A DNA stretch of 64,000 bases from Drechmeria coniospora (Eukaryota > Ascomycota > Sordariomycetes > Hypocreales > Ophiocordycipitaceae): NCBI RefSeq assembly GCF_001625195.1, contig NC_054389.1, forward strand, positions 1,984,001 through 2,048,000. The letters run 5' to 3'. This document shows, piece after piece, positions 1-64,000 of this stretch. The notes beneath the pieces were generated by a model. The model saw nothing but the letters and a program-made list of their open reading frames with translations. It searched no databases and was not told the DNA's origin. The number at the start of each line of letters is the position of its first letter. The stretch's first letter is position 1. A program made the position numbers and the translations under genes.

Positions 1-1
1 C

Positions 2-1278
2 TCCCCGTCCACGTCGGCCGCACCGCACAACCTGGAGAGACCGTCTTGGCAGCAAAGGTTGCCCAGCGACACTCCCTCGATTCGACTTGCCCGCGGCGAG
101 AACGAAAAGTCGCAAGACATGATGACGGCAAATGGCGAGGCGGCGGCTCCCCCCCGCGCCGAGTCTCCCACGGGCTCGCCCCGGTCCGCGTCCATCTCTC
201 TGCAGGCGGCGGCCACGATGAACGCCGGTCTGCAGCGCGAACCATCCAGACGTGAGTGCCCTTGGATTCTTTGGGGCCCATGGACGATGTTCATGCCTCT
301 CGCGTCCCCCAAGCCACCCGCTGACCGGTTCTGTCGTGGGTACAGAATCCTCCAGCAGCTCGCTGGCGAGGAACATTTCTTCCCCGCAAGCCAGCCGGCG
401 GCGGTCCACGGTCCTCATGAACTTGCAGCTCAACGATCCCACCCTGCCGGCACCGGGGGAGATGGCCTACGACCACTCTGGCTACCAGCGACACAGCCCG
501 CTACCCCTCTCGGGCTCGCCCTTGACGGCCGATCCCCATCACCACCGCGCCCCGAGCTTGGGCGAGCTCCACCAGGAGCTGGAAGCGGAGCAGGAGGCCC
601 ATGTGGTGCGTCGCGTCACATCCAGCCGCGGCTCGCTCGTCCCGCTAACGGTCGACAGAACCGCCTCCTGCTGATGATCCGGCAGCAGCAGCTGGAGCTC
701 CAACGCCTGCAGGCCTCACGGCCATCCCAGAGCCATGACGCCTCGGCCGACGACGGCGTCTCCGAATCACGGGAGCGGCCTATTCCGCCATCGCAGCTCG
801 CGCTGTCGGGCAGCCACCCGGTTGGCTCCGTCGGCTCGTACTCCCGCTCGCCCGGGTTGCCGCACCCTCGGAGCTCCTTCGACATGGCCCGAGCGGACAT
901 TCAGCGTCGTTCCCGAACGCCGAGCCGCGGCCCGTCCCCCCGACTTCGAGCGACGTCCATCAGTGCCGAGAGTGGAGAGTGGGTCTTGGGTGGCCGTGAC
1001 GAGAGCGCCTTTTATCAAGCGGAGGCGCAGATGCTCGTCCGTGAGAATCAGATGCTGCGGCATCGCATTCGCGATCTAGGTATGTCCTCGAGCTGCCTGG
1101 CGGCTCGCCTATCCGAAAGCCTCTCACGCTGAACTGACCGACGCAACCTACAGAGAAGCAACTGGCGGAAACCTCGACTAGCGCGACGGCCGCGACGGAA
1201 CCGGCTATCCCGTCTCAGCTCACACGTTCATCGACGGTGGCGGATGAGGAAGCGGAATCCACGACCGACACGACGTGA
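2..1278 (+). CDS. Uncharacterised Ser/Pro-rich coiled-coil protein, 5' partial
   Basis: The gene runs off the left edge; frame 2 is open from base 2, so the true start lies outside. I read four exons: 2-251, 346-605, 659-1079 and 1154-1278. Introns start GTGAGT, GTGCGT and GTATGT and all end in AG; the second carries a GCTAAC branch-like site. Joining exons 2 and 3 gives a continuous helix (SLGELHQELEAEQEAHV then NRLLLMIRQQQLELQRLQ), which supports that intron. A second short helix (AEAQMLVRENQMLRHRIRDL) is interrupted by intron 3 and continues as EKQLAE. The rest is low-complexity, rich in Ser, Pro and Arg, with SPR/RSRTPSRG-like stretches that could be phosphorylated. No catalytic domain, signal peptide or membrane segment is visible. 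I do not recognise a characterised family; the pattern resembles conserved fungal proteins of unknown function. Confidence is high for the model and low for any role. Confidence 0.72.
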
Positions 1279-1761
1279 GAAAACACGCACGCCGGCACGG
1301 CTTGGTCTGGAGGGGTTCGTCCCGTTGGCTTTCGTCTGCCATTTCGGCGCTTGCCGGCAGGTCGGAACAAGAAAGAAAGGATGGGTGAGGTCTCTCGCCG
1401 TCTACCTCCCTCTTGAGATCGTGCACTTCAGCGGTTGTGGGAGAGGACGAGGCATGCTGCGACGTCAGACATGCATGTATGTTCACCGTCTCAGGCGTCG
1501 TGGCATCTCGTACGAGACAATAAATCGTCACGTTATCTTTACAATGTCGTCATGTGCATGTCAGTCGAAACCCTTTATTCCGAGACTGTGTCGCATCGGC
1601 AGATCCATAACCAGTTGATAATATGCTGCGCACTGCATCTTCAGCGGCGGGTCATTGGCCATAGGTGTCTCAGTAGTGGCTTACGGCGGAGCTTCCGCAT
1701 CCTTCGCTGCAAGCTTCTGACCCTTTCGTCAAGCTAGGCAATGAACTATTAATTAATTGGA

Positions 1762-1782
1762 GTACGGAGTAATACTCCGTAC
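1762..1782. repeat. 21-bp hairpin unit of the GTACGGAGTA family
   Basis: The unit is a perfect inverted repeat: arm GTACGGAGTA, one A as spacer, arm TACTCCGTAC. An identical 21-mer lies at 62348-62368. Single arms and the overlapping forms GTACGGAGTAC and GTACTCCGTAC occur in many intergenic stretches of this window. Confidence 0.9.
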
Positions 1783-2022
1783 TCTTACTTGCATATATAC
1801 AGTATACTGTACTCGCACACGCAGTTTGTGAAACTAAATGCATGTTGCAACATACAATATTCCTACGTTCTGTTTTACTATTTTATTGTTGCCTACTTCG
1901 ACAAGCAGATACGTACGATTATCCACCCACTTGATGTGATTGCGGCCACCGCCTTCGCTTGCCTCGCTTGATTGCTCCTCCCTCCCTCCCTCACCTCACC
2001 GACCTACCTCTCAACCACTTCG

Positions 2023-2037
2023 CCCCCCCCCCCCCCC
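2023..2037 (+). repeat. C15 homopolymer
   Basis: Fifteen consecutive C lie in a longer C/T tract just upstream of the flavoenzyme start. Length is prone to sequencing error and replication slippage. Confidence 0.85.
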
Positions 2038-2101
2038 TCCCCCCCTCCCCAACGTTCGGACAACGACGGGGGCGAGGAGGATCCGCACGTTGAAAATTGA
2101 G

Positions 2102-3464
2102 ATGCCGAGGCTGGCGAGTGGATGTATTGCTCCGGTGGCCGCCGCACTGCCCTTGCTGAGAGGCTGCGGATCGCAGAAGTTGCTGTTCAGCTCTTCGTCG
2201 GCCGCACGAGCCGACTTCACCCACGTGGTAAGAAAGCACCTCTTTTTCCTGCTTCTGCCTTGCTTTGCTACTAGAATGTATCGTGTGTCTTGCAAAGTGC
2301 TCACTGCAACGGAATGAACAGGTCGTCGGCGGCGGCGTCGTCGGCCTCGCCGTTGCCCGCCAACTCTCGCTCCGCCCATCGGCCTCAACCCTGCTGCTCG
2401 AGCGCCACGCCGCCGTCGGCACCGAGACGAGCTCGCGGAACAGCGAGGTCATCCACGCCGGCATCTACTACGGACCATCTAGTCTCAAGGCCCGCCTCTG
2501 TGTGCGTGGCAGAAAGCTGCTCTACGACTTTTGTGCCGCCCACGCCGTCGAGCACCGACGCACCGGCAAGTGGATCGTCGCCCAGACGGATGCGCAGCGC
2601 GAGGCCCTGGCCAGCATCGAGCGTCTGTGCCGTGAGGAACTCGACGTGCCGGTCCGCTGGGTGACCGCAGAGGAGGTCGCCGTGCGCGGCGAGGGCGTGC
2701 AAGCCGACAAGGGTGCGCTCGAGAGCCCAACCACGGGTATCGTAGATGCCCACGGTTTGATGATGGCCCTGCTCGGCCTCTTGGAGGAGGCTGGCGGCAT
2801 CGTTGCCCTCAATTCTACCGTCACAGGTATCGTGCCCCTTGGTGCCTCACCTCCAGGCAGCTCCGGCTGGGAAATCACCGTCCGCGACGCCGAGACGGGG
2901 GGGTCCTCGACCATCACCACGGAGACTCTCATCAACGCGGCCGGCCTCGGCGCCGTGACGGTGCACAACATGATCGTGCCCCCCGAGAGGCGGAAGCGGC
3001 TCTATTTCGCAAAGGGAAACTACTTCTCGTATGCCTCCTCACACCCGCGTCTCACCCGGCTGATCTACCCGGCCCCCGAACCTGGCGCTGCCGGCCTCGG
3101 CACCCACCTCACCCTCGACCTGGCTGGCCGCATCCGTTTCGGCCCCGACGTTGAGTGGGTAGACGGACCGGACGATCTGGCCGTCAACCCTGCGCGGCTG
3201 CCGCAAGCCGTCGCCGAAATCCAAAAGTACCTCCCCAGTGTCGACGAGAACTGCCTGATGCCCGACTACGCCGGCATCCGACCCAAGCTGGGGGGCATGG
3301 GCTCCGTAGGCTCTGCCAAGGGCTTTCATGACTTCACCATCCGGAACGAGGACGGCTATGCCGGTTGGGTGAACCTCTTGGGCATCGAGAGTCCTGGCTT
3401 GACCAGTTCCCTAGCCATTGCCGAGGAGGTGGAGCGTCTCCTTCACGGGAGCATCAGCCCGTGA
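2102..3464 (+). CDS. L-2-hydroxyglutarate dehydrogenase family FAD oxidoreductase (mitochondrial)
   Basis: Two exons, 2102-2227 and 2322-3464 (intron 94 bp, GTAAGA...ACAG), encode about 422 residues. Exon 1 gives a basic, Ser-rich, acid-poor leader (MPRLASGCIAPVAAALPLLR) that looks like a mitochondrial presequence. The splice joins ADFTHV to the FAD-binding Rossmann motif VVGGGVVGLAVARQL. Further family motifs are TSSRNSEVIHAGIYY, LKARLCVRGRKLLYDFC, INAAGLGA, RIRFGPDVEW, YAGIRPKL and the C-terminal GIESPGLTSSLAIAEEV, in the order expected for the DAO-fold L2HGDH/LhgO family. Known members oxidise L-2-hydroxyglutarate to 2-oxoglutarate and pass electrons to the quinone pool, a metabolite-repair role. 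Length agrees with the family. The ATG at 2102 is the only one that yields the leader in frame with the motif. Substrate is inferred from family; another 2-hydroxyacid is possible. Confidence 0.88.
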
Positions 3465-3945
3465 AGGGCGTCTACGGCAGACGGAATCGCGGTTATCGTA
3501 TGCATTGTGAGCAACTGTTCCTTGCTAGCACCCCATCCCCTTCCGTCGTCCGGCGGGAGAATGGACAGGACGCAAGCAGCACCCATATCATACAGCAATA
3601 ATCCGACGACTGCGAAGCGATGGCCAGACATACTAGATAGCCCGACAACAACAAACAGTGTGCGCTCCAGCCGCGCGCTTATGAACACGTAACGCAAGAG
3701 TTGAGGTCTTCACAAGCCCCCCCCCTCCGACACTTCCTCCATCAGCGCTAGGCATCCCGTGCGATATTAAGCCATCATGAGTACCATATTCAACACAGAA
3801 GCAGCTCATGCCCGTCGTCGAGAGCTGCGTGGGATAAAAAAGCGATTCGCGTGCTCGGTCAAAATACCAACTCGTTCCGGAACGCCGCATTAGGAACAAC
3901 GGCAAGCAGTTGGAGGCCGTCTCGAAACCGAATCATGCTGCCATC
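3465..3945. other. Convergent intergenic region
   Basis: This is the space between the 3' ends of the flavoenzyme gene and the DUF2415 gene. Nothing coding is seen; it should hold both 3' untranslated regions. A short C-rich run is at about 3716-3726. Confidence 0.6.
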
Positions 3946-6189
3946 TCAGCACATGGTGATGCTGGGACGCAGCTTCCTGCCCTGGATGTTGACTTGCAGT
4001 TGATAGATGCCGTTCTGGGCTCCCACGAACCTGCAAGGACATGTCAGCATGCTGGTCATTCTCGACGCGACCTACACGTGTGCGGTGCAGCACGTACAGT
4101 GAACGACCGTCGGCGGTCCAAGCCAAGCCGGACGTGTTGTCTGGCGACGGGGGCACCTCGAACACGCCATGGTCGACGGCCAGCGTCCCCCGAATGGCGC
4201 TCTCCTCCCACCGGCTCATGGCCTGGTTCACGAGCGGCACGAGGAGCGACGAGTCCTCGTGGTCGGCATCCCCGGAGCGTTCTCTTGCCTGCAGGATTTC
4301 GAGCACGTTCAAGTAGGACGAGTCGGGCCTCTCGCGTTGATCTCTCATCGCCGCCACCGTCTCGCCGATGCGATCCATGAGCCGCTGTTCGGGACGGCGA
4401 ACCGGCTGCCGCTGGTTGGCCGAGGCTTCGCGGGCGAGCTGTCGGCGAACGCGCTCGGGAGGACGGTCCAGCTGGTCGCGGAACGGACCCGACGTCGAAT
4501 TTCCGACGGCCTGGCCGACGCTGCTGCTGCGTTCCCTCGGTCGCTGGGAATCAGCCTCGTTCGCCGTCGATCGGAGAGTCGACAGGTACGTCCACGTCAG
4601 ATCCGTCGGTTGCAACCTTGACGTGTCGTCGATGCTCCGCTGGGATATCCGATCTCGGCGCCGCCTGTCGCTCTGGATGGCCTCCAGGACCATGGTTTCA
4701 TTCGCCATGAGCGGCTGGTTCAGCGTCTCCATGACCTCCCCATGTCGCCTACGGGCGGCGGCGGTGGACGGCGATCTCGTCCCTCGCCGGTCGCCTGGGT
4801 GGTGCAGCAGCCGGGGGTCGATGGTGTTCCTGTCGAGGACGTCCATGTGTTCGTAGTCGGCCTCGACATTGATGTCGACAACCTGTCGAGCGGCAAAGTT
4901 GGTCCGCATGTCGGCAAAGCCGATGTGGCCGCGGTCCTCGGTCCACGCCAAGATGTCGAACGGACCCGGACAAAAGGCCATGTCGCGGACCGCTCCGGGT
5001 CCGCTCTCCGGCCGGGAGGACAGGAAGGTGGTGATGAGGGGTTCGGTGCCGGCCTCGACGAGAAGCGCGGTGTCGAAGATGGAAATGGTGCCGTGCTGTG
5101 TGCCGACGGCCAAGTAAGCCCCCGAGGAGGAAAAGCAGGCGGCGAAGCTTCCTCGGCTGTCGGACCTGTCGTCTTTCCTCTGGCTCTTGAGCAGGAACTT
5201 TTGCTTCAGCTCCCACGAAAAGCCGTCACGGTCCCCCGACGACGAGGACCGTGAGGAGGATGACGAATCGGCCGCGCGCTTGACACGCTCATGGACGTAC
5301 AGGTAGGGATCATCCAGGATGGCGACCAACAGGCGGCCGTCCGGAGATATGATGGCCCTATTGACGAAGTCGGGGTACGTCACCACCTCGAGCGGTTCCG
5401 ACTTTTCGTCGCGCTCGAAATCGCGCAAGTTGACGAGGATGACGGTGCGGTCGTTGTTGGCCAGAACGGCGACGCCCTCGGTGTACGAGTCGGGTGCAGG
5501 CGTCAAGCCTGTCGGGGGAAACCAGAGGGTGATGCAGTTGACACGGTCCCCCGCCAGCTTCACGCTCTTCGCGATCAAGCTCTTGTTCGCTCGGCGAGCC
5601 TGCGCGATGAGAGCGAGGAGAGGCTCGTCATGTATTCCGTCGAGGCCGAGGCGACGCCGTGTTTCCGCATCGAGCTCATGGCCTTGTGCCGAGCCTTCGT
5701 CGGAATCGATTCCTTCGTCGAGGTGGATGGAGACAAATTCGCCCGTCTCGCTGCCGCAGCAAAGCCAGCCGTTCTCTGCGACGAGACAACGAGGCGCAAA
5801 GGTTAGCAGCTTCATGGTCTCGCATTCGAGCGTGTTCGTGTTGAGCCGCTGCACGTGGTTGCTGCCACTGCCGCCAGGGAAGTAAATGAGATGTCGCTTC
5901 TCGGCGCTGATGAGGGAGCGCAGCTGCCAATGCCTAGGGAATCATCCATCGCCGTCAGCGGTCAAACGCTCGCAAGAGGGGCGGGACGAGCGGGACGAGA
6001 CGACGGTCGGGGAGAATCAGCGTACTGCGACCGAATCGGGACCCGGTAATGCTGGCGTCCACTCTTGGATACAATGTCCTCGGTTGGATAGGACCTGTCA
6101 CGGGTCACGATACCGTCAGCGCACAGTGCCAGAGCGAAAGGGCAGACGGGTTCGAGGAGAGGGGTGGGGGCCAACGAACAGGCCATCAT
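3946..6189 (-). CDS. DUF2415 / WD40-repeat-like protein
   Basis: Three exons on the minus strand: 6189-6026, 5933-4098 and 4030-3946, total about 694 residues. Intron 1 (92 bp, GTACGC...CTAG) joins GRQHYRVPIRSQ to HWQLRSLIS, and intron 2 (67 bp, GTACGT...GCAG) joins GRSL to FVGAQNG. Both joins restore motifs I associate with a fungal WD40/YVTN-type family carrying a DUF2415 segment. The N-terminal half has beta-propeller-like strings (APRCLVAENGWLCCG, YLAVGTQHGTISIFD); PGPFDILAWTEDRGHIGFAD, at about residues 375-400, is the likely DUF2415 core. The middle is Arg/Ser-rich and probably disordered (about 430-590), and the C-terminus returns to propeller-like sequence (LAWTADGRSLFVGAQNG). No biochemical function is established that I can name; a scaffold role is a guess. 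The start is the less certain part: two adjacent ATGs occur at 6189 and 6186, and a further 5' intron is possible. Confidence 0.75.
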
Positions 6190-8532
6190 CCTTGCCTGCC
6201 ATGGTCGGCAACGCCGTCTAGGCGGCAGCTGCGACTGGCAGCTTCAATTGTGCGGCGTGTCAAGCGGTGCCTCGTGAGCGGCCTGCGGCCGGCCGGCTGA
6301 GGCCCGTCGGCGTATCGTAGGCCGTCGCGGCCGGAGAAGCGATGAGGCGCTCCGAGGGACAGGGACGAGAGCGGAGGGCGTGCTCGTGTGCGTGTCCGTG
6401 CTCGTGCCCGTAGAGGTACCGCTGCAGATGCAGGCAGGGCGAAGCCGGACGAATGGCGACCAAGGGTTGCGGCACCGATCGGCATGCAGCATGCAGCGAC
6501 GAGAGGCCAACGGCGAACGTGTCGAAGTCAGCCGGGGCGAGATGGGACGAGCTCTGGACAACGGCACGGAGGCGGCGGCGGCGGTGGGAGGCGGGGGGCG
6601 TCGGAGTCGGCAGCAATCGATGAAGCGATGATGCGGCGATGCAGTGATGTGATGATGCGGCGATGCGATGATGCGGTTGATGCGGTGATGTGGTAAATGG
6701 AGTTGACGACGGGTAGTGCGGCGTCGGGCGTTGCCCCCAAGAGTCGAGTGATTGGTGACTTTCTAGGCCGAAAGCAGTGGAGCGAAAATGGATCGAGAGT
6801 GAAGGAGGGCTTTCGGGCCAGGCCAGGACAGGACAAGGCGGTACTCCGTACGGGGTACAGGCTCGATAGATGACGTCTTCTCATTGTATAGGTACCAAAC
6901 CCGAAAGTAACGGAACCGCCGATGAACCACTCCAACGAACCACCAACCTAAGCTAAAATACCTACAGACAATGTAGAGGGAACACCACAGGGTGGGGGGG
7001 GGGATTGGAGTGGCACAGGGTAAGGTGAGTTTGACAACGGGAAATTCCCCCCCAAAAAATCATCTCCATACGGAGTACGGAGTACTGTAGCTGTACATGC
7101 ACAGTGCAGTGTAAAGTACTGTACTTACTTCGTGCTGCTCCTTGTAGGTAGGGTTTTCGGTATCATTATTACGAGCATGTGTGTGCGGAGTGTAAGCACT
7201 GAAAGGACACCAGGTGAGTGGGGAATGGACAACACCTTTTAACTCACGTATCTACAGTAGGTATGTAGGTGTAAGTACAAGTACACCTACATGCCTGCCT
7301 GTCATTTAGCAAGGTAAGAAAGTAGTTGTACTCTCTACAGTATTTGTCTCAAGGTATCAGCAACTCTAGCATTTCATGACTCATGCAGCACATAGAGGAT
7401 GGAAAGTGGTATTCCTGCAGCAGGCAATCGCACACGTGGAAAGAAAGTAACAATGCTTGCGCTGCAGGAGAGCTTCTTGGGCCGCTTAAGGTTATTGTTA
7501 CGCAGCTGCCATCCCCGAGTTCCTGCTAACTGATGGAGCCGATGATGTTCGATCCTGCGCATACCCTGTGCTATGCATAAGCATACGCCATTCCCGCGGG
7601 GGATTGAGATGTTGGCCGTACTGCTGACCTGTCATGACGATATAAAGAGTGGATAGGCGCCAGGTTTCCTACGACCGTATGATTCTGCAGCACGCATAAA
7701 ATTCTATCATCAATAGTAGAGATGATGAGGAAAGCAGAGACAAAGAAAGCAAGCCAATTACTTGTCATGCCAGCGAACAACCACATGTGCATATACAGTA
7801 CATGTAAGTACATGTCTGTCACAAGCATGGCTGTACTCCGTACTACATTAGTACAGTACGTACATAGTCCGTGTACAGTAATTAATAGTTAAATCCTTTA
7901 ATTACTAGGTACAGGTATCCGTACGACTTATTACTGTACAATACAGATATGGAGTATTACTCCGCATTTGTATCAAGACTTGTAAGTACAGTATTCTGTG
8001 CTGTACTTACACTAAGTACTTAAGTACTTACCCTACAGAGTACGGAGCTCGCAACGGAGTACATGTACAGTACAGTAAGTACATGTAATCCGTAAGTAGT
8101 GTCACTACGGAGCGGAGTACTTACAAGTGCTCCGTAAGTATTTGTACTTAAGTATGTGCTTGTACATGCCCACCCACATGTGCAGTACAAGTACAACTAG
8201 AATTGCGGGTACCTCATCCTCGCCAACGATTGGTGTCCAGAATCCATCCGTACCTGTAGCGACCAGGATCATCCGGACTAATCATAATCCGGGTCAAGCA
8301 GTCAGGTCCCAGCTGAGCTTGCCGCCTTCCTTTGGCTTCTATGCCCGCCGGTGTTTTCCCAGGTCCTTGGGGCCAAAAAAATTCGCTTCGCCCCTTCTCA
8401 GCAACTCCATTTCCACTCATCCCATCTCGTCCCATCCCCATCCCCATCCGCCTCCCTCCATACCTCTTCTCTGAGCGTGCCTGCTTCCTTTCCTTAATCT
8501 TTCACCTGTACACTCTCCTATTCACACTCAAG
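6190..8532. other. Long intergenic region upstream of SSC1 and the DUF2415 gene
   Basis: No gene is supported. This divergent region should carry the promoters of both flanking genes. It contains a GATG-rich simple repeat (about 6620-6690), an AT-rich GTAC-word stretch (about 7060-7340 and 7790-8190), and a pyrimidine-rich part (about 8390-8530) next to SSC1. One CCCCT stress-response-like word occurs near 8393, but I see no clear heat-shock element array. Confidence 0.55.
6620..6692 (+). repeat. Imperfect GATGATGCGG simple repeat
   Basis: Imperfect tandem units of GATGATGCGG, GATGCG and GATGTG fill this stretch. They lie in non-coding sequence about 430 bp upstream of the DUF2415 start. Confidence 0.75.
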
Positions 8533-9206
8533 ATGCTGTCCTCGCGTCTCTCCCGGGCTGTACGTTACTCCTCTCGACCTCAACGTTGCTGTACCCCTGC
8601 TAACGTGTCTGGACGGCAGCTTCCCCGAGCTACTCCCATCACAAGCCGCTCGGCCTTTGCCAGGGCACCTCTGGCTTCCAGATTCGCTCGCCATGAGTCT
8701 ACGGCTGCCGGCGAGGGCGAAGGCAAGGTCCAGGGCGCCGTCATCGGTATCGATCTCGGCACCACCAACTCGGCCGTCGCCATCATGGAGGGCAAGGTCC
8801 CTCGCATCATCGAAAACTCCGAAGGTAGCTCCCCCCACAACCTATCGGCCACCAACTAGCCTGCAGCCTTTGCTGACGTGAACCTGCAGGTGCCCGTACC
8901 ACCCCTTCGGTCATCGCCTTTGCCGAGGACGGCGAGCGGCTGGTCGGTGTCGCCGCCAAGCGACAGGCCGTCGTCAACCCGGAAAACACACTCTTCGCCA
9001 CGAAGCGATTGATAGGACGCAAGTTCACCGATGTCGAGGTCCAGCGGGACATCAAGGAGGTCCCTTATAAGATCGTCCAGCACACCAACGGCGACGCATG
9101 GGTCTCTGCTCGTGATCAGAAGTACTCGCCCTCGCAGATCGGCGGCTTCGTCCTCAACAAGATGAAGGAGACGGCCGAAGCTTACCTGTCGAAGCCCATC
9201 AAGAAT

Positions 9207-9239
<33 letters not shown>

Positions 9240-10706
9240 GCCCAACGCCAGAGCACCAAGGATGCTGGTCAGATTGCCGGCCTCAACGTCCTTCGCGTCG
9301 TCAACGAGCCTACCGCCGCCGCTCTCGCCTACGGCCTCGAGAAGGAGGCGGACCGAATCGTTGCCGTCTACGATCTCGGCGGCGGTACCTTTGACATCTC
9401 CATCCTCGAGATCCAGAACGGTGTCTTTGAGGTCAAGTCGACCAACGGCGACACCCACCTCGGCGGCGAGGACTTTGACATCCACCTCGTGCGACACATG
9501 GTGGCGGATTTCAAGAAGACGTCGGGCATCGACCTGTCGGGTGATCGCATGGCCATCCAGCGTATCCGCGAGGCTGCCGAGAAGGCCAAGATTGAGCTTT
9601 CCTCGTCGCTCCAGACGGACATCAACCTGCCCTTCATCACCGCCGACTCCTCCGGCCCCAAGCACATCAACATGAAGCTCAGCCGCGCCCAGCTTGAGAA
9701 GATGGTGGACCCCCTCATCACGCGCACCATCGAGCCCGTCCGCAAGGCGCTCAAGGATGCGAACCTGCAGGCCAAGGAGATCCAGGAGGTCATTCTCGTC
9801 GGTGGAATGACCCGAATGCCCAAGGTGGCCGACTCGGTCAAGAGCATCTTCGGCCGCGACCCGGCCAAGTCGGTCAACCCCGACGAGGCCGTCGCCATCG
9901 GCGCCGCCATCCAGGGTGCCGTCCTTTCCGGCGAGGTCAAGGACCTTTTGCTCCTCGACGTCACCCCCCTCTCGCTCGGTATCGAGACGCTCGGCGGTGT
10001 CTTCACCCGCCTCATCAACCGCAACACGACGATCCCGACGAAGAAGTCGCAGACCTTCTCCACCGCCGCCGACTTCCAGACGGCCGTCGAGATCAAGGTC
10101 TACCAGGGCGAGCGCGAGCTCGTCCGCGACAACAAGATGCTCGGAAACTTCCAGCTCGTCGGCATCCCTCCGGCCCATCGCGGCGTCCCCCAGATTGAGG
10201 TGACGTTCGACATTGACGCCGACTCCATCGTCCACGTCCACGCCAAGGACAAGTCGACGGACAAGGACCAGTCCATCACCATCGCCTCCGGCTCCGGTCT
10301 CTCGGACAGCGAGATCCAGCAGATGGTCGAGGACTCGGAGAAGTACGCCGAGGCCGACAAGGATCGCAAGGCGGCCATTGAGGCGGCCAACCGTGCCGAC
10401 AGCGTCCTCAACGACACGGAGCGTGCCCTGAACGAGTACGCCGACAAGCTCGACAAGACCGAGGCCGACGGCATCAAGGAGAAGATTACGAGCCTCCGCG
10501 AGTTCGTCGCCAAGAGCCAGTCGGGCGAGGGCAACGCCACGGCCGCCGAGATCAAGGAGAAGACGGACGAGCTCCAGATGGCGAGTCTGAACCTCTTCGA
10601 CAAGATGCACAAGGCCCGCAACGAGAGCAGCAGCAGCGAGGGCCAGCAGGCCTCTGGCGAGCAGCAGGCGCCTGAGGGCGAGAAGAAGGATGAGAGCAAG
10701 CCTTGA
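8533..10706 (+). CDS. SSC1: Mitochondrial Hsp70 chaperone SSC1
   Basis: Three exons, 8533-8559, 8620-8824 and 8890-10706, encode 682 residues. It is the matrix Hsp70: ATP-driven motor of the TIM23 import complex and main matrix foldase, acting with Mge1 and J-proteins. Residues 1 to about 40 form a basic Ser/Arg/Ala-rich presequence. The nucleotide-binding domain starts at [18 protein letters not shown] (about 50-67), with phosphate-2 motif [15 protein letters not shown] and adenosine motif [11 protein letters not shown]. The substrate domain includes [14 protein letters not shown], and the C-terminal lid ends in a charged [10 protein letters not shown] tail. EGARTTPSV spans the second splice junction, confirming it. 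Intron 1 (60 bp, GTACGT...GGCAG with GCTAACG) sits inside the presequence and is frame-preserving without a stop, so unspliced message would still be translated with 20 extra residues. Neighbour on the left is divergent. Length and motifs fit the family fully. Confidence 0.96.
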
Positions 10707-11456
10707 GCGGCGCCACCTTGGCTGCTGTGAATATCCGTTCGACCGTTCGAGGATCGCGGGGAGCGACCTTGGTCCCTTTCCTTCTTCCTGCGTCTGTATT
10801 TCCAACTGTACTCATATACCGCCTCCGCTGCATTGCCACATCGGTACCCAGGTTCCTCATTGGCGGGTATTGTGGCGTTGGAGCATAAAACTCGCGAGAT
10901 TTCATCTCTGCTTGTCTTTACGAGATTATGGCATTGTCACTCCGGGGTCATTATTCCCATTTTGTTTTGCGCGGCTTGGAATGTACAGGACATGTAAAAG
11001 TAGATGATGAGATAAAACAGACCTCTCCCCTCACAACTCGCCGTTTCGCCTTCGCCCTGGCCGACTGACACGAAGCTCGAGGTTCGGATATTGCAAGCTC
11101 CCAATGCCATGGCATGCCGCTCTCAGTGAACCCATACTCGATACTTTGTCATATGGGCGAGGGAACGATGCGCAAAGACGGCTGTGTATTGTTTGATATA
11201 TTCATTTAATATCTACTACATATCAATTGGCCGACGCGCGATGAGTATTGAACCGATCCGCCACGAGCAGCTCCCTGCGCTCTTTTAAGAATACGGTGAA
11301 AGGAACCGCCTGTCTATGGATGATGACTCCCGGTTCCGGTCTTATCTTCGCCCCGATTTTGCCCATTGGCAAGACGGATGCCCAGGAGGGCATGGATGTG
11401 AAGCTCACGGCCTGCTTCGGAACAGGGCCATCCGTCGGCTGCTACACGGCGTGACC
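10707..11456. other. Intergenic: SSC1 3' flank
   Basis: It begins with the 3' untranslated region of SSC1. Two short opposed open frames (minus 11223-11408 and plus 11248-11454) overlap each other and show no recognisable motif, so I do not call either a gene. An AT-rich patch is at about 11195-11225. Confidence 0.5.
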
Positions 11457-11999
11457 TCATTTGCGCCCCGACAGAGGAACTTCTACCACGAGATTCTCAT
11501 CGTCCATGTACCCATACGACAGCGATGGCGGTTGGCTCGCATCCTCGGCGACGCGCGCGACGAGGCAGTGGACGCAGATGGCTGGTCGGGGACGCGGTAG
11601 CCCTGGGGCGAGGTGGAGTAGCCCTCCGGCGATATCGTAGAGGGGTCGTTTGCGGTGTGTCTTCGCAATGTGTTGACACGGGCGGTTGAGTGTCAGGTGG
11701 TGGCGATGGTGGTGTTGGCAGTGAGAAGGGTGAGGAATTTTCGGAGCGCCAAGTTGGTGGTGATGAATCTCGTCATCGTTTCCCTCCCCTGGACTCTGGG
11801 AAAAGAACTCGCGGTGCAGGTTTAAGGCGACGATAAGGCCGAGGAGGAATCCGAGGATGAAAAAGAATGTCGGCAGAGAAGGGAGAGTCGGCACGACGGA
11901 GCGGAGGAGGAGAAGCGGCGATGACGCCCAGGAGGAGGACGGCGGCGGTGGCGGGAGAGGGTTGACAAAGGCCTCAGGCGGCGGCGGGCGTGGCGACAT
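11457..11999 (-). CDS. Doubtful small single-pass membrane protein
   Basis: The frame encodes 180 residues. After a Pro-rich N-terminus there is one strong membrane segment (LPTFFFILGFLLGLIVALNL, about residues 43-62), then a His-rich stretch and a C-terminal SLSYGYMDDENLVVEVPL. I do not recognise a family. The middle is ambiguous: from about 11668 to 11540 the +1 shifted frame reads STISPEGYSTSPQGYRVPDQ, with strongly G/C third positions, and looks more protein-like than the main frame there. Either an unrecognised intron or a frameshift could reconcile the two. It ends before SSC1 on the opposite strand. It may be a real conserved protein with a wrong middle, or a chance open frame; I lean slightly toward a real gene because of the membrane segment. 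Confidence 0.35.
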   Translation of the reverse strand: MSPRPPPPEAFVNPLPPPPPSSSWASSPLLLLRSVVPTLPSLPTFFFILGFLLGLIVALNLHREFFSQSPGEGNDDEIHHHQLGAPKIPHPSHCQHHHRHHLTLNRPCQHIAKTHRKRPLYDIAGGLLHLAPGLPRPRPAICVHCLVARVAEDASQPPSLSYGYMDDENLVVEVPLSGRK

Positions 12000-12859
12000 G
12001 CTGAAGGTTCTCCGCAGGCGTCCGCATATACTTTTATCTTTTTATTTCGTTGTCTACTTCGTTTTTTTCAACGTCCGTCTGCTTCCGTCCGCTTCATCGA
12101 GGGACCGCTGCACGCATCGTTGAGGATTTCCGGCATCGAGAAACGAGGTGAGGCCGATGCTCGACGTTGAGAGGACATTCGATTCTTAAAGACGTCTCCA
12201 TGAAGGCCTAGGGAATGTGATTGTTGCCCCTCTGGAGCGACCATCTGGGCGGTCATTCCATCGAAAGCCGGATAGGAACGCAGCAGGTCGTGAAACATGT
12301 CTCGTGCGGGTTCCCAAGGGTTGTCGAAGCTACAGCCCGTACGAGCACTAGTTAATTGCCAGTTACCTTGCACCAAGCACTACGCTGTAGAAGGCCAGTA
12401 TCTGCAGAGAATTGTCCAGGTACGTATACAGTAATAGTAGAGCAAGGAGTACTCCGTACAGAGGGCCTATACATGTACGTAGACCGACTCCAGTGGCGAC
12501 TACAGTGGTTGTACGGAGTATTCCGTACTTGCTTGTGCAACACTTATTGGTCCAAGGCATGCAATGCACACTCAGCATGTTCGCGTGTTGTGCTGTTAGG
12601 GTAGAGATAGAATTTAGTCAGCTCGCTCACAGGAACGGTGCCAACGTTTATCGATCTAAATGTCTCACACAACGACTGCCAATGACGGCTGACCCATGCA
12701 ATCCCGTCCTCTCTTGCGCCGCGGTACAAAGAACGGTTTATCGCAGTTGTAGGGACATGCGGCACTCGTAGTGCGAGCAGTTTGTACATGACTACGGAGT
12801 GAACAGCGCACCGAGAGCCACTCGTGCTATACATCCCTCCCTCCCTCCCTCCCTCCTCC
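12000..12859. other. Intergenic between the small membrane protein and SRP68
   Basis: No gene is seen. A GTAC-rich stretch (about 12410-12530) contains GTACTCCGTAC at 12449-12459, and a CCCT tandem run (about 12834-12857) abuts the SRP68 stop codon. Confidence 0.55.
12834..12857 (+). repeat. (CCCT)n microsatellite
   Basis: About six tandem TCCC units end a few bases before the SRP68 stop codon, so they lie in its 3' untranslated region. Confidence 0.8.
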
Positions 12860-14880
12860 TCACGACCGGCCGAAGCCAAACCAGCCTCGTTTAGGCGGAG
12901 GCGTATGCTCGGAGGTCGCGGCCGGCGAGGATGCGCCAGACTTGCCCGGGTAGTCGATGTAGTTCCACGCAACGTCGAGGAAGATGGGCTTGACGGGAAT
13001 CAGCCTCGGCTTGGGGGGCAACTCGACAAGATTGGTAAAATCCACCCCGTGGGCGGGATACTCGTGCAAGCGCTCGATAAGAGGGACACTGGCAAGCCGC
13101 TCGCTCTTGTTGCTGTCCTTCTCCTCCTGGCGGAGGTTGTTGAGGTGGACGATGGCCCGGTGACGCTGCAGCTCGCCCCGGAGCAAGGTGCCGAGAGAGT
13201 TGACGGCATTCGGGCTGACGTCCATGCTCAATGGCAACTCGTCGGCGTCATCGTCGCTGCCCACCAGTCTCGATGCGGCCCCTTCGCAGAGCTTGAACGC
13301 GTAGTCGATCAAAGCCAAGGCGTTGACAAACTGACCGACGATGGCGTGCGACCGGCCGATGGAGAGGGCCCTGGCCGTCGGGTTAGCGCGGGAGGAGGAG
13401 AGAAGGGGGGCGAGCAGGGGCAATGGGGAGTCGGGCCTACTTCAACGACGCAAAGTACTTGTCGAAGGCGTCGAGCTTCGTCGCGAGGCCCTCGTCGGCG
13501 GCGACACCAGGCAGCTCCTTGACCGACTGCAGGTTCTGCAGCGTCCCGTCGTAGAGCGCCACCTTTTCCTTGAGCTTCGCCAGCTTCTTGCTCCGAGGCA
13601 GATCCCTCTCCCTCTCCTTTCCCGCCTCTGCCTCGTCCGAAGGCGCCGGGTTCCGCCTCTTCTTTCGCCTCAACGAGCCGTACTCATCCGGCGCACCGTC
13701 GTCACGCCCCGTCAGCACGCGGTTCCGGCCGATTCTCCAGCTGATCATCTCGTAGTTGACGGCGGTCCGGGTGATTTGCAGGCGCTGCATCCTCGCGTCG
13801 CTCTGGGCCACGCCCTCGCCCTTGAGCTCGTCGATTGCCTGCTTCGTCGCGTCGACGGCATCCTGGGTCGCCGTGAGGATCTCGTCGTAGGCGGCCGCCA
13901 CCTTGTAAGGGTGCATCTCTTTCGCCTTGGCCAGGGCCTGCGTCAGTCGAGACTTGGCCTCGCCGACGGATGCCCAGGCCAGCGAGATTTGGGCATCCTC
14001 GATCTGCACCTGGCGTTCCCGCCAGGTCAGCGTCTTCGGCGCACCGTCGGCCGTCGAACCCGCCTTGGACATGTCGTCGGCTTCGGCCAGAAGGCTGCCG
14101 TCGAGCTCGTTGATCTCTCGCACCAGATCGCCGTCGGCACGCGGGAACGCCTGGCGAGCAATGGTGGGGATGGGCACGGTCCGGGGCGTGCGCAACTGGT
14201 AGGCGGCGTACCGGATCGAGGGGTCTATCGTGTCGGACAAGAGATCCTTGAACACCTGCTCCTGGCCGGCGGTCGAAAGGGCGCCGTAGATGACGCGGGC
14301 GACGGCGTAGTGCTCGACGCAGGGCTCCCAGGCGTGCTTCTCGAACTGCATGCTTCCTCGAATCAACGAGGCGTACGCCCTAGCCTCGAGGACATCGGTC
14401 GACGACGCCCCGGAAACTTGGCGCTGCGAGAGAATGTCGAGCAGTTGCTGGGCGGTGGCGGCGGCCCTGCCGAGCCTCGACACGATGTGAGATCGAGCAC
14501 GACTCGACATGCCCTTTTGGCCCGTCGTATGGGCCGACTTTATGCTCATGGCCTGCGCCCACGCTCGTTCGCTCGCAAGGAGCAGGAGACGGACGTATCT
14601 GGATCCGTCGTCAGCCGACGGCGGCGGGGTAGACGGGAAGCCGGCTGTCGACGCGGCGGGCGGGCCACGCCTGGGAGAAGCCTACTCACTCATGATTGCC
14701 GGCAACGTCCTCGGGCGTGACATCTTTCTTCTTTTGGAACTTGCCCCGATTCTTCGTCGCAATTCCGAGCTTCTTGCGCGAGTTGAGCAGGCGCTTGGCG
14801 AGCTGGGAGTGGTAGGTCGAGTAGTCGCCGTAGAGGAGTGCCTGGTCGCGACCCTGGACGACGATGCTTGTGATTTCCAT
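12860..14880 (-). CDS. SRP68: Signal recognition particle subunit SRP68
   Basis: Three exons, 14880-14690, 14598-13441 and 13370-12860, give 619 residues. SRP68 with SRP72 binds 7SL RNA in the S domain of the particle and takes part in ER targeting of nascent secretory proteins. The N-terminal arginine-rich RNA-binding part reads GDYSTYHSQLAKRLLNSRKK. Intron 1 (91 bp, GTGAGT...CCAG) joins AGNHE to YVRLLLLASERAWAQAMSIK. Intron 2 (70 bp, GTAGGC...CCAG) joins FDKYFASLK to ALSIGRSHAIVG. Both joins restore family sequence. The central and C-terminal parts are helical (TPR-like interface for SRP72), ending in a Lys/Arg-containing GWFGFGRS tail. A charged linker (RRKKRRNPAPSDEAEAGKERE) lies at about residues 330-370. 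The start ATG at 14880 precedes ITSIVVQGRDQALLYGDY, as expected. Length fits fungal SRP68. Confidence 0.93.
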
Positions 14881-15179
14881 CTTCGCCGGTCCGCTGAGCC
14901 AGCGAGAGGGGAATTCAAGTCTGAAGATTTCGCTGCTGTGTGCGGTGTGCGCGCACTGCCGTTGACTGTAGTTGAACTGTGGGGCACGGTCAACCTGCTT
15001 GCTTGAACGGAGACGGCACGTTGGCAAAAATTGAGATCGTGGACGGAAAGGCGGGCGTTGACTTAGTCCGTGCCTGTGCTGGGGACGCTGCGCGGTGGAC
15101 TTGCACAAGTACACCTGCTGCACTCCATATATTTAATTTATTGTGCAGTACTGTAGTCGGTGTGTTACATAAGCTCTTT

Positions 15180-15198
15180 GGGGGGGGGGGGGGGGGGG
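15180..15198 (+). repeat. G19 homopolymer
   Basis: Nineteen consecutive G lie in non-coding DNA upstream of SRP68. The exact length may be a sequencing or assembly artefact. Confidence 0.85.
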
Positions 15199-17866
15199 AC
15201 GGGTACGCAAGTACTGTATGTACTCCGTACAGTAAATAATAGTCATTATTACAGAACTCCGTACGGAGTAATAATAGTTGGAAAGCTTGGCAGCCAGCTA
15301 CAGTAGACGGACGGACAACTGGAGCAGTTCCTCCTGACCTGCCGAGTGTACGGAGTATGGAGTAAGTATGTAATTATATATTGTTATACTAATACTATTC
15401 CCTGGTTCTACTTTTTACGGAACACAACTCACTCGTGGCAATACTTGTACTTCGTACATGTACGGAGTCCTTGCATGCAGCACTTACAACTAACTACAAG
15501 TACAAGTATGGCAAGTACGGAGTACTAGCAGCATGATTACTTGGTGTCAACGGAACAAAAGAGCCTCTCCTCTCTCTGCCACTTGTACCGGATGCACTCG
15601 CACACTACTTCTCAGATAGTCATTGGCCGATTTGATGACGCAAAGTCACAATGTTGTCTGGTCGGCTGATGATGAGCACCTTCAGACCAACTTTCATTTG
15701 CCCATGTCACATTCCATGCCAGACACGGTCCTGGATTCCCTCCCGCGTGCAATCCCGCGCACATGTAGATGGATGCGTCGGCACGGAGTGTTGCGTACCC
15801 TACCCAAAATTACAGTGCAGCAAGTATGTGCATGTACCCACGGATGGCTGCATGGCATACTTACGATCCAAGTGCGTCGCACTGCTCCCGATATTATTCA
15901 CATGCTACGTGCAGGTCGTCTCCGATCGTGGCTGGTCATGTTGGCAAAAATCCCATCACGTGCTGACCGCGCGGGGCAGGCGCTGCGCGTTGACGGCTTT
16001 GGAAACACCGCACCGGCTCCGTTCCCGCCCAGGACAAACGGCAAATACGACCTCGGCCCTCCGTACGGAGTACTGAATATCGTGTTCGTCGGAAAAGACG
16101 AAAGGAGGTCTCTACCCTGCAATCGACATGGCTCGCGGAAACCTCCATTTTTTGGTGTCGCAGCTGGCAGACATTGTTCAAGTATGGACAAAGTGGAGGA
16201 GTGAGGGCATGGAGGAAGTGAACGGGCCTGCGCTACTCCGTACTGGGATCTCTAAATTCGGGAATTGCACGTGTGGATGAGATTGAGGGTGACAGCGACG
16301 GTAGATTATTAATGAGAATTCAAGGTCCGGCCGACTGCATTTCAGCACGTCCTATCGCGGCACTTGTGTTGGAAATCACGTCCTCTCGAGCTTGGCTTTC
16401 GCTGCTCCCTATCTCTTGGCGGATGGGGTACCTGCTACAAGCAGTTGCGACTAGTACCCACCTAGTCCCGATACGCGAATACCAGATGCTACGGAGGTGC
16501 AGGTCGGAAACAATCCAGGTGCTTGCGGCAATGGTAGGGGGAGGGGAGGGCACGTAGCTAGCAGGTGAAGCTCCATCGATTGATCGTCAGATGTTGTTAG
16601 CAATTCTTGTACTGAACTTTGTAACTGCCTACCACCTCTGTTAGTCATACTCCGTTCCAAATACTCACCTCCAAACGCAAACATACTGATAGGCTTAGTG
16701 CAAGTACTGTAATGCTACTCGTGCACAGTACATATACCAGTATTGTTGTAGGGGACAATGCACATGCGCCAAACTGTACAGTCTGGCAGGTGCCACGGCT
16801 TCCGCTAGAATGGTACCGACCTAGTATGTTCCTGCTGGCTCGTTCATGCCTTCCTGACACATGGCTTTCATCCTCCGGCCTACTCTAACTGGCAGTACCT
16901 ATTACCTACCCACCGAATACAGTGAACCTCTAGCACATTTGACACCAAGGTACTCCGTGGTTGGCGGGTATCACAGCAAACGACTCGGACACAAGTACTT
17001 GCAGAGTACCAGTGCACGCACTGTGCAGCCAAGTCACCACCCATGCCTACGGCCCTCTAGCTGTGCCTGCGTCGTGCTCGGGTCGAAAAGTAGTTGCCGC
17101 GTCTGTTACTAACCTAGGGATGCGGTAGACTGCAAGTACAGCAACTACTTTGTAGGAAGCGGTAACTAACTTTTCGCACCGACGTGCAGGTACATGTTTC
17201 CTCGGCTCGTCACTGTCGAGTCGTTGCACGTGCCCTTCGACGGAGGGCAAACTAGACCGTAGACCACTGCGGCGGATTGGAGGGGGGGGGTTGCACCAGC
17301 CAATAGAGAGTTAGAGAGTACCGCTAACGGGCTGCGAACTGCAAACAGTGCGGTCCAGCTGACCTTGACTCGTACGTTCCACAGCGTCATGGAGGGGAGC
17401 GACGGACAGATGAATGGACGCGGCAATCTGCATCCAGCATCCAGCATACTGCAGCGCACCCTGCACCGAGCACCGAGCAGCCTACAGCAGCCTCCAGCAC
17501 CCTGCGTTGGCGTAGGTACCCAGCCGTAGCACCCACCTTGCTACGCCAAGGCACTCGTCACCTCACCTCAACTCGCCTCGCCTGAACTCCATCCATCCTG
17601 CATCGCCTCGACTCGCCGCCGATCATTGTCTCGTCCCGTTATCCGTCCGCGACCTCTCCACTGCGCCCAGCTCCTATCCCCCGCCGCCGCCGCCGCCGCC
17701 GCTCCTCCGCCGCTCACTTCCATTTCTACTGAGCATCGCTCACCCGTTCCATTCACCCCCAGGAGCGGCATCGTCCTGCGTGCCTATCTACTTCAGCCGA
17801 GCCGTCGCCGTTCCCGTTTCCCGTTTCCTTTCCTTATATTTCCTTGTTACTTTTCTCCTCCTTACG

Positions 17867-17914
17867 CCTCCTCCTCCTCCTCCTCCTCCTCCTCCTGCTC
17901 CTCCTGCTCCTCCT
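17867..17914 (+). repeat. (CTC)n pyrimidine tract
   Basis: Tandem CTC units with occasional TGC interruptions lie in the presumed leader of the SNF2-type gene, about 360 bp before its start codon. Confidence 0.8.
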
Positions 17915-18271
17915 CTTTCTCCTGCTTCGTCTTCTTTAGGTCTGTCCCAAGAACACCGAATCCATTCCGAGTTTTGATGTCTTCCATGCTGACGGAAGAA
18001 TCAGGATTCACCACTGCCCGCGTCGCCAGTCACCACCCACCTACCTTCGCCTCCGCACCCAGCCTCAGCCTTCGACCCACTCATCAATACTCCTACCTAT
18101 CCATCAAAAGCCAATCGTGCTTCTCTCACGCCTGCCTGCCTCTCCTCCTCCCTTCGTCACCTTGTTCTCCTACGCCGGCCGTCCTACCATCATCGCTTGT
18201 GATGACGGCGGAGTCCGTTCATCCTTGGCGGCAGTAGGCAGTCTTCACTTCCAGCTGGTTCCGCTGATAAC

Positions 18272-21200
18272 ATGGATTCCAATGGTATTTGCCCTACGCT
18301 CCTCCCTGCGAGTGCCACTATGCGTACGAGTGCGAGTGCTGCCCTCGTCGCTTCGAGTGATGCGATGGCGGCTCCACCGACTTGGCACCCACCCAATCAT
18401 GCTCTCCTCCACGCTGACAGCCATCATCTTTTTCAAGGCCGATCGTCGCAGCCTCCCGGATCCTTGCCGGCCTGGGACCCGGCCGCTTTGCTCCAACCGG
18501 GTCGCCGAGCCACGAGCGCCGTCGACCTGAGAGCGACGGGTTCGAACCATCCGCTGCTTGCCCAGCATCATCCGTCGAGAGATCGCTCCGGTGGTGCCGC
18601 GAACCCCTTGGTCTTCCAGTTTGCGACGGCCGACGATTCGTCCGCCAGCGGCGCGCCCAGCGGCACCTCCACCCCCTGCAGCAGCGACCTCTCGGCCTCG
18701 AACGGCGTTGGAACCTGGGTCGAACGCATGAACCATGTCCAGAACCGCTCCTCCGTTCCCCAGGCCAAACGCCGCAAGACCGAGGACGGCCAGGACTTTG
18801 CCGCTAGGGCCAACAATATCCCCGTTCGAGGTGGAGGCGGTGGCGGCACAGGCATCGCCGCCAGCTACCTCAACGACAAGCGAGAAGCGGCCGCTCAGTC
18901 CTCCTCGACCGTCGACTTGACTGCCGGTAAGCGCTCATCCTCCACTCCGTCATCTTCTTCCTCCTCTCGAGCTCTCCCTCTCGAGCACGACGCAGGACTA
19001 GCCCTCGCTGACGGCTTGTCCCTGCCAGCCAACGATGACGAGGTCATGATAATCACCGATCCCAAGGACGAGGAGGTCTGCTATGGCATGATTAAGAGCG
19101 CCATCAACTGCTTCAAGGTCCCGGCCCCGAAACCTGGCATGCAGAGTCTCTGGGGCCCAAGCTATCAGCCGGGCATCAAGATCAATCTGAAGCGTCAGGT
19201 TGGCGAGGTGTCCCTCAAAATCCAAGCGGCGGATCACACCCGCGATATAGTCGGCCTCGTCGAACCCACTAGTGCCGCCGCTTTCTGCCCCCTCCTCGAT
19301 ACCAACATCCGTCTGAGGACCGAATGTCGGATCCCGCCTCAGCCCAAGCGGGCGGGTGAGGAACCCGGCCGACCCATCTCGCGCTCCTATCCCCTCGACG
19401 TCACCATGTATGGCCCGAAAAGGTACGCCAAGAACGTGGGCATTCTGCTCCAAAAGTACAGCTTGAAACTCCTCGCGCCCTCCCTCGTTCAGAAGGGTAT
19501 TCAGGTCTACAACCCGCACACCACCCTCTACTGCCCACCGGCGCCCAAGGCGTACCCGCCAGCCTCCCAGACCTCCTTCGCGAGCATCGCCAACAGAACG
19601 GTCGAGGAGATTCGCTCCGAAGTCATGGGCGTATTCGATTCGCTCAAGAGGAACGAGAATATCCCTACCATGGACCCCGATCCGACCATCATGACGCCCT
19701 TGCTCGAGCATCAGAGGCAAGGACTGTACTTCATGACGATGCGAGAAAAGGCCCTGAGTGAGCAGGAGAGCGAGAGTAGCATCACCACATTTTGGAAGAT
19801 CAAGCGGAACGCCAAAGGCGAGCAGGTATACTCCAATGCCATCACCGGACAGGAGCAGCGCATGGCCCCTCCCGAGACGCGCGGCGGAATCCTCGCCGAC
19901 ATGATGGGCCTCGGCAAGACCCTCAGCATCTTGTCGCTCATCGCGAGCACCCGCGACGATGCCCGGAAATGGGCGCTCCTCAGCCCAGTTCAGCGCCCGC
20001 CTGCCGACCCAAGGCCCATCCGGGATGACGGCCTGATGATGCAGCAGCAGTCCACCTTTGACCCCGCCCCCGTCGTGCACCAAGCCAAGTCGACCTTGAT
20101 CGTTTGTCCCTTGAGCACAATCACCAACTGGGAGGAACAGATGAAGCAGCACGTCCAACCCGATACTCTCTCCTATCACATCTACCACGGCCCGAGCCGC
20201 ATCAAGGACCCTGCCAGGCTCGCTTCCTTTGACATCGTCATCACGACCTACGGCTCCGTCTCCAACGAGCTCAGCTCCCGTCGGAAGGGGAAGGACGGTG
20301 TCTTTCCCCTCGAGGAGATTGGCTGGTTCCGCATCGTTCTCGATGAGGCCCACATGATCCGCGAGCAGTCGACCCTGCAGTTCAAGGCCATGTGCCGACT
20401 CCAGGCCGAACGGAGGTGGGCCGTCACGGGCACCCCCGTGCAGAACCGACTCGACGACCTGGCTGCCCTCCTGGCCTTCCTTCGCTTGCATCCCTTCCAC
20501 GACCGGCCCAAGTTCAACCGCTACATCGTGGAGCCGTTCAAGGCCTGCGACCCGGAGATTGTGCCCAAGCTGCGTGTTCTCGTCGACACCATCACCCTCC
20601 GCCGCCTCAAGGACAAGATCAACCTGCCCCCGCGCGAGGATCTCGTCGTCAAACTCGACTTCGGCCCCGACGAACGCGCCGTCTATGACCTCTTTGCGAG
20701 GAATGCCCAGGACCGCGTCAGGGTTCTTGCCGGGGGCAACATCGGAAAGGCTCTGGGAGGAAACACCTACATCCACATTCTCAAGGCCATCCTGCGCCTC
20801 AGGCTTCTCTGCGCGCATGGCAAAGACCTCCTCAACGACGAAGACCTCGCCGCCCTGAGAGGCATGTCGGCGGAGATGGCCATTGATGTTGACGACGACG
20901 ACGACGCTGGTGGGCCGACCTTGTCGCATCAAAAGGCCCACGACATGTTCTCGCTCATGCAAGACACGAACAACGATGCCTGCATAGATTGCAGCAAGAA
21001 GCTCAACGCGAGCGAAGGACAGAGCCTGGACGCGGAATCTCAAGATGAAATTCTCGGCTACATGACCCCTTGTTTCCACGTCGTCTGTCGCTCATGCCTC
21101 AAGGGATATCAGGAACGAGCCGAAGCTATGCGACACCCGAATCGGTCCACAGGACCATGCCCCGTCTGCAACTCGCCGGTTCGCCTCGAGTTTGTGGAGC

Positions 21201-21844
21201 TTCGCCGCGACGACGTGGACGCCGAACACGACGGGCCTGCCAAGATCAAGGCCAAGAACGCGCGGAAGAATGAGGATAAGTATGAAGGTCCTCACACAAA
21301 GACGAAGGCACTGCTCGAAGATCTCATGAAGTCGAGAGAAGCCAGTGCCTCGAACCCGTCCGAGCCCCCCTTCAAGTCCGTCGTCTTCTCTGGCTGGACA
21401 TCGCACTTGGACCTCATTGAGCTGGCCCTCGGCGCCGCTGGCATCTCGTTTGCTAGGCTTGACGGTACCATGTCGCGCGCCGCTCGCACGGCGGCCATGG
21501 ACAGCTTTCGCGAGGAGAACAGCGTCGAGGTATTGCTCGTCTCCATCATGGCCGGCGGTCTAGGCCTCAATTTGACGGCCGCCAATAGCGTCTACGTCAT
21601 GGAGCCGCAGTACAACCCGGCGGCCGAGGCGCAGGCTATTGATCGCGTCCACCGGCTCGGCCAGAAGCGTCCCGTCCGTACGGTTCGGTACATCATGCGG
21701 GACAGCTTCGAGGAGAAGATGCTGGAGATTCAAGACAAGAAGATGAAACTGGCCAGCCTCAGCATGGACGGCCAGAACAGGAGACTAGACAAGGCTGAAG
21801 CCGCGAGGCAGAAGCTCATGGACCTGCGCAGCCTCTTCAAGTGA
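18272..21844 (+). CDS. SNF2-family ATPase with internal RING finger (RAD5/HLTF-RAD16 type)
   Basis: A single exon encodes 1190 residues. The N-terminal 260 residues are Ser-rich and disordered, with a basic QAKRRKTED stretch that could act in nuclear import. Residues about 275-410 contain VGLVEPTSAAAFCPLLDT and MYGPKRYAKNVGILLQKYSL, which resemble the HIRAN-like DNA-end module of HLTF-group proteins. The ATPase has Walker A ILADMMGLGKTLSIL (Lys at about 548), DEAH at about 690-693, and AVTGTPVQNRLDDLAALLAFL. A C3HC4-type RING lies between the helicase lobes (about 903-975: CIDC, CFHVVCRSC, CPVC), as in Rad5, Rad16 and HLTF. Lobe 2 carries VVFSGWTSHLDL, IMAGGLGLNL and DRVHRLGQKRPVRT. Family members remodel chromatin or stalled forks and act as ubiquitin ligases in post-replication repair. 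Which branch this belongs to is not settled. An in-frame stop near 18204 makes 18272 the first usable ATG. Confidence 0.92.
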   Translation: MDSNGICPTLLPASATMRTSASAALVASSDAMAAPPTWHPPNHALLHADSHHLFQGRSSQPPGSLPAWDPAALLQPGRRATSAVDLRATGSNHPLLAQHHPSRDRSGGAANPLVFQFATADDSSASGAPSGTSTPCSSDLSASNGVGTWVERMNHVQNRSSVPQAKRRKTEDGQDFAARANNIPVRGGGGGGTGIAASYLNDKREAAAQSSSTVDLTAGKRSSSTPSSSSSSRALPLEHDAGLALADGLSLPANDDEVMIITDPKDEEVCYGMIKSAINCFKVPAPKPGMQSLWGPSYQPGIKINLKRQVGEVSLKIQAADHTRDIVGLVEPTSAAAFCPLLDTNIRLRTECRIPPQPKRAGEEPGRPISRSYPLDVTMYGPKRYAKNVGILLQKYSLKLLAPSLVQKGIQVYNPHTTLYCPPAPKAYPPASQTSFASIANRTVEEIRSEVMGVFDSLKRNENIPTMDPDPTIMTPLLEHQRQGLYFMTMREKALSEQESESSITTFWKIKRNAKGEQVYSNAITGQEQRMAPPETRGGILADMMGLGKTLSILSLIASTRDDARKWALLSPVQRPPADPRPIRDDGLMMQQQSTFDPAPVVHQAKSTLIVCPLSTITNWEEQMKQHVQPDTLSYHIYHGPSRIKDPARLASFDIVITTYGSVSNELSSRRKGKDGVFPLEEIGWFRIVLDEAHMIREQSTLQFKAMCRLQAERRWAVTGTPVQNRLDDLAALLAFLRLHPFHDRPKFNRYIVEPFKACDPEIVPKLRVLVDTITLRRLKDKINLPPREDLVVKLDFGPDERAVYDLFARNAQDRVRVLAGGNIGKALGGNTYIHILKAILRLRLLCAHGKDLLNDEDLAALRGMSAEMAIDVDDDDDAGGPTLSHQKAHDMFSLMQDTNNDACIDCSKKLNASEGQSLDAESQDEILGYMTPCFHVVCRSCLKGYQERAEAMRHPNRSTGPCPVCNSPVRLEFVELRRDDVDAEHDGPAKIKAKNARKNEDKYEGPHTKTKALLEDLMKSREASASNPSEPPFKSVVFSGWTSHLDLIELALGAAGISFARLDGTMSRAARTAAMDSFREENSVEVLLVSIMAGGLGLNLTAANSVYVMEPQYNPAAEAQAIDRVHRLGQKRPVRTVRYIMRDSFEEKMLEIQDKKMKLASLSMDGQNRRLDKAEAARQKLMDLRSLFK

Positions 21845-22290
21845 CGACTGATGACAATATATTTTACCTGGTGATGATCAATGGACGAGAGGCGAAAAAG
21901 CGAGACGGCCCTTGTTTCACGATGCATACTCGGCGTTAATCATCAACATGGGCGTGCACTGGACGCCGTGGATACATGATTGGCAGAGCCATCCTTTGTT
22001 ACAGATTCTAGGGGTGGTAGATCTGTGGTTGGCGTTAAAGGAGAACGTGGGCCTTCGTCTAGATGTACATACCTTTCTTTCAAAAATGGCGACTCTCACG
22101 ATAGCTCAAAGGCACATAGAGAGGGAAGGTGCTTTACGAGGACATGGACTTAACGATACAAGATGCGAAAGACGCATTAACTCTTATGCGCGATAACAAT
22201 ACCCTTCTTTCTTCCTCGTGCAGTTCTCTTGGCGCGTGCCGACATGGCACATGAGAGGGTGGCGTGCGGGTTTCACCAGCGCATTCTAGG
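21845..22290. other. Convergent intergenic region
   Basis: It lies between the 3' ends of the SNF2-type gene and GCP2. Nothing coding is seen. Confidence 0.6.
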
Positions 22291-25227
22291 TCAAGCAGTG
22301 TCGTCCTCTGTCCTCAGCCCCGCGTACTCGGTGCCCTGGTTTGCTGTGCTCAAGCGCGCGCACAGGCTCAGCAGAACGACGGTCTCGGTCGCAGCGTAGT
22401 GGTTCAGCGCATCGAGCAGGATCTGCAGGTGCCGGCTGAAGTTGCCCTCCCACTTGCGGATGATGTCGGCAAGGTTGCGGACACGGGCCTCGGCATCATC
22501 AGGCGAAATAACCAACGCCGCCGCGTCCTGGTTCTGGGCGGTCCGCTGGGAGGAGGCCTTGGCAGCCTGAAATCGCTTCCACTGGTCGGCCGTCATGGTG
22601 CTGGGCTTGTTTTCGGCCGACAGGTCCGGGTCCAGCCTTTCGAGCTCGCGCGTGAGCCAGTTTGTGTAGGCGGCGAAGATGGTGCATGTTTGCATGAGCT
22701 TGGAGTGAATCTGTGAGCAGGTATGTTAGCAGGAGGTTCGCACAAGATACATGCGTCGACTGAGCGACGATGAAAAGGGAATGGGAAGCCGTACTCGTAG
22801 AAGCTTGCTGTTCGTTAGCATGCATTCCTTGAGGCAGGTATCTAGAAAGTCTACGTGATCCTGCATCAGCTCGTCCACCGTCCTTGTGGCTGGCCTTGTC
22901 CCATCCTGGCCATCCTCTTTCGTGTCGAGCCGGGCCATGAACCTTGTCCAGTTGGGCTCAATGACTTCTGAGGTGCAAAAGTACAGGAGCTGCTGTACAA
23001 AGACAAGCATCCTCGCCCTGAGGGTCCATGCCCTGCGCTTCCAGATCTCGAGCGCCTGGTTTGGTCCCTTGTGAGCCCAGCTTATGCCTCGGGTCTGCGT
23101 CTGCCACGTCGAGGAGAGCTGAGATTCGAGATGGCGCAGGGAGAGGAGGTAGCGGAAGAGGGCTTGGTATCGCCAGACCGTCTTGCGGCTGATAACAAGC
23201 GACACGGGAAAGGGGACGGCGTAGTCAAGCTGGAGAGAGGTGAAGCCGACGGCGTTCTTGTCACCTTCTACGGTCTGATTCGAGATGGGCTGCAGGGACT
23301 CTCCCTGCTCGATGCCGGTGATGTTCACGACTCGCTGCAGAGACTTGATCAGGGTGATCTCGTTCATCTCCACTTTGACGTCCTCCTTGAAAGGGTCGAG
23401 CGAGACGACGCTGCCGGGCTGGCGGAGGACGAGGTCAAGCAGGGACTGCAGCTTGGTCGTGTTGACCGACTTGACCGGCTTCCGCAGCTCCGAGGAGCCG
23501 AGCTCGAGAAAGTAGGAAAAGTAGTCGGAGGGGTCGAGGAAGAAGTAATGTTTCATGGAGCGCAGCCGGGCCGGCAGTGCGTGCGTCGTCAGCAAGAGCT
23601 GCATCAGGGACTCGTTCGCGTGGGCATACGCGTTGTTGACGTTCTCCAAGAACCTGCTGTCGTCGAAGGAGGTTGGCACGCGAGTCACGACTTGGCTCAC
23701 GTCGACGCCGCCGCACTCGCGAACGACATTCAAATACTTGCCAGCCAAGAGGACCTTGTCCTTGACGGCCTCCAGCTGCGGAGGCACGTCGTGGTCTCGA
23801 ATGGTGTAGCGTCTCTCCCAGTACTCATCCGTGTAGTCTTGCTCGAGCCGCTCGCGTCGGATGCTCTTTTGCTCCTTGACGAGAAACTCCGAATGCGGGT
23901 CATTGATGGCTCCTCGGTGCAGCCATTCGTTCAGCATGACCATGTACGGTCGGCTTGCCTCCCGCAGAAGCGAGGTCAGCAGCGCTCGGGCGGCCGGGTC
24001 CCCCGACATGCTCTCGAGTCGCTTCGTCACGAGGCCGAGGACGACGCCACCCTTGCAAATCTTCTTGGCCGTCATACTGCCGGGGAGCAGCTCGCCACCG
24101 TCCGTCAACCTCTCAATCACCTTGTCGTAGTCATCGTCGCTGTCATCCCCTTCTTCCTCGCTCTCGTCGTCGAGAAGGGCATTCCTCTTGAGCAGCTCTT
24201 GCGCTAGAGAGTACAGCTGCAGCATCAGGTGGCTGGTGGAGATGGTGTGAATGTTGAGGACGTGGACGGTGAATGTGTCGTTTGTGAGGAACTGGGTTTC
24301 CAGTTGGGCAATCATGATCAGGTAGTCTTGGAGGAATTTGCGAATCGAGGCACACAGCGCATGGTTGACGAGCCCAAAGTCTGCACGGCTTTGGACGTCG
24401 ACGAAAGCTTCGAGGGCGGCGTAGTATGTTGCCATCTTGAGCATGGACGTTGTCAGATCATGCAGGCTTGGATCGAGCCCCGGCAGGATCTTGAAGGTCG
24501 GACCCGACAGGCGATCACGCTCCTCGTTGGGGTCGTATCCCTTGGCGAAGCGAATATACTGTCCCTCGAAGCCCATGAAGACGAAGAGTAAATCTTCCAC
24601 CATGGCCGCTTCCTGGGCCTCGAGGGACAGCTCAATCAAAGGGATCGGCTGGGGCGCCTGTGGAACGGTGGAGGCGAGGGGCGGTATCGACACCCTCGAG
24701 GCTAAGGGAGCCGATGAGTGCGGCAGTAGCGTCACTTCGGGCATCCAACCTGCTTGTTTCTCGTGTCAATGCGTGTGGTTCTAACAGCTGGAGATCCCCA
24801 ACGGAGGGAACGAATTACCTGCCGATGGTTCCGATCCCTGCTCTCGGTCACTCTGTTTCCACTCTGCTGATTTCTGCCGCCGCAACTCGGGCACCTTCTT
24901 CTCTGTCGGCCCGCTCTGCCTCTGCTGCTTGCCGGGGCTTGCAGGTGGCACCCTCTCAATACGAGAGACATAGGTCCTCTCCGTAACCCGACGCTCTTCG
25001 TACCGCCTGCCCTCGATCGCCCTTGCCGTCGGACGCGGGTTGCCCGACGCACTCCTCTTATGGGCCGTGCCGGAGAACTTGCTGTCTGTCTGGGGAGATC
25101 GGGCACCCTTGGCGTCATCTCGCTCGCTCCGGAGGCTGGCGCTCGCGCTCACATTCGCGTTCGACATCCGAGGCCCTTCGTCACCGCGCGTGTAGGGCCG
25201 GCTGGCTCTCGCTGCGCCCGAGGACAT
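22291..25227 (-). CDS. Gamma-tubulin complex component GCP2 (Spc97/Alp4 family)
   Basis: Three exons, 25227-24819, 24749-22795 and 22710-22291, give 927 residues. GCP2 pairs with GCP3 and gamma-tubulin in the small complex that nucleates microtubules at the spindle pole body. The N-terminal 150 residues are basic and disordered, with RRYEERRVTERTYVSRIERV. The GCP core starts near PEVTLLPHSSAPLASRVSIPP and runs through VEDLLFVFMGFEGQYIRF, LLREASRPYMVMLNEWLHRG and GKYLNVVRECG. The C-terminal gamma-tubulin-binding domain has MKHYFFLDPSDYF, LQLDYAVPFPVSLVIS and HVDFLDTCLKECMLTN. Intron 1 (69 bp) joins EPSAG to WMPEV and intron 2 (84 bp) joins NSKLLR to IHSKLMQTC; both restore family sequence. The C-terminus (LNHYAATETVVLLSLCARL) is typical. 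An acidic insert (DDESEEEGDDSDDD) sits in the first core domain. The 5' end could extend further if another intron exists. Confidence 0.92.
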
Positions 25228-26183
25228 GGTGCTGGCCGTTGGCCGGCAGCATCGGGGGTGCCTTGTCGGCTGTCTTGCTGCTGAAGACCTCGCTCATGCG
25301 TTCATGCGAAGTCGATGGTGCACCCTCTTCGGCAGCTCGTTGGTTCGCGTCCAGCCTCTGCCGCAGACCGAGCGCTGCCTTGTCACTCGTGTCCGTATCC
25401 CTTTGTCAAAGGATCAAATCGTCGATATCCTATGTTCTCTTTTTTCCATTAACCAGCTGTAATCGTGCAGAATGTATGTACGTGCGGGGATGTAAGTGTA
25501 CAGAGAAGTGAACATGTAGGCATGGAAGTGTCGGAAGGTATCTACGTAAGTAGGTGTATGGAGAAGACGTGGGGTTCGGGATCTACCGTTCGTTCGCAAC
25601 TGCCATGACTAGTTTACTTGACAATCGCGTCCGTTGAAGCGCGTTGTGGTAAAGTACCAGGAGCAGGTACCCTGGTATTGTACATTGGTGACTGTGTACT
25701 TACAGTAGTTGTGTTGTAGTAGTAAGTACAAGTACTTGGTACTTGAGTACATTATTACTGAAGCACTGAACCTACCATCTCGGAGGAATAGTACTTCCTT
25801 CCCGCTCCCCGGGGGTTGAAAGTTATCCAGCTAGGGAGGCATCGGCAACAGCGGGCGGTACCTAATGGCTGTATAACTAGCGACCGCTGCTGCGCTGTTG
25901 CTTCGTTAGCGTGGGTCGGGTGCGTAGGCCCGCTGCTTGCCTAGCGTTGACGGCAGCTCACCACCACCACTCACTCCATCAAGCTCGCTGACTGCACATT
26001 GTTCATCATCCACCGCCGGACCGCAGCCTCTCAGCCACTCCCCCGATTGAGCCCGTACCCGCTCCGCACGAAAACGCTTGCTTTGCCCGTTCAATTCGAC
26101 TCCTGCCGGGCAGTTTCCTGTCTCTGCCTCTATTCCAGCTCCCTGCGCGACGCTCCCTCCTCACCTTCGTCACAACCGCCAAG
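25228..26183. other. Divergent intergenic region, GCP2 to PUP2
   Basis: It should hold both promoters. No gene is seen. A GTAC-rich patch is at about 25660-25760; the 200 bases before PUP2 are C/T-rich. Confidence 0.55.
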
Positions 26184-27075
26184 ATGTTTATGGCAAGATC
26201 CGAATACGGCAAGCTGCCCATCAATGCTCCGAGCTGTTCCAGAGAGGTTCTCCTGCTAACCTGTTCTCGTTTTCTTCCAGATCGGGGAATCAACACCTTC
26301 TCCCCCGAGGGTCGTCTCTTCCAGGTCGAATACTCGCTCGAAGCCATCAAGCTGGGTTCCACCGCCATCGGCGTCGCCACCTCCGAAGGTGTCATCCTTG
26401 GCGTCGAGAAGCGAGTCACCTCCACCCTCCTCGAGACCTCCTCCGTCGAGAAGATTGTCGAGGTCGATCGCCACATCGGCTGTGCCATGTCTGGCCTCCA
26501 GGCCGACGCCCGCTCCATGGTGGAGCACGCCCGCGTCGAGTGCCAGAGCCACGCGTTCAACTACAACGAGCCCCTCAGCGTTGAGAGCTGCACCCAGGCC
26601 ATCTGCGACCTGGCCCTCCGATTCGGTGAGGGTGCCGAAGGTGAGGAGACGGTCATGAGCAGGCCGTTCGGCGTTGCCCTCCTGATCGCCGGCTTCGATG
26701 AGAAGGGACCCCAGCTGTTCCACGCGGAACCCAGCGGTACTTTCTACCGCTATGATGCCAAGGCCATCGGCTCCGGCTCGGAGGGTGCTCAAGCCGAGTT
26801 GCAGAACGAGTATCACAAGGTACGTGGCCACGGCCTCCACCCCTGGGCGCGCACGACGCGCTTGGCGAGAGCTCTGATCTGGCCTCTAACACTTCTCGCA
26901 GTCTCTAACCATTACCGATGCCGAGACCTTGGTTCTGAAGACCTTGAAACAGGTCATGGAGGAGAAGCTGGATTCCAAGAACGTACAACTGGCCAGCGTT
27001 ACGAAAGAAAAGGGCTTCAGGGTATATACGGATGAGGAGATGGCTGCCGTCGTCCAGCGGCTGCCGACCAACTGA
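26184..27075 (+). CDS. PUP2: 20S proteasome subunit alpha-5 (PUP2)
   Basis: Three exons, 26184-26208, 26281-26819 and 26902-27075, encode 245 residues. It is a structural alpha-ring subunit that gates the 20S core. Exon 1 encodes only MFMARSEY plus one base of the next codon. Joining to exon 2 gives the family N-terminus [20 protein letters not shown], including the alpha-signature helix. Then come [28 protein letters not shown] and [19 protein letters not shown]. The first intron (72 bp, 26209-26280) has a GC donor (GCAAGC) with a normal CTAAC branch region and TTCCAG acceptor. No GT donor gives the conserved junction, so a GC-AG intron is the best reading. It is stop-free and frame-preserving, so retention would insert 24 residues. 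Intron 2 (82 bp) is GT-AG. Length and motifs fully fit alpha-5. Confidence 0.95.
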
Positions 27076-27472
27076 GTGTCAGCCACCTTGCAGCCGCCGG
27101 CGTGTGCAAAGTGGGTTTGGCATGCATCTATGTAAACCAACATGGCCTCCCATCCGCCACTAGATCAGCCTTCGTCGGTGCAAGTGAGTGGCGCCCATCG
27201 AGTCGACAGCGCTGGAAACGACATCGTTTCCCGTGCGTGAGACGTCAACTCCGCCGGCCCTGACCCAGTCATGGGTTCCCAGTATCTCTCTGTAAAATCC
27301 TGGCTGGGCCGTACATCTTGCAAGATGGCTATCGAGAAAAGCGAGCGCAATCGACGAACAAGATTTCAGCATTAGAAACACCTCTGCCGCATGCTCCGTG
27401 CTTCATTCTACTGATAATGGTAGCTCCCTGTTTCAAACCCACGTTGCCAGAGATCCTTCGTCTTGTCCGCAG
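27076..27472. other. Convergent intergenic region
   Basis: It lies between the 3' ends of PUP2 and the Zn2Cys6 factor. Nothing coding is seen. Confidence 0.6.
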
Positions 27473-30437
27473 TCAGTCATCTTCCTCCAGGTGAAGGCGG
27501 TCAAGGTCGCCCTCTACCCCCAAGAGCCCAAAGGCGAGGCTCGTCTGCTCCGATCTCGGGACAGCACGCGACTCCTCCTTGACAAAACTCTCCGAGAGCC
27601 GATGGTCCAAACGCCGGGGAAGCATCCACGAGGACGAAGGAGGCTGGTCGAGAAATGCCGGCCGGTTGTACTCGGGTCCGTAGCCAAGCTGGTACGCTTT
27701 GGAGAATCCGGCATCGCAGCCGAGGGTGATACCCTTCGCCGAATGCCATCCGGTTCGCACCGAAATGTTATACATCCACCGTAGGATCCACAACTGCTGA
27801 TCACTCGTTTGGACCTGAGAGAACGAACGTGAGCGAACGTCTACGGTTGGTAGGGTGGGGGTCAAGTGCCTACCTGCATCGCTGCCACAAATAGAGGAAA
27901 GCAGCTTTCGATCAATGCCGCGGCGTGCGTGGTGCTATTGTCGGGGTTTTGAGTGTCATCTGCCAATCCAGCAGCAATGGACCCTATCCGCATCGCGTGA
28001 CGCTCAGTATACTGTGCGGCCATCCTGGTGGCCTGCATCCCTGCTAGAGGCATCATAGGATGGCTCCGATAGAGCTTGATGAGGCCCATGTGGTAGTTCA
28101 TCCAGATGCCTGCGATGGAGTACGTGCGGTATTGTACCGCTGGCCCAAATGGCGTCTTTTTGGAGTCGGCATACTCGCCGTTGAGAGGCTTGAAGTGCGT
28201 GGTGTCAAGACGCTTTCCCAACGCTGCAAAGGCTTTCCGTATACTTTCCCACTCCAGTGTTGCCGCCTCTTCGGTATGAAGAGCACCGAGGTCATCATTT
28301 GCATCCGTTGGTGGGGAACGGCCCATCGGAGGGCTGGATGTCATTGGAAAGTAGCCATCTGTCGGCCTCGATTCCGTAGCTCGATGCAGGAATGCGTCAG
28401 AGCAAGGAGCGCTCTGGGTCGTTGCTTTCCGCTTTCGAACAAAGTCTCTGTGGGTAAAGCTTGCGAGACGGCCAAGCAGGAGAATAAGATGGTCGTAGGT
28501 ACCATATCTGAGAATCGTCAACCGGAACGCTCCCAGACGTGAGCATGAAATGCCTTCTGTCACCTACATGGCATTGAATTTGGACACGGGAGCCCTCGGC
28601 GGACACTGCGTCCAGGCTTCATATCCCATGCTGCAGGCCAGGCCAGGGGTTAGCAAAACTTTGACGACGGCTTTTGCCTCTAGGACATACCAGAGTTTCG
28701 TTGCTCCCAAAATGCTCTGATATACGTCCATCTTGGCGTACCACCAAAACAGGTCTCGAAGAATATCATACTGCTTGATGTTGGTGTTGGACGCGCTGCG
28801 ATATCGCAAGTCCGACGGCTCGCCCTCTTCGAGATTGTAGTGTTCCGCGCAGACTCGCGTCCCGGTGATGCTACTCAGAAGGTCGTAGTCAAACTCGCAG
28901 AGGTGATTTACACCAGCCGAAAACGAGGCCTCCCGCTTTGCCCGCAGGTAGACTCGAGACATGTCCCTCAGGGCGATTTGGCCGAAGAGCTTTCTGGCGA
29001 CGCGAAGACGATCGTACCATTTGGAATGATCCGACATCCATACTCGAAAGTATGCAAGCAAAAGCGAGGCTGCCAAGGTGGCGACGTCTGTTCCGCTCTG
29101 AAGCGATCTCTCGCTCTTGGTAATTTGGTTGAGCGACCAATGGTCGTGCTTCAAGGCCTCCACCTCGGACGTATCCTGCAGGTTGGCAATTTGAAGATTT
29201 GCAGTGGCCATGACGGCGTGGAACAGGCCTTTATGATTCAAGGCGAGCGAGGGAATGGTATCTACCACATCATGCCACGCTGAGCCATTGACCGGATGAG
29301 AAGATGGAGGGGGAAACGTACAGCTGAACAAATTGTGGCCCGGTTCCGCATTCCCTCCGCGCTGGTCTGGCTCCTGCGAAGGACTAGAATCCCTCTCGTA
29401 CAACGACATGGAAGGTCCCGTGATGTTGATGAAATGCGTAAAGATGGCATGCGTTGTTTGATTCCGCAGTTCGGAGTTGGATGCGTACTCCATATATTCA
29501 AAGGGAGCGAGTTTCGCGAATGTGGAAAATGTTCTGACTGCCGTCACATGCTCTGGCTGGGATGCGGGAGGCACGAAAGGTCCAGAAACCAGCACCGAGG
29601 CTGACGTTGGCTGCTTGTTTTCTGACTCGGCCATGTAAACATCCTCAGTTGAGATGTCGGCATCACTCCCCGAGCAGTAATGAAACATGCCTGTCAAGGG
29701 CTGGCCCAATCCCGTGGCGCTCGTCGACTGAATACAGCTCAAGCTCGGCGTGATGCCCCCTACATCGAACTGCTGACGAGCGTCATGGTATAGCTGTCTC
29801 GCGCTGCAGCTGTCATGCATGGAAGAAGCAGCAGCAGAGAAGCTAGTGGCGTACAGCGGGTTTCGCATGGACGCATACACCTCGGGGGATGTTTGATCGT
29901 AGCCGATGTCTTGCGAGCCGTGTTCTGCGTATTGCGGATGCAGTGGTCGCAGTGTAGATTGGTTGAAATCGAAGGACGGCGGTGGCTTCGGTGCGATGGC
30001 TTGCAGGTTGATCGGAGCAGGCGCCCTGGCGTTGTGCGAGGCCATGAGATTGCTCAGGTATGGACTGCCGGCGGCGTAGAGGGGCGTGGCAAAATGGCTC
30101 TGCTGTGCCCCCAACGGATCCAGACTCCGGTCGTAGCCTTTGCACTCTCGCTTGGATTTGATGCAGTTTTTGCACCTCGGCTTGTTTTCATCACACTTGA
30201 TGCGCCGCTTACGGCAGGCTTGGCAGGTCGTTAGAGCTAGACGCATGGGCAAGAAGGCAAGATGCCAAGGGCGGGATCCTCGGCCATGTACTCACTCATG
30301 CATCCGGTCTTGGTCCTCTTCTTTCCGACAGCCTTCTTTCCCTTGGGATCGTCCTGTTCGGCCTCGGCTCGCTGGGCAGCGGCTCGCTCTGACGGATTCG
30401 CATTGGCCTCGGACGCCACGCTGTGCGTTTCTGCCAT
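27473..30437 (-). CDS. Zn2Cys6 fungal transcription factor
   Basis: Four exons, 30437-30296, 30218-28568, 28507-27874 and 27814-27473, encode about 922 residues. Splicing of intron 1 (77 bp, GTGAGT...CAAG) creates the zinc cluster: Cys46, Cys49, Cys56, Cys63, Cys66 and Cys73 in CX2CX6CX6CX2CX6C, preceded by a basic KKAVGKKRTKTG stretch. The cluster should bind CGG-type half sites. Intron 2 (60 bp, GTAGGT...CTCAG) removes an in-frame TAG and joins VSKFNA to YGTYDHLILLLGRLASF. Intron 3 (59 bp) joins FVAAMQ to VQTSDQQLWILRWM. The region after residue about 240 resembles the fungal-specific regulatory domain of the PF11951 type. No dimerising coiled coil is obvious after the cluster. Targets are unknown. 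No pathway genes flank it, so it is not evidently a cluster regulator. Confidence 0.88.
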
Positions 30438-33400
30438 GGTATGAATACGGGCTGTGGAATTATGGCTCCTCGTCGATAACGGGACTTGGCGTCAGGGAAA
30501 ATCACATGCTGTGAAGGGTCCAAAAAAGGTCTCGCAGGTCGTAGCTCTGTCCTGGATACGGTTTGGAGGCGTTGCCGGGCCAAGTGAATGACGATGGCGG
30601 GGCGCTTTGTTCAAGAGAAGGGAGGAGTCGATTCTACCGTGGACCAGCGTCGGGATTGCGGGAGTCACAGCTGCAGGAGTGGGCATCAAACGCTGAGCTG
30701 GTAGAGAGCCGAGTTGAGAGTGTGAGACGGCAGCCGTGTAACTTGCTGGATGGCAGCGAAAAGTCAGGCAGGCAGGCAAACCAGGTGCTGCCAGAGGTTA
30801 CGCCGGTGTGCGTGCGGTCTAGGATCGGAGTCTGGGCAGGACAAGAACACCTGATTCTACCTGATTCTCGAATGCGAATCGTTTACGAACATCAGAAGCC
30901 GAATCTTTCCAGTGGGCGAGGCCTGACGTTAGAGTGAAGGCGGTGGGAGCATCTGCGTTTTTGGAAGCATCTGGGGGATAGGCCGACAAGATCTCAAGGC
31001 CCTTTGCACCTGGAACGAGAAATCTGTGAGCTGTGGGAGATGGAAATCGGTACAAAAAGTTCGGATTCGAGTCCACCAGACGACTCGGCCGATAGGTCGA
31101 GAGATGCCGATGCTATCTGAAATGGATGGTATGTAGTGCGGGATCTGGGCCGGCAGCGAGTTGACGGTGCCAAACGCTGCTCTAGTGTAGATGAATATAT
31201 GGGGGCTTGTCGAGGCGAAGCAAGGAAAAGACGACAAAGGGGCAGAGGAAAGGTGAGGTGCAAGGCACGAATACGAAGTCAGGAGCCTACTATATATGCG
31301 CACCTACCTTGGTACTAAGGTAGAGGTAGATTCTACCAATGCCTACTAGCAGCAGCAGCAGCAGCAGTAGCAGTGGAAAGTAGATAAGTACATGTACTCC
31401 GTACTCGCCGGTAGCAAGTGTCACGGTGCAGGATGAGGTACGAAGTACGAAGATAGCATGTAGACATGTACCGGAAATGTAGTGTGCAGATACTTGATAC
31501 GGCGTACGGAATATGTACCCGATGTACGAGTACAGACAGAGGTGCCGCCGTACCATGTACGGGAGAATACTCGCAGGTCCGAAGCAAGGCACTCGGGGCA
31601 AAGAGGGCAGAGACTACTCGAGCAGGGTCGGGGGGACTGGGGTACGTTCTCGACCTGGCCGCAACAAGCCAAGCGAGGATGCCATGTTATTTTCGACGCA
31701 TCTCGAGGCTGCCCCAGAGAGCTGCTCGTCGTCACAAAATGTGCATCAACGGCTTGGCGCCCCTCCCCACACACCGATCCATGGCATGACAGTGAACCAC
31801 CACCGATGACCGACGGAGTACGGGGAACAACGAGTATCACAGTGCCCATGCACACAGTACATGGCCACAACCACAACCACGGTCGTGCCACATGGAGTTT
31901 GTTTGATTCGCGACTGCTTCCTTACTTCTGCTTCCGACTCCTTCTTCGCCGGTGCATCACTCCTGCTTGTCCCCCAGGACACCTGCGTTACTCGCCCACG
32001 GCATCACGGACCATCTTCCAGCTGCGGGGGGGGGGGTGTCGAGAGGACGAGGCGAGGGAATGGGAAAGGTGGCCAGGCGGTGCAAACAAAGGTGCCTCCT
32101 ACCTAGTAGGTACTTGCCTATACATGTAAGTACTGCACGTGGGTAACAGGTTGTAGGCTGCAGGAAGTAGCGCCAAGTAGGTGAATGAACTCGTATTTTT
32201 ACTAGCACCTACCTCTGCGCCGTTCGTTCAGCGATGGATGTGAGGGACCAGCTCCCTGGCAATCGGGACGGGATGCAGCAGGACGAGTTACGGCGGGCTG
32301 CGAGTACGAGTGAGCCGCTCGCTGTATCGGTACCATATCACCTAGCTACTCATGTACAGTACTCACTACTGTACGGTACTCGTACGAGTCCACCTTTCTT
32401 GCCTTGTCTGTCAAGTACCAATCGGAATGGCAGCAGCTCATGCACGTACGGAAGGGGCTGGCTGATGGTACAAGGCATACCTGTCGAGCACGGTATCTGC
32501 GCCCGTACACTTGAGTAGCGGTACTCCGTACGTTTGCAGGCATTACGTCGTTTGTCGCCATCCTGGCTGCCACGTACTTGGCGGATGCGCAAAACGACGA
32601 GTAAGCAGCAACCTCCGAGTACATCTAGGAGGTGCTCCGTAGCAAGTACTTTTAGTCACCAGAACAGGTGCTTGTAGGTAGTCGCAGGCACCACAATGTG
32701 CGTTTGTATGTTGGTAGTTGGTGTACGTGTGCGAGTGGATGTACTTGCTGGCTTGGAGTACAGTACGTTGACAATGTGCTCTGCTCGCTGGTACCTGCGA
32801 CGGTCATGGAGGAGCTACGGAGTATTACATGTCGGAACATGTACTGTACGGAGTACTGTAAGTGGCAATGCTACGGAGTACTCCGTTCTAGCGCGCGGGA
32901 GGCGCTTGTAACTAGCCTCGCGCCGACGAATCACGGGAGGGTGGGGAGGTTCAGACCCGCCATGCTAGTACGCCGATCTGCGTGATCACGTCTCACCGAA
33001 CAACCACCCACCTGCCAATGGTTAATTGCTGTGCCTGTGCCTGCTGGGCGTGCGTGGCTTGGTACTTGCCTACCAATACCATCACCATCAAGAAGCTGAC
33101 GAACACGCCTCGATTTCATTACGTTCGTGCCATGGCGCCTCGGCATGGACGCATGGAGTAGGCTGCAGTAGTAGGTTGCTACGTCCCTGGTACGCACGAG
33201 GTATACTTGACACCTACCTCATCCTCCCAGCCACAGTTGGTGTCAGTAGGCACAGTGGAAAAGGAAGAAGAGAGGTGCCTGACTAGTAGCTACCAGCAGT
33301 CATAGGAGGCCTTTCTACGGAGTACTGGTATTGTAGTCTCGGTAAATCTACGTAGGTACTAGATGGGACGAACGAGCACGAGGGCGGCCGGCGTGACGGC

Positions 33401-35588
33401 TCAGCTTCACTTTGTACCTTGGCAATACTCGCCACTAGGATATCCACCACAAATCCCAGGAAGTGGCTTCGCTCGAGTGATGCTGGGCCAATCCCTCTGA
33501 AATCATCACTCGCATCCCTACACGTACATGTGCACATGTATATGAGTACGCAGATCTTTCGTACGACAATTCGGCACTCCGTACTCGCACAGGCACATCT
33601 GAGGGGCTAACATTCATTCTCTCTACATGTACTCCGTACAAATGGTATCGTTCGAGCCTGTGTGGAGCAGGGAGTGTGCCTGGTATTGCTTGCTGGCAGT
33701 ATGTACCAACGTACCACCGAAGTGAGGAAGGGAGGGTGCTGGCAGGATAGTACAGTACCTGTCGACTCGACTCCCGTGGTACCAGTAGTATGCCTGAAGG
33801 TATCAGTAGGCTACGTGCAAGTACTAGGTGCTTCAGTGCCGAATATTTGAATTAATTTGTAGCGTGGAGTACCTTGGTAGCTTTCTACAGTACACCTACC
33901 TACTGGGTACCTAGTACGTCCGAACGTCGTACGGCCATGACCTTCGAGTCTGGACGCAGGACCCAGACATTCACGCTTCTCGCAGCACACGCCACATACA
34001 CGACCACGTTCATCAATCACGCCCAAACAAACAATCACGGCCGGAACCAGCACTTCGTACAGTTTTCGTCAGCATGCACCGCGAGACATCAGCCGCCTCC
34101 CCGTCAGCTCATATGGAAACTTCCGACACCTGCTTCGTGCCACCAGACGTCGCCTTGGCTGCCTGCATGGCCTTGCCTTGACCAAGCCCCCCCCCCCTTG
34201 TCCTGTTCCACCCTGCCTCGTCCTGCCTCGTCCTGCCTGCAACCTCATCACCGTACGCAGCAGCACACGCCTCATACCACCCACGTTCAGCACCTCAAGG
34301 GGGGTCGGGTCATCTCGCAGGGCCTCGGCAGTCCTGGCCTTTCCAGCCCACCTTGCACCATCGATCATCTCGGCGGAGTGTTCCCGTCACACGAGCGATA
34401 CCCTCCCTACCACCACCCTCGTCTCTCTTCAGCGACGAACTCGCCGCTCGGACGGAGAGGAGAGACAAGGCGCCCCTTCGTTGGCGCTGCTGTGTTCTGT
34501 GATACCTTCGCTCCGGAACGCTGCCTCATCTCGACCATCACAGAGGCCAGAGTGGCACGAAGCTAGGCTATCTGATGAGGTTGTTGGGAAATCGGTGCAA
34601 CAGCAACGTCCACCTCTAAGCCAACCACTCCACCCCTCTTCCTGTCCTCCACCCCTCCTCCTTGCGCCCTCTTCCTCGCCCCTGGCCACCTTCCTGACCT
34701 CCGCCGAGCCGCGTTTGCTCTTGGTCTCAACAATCGGCCTGGCCAGGTGTGGCCGGCTCACCTGTGTGTCACACCCCCGAACGATGCTGTGCGCGCTGGG
34801 GGAACAGCGATGGTGGTTGCGGCCGCTCAGTCTCGGTCGCACGATTCGTTGCCCCAAACTATACTTGTCCTACGCAGCTCCTGCGTCGCGGAGACCATAT
34901 CCGAGGGGCTAGTTGCCAGGAGAGCCAAACGCAGTACCACCTGCCTCTGGCCGTCGGGGATCGTGTGAAGGAAATGACCGGGACGGGGAGATCAGACTCG
35001 CTGCGTGGACCGTCCGCGGCTGGACTGTCGCAGCAAGCCTGATCACGTAGTGCCACTTCATTGGCTCGGGGCAGACGTTACGGCCCCCCTCGCTGCGGCC
35101 AGCTGCTGGGCCAGGTTCGATGCTCACATGGCCGCAACCATCCTGCTGGCGCCACCACGTCCGTCCGACCCGAGCTCTCTCAGAGTATTTACCAGATCCT
35201 TGGATCCGGCTACCTGCGACTGCGTATGGGGTGCTGCCGCCGCCGTCGCCCGATGCACCCTATTCAGACGGCTCATTTTTGTACGAACAGTCGATCCCCC
35301 TCCTAGAGCAAGCAGCCTGGTGAATATCGAATGACGGTGGCTGGACATTAAATCTACACTACCTGCAGCTCGGCAGTCATTGTATAACAAGAAAAGATGC
35401 AAGGGAATGAACAATGGAAGTGAACAGGACCGATAATGGGTGGCACAAGCTTGGACTTGGACTCTTTTGGCTGGACGGTGGTGAGGAAGGTGAGGAACAT
35501 GGAATCATAACCTTTTTCGAGTAGACCACGGCTCGGCAATATTTGGAGAGAACTTGACGACGATGGCGTATGATGGTAAGCATCCTAT
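30438..35588. other. Gene-poor region with GTAC-rich clusters
   Basis: No gene is supported in these 5.1 kb. The first 800 bases are the promoter side of the Zn2Cys6 factor. From about 31300 to 33900 the DNA is dense in GTAC words, with GTACTCCGTAC at 31394-31404 and further copies. A short (AGC)n run lies at about 31348-31367, a G11 run at 32026-32036 and a C-run near 34187. Open frames at 33874-34566 and 34178-34912 are His/Pro/Thr/Ser-rich and not protein-like. Confidence 0.55.
31348..31367 (+). repeat. (AGC)n microsatellite
   Basis: About seven tandem AGC units lie in intergenic DNA. Confidence 0.75.
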
Positions 35589-36145
35589 TCATTTGGGTCG
35601 GTAGGTTAGTGTGTGTACAGGGATTGCGTCTCTCACTGCGTCGAAGGCATGGGTTCTATGGAGTATTTGTTCCTCGGTTGTTATTTTTCTGCTTCCCTGT
35701 TCGACTAGCCGGCAATTATTGCTTTTGAGCCTCTTCATATGCCCCAGCCGTCCCAAAAGAAATACTTACTACTCCACTCGCCGTGAGAATCTGCTTGGAG
35801 CCACATGGGGTTGTATGCGTCAATATCAACAACCTGTATCCATTTTACATTGTCATCGTCGCAGACACGCTCAAATTCGTCCGGCTTTGTGGATTCCATT
35901 ACCCATTATGCGGATGAATTTGAGTTATCAATATCCCAGCCCTCCTCGCAGACATGGCTGCGTGATAGTGATGATGGTCCTTTGAAGTTTTTGAGAGTAC
36001 AGCATTCTCGCTCCAACTTAAACCTAAGCCACGCCTTGCGGGTAAAGCAAACGACGTTCTCATGGTGTAGGCCCTTTTGGGAAGTTTGCGGTTCGATGGG
36101 GCTAGAAAACGCTGCGGTAGCTAACAGGAGGATCCCGACAATCAT
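35589..36145 (-). pseudogene. Candidate small secreted cysteine-containing protein, possibly broken
   Basis: The ATG at 36145 opens a frame with a clear signal peptide (MIVGILLLATAAFSSPIEPQ), then a mature part with Cys in VVCFTRK, ERECC and SHVCEEG. The frame meets TAA at 35906-35908, giving 79 residues. Past the TAA the same frame stays open for 56 codons with protein-like content (DEFERVCDDDN, YNPMWLQAD). It reaches a good GTAAGT donor at 35769, with a possible TAG acceptor at 35705 and a short open exon ending at 35589. Three readings are possible: a 79-residue protein, a gene broken by one stop, or a 69-bp phase-0 intron (about GTCTGC...CAAAG) covering the stop. I do not recognise the family. 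The sequence is AT-richer than the surrounding genes, as seen for many fungal effector-like genes. No function is claimed. Confidence 0.45.
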
Positions 36146-37546
36146 GATGTTGTAAACTTGAGGTATTTGCGACTGTTGTTGGAGAGATACACTTTGAGAG
36201 TTTGGTAATTTATGGTTGGGAAGCAAAGCAATCTGATGAGAAAGGATGGTTGCTTTCATGTGCGCATGTAGGAGGTGACGGCTTCCGTAACACAGCGTCA
36301 CATGCTACTTGTATACTTACTGTTGATTAGCATACTTTACTGATAAATAGCTATTTTCAACAGGCCCATCTTATGAAGCCCAAATGTACTGTAATATGAA
36401 AAGCGTACCCACATTGAAATCACGAAGTTGGTCATCGGCATGTCAACCTCAGCGACGACATCCTCGTCGTGTTCGGCATGACTTACACCAGGGGCTCGAA
36501 TAGACAGGGATCTATTCCAAATAGAAGGAGAAGAGTTACAGTCACAGTTTGCTATTTCGGGGAGATAAAACGGGACATACAAGGCGAAAGGGGAGGCAGG
36601 TCAGCAGCAGCATCAACACGATCTGTAACGCAACACAATAAGCCCGGCACTCGGGGAGCATAATCCTTGTACAAATATAGTTAGTTGTTGCAAATACTTG
36701 TACTTGTCAGTATACGTGTAGGTATTGTGCTGCACTTAGATGTAGACATCATTTGACGTGAGAACTGATTAATAATGTTCTCAGCGTGAGTCCGTTTTCC
36801 TGTCGTTGTAGTCCGATCCATGTCTAGTTGGAGGACATGTACTTGGTTGTACTTGAGTGCTACGTACTGTACGGAGTACTTACATGTACTAGTAAGTAGG
36901 TGTACCCGTACTCCGTGCTCCGTATCCTTTTACTTAATGAGTGTACAGCAAGTACTTGTATTACTAAGCACCAACGGAGATCGTAGTCCTACTTGCACTA
37001 GCTAAGTATTTACGGAGGTACGGAGTACAATTATAAGTACTTAATTACTGATCAGTATCCCCGGGGGAGTACAAGTACGGAGTGCATGAAAGTACGGAGT
37101 ATTACAGTACACCCAGAATGCCTATGGCTTGGGTTAGTCTACAGTAGGTGTACTCCGTACGGACGAGTTGAACAGGAACGGAGTACAAGTATTACGGAGC
37201 ACTGTAAGTAAGTATAAGTACATTCACGGAGCAATTACCCCGCCTTCATGTATACTCAGCACTGTATGTACTTGTACATGCATGGAGTCCATGTACTCCG
37301 TACTCCGTACACCTACAGTAAACGTTCTGTACTCCGCACTGTAACATAGAACGGAGTACGGAGTATTAGTGCGGACGTAGTACTGTATACTTGCATGTAC
37401 ATGTACAGTATGTACTTGAAAGTGCCCAATAAAGTCATAACCTGTGTGGGGCATGCTGAGTCGAAAATTATCACGGTCAACCTCATGGCGATCCCGATGC
37501 CGGCTTCAGCAACATCCACGGCGGCCACGCACCTCCAAGCGCCAAA
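36146..37546. other. Intergenic with a dense GTAC-word cluster upstream of RRP8
   Basis: No gene is seen. About 36680-37420 is packed with GTAC words, including GTACTCCGTAC at 37150-37160 and overlapping copies at 37293-37310. The last 100 bases should be the RRP8 promoter. Confidence 0.6.
36840..37420. repeat. GTAC-word cluster
   Basis: This stretch contains many copies of GTACGGAGTAC, GTACTCCGTAC and shorter words such as AAGTAC and ACATGTAC in both orientations. There is no fixed period, so it is not a simple tandem array. Confidence 0.7.
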
Positions 37547-39094
37547 ATGTTTGCTGTTCCGGGCTGGTCAGTCTCCGCCCAAACCCTCAAGGCTGAAACG
37601 GCCCAGCCTGAGAACGCACCAGCAGCCGCAAAGTCCAAGAAACGGAAGCGAGGTGGCGCATCAGCGACAGAGACTGCTGTCACGCCATCCAATGTCGCCG
37701 ATCTCTATGAAACCGTCTTCGAGGGCAAGAAGGACTCCAGTCACGTCAAGAAGGACAAGGCAGATGCAAAGCGGCAGAAGAAAAATTCTCAAGGAAAGGC
37801 TGAGAGTGCCAAGGCTGACTCTGATGATGTGACTGGGACGCCGGCGAAGAAACAGAAGAAGGGCGAGGCGGATTCAGAGGTGAAGAACGGGGCCGTGCAA
37901 GAGAGCGAGAGGAAGAAGCAGAAGAAGCAGAGGAAGAAGCAAAAGGAAAATGGCGTGGACAACCAAGCGTCGCGACATCCGGCGGCCGATGCCAAGGTAG
38001 AATCATCAGCATCGACAGCCAAGCCGACGGCCGTGACAGCAGCACGACCAGCCACAGCGCCCAAGCCAGTCGCACTCACCGCTCTCCAGGCATCAATGAG
38101 GGAGAAGCTTGTCTCGGCTCGTTTTCGCTACCTCAACGAAACCCTCTACACCCAGCCGTCGGCGGAGGCCTTTGGCCTGTTCCAAGAATCGCCCGAGATG
38201 TTCGACGAGTACCACGAGGGCTTCCGCCGCCAGGTGAAGGTGTGGCCTGAGAACCCCGTCGATAGCTTCCTCGGCGACATCCGAGCGCGTGCAAAGGCCA
38301 AACCTCCCGCCAGAGGAAGACCGGGCGCGCCCCCGCTGCAGCGTTCCAAGGTTCCGCTGCCCCGCACCGCCGGTTCCTGCATCATCGCCGACCTGGGCTG
38401 CGGCGACGCGCGTCTTGCAGAATCCCTCAAGGCCGACTCGTCCAAGTTGCGGGTGGAAATCAAGAGCTTCGACCTGCAGAGTCCCAGCCCTCTCGTTATC
38501 AAGGCCGACATTGCCAATCTGCCGCTCGAGGACGGCTCGGTCAACGTGGCCATCTTCTGCCTCGCCCTCATGGGAACCAACTGGATCGACTTCATCGAGG
38601 AAGCCTACCGCATCCTTCACTGGAAGGGCGAGCTCTGGGTCGCCGAGATCAAGTCGCGTTTCGGTCCCGTTCGCAACAAGAACGCGCCCGTCAACCATAG
38701 CGTCGGCCACCGCAAGAAGGTCGCAGCCAAGAAGGGCAAGCCAGCTTCCGAGCAGCAAGCCGGACACGAGGAGGATCTCACCGTCGAGGTGGACGGTGCG
38801 GATGACCGCCGTCGCGCGACTGACGTGTCCGCATTCGTAGACGCCCTGCAGAAGCGAGGCTTTGTCCTGCAGGGCGAGCGCGAGGAGGCTGTGGACATGT
38901 CGAACAAGATGTTTGTCAAAATGCACTTCACCAAAGGCGCATCTCCTACCAGAGGCAAGGGGGCCAAACCCCAGGAGGGTCTGGCCAAGGGCAAGAAGGG
39001 TTTCGCCCCCAAATGGGACGAGGCCGGAGAAGACGAGACGTCGCAGGTCAACGAGGCTGCCATCCTCAAGCCTTGCCTGTACAAAATTCGATGA
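37547..39094 (+). CDS. RRP8: 25S rRNA adenine-N1 methyltransferase Rrp8
   Basis: A single exon encodes 515 residues. Rrp8 is the nucleolar SAM-dependent enzyme that makes m1A in helix 25.1 of 25S rRNA (A645 in yeast). Residues 1 to about 190 are Lys/Gln/Ser/Ala-rich with several KKQKK and KKRKR clusters, fitting nucleolar targeting and RNA contact. The conserved part starts at LQASMREKLVSARFRYLNETLYT, followed by FDEYHEGFRRQVKVWPENPV. The Rossmann SAM motif is IIADLGCGDARLAESL (about 278-293), then FDLQSP, ADIANLPLEDGSVNVAIFCLALMGTNW and LWVAEIKSRF. The C-terminal FVDALQKRGFVLQ and FVKMHF are also typical. The first ATG at 37547 starts MFAVPGWSVS, a normal fungal Rrp8 N-terminus. The downstream neighbour DDI1 is convergent. 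Confidence 0.94.
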   Translation: MFAVPGWSVSAQTLKAETAQPENAPAAAKSKKRKRGGASATETAVTPSNVADLYETVFEGKKDSSHVKKDKADAKRQKKNSQGKAESAKADSDDVTGTPAKKQKKGEADSEVKNGAVQESERKKQKKQRKKQKENGVDNQASRHPAADAKVESSASTAKPTAVTAARPATAPKPVALTALQASMREKLVSARFRYLNETLYTQPSAEAFGLFQESPEMFDEYHEGFRRQVKVWPENPVDSFLGDIRARAKAKPPARGRPGAPPLQRSKVPLPRTAGSCIIADLGCGDARLAESLKADSSKLRVEIKSFDLQSPSPLVIKADIANLPLEDGSVNVAIFCLALMGTNWIDFIEEAYRILHWKGELWVAEIKSRFGPVRNKNAPVNHSVGHRKKVAAKKGKPASEQQAGHEEDLTVEVDGADDRRRATDVSAFVDALQKRGFVLQGEREEAVDMSNKMFVKMHFTKGASPTRGKGAKPQEGLAKGKKGFAPKWDEAGEDETSQVNEAAILKPCLYKIR

Positions 39095-39438
39095 AAGGCG
39101 GGAAAACAAAGAGTGGCATGCGTGCAACAACATAATTAGACAAATAGACGCACATTGAGCACGCCTTGCACCGGGACCGCGATCCATGATATGTCAAAAT
39201 CAGAAGGCGCCCAAACAGACGTATATTTACATGTCGGCACAACTACCCTGCAATGTGGCCGACATTTTTTGTCCCTCCTCCCAGCCTTCATAGGCGGGCA
39301 GCTAGTTTTTTTAGATTGCGCTCTAATGGCCTCGAAATGGTAAACAAAAAGTCTTTCTAGTCATGGTGTGTATTTTCCGCCGCGTGACCTGGGCGAGGAC
39401 CCTTGGTTTGCACTGCATCCCGCTTCTCCGCCATATGC
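39095..39438. other. Convergent intergenic region
   Basis: It lies between the 3' ends of RRP8 and DDI1. Only presumed 3' untranslated sequence is seen. Confidence 0.6.
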
Positions 39439-40895
39439 TCAGAAGAAAATCAAACTGGCGGCGACGTCGACGTTGTCATCTGCCGCCTGAAGGGCCTGTA
39501 TTGCCTGCTCCCTGGTAGCACCCATTGCGACGAGGTTGTCGATGTGCTCGGGTGTAACGTTTGTACCGACCGTTGCCGTTCCTTGCGAGGGCGGGGCCGG
39601 TGCTGCTGGTTGCGGTTGCGCCAAAGGGGGCGCTTGGGTTTGTGGTGCTTCGTCCGTCGGCGGCATGACAACCCCCGACCGTTGGCCGATGGAGGTGCCA
39701 GCAGGTCCAGATATCGAAGGCTCCTCGGCCGCAGCAGCCTCCTCGTCCTTGGGAATGTCAGCCTCCCCCAGGAAGGGCACCTCCTCGCCTTGGATGATGA
39801 GCGTGTCCTTGGCCAGGTCAATGCTGGCCTGGAAGCGCTTGAGCATGTCCAAGCCGAGGAGCAAATCCGTCGACTTGCCCTCCATGACGGTGAAGCTGCA
39901 AGGCAGATGCAAGGCTCCGATCTTGATCTGGGCAGAGTGTACGCGACCTATAATGTTGGCGGTGCCGACACCGCGTGCCACGCCGGCGAACCTCGTATCG
40001 ACGAGCCGCATGATGCCACAGGCTTCGGCACAGGACGGGGAGATGATGGTTGCCTGGGCACCAGAGTCGACAAAGGCCTTGACCTTGTGGCCATTCACTT
40101 CGACGTTGATGTAGAGCATGTGCACTCGTCCAAAGACTGGCGGTATTGGTGAGTCGCTGGTCGTGCTCGCCGGGTATTTGACTCACCTTCGGGGTTGTGC
40201 TCCATCGCATTCTGCAGGTTCTCCATGACTCTCTCCTGACGAATCATATCCTCAATCTTTCTCTGGTTGTCAATGTTGAAGGGGTCATCGTTCAAGCGCT
40301 CAATCTCGCGCTGCCTCGAGAGCCGCTCTCGTTGCTCTCCATCTTGGGCCTCGCGCAGGATACGGGCAAACCGTGCCGGGTCGTCGGCGGCACGAGCAAG
40401 CTCGGGATGTTGCCTTTCGAGCTGCTGCCTCAAGGCGGGGTCGCCTAGGACCTGAAGTCGGACCAGCTCGGGATCGCTGCCGCCGCCCTGCCGCCGGGTT
40501 CGGGCCTGTTCAGCTGGTTGCGCCTGCGGGTGCTGGGGCTGTCTCGGCGGCGGGGCAGGGTTTCCTTGAGCGTTGCCTTGAGGCTCCCTGACGTGAACGG
40601 CGAGCATGTCACCGTCTACAATCTGCAGTTGCTCCATCGTCTTGCTATCGTCCGAGATCAAGCGGCCGTTGTGGTAGATGTTTTGCAGGGAGGGGGGGAT
40701 ATTGGCGTCGGCGTGGACGGACTCGCGCAGAACAGAAATGGTCATGTCGGGAAAGATTTCCAGCGTGAGCAAGCTGTCCTGGCCCGGTGCCTGAGGGCTG
40801 TAGATGTTGAGGGTGATTCGCCTGCATGGGAGGGTTTGTTAGCCGTAGATTCAGGGTACAAATGCAGGCGTTCGTTGGCAAGGCGTAGCGCACAT
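39439..40895 (-). CDS. DDI1: DNA damage-inducible protein 1 (Ddi1), UBL-protease-UBA shuttle
   Basis: I read three coding segments: 40895-40894, 40821-40187 and 40136-39439, giving 444 residues. Ddi1 carries ubiquitylated clients to the proteasome and has a retroviral-type aspartyl protease domain. The UBL (about 1-78) starts [20 protein letters not shown]. The protease domain begins [16 protein letters not shown] and has the catalytic [12 protein letters not shown] (Asp at about 235), then [18 protein letters not shown] Pro/Gln-rich linker leads to a C-terminal UBA ([20 protein letters not shown]). Intron 2 (50 bp, GTGAGT...CCAG) is certain. The start is unusual: the only nearby ATG is split AT|G by a 72-bp intron (40822-40893, GTGCGC...TGCAG with GCTAAC). 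Reading straight through that ATG soon hits a stop. Starting at the next internal ATG would delete the first UBL strand. Confidence 0.92.
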
Positions 40896-42824
40896 GATGA
40901 CAGGTGGCTTGCACCGAGTGGGTGAGCAGACGCGAACCGGAGAGAGTAGAGAGGCCCGAGGAGGAATGGCAGAACCAGACGCCAACCAAGCTGCGAGGAG
41001 CCAGAGGAGGCTCGAACGGTACGCGACTGCGGTCGGAGAAAGCGTCGAGGATGAGGTCGAGATTCGACGAACCTATCTTGTGGTCGGGACTTGAGACGAC
41101 AAGAAGGGAACGAGAACGACTGTTGAACAAGTGGACTGGTCGAAAGGGAGAAGGGTGGAGGGGTGCTGAGGGGCGACCCAGCGGATGTAGAAGGCGGTGA
41201 CGGAGTGACGATGGTGCATCTCCCCGTCAAAACAGGAACCGGGGGGGTTATAACATGGTTGTCCAAGTACAGTCTCTCGCACATATGCACTGCATACTTG
41301 AGCAAGTAATAGTGCAGTAAGTAGATGTATGGTGGAGGCAGCACCCTCCTGCACAGGTGACTACGTAATTACCACCTAAATAAATAGTACCAACCCCTCT
41401 TGCGCCTGGGCACACTAGGTTGATTTATCAGCAACGCATTTCGGTGCCATGTGCGCTACATGACTTCCTCGGAGGCAAAACTGTTTCATTTCCTATTGCG
41501 TGCTGTGATGTATCAATGGAGGCTACGGAGGATAAATCAAGTTCTTGTCGGTTGCGAAATAGCACTCGGGCCGACCTAAATGACAAATGTACTCCCCCAC
41601 CGTTGCTGAAAAGCGATCCCTTTCGCTGCCTAAGAAGAGCGAGCCAGGCAAATCTTGTAGAACTTCGCTAATAATGGCTCTATTTTCTGCATAGGAAGTG
41701 AGTAATTCCTCCATCACCAATTAAACCTTCTTCGGTTATTTCTTCTGGGGAGCCGCGAAAATGAGCGCCCTCGCTACAACCCTCAACGTCTCGGGCATGC
41801 TCCTGCTGATGGGTACAGACTAGGACTTGTTCCGCCGAGCTTGGTGGTACTATCGGAACAGAGCCGGCTAAATACCTACGTGATCAATCGTACGAGGGTC
41901 TGGAGATCACGTCAAACGAAGTCTACGCTCACGTGCATCTAGGTGTTGACAATTCTCTTCTGATCTCATACTTACAGGGATATGCTGCTGCGAACGTGGC
42001 GTACGGAGTAACAGAGTGAGAGACAATGCACTGCTTAATTGAAGCCAGATTTGTGAGCAGGAAACAGTTAGGGTTCCCAACCCGACCAAGGGATGTTGAT
42101 ATTGGCTCTCTTGATGACCTCGATCTGTGATCATGACAGGCCAGCGGAGAGAAGTCTGGATCTCAAAAAGACGATGCAGGCATCAGTGACATATATATAC
42201 TATACTTGCAAGACATGGTACGGAGTATACATGTACTTAAGTAATGTACATGTACATTTAACTACCGTACATGCAAGGACTTACTGCCGTTGTAAGTACC
42301 TAGTGTACGGAGCACAGTACAAGAAATAATCACAGTACAGTACTAGGTACTCTGCACATGTCCTGTAACTTCTGTACTGTGGGTGGGTGTACAATTAATT
42401 GTACTTTCTCCATGGTTGTTCTTGTACTTACGGAGTACATGTACTGCGGACCTGACCCTGAGATGTGCTTGGTGGGGTTCCCTTGGGGTGCAACGAATAG
42501 TGGGGTGAAGAAGTGCCTCGTACTTTCTTGTACCTGTACTTACAGTTTGCAAAAGTACAGTACATGTACATGTACAACTACATTCATGTACATGTACTCC
42601 GTACTCCGTACTCTCAGTAGCACGACAAGGCTTATCAGTTATCGATAACTAGATTGTGCCCACTTCAACGAAAGAAAAAATAATTTGATAGACCGCCTTC
42701 ACCCAACCCTGCTCCACCCTTTCGGTTTTGCCAATCCCCTCGTCGAGCGAGCCTTTCCGACTTGCTTCATCCAAGGCCGGATTTGACTTGAAATCGCTAC
42801 GAGCCTTGATCAAATTCGCCCAGC
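40896..42824. other. Divergent intergenic region, DDI1 to NOG1
   Basis: It should contain both promoters. The part 41400-42150 is free of the GTAC words and AT-richer. It holds a 20-codon ATG-led frame at 41761-41823 and a 65-codon minus frame at 41523-41720, neither assignable. A GTAC-rich cluster occupies about 42220-42650, with overlapping GTACTCCGTAC copies at 42594-42611, just before NOG1. Confidence 0.55.
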
Positions 42825-44979
42825 ATGAAGACGACATGGAAGGACATCCCCCCGGTGCCCACTCAGCAGGAGTTTCTTGACATTGTCCTGAGCCGCACCC
42901 AGCGCAAACTGCCCACCCAGATTCGCGCCGGTTTCAAAATCAGCAGAATTCGAGGTAAGAAGGAAACATTCCTCCATGCGCAAACTCGGCCCGCTCAGTT
43001 GGACTAAATCTTTCCCTTCCAGGGTTCTACACGAGAAAGGTCAAGTTCACGCAGGAGACGTTTTCGGAAAAGTTTGCCGCTATTCTCGATAGCTTCCCCC
43101 GACTTCAGGACATCCACCCGTTCCACAAGGACTTGCTCAACACCCTCTACGATGCTGATCACTTCCGCATTGCTCTCGGCCAGATGTCGACGGCGAAGCA
43201 CTTGATTGAGACCATCTCTAGGGACTACGTCCGTCTTCTCAAGTATGGTCAATCTCTATTTCAGTGCAAGCAGCTCAAGAAAGCCGCACTCGGTCGCATG
43301 GCCACCCTCATCAAGCGACTCAAAGATCCTCTCCTCTACCTCGATCAGGTTCGCCAGCATCTCGGCCGTCTGCCAGCCATCGACCCCAACACCCGCACCC
43401 TCCTGATCTGCGGATACCCCAATGTGGGCAAGTCCAGCTTCTTGCGCAGCATCACCCGCGCAGATGTCGATGTCCAGCCCTACGCTTTCACCACCAAGAG
43501 TCTATTCGTCGGCCACTTCGACTACAAGTACCTGCGGTTCCAGGCGATCGATACCCCGGGTATACTGGATCACCCTCTGGAGGAGATGAACACGATCGAG
43601 ATGCAGAGGTACGTCGATGCGTGTGTCGCTTCGAGTTGCGAAAGGGGAAGCTGATTTCATGAATAGCATCACCGCCATCGCCCACTTGCGATCTGCCATT
43701 CTCTACTTCATGGATCTTTCCGAGCAATGCGGTTACACCGTTCAGGCCCAGATCCAGCTCTTCAAGAGCATTAAACCGCTCTTCTCAAATAAGCTGGTCT
43801 TCCTCGTAGTCAACAAGATCGATGTCGCGAGACCTGAAGATCTGAACCCCGACCTTCAAGCTGAGCTCCAGACACTATTAACCTCTGGCGAGGTTGAGAT
43901 GCTCCAGCTGTCCTGCAACACCCAGGAGGGCGTCCAGGAGGTCAAGAATGCCGCCTGCGAGCGCCTCATTGCCGATCGTGTCAGCCAAAAGCTCAAGGCA
44001 GGCACCGCGAACAACGGCGCTATTGGCGGCCGCCTTGCAGATGTCATGGCTCGCATTCACGTCGCCCAGCCACTGGGCGGACAGAAGCTCGAGACCTTCA
44101 TCCCCGAAGGTCTCGAGGGCCGGGCCAAGTACGACAAAGAAGATCCAGATCGTCGTAAGCTCGCAAGAGACGTCGAGGCTGAGAATGGCGGTGCTGGTGT
44201 CTACAACGTGGACATGCGTGCCGACTACATTCTCAAAAACCCTGAGTGGAAGTACGACAAGATTCCGGAGATCTTCGATGGCCAGAACGTGTACGACTTT
44301 ATTGATCCCGATATCGAGGCAAAGCTACAGGCCCTGGAGGAAGAGGAGGAGAAGCTTGAACAGGAAGGGTACTACGATTCGGATGAGGAGATCGACGATG
44401 AGGAGGAGGCCGAGGTTCTGCAAAAGGCCGAAATCATTCGCGAGAAACAGCAACTGATCCGAAACGAAGCCCGGATGAAGAAGAGGCTGAAGAACCAGGC
44501 CATCATTCCTCGCAAGGCCATGAAGAAGAACTTTTCGGAACTCGAGGATGCTCTGGATCAGTTGGGCGTCGACACAACGAATCTAGCCGAGCGGGCACAA
44601 CCCCGATCTCGCAGCCGCGGTCGTTCCCTGACGAGGAGCCGCATGGGCACCGAGGACCCCGACTCCATGGACGTGGATGCCAAGCCCCGAGACCGCCTGC
44701 GCTCGAAGAGCAGAGCCCCAACTACCAATCGGCGGGAAGACGGCGTGACGGACGAAGCGAGCCGCTCGAAGGCCGAGAGGCTAGCGAAGCTGAGCCAGAA
44801 GAAGATGAACCGCATGGCGAGACAGGGCGAGGCCGATAGGCACGCCACTGCCTCCATCACCAAGCATCTGGTGAGTCCCGCGCCAAAACTTCCTATCCTA
44901 CTATCCCGCCGGTTCACCTTGCTAACATGTGGTCTAGTTTGCCGGCAAACGTGGCATGGGCAAGACTCAGCGTCGCTAA
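42825..44979 (+). CDS. NOG1: Nucleolar GTP-binding protein Nog1
   Basis: Four exons, 42825-42954, 43023-43608, 43667-44870 and 44938-44979, encode 653 residues, close to the usual family length. Nog1 is a 60S assembly GTPase; its C-terminus threads the nascent exit tunnel before cytoplasmic release. The N-terminal helical domain reads [24 protein letters not shown], and [14 protein letters not shown] spans splice 1. The GTPase domain has G1 GYPNVGKSS (about 174-182), G3 DTPG (about 219), and G4 NKID (about 288). Splice 2 falls in [15 protein letters not shown]. The C-terminal part is acidic ([20 protein letters not shown]), then basic with [11 protein letters not shown], and ends in the conserved [13 protein letters not shown] encoded by the tiny last exon. 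All introns are GT-AG. RRP8, two genes upstream, also acts in 60S assembly. Confidence 0.96.
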
Positions 44980-45542
44980 CAATCGGCGTGTGCCCCTGCT
45001 TTCCAATACGTACTGTCTTCACTGGCTGCTCCGGAGTTGGGCGTCGACGTATTTCACATCTTTTGAGGGAACAAAAATGGTCGCCGATGACACACGCCTC
45101 TGGTCAGCCTGTCTTCACATGGCCTGGGTTTTTCCCGTGGACTCGTGCAGATCGCAGCAAATACATTGGCAGATGGGCATCTTTGGGCGGGTAGATATGT
45201 GGGGGTTGAAAGGAATGAGCAGATATTCAAGCACCATTCATCCTGACGAACAGAACAACCAAGTGAGCATACTTATACATGCGAGTATATGTACAACACA
45301 TCAGCCCAGCGAAGTGATCTCGACCCAAGATAGCATTGAAGGTTTAAAAAAAGACTGTGCTGCATGTCCGGACATGACGACCGAAGTCACCATCCGAATT
45401 GTTTGCCTGTTCTCAAGGGACTGTTTGTTGGTTATCATCTTCTTGCACTATCGCTCCCGCGACATCGACGATGCTGGCCGCATTTGCTACCCTGACGCAG
45501 CGCACACTGCTCTAGACACTTCATACCGATTTGTTCGTTACC
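44980..45542. other. Convergent intergenic region
   Basis: It lies between the 3' ends of NOG1 and the GDI gene. Nothing coding is seen. Confidence 0.6.
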
Positions 45543-47502
45543 TTATTGATCCTGGGCAACGGTGATGCCCTCCCTCAGGCCCTCCACCTTCAGCTCTTCG
45601 CCGGCGCAGCGCTGGTAAATGTCCCGAACATCATCGGTTGTCGTCTCAAAGTGACTAGTAGCGTCGTAGCTCTTGGAGATGAAGATGTTGTCCTTGCTCC
45701 CGCTGTCGATGGGCTCGTACATGGGAATCGGAGGGCCCTGTTGACACGATGTTTTTAGCATTGTTGAACCTCAAACGTGATGATGCATGTGAGACGTGGG
45801 CCTACCATGAACTGTTCCTCAATCTTGCCCAGGCGTTCCAGGCCGGGCTGGAGCTCGAGGTGATGGTTCGCCGACGACTCGGCAATTGTTGAAACAATGG
45901 CGATCCAATAGCCCTTGGGGCAAACGTTGTGGGCGGAGGAAACACAAGCGATGTAGATGTCTACGGGTAGTCAGCATGATAGATCACCTCGAGAGAGAAC
46001 AGGTGCCTCGGATAGCTTTACCATTCTTTCGGCCGACCTGAGACTGGGGAATGATGAGCTGGCACGAGTCGCTGTCATTGGTCCCAGCAAGAGGGTGCTT
46101 GAGGATGCAGATGGCGCGCAGCACGTGGCCGACGACCTTGGTCTTGCCGGGGAAGTACGAGGGGTCGCCGAGGATCATCTTGGCCTTTGTCTCGAACTTC
46201 ATCTCCTCCACCGAGGACATGGTAGCCTTGATACCGACGGCCTTGTCGCCATCGAAAAGCAGCTCATCCACGTTGGTGTTGAGCATGTAGGTACCGCCGT
46301 AGATGGCAGAGAGTCGAGCAAAGCCCTGGGGAAGCTCGCCGAGACCATAGAGGGGGTAGATGTATGGGGACTTTCCGTACCGAGCGACAGAGTTGCCGTA
46401 CAGACGGGTGCGCTCGATGACCTCCGGGGCCTGGCCCTTGGTTGTGATATGGTCGTCGGTAAGATAGAGGGCCATGGCATGGCCGATGAAGTCACGCGTG
46501 CCCGTCTCGAGGCCGAACTTGTCGTAGACCTCTTTCATGGAGCAGTTCTTGATATCAAGACCTTCGTGACGAATCAGCGCGACTGCTCATGACGAGAAAC
46601 AAAGCCAAGTCTTGGTACCATACCCTTGTGGGTGGCAGGGTCCTTCATGTCAAAGTTACCAATCCACTCGATGAAAGATTTCATTCGGCGCTTCTCAAAT
46701 ATACCCATGAGAGGGGACTTCAGGGCCTCGCCGGCATCGGATGGGACCTTGGCTACGGTGGCCTTGGGACTGGCTCCTTGCTGGACATAACTGCCAGCGA
46801 CCTGCTTGAATTCGAGATATCGCGTAACGTCGGTGGAGACGAGAATGTTGGTCAGCTCGCCCGATGACATGAGAAATTTGGGAACGAGATCGATGTTCCA
46901 GTCGTTGACACGACCGTACTTTGTCCATGGCTCCTCGCCCTTTTGGTAGTTGCCATACTTCTTGAACAGCTGTACGAGGTCGATGTGTCAGTCGTTGGGA
47001 ACATGATAGGGGATGCCGCAGTTCCGCTTCGATGGAGGGCGGCGGAGGGGGGGGCCTAACAGTTTCGATGTTCACGGACGCGGCCTCCCTAGCAACTGTC
47101 GTTAGCCGTGCTGGGGTTCAAGCACACGGGCCAGGTGATGCATACCCGCCATAGTGGTCATTGCGGTCAATATGCAGGACCTTCTTTCCCTTGACGGACA
47201 GCACGCTGAATTCGAGACGATGTTAGCGGTAGGTCTCCTAAATGAAGGAGGTGGGCAGATGGGCATGGGCATAGGGCCATCATCATCATCTTGTATTATC
47301 ATCGCATACCCGGAAAGGATGCACTCGGTCAAGCCTATCAGGGGGGAGGGGGCCGTCAGCATTCGTTGGAGGAGAAGAGAGAGATGTCACAATGTCGGTC
47401 ACCGCCTTGCCGAGGGAACTGCGATATCCATTCCATCGGCAATGAGAGCGACTTACCAGTGCCCAGCACAATGACATCGTACTCCTTTGCAATCTCGTCC
47501 AT
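45543..47502 (-). CDS. GDI1: Rab GDP-dissociation inhibitor
   Basis: Eight exons: 47502-47457, 47334-47310, 47205-47146, 47088-47061, 46969-46624, 46561-46022, 45960-45806 and 45737-45543. They encode 464 residues, the usual fungal length. GDI extracts GDP-bound, prenylated Rab/Ypt proteins from membranes and recycles them. The N-terminus MDEIAKEYDVIVLGTGLTEC is the FAD-fold-like start of the GDI/CHM family. HIDRNDHYGGEAASVNIETL follows, and then LMSSGELTNILVSTDVTRYLEFK, the mobile effector loop CSMKEVYDKFGLE, and YPLYGLGELPQGFARLSAIYGGTY. Each splice join restores family sequence. Exons 2 and 4 are only 25 and 28 nt. Most introns are 57-122 bp and GT-AG; intron 4 uses a less common GTTAGG donor. 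Confidence 0.95.
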
Positions 47503-48751
47503 GGCGTGCAGCGGGTGCCGATTCGGAACGTGTGGTAGGCAGGCAGTTGCAGTTGAAGGGGGGGAGGCGAAGGCGAAGGGAGGATGGGGAAGACGAAGGA
47601 AGAGATGCAGCTTGTTGGGTGGGTTGAAGCTTGGGAGCCGGAGGGGTTGTGCTCGGCCTTGGTGGCGGGGGGGGTTTGGGGGGCAACGAAATGGTTAGAG
47701 GTGGTACTCGAAAATAGGTGCTAGATAGGCGCAGAAATATGTACTTCCTTAGCAGCGGTGAGTGTGTGTGGGGAAACGAGAGACGGCAGGTTGACGACTA
47801 ATTGATGGAGAGCAAATACAACGTACACGGTACTCCGTACATTGGCTCCAATTGCCGTACACAACGTGTGTCTGCAAATCTTATAGTACTTATACTGTCT
47901 CGAAAGTACTACCACCAGAACATTCGCCCACCATGTCTGTTCGCAGACGCGGCACAAGCTGGCGTTAAAATTGAGCTGCTTCAAATGTGGGCAATAGGGG
48001 ATGGATCAGGCGTAATGAACGGCTCGTCTTCAGGCGGAAGGAAAATTGCTTCATTTCTCAGGCCATGAGTAATATGACAATGGCAGGGCCGTAATTAGAC
48101 CTCGCAGCAGAATCGGGGGAGGGCTAGTTATTTTCTGACCCCAGTTGGTCAGGGCAGTCGTCCTGCGAGCTGAGCTCGGAGTACAGTACTGTCGATGGCA
48201 GAGGACGGCATCAAGTGAAGGTGCCTTCCGTCGCGATGCCCGACGTCGGATCGTCGTCGCGTTCTCCCATCGTTTTTGTGTCAAACTTGGCGTGGCCACG
48301 CGGCATAGGATAGGGATGGGGTTGGGATGCGCGCGGTCCTCACCATGGTTAAAGCCAGTGATCCTCGACGAGGAGCCAAGGCTCAGGACGGGGGGGGGCA
48401 ACATGCGTGTGCCATGGAGCAGAGGTCGTGCTGGGCGTGACGCTGGCCGATGGTCATTTGATTCTCTCATTTCCCTGTCTGGCCGGCTCGGGACCACGAA
48501 ACGGGTATCAGGGTGCGCACATGCTGCCAGGCTACACGACTGCTAGATGGGCACCTCCTATTCTTACAATGCCCCGTCTCTGCTCTCTGAAATACGCTCG
48601 CGCGACCTATTGTCCGCTGCAAGATCACAGTCTCCGTCGACAGCCCTCAGAGATGCGCAATCCCAGCCATGTAGACATATATACTTTACAGAGCACCGCT
48701 CAGCTCCGCTCCGCTCCGCTCCGATTCGTCTTGGTTCTCGCCGGTCCGTTC
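47503..48751. other. Intergenic between GDI1 5' end and MRPL4 3' end
   Basis: It should hold the GDI1 promoter. No gene is supported; open frames over 48145-48960 lack protein features and run antisense into MRPL4. A single GTACTCCGTAC word lies near 47830. Confidence 0.55.
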
Positions 48752-49570
48752 TCAGGCGGTGGCTTCCTTTTCGGGTTTCGTCGTCATCGTGCTCCTCTGG
48801 GGCTGCTCTGTCCATGCATCCGACGTCTCTGGCTCGTCCTCGTACGCAGATGGCTTGTACGCTTGTCCATCTTGCGACTCGAGGTCGATCTCGATGTCCG
48901 ATTTCGCCACATCGACGGCGTCCTGCCAGGTGTAGTATCGTTCCGTCAATGCGTGCTTGATGGCCCGCATCGACTTCTGGACCTGTGGCGCATCATCATC
49001 GTCAGCATTCCGTCGGTCGGCCTTTGCTCAGCTTCAGCTCGAGCGTGGTGGATCTGGACGTACCGCTTCGTCCCGCATCTCGATTTCCCTCTCGCCAAAG
49101 CCCAACGCCCCCCGTGCCAACTCAACCTTGGACGTGGCCAACATGTTTCGCTCCTTGCAGCACACCCACCACAGTGCATGCAGGTCCTCCCAGGATTTCT
49201 TCCGCAGCTCCTCGACCGCCCACGGCCTTCCGTGCTCCTCCGTTTCCTTTGGCGTCCACAGCAGCTTGCCCTGGGAGGGGAAGAACCCCCACAGCCCGTG
49301 ATTTTCGTCCATGGCGATCTTGGGCTTGAAGTCGCGTGGTTTCGGCAGCGGCACGTCCGACATGGACAGGTTCTCACGAGGCCCCGAACCGTACAGGCTG
49401 CTGACGCCGCGGCTTGCGTTGTTGTCCTTGGTCCTTCGCTTGCACGCATGAGGTGTCGTCGAGAAGCCGGCTCTTGTCGTCGGGACGGCAGGGAGGGTAT
49501 TCTGGCTTGGGGATGAGCGGAACCGCGTGATGCGGCCCGCAGAGGACCGCAGGACGTTGGAAGCAGCCAT
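48752..49570 (-). CDS. MRPL4: Mitochondrial large-subunit ribosomal protein uL29m (MRPL4)
   Basis: Two exons, 49570-49064 and 48982-48752, give 245 residues. It belongs to the MRP-L47/uL29 family of the 54S mitoribosomal subunit. The N-terminus ([20 protein letters not shown], up to about 45) is basic and acid-free, a mitochondrial presequence. The family core is [34 protein letters not shown] in pieces, then [20 protein letters not shown] and [17 protein letters not shown]. The 81-bp intron (GTACGT...CACAG) joins REIEMRDEA to [16 protein letters not shown], the expected continuation. A charged, disordered C-terminal tail ([16 protein letters not shown]) follows. It is transcribed in the same direction as GDI1, with 1.25 kb between. 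Confidence 0.92.
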
Positions 49571-50148
49571 TGAAATGGTGAGGCCGGCTCAGACAGGCTC
49601 GGATGCCAGATGCCAGCCGCTGGGGAGTGACGACGGAAATTTTGGGATGCTCTGGCCGAAGCATCATCTGATTGGAGGGCGGGCATCAGCTCCATGGCTC
49701 CACCACGAATCCCGTCACCGACAGTCTGCGCAAATGGCCTACCCTGCACTACTATCCCCCCACATTGGGTTCATCTCGACTCCTCCATGAGTCGAAAGCA
49801 TCTTGATTTTTCGTTAGCCCCCCTGTTACGCGCAGATGAATGTAAATATATACAGTTGTGGCAAGGGCTAGATGTAGAATTGTACTGCAAATAGGGAAGA
49901 AGGTGTAATGCGCGCTGGTGACTAAGACGGTGACTGTCGGGAATCCCACTGTTAGGGTGACTTATGCCTAACTACTACTTGACAGGGTACAACTCCATAA
50001 CACTCCCCAAATATAAAATACAGCATTTTTCTCACCACCGCACAAGAAACAAGACCAAAAGAATTAAACTCTGGTTTCTTATCCAACCTACGCCCTTGAC
50101 ACCTATATAAATACCTTCTATCTACTCGTTAAGAGTACCCTATTCATT
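49571..50148. other. Intergenic with a TATA element before a broken secreted-protein gene
   Basis: It includes the MRPL4 promoter side and an AT-rich stretch from about 49960. A TATA box sits at about 50104-50112. No gene is seen. Confidence 0.6.
50104..50112 (+). promoter_or_regulatory. TATA-box element
   Basis: TATATAAAT lies about 40 bases upstream of the ATG at 50149, a normal spacing for a TATA-driven fungal gene with a short leader. I see no comparably clear box upstream of the housekeeping genes. Confidence 0.5.
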
Positions 50149-50625
50149 ATGGTTCAATTTCAGGCTGTCCTTATTTTGTTCCTGCATTAGCTGGTTTCCA
50201 CTGCCCCGTCTGCAGCTGAACCTGACCAAGCTGGAGCGAAGCCCTGTATAGAAGCAGTGCACCAGGCTCTCAAGCTGAATTCGCTGCAATGCATGAACGA
50301 CCACGAAGTCTTGAACGCGTGCGCTACAGCTACCGACTGGTTCTCTTGCCTCCAAGTCCAGTTTAAGGAATGCATCGACACTGCGAATGGATCTCGTCCC
50401 AGAACTGACGACTGCCTTAACAAGCATAATGTGAAGTACAAACACCCAAGCGAAAAAAAAAAAAAGATTTATATGGGAAAAGTGAGGATTGAGGAGATGG
50501 ATTCTCTGCTTTGTTATAAAGACTGTATAGAGCACCGACCAACTACAATAGAGCCTTATAGACAGACTGATTACTCTGATCAACCAATCTTGTTCGAACG
50601 AGGGAAACATTATGCTTTCTACTAA
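50149..50625 (+). pseudogene. Small cysteine-rich secreted protein with in-frame TAG at codon 14
   Basis: The ATG at 50149 starts a signal-peptide-like stretch (MVQFQAVLILFLH). TAG at 50188-50190 interrupts it, and the frame then continues without a stop to 50625. The continuation completes a signal-peptide end (LVSTAPSAAEP) followed by a Cys-rich mature part. Cys occur in KPCIEA, LQCMND, NACATA, FSCLQV, KECIDT and DDCLNK, with two more near the end (LLCYKDC). Spacing is compact, like disulfide-bonded secreted proteins. A13 at 50453-50465 encodes a Lys run and is a likely slippage site. No GT-AG intron of normal size removes the TAG. It is either a recently broken gene, a readthrough case, or a base error. 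The family is not recognised, and no activity is claimed. A start at a later ATG would lose the signal peptide. Confidence 0.55.
50453..50465 (+). repeat. A13 homopolymer inside the broken secreted-protein frame
   Basis: Thirteen consecutive A encode part of a Lys run. One base more or less would shift the frame of the last 50 codons. Confidence 0.8.
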
Positions 50626-51759
50626 TTGTGGCAAGGCGACAATCCGAAGCTTATTGTGCTTCGTACATGTACAACATCATACTCTGGCCAGAGTGCGTCG
50701 ATATTCTTTCCCAACCGTACCGGTGTCACGGAATGAAAGCTACACGTATGGATTTGTGCTCATGACGAAAGGCACACGCGCCGTCATCGTCTACTGTATG
50801 GCCACTGTTATCGAAACTCCCCCCACAATCACGGCAACATGGCTGTGTCAGTCGCAAGTTCTACTGCATATACAGTCCTGCCATGCAGGTGCCGCAGAGC
50901 GAAGGTCGATTTGGCCGAGGACTGATGCAACATGCCACAACATGAACCCAACGCTCTTCGATCCTCAAAAAAGGTGATGCCAGATGGGAGTTGCAACAAT
51001 GCGCCGGCATCTACTGTATGCTTCGAACCGCTACTGCATGCTTCGAACCTCAGTCTGCCTAGTGAGTGAATGACCTGTTTTACTCGTTGCCCGAGGAGCA
51101 GGTCCAAGATGGCAGTCGCGGAGCTTATGATACTGGCGAGGGACAAGGGGAACGCATGCACGCCACAGGCAACAACCTGCCTGAAGTGCACCCGAGAAGT
51201 GGACGACCACCCTCTAGACGAGGGTGGGCTTCGAGAATCACAGTGCTAGACACCGGCAACAAGCAAGTCAAATCGGCCCTTGATGCACGCCGCAGAAGAA
51301 GCCGACGTCCTCACATGCCATGCAGCGAGCGCCCCGCTTGTCACACATTCCCTTGACAGGTTCGCACTCAGCGTCACCGCCGAGCTGAGGCTGGAACGCG
51401 GGCGCGGCCACGCTGGAGCAACGTCGTTCCAGATTGGTTCAAGTTGAATATTCAGCCAGAGATGACGAGTATGATGACCGACGACAACAACAACGACAAC
51501 AACGACATACTTACGTATCGGCGTGTGAGCCAGACGAGGCAAGCGCGTGAACGCGGACTGGCTCCGAGAGAGATGCTGTTGCTGCACTGGGATGCCCACG
51601 GGACACGCGCTTTTTACAACATACCTCGCGAATGGCAACAGACACGAAGAAAAGGGGCGAATGTAGGGCAAGAATGACAACGACATTGGAAACCGACTCA
51701 GTGTCATGCTGACAGTTGAACAGAAAAGATCATGACTCTTCTGCCGATATACTGTAGGT

Positions 51760-52660
51760 AAGATATGTACTTGTACTTGTACTTGGCTACTTACTGTACA
51801 GTACATCTGGATGCTGTAAGTACTTACAGTACTATTTACTAGTACTTGTAGAAGTACGGAGTACGGAGTACGAATGCTGTGATTGCGTGATACTTGCTCA
51901 TCTACTAGGTACGAAGTACCGAGTGCCTACAGTACTTAATTACAACTACAGCACACATACCATTACATGTATGTAGCGTACTGCGTACTTACTGTACCAA
52001 GGTGTTCAGTGCGAAGTACTTACTCCGTACTTGTACATGTTCTCCGAAGCAGATGAACGAACCCAAGCCGGAGTACGGAGTACTCCGTAGGTGTAAATTA
52101 TTACTTAGTTGTAAGTACTTACATGAACGGAGTACTTACTCGTACGTAAGTACTGTGCTGTGTAGGTGTATCGTCGGACAAAACAACGCACGTGGACGGA
52201 AAGTACCTGTAGTTACAACTACATGTACGGAGTACGGAGTACAGCTACAAGTATTATTTTACGTACCAAGTAAGTATGTGTCATGGTCGTACTCCGTAAG
52301 TAAGTACAAGTACTGTAAATGTACTGTAAGTACTCCGTATTGTACTCCGTAGGTGCAGACAATGTACATGCAGTTGAAGTACGGCAAGTGGTAGTACTGT
52401 ACTTGTACTCCGTACGGAATACAGTACATACTTACTAGCTTGCCCAGGTAAAAGTACTTGGTGCTCATATCCGGGTACAAGCGAGTTGGTGCAATTCCTT
52501 GCACTCTGTACTCCGTAAGTACGTCCACACTTGCTTACGGAGCTGTGCAACGTACATATAGTCCGTACATGTAATACAAGTAATGGAAAATGTAACGTGT
52601 CGGTCTGTATTCCATGTACATGTACAGTACTCTTGTAAGTATGAAGTATCGCATCCACAG
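51760..52660. repeat. GTAC-word cluster
   Basis: Dense non-periodic GTAC words in both orientations, including overlapping GTACGGAGTAC copies near 51855-51870 and 52070-52090. Confidence 0.7.
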
Positions 52661-53144
52661 TCATCCACCGCGTCTCACCGCTTCCGACAGCCGACAACCG
52701 AGTGGAAGGAACCCAATGTGGGACTTCCCGTGGTGAACGACTCCATCAGCCCATCCAAAACCGCCCGCCCCATTTCTTCCGTTTCTTCCATTTATTTCTT
52801 CCATCAATCCTTTGTCGAACGACCTGGACCACAAGCACGAGCCAGTGGGGAGGGGGGTGTTGCTATTGCCCCCCCTCCCCCCTCTTCCGTTCGCTGCTAC
52901 TGGCATGCCAACCCAGCCTTCGACTTGCCTCGCATGGAAATCGTCCAAGACGCATTCTTTCGACGGAGAAGAGCGGAACCGGCAAGCAGGGGCGAGGGAA
53001 GAACCGGACAAAGCCAGGTCAGAAGACGTGGAAAAAGCATCGGACGGCAGTGAATGAGCGAACGAGTGGCGAGGGTGAGGGAAGGAAGCAAAAGCACCGA
53101 CGTGCCGTTCGTGGCCCTGATGGCCGGCCCACAGGTGGCAGGTA

Positions 53145-54380
53145 TCCGTACTCCGTACGGAGTACAGTACATGTATTTGTACTGTTACCTAAGTACTTGC
53201 TGTAAGTACGGAGTAGGGGTTCTAGATTGCGGAACCTGGCGCCCCGGGCCGGCCAGCCTCCTCTTCTCCTCAAGGGCGAGTGGGTGGGAGGTTGGATGGC
53301 ATTCTCGTTGGTCCTGTGACGTGATGTTGTCGTCCAGTTTTCTGGCCTCGACAGGCACGTGCACTTGCACTTACTAGCAAGTGCAGTAGTAATGATTGTA
53401 CCCGCATGTACGGAGTACGGAGTACTTACATGCATGATATGTTCTCGTCGAATATGCCCAAGTACGTACGGGACGAGTAATTAGGTAAGTACTCCGTCCG
53501 TCCTTGCGCGTACGCACAAGCACAATTGCTTGCGCAAGGACAAGTTGGCAGTACTTACTCATACAAAGTAGTACTTGTAAGTACTTGGACATAAGCATTA
53601 CTGTGCTTCGTACTTCCGTACTTCGTACTGTACTGTACTGTACTTACTTGCAAGTACTTGCAACTACAGTCCATGTGCAGATGAGTGTTTTGTTGAGCCT
53701 GTTCACCGTACGGAGTACGCCTACATGTACAGTACAATACAACAACTACTTACATAGTACGGAGTACAACTACGCGTATACACCTAGTAATACATGTACT
53801 TACTGTACACGTACTATACCGTACACCTGCAGGTACTTATATCCTTATCAGTACGGCGGATCCAGCCAGGGGGGGGGTTGATTTTCCTTCTACCTCGCAC
53901 ACCTCCAGATAACAGGTACTGCATGTACTGCGTGCTGTAGTTGTGCATGTACTTACTGTACGCATAGTACCTAGTATGCATGTGCATGTGCTTGTAGAAG
54001 GGTACTGTACACTGTTCGTGGTATCTCCAGTACAAGTACGGATACTGTATTACTTGTAGACTTGTACTTGTACGCTGCACACTCCGTACAGTACTTATTT
54101 GTTGTAATTACATGTACGGTACACACCTACTGCACAGTGTAATACTGTACGAGCGTTGTGGGTGCATGCGCCGTGCTTGGAGCCGTTCTACGGGAATGTT
54201 GGCTCGTCGAGGACCGTTACCCAAGTAAGTACATTCAGTAATACAACTACTTACATACTGTACATACAGTACTTGTACACGGAGCACAGCTAAGTACGTA
54301 CAGTAAGTACCTAGTAGACACAAGCGCTGATACTTGCACTGTACTTGTACAGCAGTACAGTACAAACCTCCGTACAGTAC
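53145..54380. repeat. GTAC-word cluster
   Basis: Dense GTACGGAGTAC, GTACTCCGTAC and ACTTGTAC-type words, interrupted at about 53225-53350 by ordinary GC-richer sequence. Confidence 0.65.
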
Positions 54381-55784
54381 ATGCAAGGTCTGGAGGCGTG
54401 ACTGTGCAAAGGTGACACTGTATCAATTATGCTGTAAATACCGGCTTCGGGCAATGCGCTTTTGGGGGCGATCGAGCAATGCAAGCCCCCTCTTCATCGG
54501 GCACGACTCCGTCTTTGAGGTGTACAACTAAGTAATACGCAGAAAGGGGAGTAAGAGGGACGACGACGTCTTTTGGAGCACGATAATCACAATCATGTCC
54601 AACGACGCCCTGGTCGACGCAGCCCCTGTAGGACGGCCTGGCATTGCCATTGGGCTTGATTCGATGCTGATGATATGGTGCATACTTGTGCAAGCATAAT
54701 GCACTGTACAGTACGATCAGATATATTACTGGTACTCTTCATGTAATTTGGAGAAGATGTACTGATATCCTCCCAATCGCACCCCCGAATACGAACCAAT
54801 ATCATCAGACCGAAGCCAGACTCGGTCGAAAGTGCAGCAAGTAATAGTACTTACTTGCTCCGTGTAAAGGAGGTGTAGGTATCATTATAAGTACAAGCAA
54901 CATGAAGTATTCGTGCTCGCCTTGTAGCCTGATTTTTGCCCCCGCCCGTCATCCGTTCCTTGGTAGCCAGGTTGCACAGTAAAGTGTCATCCCGCATCCC
55001 GCATGCTTCATCCGTATCCGCAAGTGCTGGCCACTTTCTAGCATCGCGAGCCACTTTTCGTTCAAGTCAGCAAATATCCTTACCGCGATGGCACCAGATT
55101 CTGGTGGCACGCGGCTGGGAGGAGGCACGCCGTTCCGCCCCCGCGGGATCCGTCGAGAGAAGACTTGGCAAAGAAGAAAGGAAGTCGGGGAACAAAAAAC
55201 AAGGTGGACGATGACCCGTTGAACGAGATAAGGAGCCCCTCCCTATCTACCGGATGTGCTGATATGGGGGTAGGTTTCGTCAAGCAAAAGTACAAGTACA
55301 CCTACTTGTACGAGTACTGTAATACTGCAAGTACGTACTTGCATGTAGACTGATAGCTACTCAAGTACGGAGTACTGTACACTGACAATCACGATCAGAC
55401 GCGCTGCAGCACCGAGCTTCCCCACGCGTACAGTACACATACGATCCATGGCAGGAAAGGCCACGTCCAGCCGAGAGGCGAGTCGGCCTTGAAAGATGGC
55501 ATTCCGCACACGTGTACACATACATGGTGCGCAGCTGTGCCCTGTGCTCGCAACTCGGGTCATGGAGCGGGTCGTGTATCGCCAGAACACTTCGACCCGC
55601 CGGTTGCTGTTTGGGGGGAGGACAACGCAGCGCCGTCATCGGACGCAGGACATTATCGTCGCACGGGCCGCTCAAGGCACGCACTTGCAATTACTTACAT
55701 CACAATCACAGGCATGCTGGTCCTTGGATGTCGGCGAATGATCAGAGTCGCGTACGACCGAGGCCTCAGGGCTGGTCCCTCGAC

Positions 55785-55906
55785 CAACACCAACCCCGAC
55801 ACCACCAACACAAACCCCAATACCAACACGATGAACACGATGAACACGACGAACACCACCATGAACACCACCAACACCACCGACGCAGCACCAACACCAC
55901 CAACAT
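55785..55906 (+). repeat. AACACCACC-type minisatellite
   Basis: Imperfect tandem units of 6-9 bases (AACACC, AACACG, ACCACCAAC) run for about 120 bp. They make an Asn/Thr-rich frame on the plus strand and a Val/Phe-rich, falsely membrane-like frame on the minus strand. Confidence 0.8.
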
Positions 55907-56660
55907 GAGACACACCAAGCCGAGACCGGCGAGAGGGCCCGCCAAGGCCATTCTATATACATGTACTGGTAGTTGTATGTTGTCGTGACTGGCGACTGAC
56001 AGTGACGACAAGCGATTTGGCGATGACGAGCAACCCTGCCAGCCCATGCCCTTGGTGAGGAGTCATTTTGCGACACGCAAGTAGGCACACCTACTTCCCC
56101 AAGCAGTAGCAGTACTCCCATACCTGCTGGCCGTCCGCCCATTACTATGCATGTCGGGTATAGGTGCACATGTGCGTGCAGGAGTTGGTAAGCAGGCCAA
56201 CGAAATAGGTACGTGCTCGTTCATGTCTACCTGCAGCCACCGTACTCTACAGCCGTGCCAGTTGGGGTGGGTGGTATTGCATACTACTAGATGAGTGCGT
56301 GCACAGCACGTTGCTGGTCAGCTAACCATGCGTGTATTTGACGCCCATCAATCACACGGCCTGAGTGTGCCCTTGCCGGGGAGAGAATCGGAGCCGTCCC
56401 TGGCGTATCCATCTGAGAGGATGGCACATCCGGCCAAACAGGCCAAACAAATTCGTAGCGGCGAGGGATAGATCTGGCACTGCAAAGTACGAGACCAGTA
56501 ACAGCAGGAGCACCGGAATTTGCCCCAGACGCCCTCGAGGACGAGCTCTTGACTGCTCGAGTGCGGTGCACGTTCAGCCCTCGTCGGGATGACGATGCAA
56601 ATTTCGAACGCCGTGGCAGCAATCCGAACGGGCTTCGTGAACGAGCAAGACATCCGACAT

Positions 56661-56720
<60 letters not shown>
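56661..56720 (+). repeat. (GTC)20 microsatellite
   Basis: Twenty perfect GTC units lie in intergenic DNA, the longest perfect trinucleotide array in the window. Confidence 0.9.
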
Positions 56721-59700
56721 TATACGTGTACAGTATGCATTAATGCCTTCCGCTTGCTTCCATGGTTTCCATCGCTCTCCCGCCGCTCCTCAAGCAACTG
56801 CGACACGGTTGCGAGTACAAGCGAGTTAGTACCGCAAGTGTGCTAACTTGTGGACTGTAAGTCCTTGCTGTACTTGGTGTTGCGACTCGTAGGCGTAGGT
56901 CCCAATCGTGCAGTCTTTCAATCCCTGTAGGCGTCAGCACGAGGACTGAGCGTAAGTAGATGCGCTTGCGAGCCGATGCATTGAATGCACAAGTAGGATT
57001 GCAGGTGGTGCCGCTATCGCTCGGCCATCGGGCCATTGTCGGCAGAGCTCGTCCGTCTCCGGAAACCTGACGTGTCTTGGGTGGCAGAAGTCAACGGTGC
57101 AAAAGCCATGCATCCATCCACGATCTCGTATCCTTGTACAGTACGGAATACGGAGTAGATGAAGACGTAAACCCGTACAGTACGAACGGTTACCGCACTA
57201 AGTAAAACCTAGTAATACTGCAGGCGTGTTTGTACATGGAAGTATACGCGAGTGACGGTACGACCATGAAAGTACGTACATGCATGCAATGCTTGTACTT
57301 GTGGCAGTACGAGCTCTACAGTGCGGACAAGCCAGCACAAATACCGTACTTGTAATACCTGCAAGTTGTACTGTACTCGGTACTCCGCACCCGTATTGGG
57401 TGTTGCGATAGATATCCTTTCTCGCCCTGCAACCGTTCACGCTAGATCCTGAGAAAAAAAATTAAATACCCCTGCCGTATCTCGGCCTTATTTGGCCGGG
57501 GCCAGTTTTCTCTCACCTTGACACATGGCCATAGCGAGAGGGATATTTTCTCTGGCGACACTGGCGCGTCCAGCGCCCAGTCCCGTTACATAGGTGTACA
57601 GTACTTAAGTACATGTACTTGCAACGTACAAACGTCCTTTGGCGCCTGGCAGTTTGCTGGCTGACTGACCCCTGCGAACCTGAATGATTGTTTAATTGCG
57701 TGATTTCTCCCTCCGTGTCCAAGTACTGTACTTGCATGTATTACTCCATGTACAGTGTTCGTTGTGCTTGTACTGTACGTAATTAATTAGTTAGCAGACA
57801 CTCCGTACTTATTACCTACTCCGTACCTACTTACTTTGTGGTCACTTGCAGTACGGAGTTCTCGTGGACAATGAACCGATGTGCATGTCCAGTAAGTACT
57901 TGCTGTAACTACATGTACAAGCATCTGAAGGAGTCATTCTTGCCCACTCGCGCGCAAGTATTTACTCCGTACTCCGTACTTGCGTCCACATCCACAACTG
58001 CAGCACTTGATGCTCCGCAGTGAGCAGCTGCGACTTGCACCTGGCCGCTTCAACGTGCCAGTGCTACTTTGCTTGCGCCCCGACAGAGTTCTCGGGATAT
58101 GAATCTTCTCCACATCAAGCAAGACAAGAGCGGGCGGGTGGCGTTGGACTGCAGCGTAACCGATGCCAAACGGGTGGGCGGGCAAGCAAGCAAGCAGCAT
58201 GTCGGAGTTCGTCCGAGGTCGGCTCTGCGACGCCATCGGTTCCCGATCCTGACTCGCGGCACATCGGCCTGATCCAGAATGTGCAAGGACAAGTATTAAT
58301 ACTCGTACTATAGAGCAGATGATGCCCTTGCTCCAAGTTGAACTCGTACTTGCATCAAATCAATACGTGTACTGTACTGTACGTACATGTACTTCGTTGT
58401 ACTTACTCTGTTGGCGTCACTGAGAAAATTAAGCACCATGTGCATTCTGATCACTACCATCAACACCACGAGTTGTTGCACTCGTCCTCAGCACGCAGCT
58501 AAGGTACCTGTGAGCCGCCGCGACTACTCGCACGTGCTGCCTCGCCTGTTGCTCGGCTCGTCTTCGAACAAAGGTGCGAATGTAAGATGCTGCCTACATG
58601 GTTTGCACGGATAGCACGTGTGTGAAGTACTGCACACCTACAAGGACTCATAATGTGTACATGTACTTACCGTACTCCGTACTCTGGCTGCCGTTGCGGT
58701 TCGCGAGTTGTCCTTGCTGGCGTTTGTTGGCTTCGCACCAGCGATGAAAGCCAAATTTGGGGCTGGCTGGGGGCGTCGCCTAGTACCTACGTACTAGGTT
58801 CTACTGCACATGTACTGTACATGTACATGGCAGGACGGTCGTGCCAGCCCAAGTACAGCAAGTACTCGGTACGTGCACACCTACTAGTACAGCACATCAC
58901 AGTACATGCACACCCGCAAATACACCTGCGACGGCGGTACGGACACAGTTGTTCAATGACATCAGTGCTGCACGGCGGTGTATTTCGCATGTCCGTTAAC
59001 ATTCATGTGGCTGTGTAGGTACCTAGTACCTAGGTATGTGTGAATGCAAGTGCTGGTTGTGTGAGGTCGACGTCCGAGAACCCAGGCACGATGAGGAAGG
59101 GGAGTGAGACAATTGCCCCGATGATCTCGGCTCGGGGGTGTTGGCAGTTTCATCCACCCATCCGTCCATCTTCAAGTACTGTAGCCATCCATCCATCCAT
59201 CTCCATGATCTCATGTCTCATGGCGTCGGCTGGCCCTCCCCCCCACCGCTTCCCGTCCAGCACTTGTCGCACGGATGGACCTCTACAAGCACAAGTACTG
59301 TACATGTGCACTAAACTAGTACTAACTAGTATTAACATCTACGGCACACAACGAAGCGCCTTCAAGTATTCTCCGTGCTGAAAGTACAGGTAAGTGAAAG
59401 TAATGCAAGTTTACTGTACGGAGTACGAAGAACCTCGAACAATTCTAAATACAACGCATTAATAGTACAAATACTCTGTGCTCTGCCCACACCTACGTTG
59501 GTGCCATACAGTAGGCATTACGGAATATTCTCGCTGGGGTGCACGTGTTGTTGAGTATCGACTGTTTGAGCCCATATTACTCGTTCTCCAAGTCCTTGCG
59601 ATGGTGCGCCAAGTAATGCGCATGCAAGTAAGTACTGTAGAGCAACAAAGTACATGTACAGTACTCTGCACACTGTACTGTATTTTTTGGGTGTACAACT

Positions 59701-60249
59701 ACGGTACGGAGTACATGTGTACTAGAACGTAGTCCATATTACAGTACATCTCACACGAACATGTACAACTACCTAGAACTAGGCACGAGTACTGTATTTG
59801 TACTGAACGGTTTGTTTGTGGGTGGGAGGGGGCTGGATGGATCCTTCGGAGACGGCAATGTCTGGGTCACTCTCCACATGAGCCTCTCGCGAGTCCCGCT
59901 TTACTCCCCAGGCACGTTGTTGACTGCCGTCGGTGTAGCGGATACTGTTGTGGTTCTGGCCTCAAACGTCACATCTGGCGACGGCCGGCTAGGGCTCCGG
60001 GTCCGGACGGCTGGATTCAGCGCCGCCCGCCCAACGCATTTTCACCACCCGCCCAGCCCGCTGCCGTCGCCGACGCGGGCTGGCTCGCCTCTCACCCACA
60101 ATAAACAGCTACCCACACCACCCAGCCTTCCGATCATGCACAACGGCGGAGCATTGCCCTGTACTTTGTCATGCAAGCACATGCATCCCTTGACCTGTCG
60201 AGAAGCGCAAGTTCGTTGATCGCCCAGCCACATCGTCACGGGGAAGGGA

Positions 60250-60265
60250 GGGGGGGGGGGGGGGG
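60250..60265 (+). repeat. G16 homopolymer
   Basis: Sixteen consecutive G lie in intergenic DNA within a G-rich stretch. Length is uncertain for the usual technical reasons. Confidence 0.85.
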
Positions 60266-60289
60266 TGGGATGTGAGAAGCAGGACATGT

Positions 60290-61040
60290 GTCCGTATGTA
60301 ATATGTGCGTACCACGTAATGGCCGTACTGTACTTACGGAGTACAAGCAAGTATTAGTTGTAATTACAGCAAGTACAAGTACGTGTATGCGTCCTCACAA
60401 ACTTCATGTAGAACGGTACAAGTACATGTGCAGGTACGAAGTGAATGTACTGTACAGCAAGTACTCCGTACTCCGTACATGTATTACCTGTTGTAGTTGT
60501 ACAACTAAGTACCTGCTTGCACAGGACGCGCCTATCTACTGTGGGTGTAGAGTACGTAAGTAATTTGTATGTAGAGTACTCCGTACATGCTTGCTTAAAC
60601 GAGAATTGGTGCATTATTACGAGAGTGCTAATGCTCAAGTGTGTTTACCGTACTACTCGCATAACGCGAAGCGCACCTGTATCAGTGGTAGGTACCACGT
60701 AGTAGTTGCACTTATGTATGCGGGTGGGGACGAGACGTGCTCGACGACGGCAAAGAGCAAGGACAACGTACCGAACTACTCGTCATGGGACTGAGAAACA
60801 CGTGCACGCAAGTGCAATGCGATACAAGCAAGTCCAAGCATTATTACTGCACATGAACGGAGTGCTCCGTACTCCGTACTGTACTCTTATGCCGTACTTG
60901 TACGGAGTACAGTAATACATAATTTCTCCGTTGACATTACAATACTGAGTATTGATAATTAATACCCTCGGCTGTGACCGCCGCAATGGGTAGGGGTTGG
61001 CAAGTTTACAAGTACGGAATACTCCGTACACCTGTTGTAA
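60290..61040. repeat. GTAC-word cluster
   Basis: Dense GTAC words with overlapping GTACTCCGTAC copies near 60460-60480 and 60865-60880; non-periodic. Confidence 0.65.
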
Positions 61041-61317
61041 TTACACCTGCTTGTCTTTCCACCAAAGTAAAGTACACTTTTGGCAAGCGCAGGGCTCTTT
61101 CATGTCCTCGTGTCTCCGTTTAATCGTGACAAACTCAGCTGAGGGCAGTAAGTACAAGTAATAAGTACTACGAGACGAATCAATACTGGGAGATGGATAA
61201 ATGGGCAGGCAGCGTGTCCGATGTGAATGGAAATGTCGCAAACGGACAAGGATTCCTCGCTTGGCAACAACTGACCATCAAGCTTGGCTAAGCGACGAGC
61301 CAGTTACTGCCCCAATC

Positions 61318-61371
<54 letters not shown>
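61318..61371 (+). repeat. (CAGG)n microsatellite
   Basis: About 13 perfect CAGG units lie in intergenic DNA. Confidence 0.9.
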
Positions 61372-61372
<1 letters not shown>

Positions 61373-62347
61373 AAAGACAAAAGACAGATACTGTAGGCAG
61401 ACGAACAGTCAGCCAAGGCAATTCATGAGAGGCGCAAGACAAGTGCTTGGGCTGGCAGGCACTGGCATGAGCCATGACCGCAAATTGAAACAGGAAAATG
61501 AACGGCGCCCTCTCAGGACGGCATGAAGCCGAGCAAGGGCATGTACTTACTTGCTGCAAGCACTTGTACAATGCACTGTACTCCGTGCTTGTACACATAC
61601 ATGCAAGTACATGTACGTGTCCAAGTGTGTCCTGTAAATCTGGAAAGACGGATAGAGAAGGAGGAAAAATTCTTGGGTCAGGTGTCCAGGCGGTGAGGCA
61701 TCAATGTGCGCATAAACGACGCCATCAGGTATTATCCCTGACTCCGGACAAATCTCGGAACGCACTACCAGCATGACCCTACTAGTACGGCACACCGGCA
61801 GACACGGGCTTGTACGTTCACTCATGTGCAAGGGGAGTACTTGCATCTGCGCGATGCACCAAGTGCTGTTGGAGTACTCCGTACTTATTGCAGTATTACT
61901 TGCTTGCACTCTGTACAGTAATAGTGGTGCAGTGGTCGTACACACTTGTACAGAACAGTAAAGCACTTGTGCATGTACATGTAAGTGAGTGCTTATGTGC
62001 GAGCACTGATGTAATTACTTGTCCAAGCAGTCGTACGACAAAGTTCTCCGTACAATGTACTCCGTCCTCCGTCCTCCGTTCTGGTATCTGCTTTCTTTCG
62101 TACCCGTACTAGAGAATGAGCCATCTTGCCAAATGTACGATAGGCCCTGCTTGGCCTATGGCGCTAGGTTTATAGGCACGAATTAGACCTAGTGCACCAT
62201 AATCGGCACGCCGTCGGGTTGATGTATCACTTCCGTGACAGTGCGGAATTCCCACCACGGGACGCACTAACTTACCTGCGAACAATGTCCGTACCACTAG
62301 GAATCCGACATGCATAAGTACGAAGGTATCGACATGTGCGGAATACG

Positions 62348-62368
62348 GTACGGAGTAATACTCCGTAC
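62348..62368. repeat. 21-bp hairpin unit, identical to the copy at 1762-1782
   Basis: Arm GTACGGAGTA, spacer A, arm TACTCCGTAC. It is identical to the left-end copy over all 21 bases and lies in a GTAC-rich cluster. Confidence 0.9.
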
Positions 62369-64000
62369 TTGGTTGTACGTACATGTGCACCTACTACTTG
62401 GGCAAGTACTTGTACGACGAGTACGGGGCGACCTGTACATGTACTTGCAGTACCGATGCAATGAATGCGTACCTAGTTGTGTAACTGCATATACAGTAAA
62501 TGCCGTGAATGTGCATGTACTGTACGGAGTAGGGAAGGATACCAGCCATACTAGGCCCAGTTGGATTGCATTATTAATAATACCAAACACGCGCCAGATG
62601 TAGATGCACACCTACCGCAGCTGTGGAGGTGCTTGTATTTGAAGTAAGCAATACATGTGCATGTGCAGTGCATTTCGAGTTGGTTCGATACTAGGTACCC
62701 TTCAGTACAAGCTGGTGTTCTGCAAGTACTGTACGCAGTACGGAGTAGTTGTACATGTTCTTGTAGGCATTCCGTACGGAGTACTTACTTCGTGCCTAGG
62801 TTTGACATGTTCGCTACTTGTACACTGTACTTGTACAGTACGGAGAACGTCGTTGGATTGCCGTGTCGCACCACCAGAGCTCTAGCGGGCAAACTTGTAC
62901 GTGTACAGCTACACGTGCAGTATTCGGTCCAGGTTGTACGCATGGTTGCGTGCTCATCCCTGCGAAGAGGAAATTGCTTCGACCAAGGCTTGGCGAACGG
63001 CGCTTTGGACAGGAACGCCAAGTCATCATGGGGATGCCACAAGTTTTCGTGGCCTGCACAGAGGGCCAAGCGCACTTGCTTGTACACCTAGTACTCGGGC
63101 AGGCATGCTCAGGTACGGAGCACGTGTACGGAGTACGCCGTACAAGTACATGCACTTGTACAACTACTTACTGTACTTGCCGTAATTGTACTACGGAGTA
63201 CAGCAAGTAAGTACCTAGTACGGAGTGCATGTGCACGCATTCAGTAAGCTTCCAGAGCATTGAAGCCGACGAGGCGGCAGGGGGTTCTTTCGCGGGTGGA
63301 TTTTTGGCGCCCCTTTCATGAAATCGTTCGATGCAGTGTATTACTGAGTATTGCAGAGAGTACTTAGGGCAGAGGCTCCCATCTTCCTCTCGGCCACTGT
63401 CCGGTAACAACATTGCGCATGGCTGGCCGGTTGCACCGCCTCTGCGATAGGTATCCGGACTATTTCATACCAGTGGCACGAATGCTCCAGAAAACGGGCC
63501 ATGCTGCAAGCGAAATTGACAACTCCTTACGCGCAAGTACGTTCCTGGCACAGTACTGTACAAGTACTGTACTGTAAGCACTCCTACTTGTACGGAGTAG
63601 GTGTAAGTACAGCGATTGAGCATGACGTTCTTGTACGGCGAGTGCACGTTGCAGGCGGAGAGATGAGAGTAATACTCCGTGCTCCGTAATTGCTGGTGAC
63701 GAACTTGCACATGTAGGTCCGATTGCTGGGGAAGCTGATGGCAACGTCTTCTCCAAATCTACTCCGTACTATCCCCTCCCCCCCTCCCCCTCCTCGTGGC
63801 AGGGAACGACTCCACTGTTTTGGGGGAGGAGAGGTGGGGGCGGGCGCGGAAAAGCTTCTGGATTGACCGTGGAAGCTTTTGGTGTCTCCATTTCTCGGAG
63901 GCTGCAAAGGTCAGGTACATCGAATTCTGTACTCGTGCTGTCCGTTGGTATAAGTAGTACAGCAGAACAACATGTTGTCATATTATCCATCCCGGCACTC

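Follow-up and report, generated by a model that had tools for sequence, protein, structure and literature searches.

Among the closest described counterparts of the word studied here is the motif of SomA (Flo8/Som1 class) in Aspergillus fumigatus. In the available extracts of that work, GTACTCCGTAC was the ChIP-seq motif in 119 of 476 shared peaks, with only about 580 peaks per replicate, and EMSA binding of SomA to GTACTCCGTAC was lost when the motif was mutated (PMC7667024). Extracts of further articles repeat the motif (PMC9581972), report binding of SomA to the meaB promoter in EMSA (PMC10900910) and describe its action in yeast through FLO11 promoter regions carrying the Flo8 consensus TTTGC (PMC4631450). 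The word in Drechmeria coniospora is the same 11-bp sequence and shares the promoter location; the scale differs, 119 of 476 peaks in A. fumigatus against approximately 12,200 exact 10-mers here, in another fungal class. Ustilaginoidea virens belongs to the same order as D. coniospora, the Hypocreales. In the extracted text on that fungus, TACGGAGTA was among the top six motifs in the ChIP-seq peaks of the C2H2 factor UvCGBP1, 74.5% of which lay in promoters, whereas the EMSA-confirmed site of UvCGBP1 is C/AAGGGG (PMC8344781). The 9-bp core of this motif is identical to that of the D. coniospora word and, being one of six in the peaks of a factor whose own site is different, it suggests a co-occurring promoter motif.

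The same core also appears in the predicted target of the A. fumigatus Starship Tardis, TACGGAGTAG, and the Af293 genome contains an excess of the 10-mer CTACGGAGTA; the authors suspect a transcription factor site, since the sequence overlaps predicted C6 zinc-cluster motifs from A. nidulans (JASPAR UN0291.2), according to the extract seen (PMC12153272). Elsewhere the matching extracts contain the word only inside primers, for A. flavus (PMC11537487), for a probe of the A. fumigatus abcG1 promoter (PMC6414702) and for Fusarium verticillioides (PMC12430421). An initial annotation of the D. coniospora DNA had guessed that similar words might already be known from other Pezizomycotina, a hunch borne out, for the word or its core, by these partial accounts of SomA, Tardis and U. 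virens. The general regulatory factors of budding yeast, Reb1, Abf1 and Rap1, likewise have abundant promoter sites, and the copy number of the D. coniospora word is much above theirs. The analogy would lie in great abundance, promoter bias and independence of orientation, all found here; the yeast sites differ in sequence from the word, which in D. coniospora is known from sequence alone.

The window, a 64-kb stretch of the D. coniospora genome, contained 65 exact copies on the two strands (35 GTACGGAGTA and 30 TACTCCGTAC; Table 1), whereas 100 dinucleotide shuffles averaged 0.05 copies and never exceeded one. Across the whole genome, the exact 10-mer GTACGGAGTA occurred 12,197 times (6029 + 6168), approximately 200-fold above a control made of its letters read backwards (28 + 30 = 58 copies), and, when at most one mismatch was allowed, the 11-mer GTACTCCGTAC occurred 23,852 times, against 686 for the comparison. 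A 264-kb sample, comprising the window and a 200-kb block (C1:5.0–5.2 Mb), held 101 exact copies of GTACTCCGTAC and 144 of the GTACGGAGTA word, for which a Markov model of order 3 expects 1.6. The initial annotation had described a recurrent word in both orientations; the sequence bears out all seven of its examples and the two 21-bp inverted pairs, and the excess is real and larger than it saw. Its statement that the word recurs in most intergenic stretches was slightly strong, as, counting gaps of 100 bp or more, a copy was present in 8/16 within the window and 27/59 within the block. Copies were clustered (variance/mean about 1.7–2.2). The density in the window (1.0 per kb) exceeded the genome mean (0.37 per kb) because 36 of the 65 copies sit in a gene-poor stretch at its end, which runs approximately 7.7 kb past the window, up to a gene with a Fungal_trans domain; the block, with 79 copies, was near the genome mean.

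Table 1 Copies of the word and their arrangements in the window (window positions; strand given where assigned).
Feature	Position	Strand
Two words, 10-1-10 inverted pair	1762..1782	
Word; sole copy called as coding, in a frame without Met	6842..6851	-
Word	7075..7084	+
Word	7834..7843	-
Word	12450..12459	-
Word	12511..12520	+
Word	15221..15230	-
Word	15261..15270	+
Word	15348..15357	+
Word	15515..15524	+
Word	16063..16072	+
Word	16234..16243	-
Word	31395..31404	-
Word	32522..32531	-
Word	32846..32855	+
Word	33630..33639	-
Word	36869..36878	+
Word	37018..37027	+
Word	37092..37101	+
Word	37151..37160	-
Direct doublet; the two words lie 7 bp apart and have GTAC in common	37294..37310	-
Word	37356..37365	+
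Word	42001..42010	+
Word	42218..42227	+
Direct doublet	42595..42611	-
Word	47831..47840	-
Gene-poor, word-dense stretch (36 words)	49588..64000	
Direct doublet	51854..51870	+
Word	52021..52030	-
Word	52073..52082	+
Direct doublet	52225..52241	+
Word	52406..52415	-
Inverted overlapping pair	53149..53164	
Word	53206..53215	+
Direct doublet	53408..53424	+
Word	53708..53717	+
Word	53757..53766	+
Word	55365..55374	+
Word	57817..57826	-
Two words 7 bp apart, absent from the 18-mer doublet list	57963..57979	-
Word	58673..58682	-
Word	59416..59425	+
Word	59704..59713	+
Direct doublet	60462..60478	-
Word	60577..60586	-
Word	60870..60879	-
Word	60900..60909	+
Word	61020..61029	-
Word	61875..61884	-
Two words, 10-1-10 inverted pair	62348..62368	
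Word	62522..62531	+
Word	62738..62747	+
Word	62774..62783	+
Word	63126..63135	+
Word	63590..63599	+
Word	63760..63769	-

Placement was assessed against gene limits called by a home-made segmenter without UTRs or splice sites, rather than against an annotation. By these calls, 143 of the 144 copies in the 264-kb sample were non-coding, where an order-2 model expects 1.2. The earlier claim that no full copy lies in a coding exon therefore held with one exception, found in the window within a 206-residue frame whose coding status is only putative, since it has neither a Met nor a Pfam match. Within 600 bp of 78 sampled genes, 47 words were upstream and 7 downstream; per gene, upstream words outnumbered downstream words in 25 and the reverse was true in 2. 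A word stood upstream of 43/78 genes, about half, which together with the 200-fold excess over the reversed control constitutes a very strong cis-signal for one recovered from the letters of the DNA; for 35/78 genes no word was present within 2 kb upstream. Convergent gaps held 3 words in 15.7 kb (3/21 gaps occupied), compared to 53 words in 57.3 kb for divergent gaps (16/22) and 51 words in 51.7 kb for tandem gaps (16/32), an approximately 5-fold depletion (length-stratified permutation, P = 0.005). Orientation relative to the downstream gene was random (38:38), and downstream density climbed again past 600 bp, reaching 2.4–2.9 per kb at 1.6–2.0 kb (14 words). The tetramer GTAC was itself more frequent in non-coding (13.3 per kb) than in coding DNA (2.4 per kb), and the same upstream bias was observed for GTAC and for every GTAC-containing word tested; regional composition could thus account for some of the signal.

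The word is roughly dyad-symmetric (TAC - GGA/TCC - GTA), usually extended to GTAC on both sides. Single-mismatch forms of GTACTCCGTAC in the non-coding DNA of the sample numbered 170, against 9.9 expected, and were distributed very unevenly over the 11 positions (39, 14, 4, 3, 14, 12, 5, 4, 19, 13 and 43; chi-square versus uniform, P about 3e−21); among these forms the CpG of the word was no mismatch hot spot. Interior forms (positions 2–10) comprised 55 transitions and 33 transversions, a lean which indicates that mutational turnover also shapes the variants. Alignment of the 144 copies revealed flat flanks beyond the 11-bp site, save for an A at −1 (73/144). Among TAC-spacer-GTA words with spacers of 1–3 bp, the word (spacer 3) was the commonest, its sister words being TAC-A/T-GTA (spacer 1) and TAC-AA/AT-GTA (spacer 2).

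Of the three options that the initial annotation offered, a protein-binding site, a replication or chromatin element and a foldback residue, the first is favoured by the upstream placement, the position-specific tolerance of mismatches and the published ChIP and EMSA data on the word. We consider it probable (about 0.7) that the word is a very abundant promoter cis-element, the site of a sequence-specific, probably dimeric DNA-binding protein, for which SomA is a candidate. Such a putative factor would read the dyad upstream of very many genes (approximately 12,200 genome copies), selection would keep the sites in place one by one, and the factor may act widely, as one that opens or marks promoters instead of controlling a single regulon; we infer both its binding in D. 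coniospora and its dimeric state. The spacer-1 and spacer-2 sister words may be recognized by this factor or by relatives of it. More tentatively, and with odds well short of even, TACGGAGTA and these sisters could together make up a single promoter code shared by filamentous ascomycetes, its dyads of GTAC/TAC half-sites being recognized by a conserved general factor through which thousands of promoters stay open. A general factor of this kind would explain why the word surfaces in ChIP peaks obtained with unrelated factors and why a Starship adopted it for landing. By the papers cited, in the parts seen, the word is common to Aspergillus and the Hypocreales, yet its naming there has been piecemeal. 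Were a single factor to read the word, this protein would act as a global regulator of promoters in filamentous ascomycetes. Should ChIP with unrelated factors recover the word, some of the ‘binding motifs’ in the literature may point to promoters that are open and not to sites of the protein targeted. The apparently new elements in D. coniospora are how many copies there are, their position upstream of genes and the set of spacers; none of the literature matches listed reports these, as far as their extracts go, the word itself being already published. The string ‘palindrom’ had 0 occurrences in the main text of two genome papers on this fungus (PMC4859500, PMC7500977).

That SomA/Som1 (Flo8 class) and its partner PtaB directly control most word-bearing promoters is rather unlikely in our judgement, despite the ChIP-seq and EMSA results on GTACTCCGTAC. 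Two traits of a SomA site, the sequence GTACTCCGTAC and a position upstream of genes (our own calls), were found in the 264-kb sample, and a search with a Flo8 segment recovered a LUFS-like exon on C2 (LNTYIYEYF...FLHEWFCLFWDIYN). This matched at 41% over query residues 41–72 (E = 1.3e−4), with LisH-like residues by eye; it had no Pfam family at E up to 1 and was not listed by the genome LisH search. The five candidates of that search included three matches over cut-off, which appeared by eye to be other LisH proteins and none SomA. No 10-mer or 9-mer word occurred in the 3.1-kb SomA-like locus. The small number of A. fumigatus peaks and the different consensus used in yeast also argue against SomA, as do the word's presence in peaks of a C2H2 factor and the overlap of the related Starship 10-mer with predicted C6 zinc-cluster motifs, insofar as the extracts cited above describe them. 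The Tardis target and its over-represented 10-mer would also allow the copies to be Starship target sites or footprints. A six-frame, intron-blind genome search returned a single sub-threshold DUF3435 fragment and, unlike for Tardis, no captain gene over cut-off; we rejected this origin as highly improbable.

The promoter-element reading was also weighed against explanations without a transcription factor. A mutational process (GTAC/TACTCCG slippage or biased repair), with no protein selecting the word, could produce GTAC-rich simple sequence in non-coding DNA, and would fit the GTAC enrichment there, the excess of many GTAC-spacer words over expectation, the lean to transitions and the 594 direct doublets counted genome-wide (18-mer). 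Slippage should, however, yield long arrays, and we rejected it in that form as triplets were rare (29 genome-wide, or 5% as many as doublets) and none of these arrays ran longer than five units, a length reached once. The strongly position-specific mismatches further make this account unlikely, as does the depletion in convergent and near-3′ non-coding DNA, a pattern not expected of a process that affects non-coding DNA as a whole. An element that positions nucleosomes or serves chromatin or replication, and has no part in transcription, would suit the very high copy number, orientation independence and clustering, but upstream placement and scarcity in convergent gaps point to promoters instead, and we regard it as improbable. 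Least credible, along with a Starship origin, is a derivation from some very small foldback or MITE-like element. The two ‘hairpins’ of the initial annotation are indeed identical 10-1-10 inverted pairs, and the 32 such pairs genome-wide exceed the 4 to 5 calculated from genome counts under uniform placement, but they are not special: the opposite, non-hairpin arrangement is commoner still (58), so clustering suffices to explain them. The flanks of the two window pairs agree at only 4/30 and 7/30 positions, and the aligned copies share nothing clear past the 11-bp site and its preceding A. With almost no shared flank and no preferred inverted arrangement, a foldback or MITE residue was rejected. 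An IMG/VR scan with the 18-mer doublet returned six contigs, set aside as probably unrelated; they carry 2 to 5 copies of the word apiece, for the most part as short tandem arrays with a 7-bp unit.

The 10-mer GTACGGAGTA was counted on both strands, and copy number and arrangement were scored over the whole genome (32.8 Mb, 28 contigs). The window spans C1:1984001-2048000, and the identity of its predicted gamma-tubulin-complex protein to a Drechmeria coniospora protein is taken to indicate that species or a very close neighbour (Hypocreales). The window held 65 exact copies against 0.05 expected from dinucleotide shuffles, and all coordinates listed in the initial annotation proved right when the window sequence was re-read. 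Genome-wide, 12,197 exact copies occurred in comparison to 58 for the same letters in backward order. In a 264-kb sample (the window plus C1:5.0-5.2 Mb), the word (144 copies) and its one-base-shifted form (140) were the commonest 10-mers. The proposed excess over a Markov background was borne out, with 0.3 to 3.1 copies expected at orders 1 to 4; orders 5 and 6 (19.5 and 83 expected) were trained on the word itself and represent an unfair null.

Coding status was taken from our own gene calls, using a 3-periodic Markov segmenter; its training set was long open frames, and words were masked to keep them from voting. Placement and mismatch tests covered one 200-kb block and the window, both on contig C1, standing for the genome. 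Non-coding calls made up 53% of the sample and contained 143/144 words. Absence from coding exons, as claimed previously, therefore held for all except the 6842 copy, which lay under a coding call in a frame with neither a Met nor a Pfam family. Among genes with at least 300 coding bases (n = 78), convergent gaps carried 3 words in 15.7 kb, divergent gaps 53 in 57.3 kb and tandem gaps 51 in 51.7 kb; permuting gap classes inside length tertiles gave a convergent expectation of 14.6 words (p = 0.005). These classes take in 107/144 words, the other 37 being the 6842 copy and 36 located after the final gene call in the window. Within 600 bp of genes, 47 words were upstream versus 7 downstream, with an upstream majority at 25 genes and the reverse at 2, and 43/78 genes had a word within 2 kb upstream. 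Word strand relative to the downstream gene was even (38 to 38). Density climbed again beyond 600 bp downstream, which may reflect the upstream region of the next gene.

The word-dense end of the window belongs to a gene-poor region of ~22 kb that contains 47 words and hardly any coding sequence; 11 of the words fall in the 8 kb past the window. This long word-rich region lies 5' of a regulator gene, a single case that fits a regulatory role.

Features in the window and in other DNA of the genome (L035 and L036, DNA past the window end; L037, a piece of C1)
Feature	Position	Strand	Details
Hsp70	8877-10703	+	Pfam, E 1.1e-253
Frame opposite Hsp70	8859-10811	-	Pfam 'NAD-GH' PF10712, E 2.4e-135
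Predicted gamma-tubulin-complex protein	22729-24765	-	100% identity to Drechmeria coniospora protein over 94% of query; next named match 88%
Retroviral-type aspartyl protease plus UBA domain	39442-40182	-	
Word-dense stretch	49588-64000		36/65 window words; three coding scraps only (segmenter)
Gene-poor gap past the window (~7.7 kb)	L035:1-7700		
Gene closing the gap	L036:455-2581		Fungal_trans domain, E 6.8e-21; C2H2-type fingers by eye
DUF3435 (Starship captain family) fragment	L037 (G000:C1:357623-357763)		Below threshold

Flanks of the 144 copies stood out only for A at -1 (73/144) and C at position 11 (101/144). One-mismatch forms of the resulting 11-mer numbered 170 in non-coding DNA (9.9 expected) and 3 in coding DNA. 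Mismatches piled up at the ends (39 and 43), were scarce at A3, C4, A7 and G8 (4, 3, 5 and 4), and gave a profile with approximate mirror symmetry around the centre (39/43, 14/13, 3/4), departing from it at pairs 3/9 (4/19) and 5/7 (14/5). Our main reading, at a probability of about 70%, is a promoter element bound by a sequence-specific, probably dimeric factor; judging by the mismatch shape, the dimer would read TAC...GTA with a favoured GGA/TCC centre. Simple neutral decay of copied elements does not explain this pattern, because the three substitutions were equally common at the ends and CpG transitions (2 and 6) formed no hot spot. That a mutational process, rather than selection by a protein, makes the words is unlikely; however, the 88 interior one-mismatch forms comprised 55 transitions and 33 transversions, so mutation pressure shows too.

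The word has relatives. GTAC-N-GTAC pairs were in excess at spacers 1 (108 vs 18; A/T in 99), 2 (129 vs 18; AA/TT 50, AT 45) and 3 (166 vs 18; GGA/TCC 101); across the other 15 four-base palindromes (spacers 0 to 12), the maximum was CATG at spacer 2 (44 vs 11). Non-coding DNA carried 13.3 copies of bare GTAC per kb and coding DNA 2.4, and TAC/GTA pairs kept a roughly two-fold excess even at longer distances, so the words lie against a non-coding background that is GTAC-rich in general. The same upstream bias was seen for the sister words and for GTAC alone, so the case for each word taken singly is weaker. Further excess words in non-coding DNA of the sample were TACATGTA, GTACTGTA, GTACAAGTAC, TAAGTACTTA and ACTAGGTA.

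Direct doublets at 7 bp spacing, with a common GTAC, occurred 594 times genome-wide, alongside 29 triplets (controls, 0), and outnumbered inverted overlaps 10 to 1 in the sample. The two window hairpins (1762-1782 and 62348-62368) were correctly placed but have no special status: the hairpin arrangement (spacer 0-3) occurred 32 times genome-wide versus 58 for the opposite one, and the two have no flank in common (matches at 4/30 and 7/30 positions). By our own arithmetic, uniform placement would yield 4 to 5 such pairs; both arrangements exceed this, as from clustering, and thus indicate no hairpin preference.

Regarding the binder, a study of A. fumigatus SomA reports GTACTCCGTAC by MEME in 119/476 ChIP-seq peaks and loss of EMSA binding on motif mutation (PMC7667024); a meaB promoter fragment with the word was also bound by SomA (PMC10900910). 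In U. virens, TACGGAGTA is in the top six motifs of peaks of UvCGBP1, a factor whose EMSA-confirmed site is C/AAGGGG (PMC8344781). Because two unrelated baits yielded one word, it seems to mark active promoters in general, and its real binder may be some third protein. Contig C2 encodes a Flo8-like LUFS segment; LisH gave no Pfam score at this locus, and its 3.1 kb contained no word copies. A further A. fumigatus study gives TACGGAGTAG as the predicted target of the Tardis Starship and CTACGGAGTA as over-represented in Af293, the latter suggested by its authors to be a transcription factor site overlapping C6 zinc-cluster motifs (PMC12153272).

In the IMG/VR contigs L028, L029, L030, L031, L032 and L033, the word sits in short 7-bp tandem arrays, some with TACTCAG units. 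We take these to resemble cyanobacterial heptamer repeats, and they probably bear no relation to the fungal word. The minus-strand 'NAD-GH' match opposite Hsp70 looks like an antisense artefact, and the aspartyl protease locus is presumably a cellular Ddi1 gene, not a retroelement.
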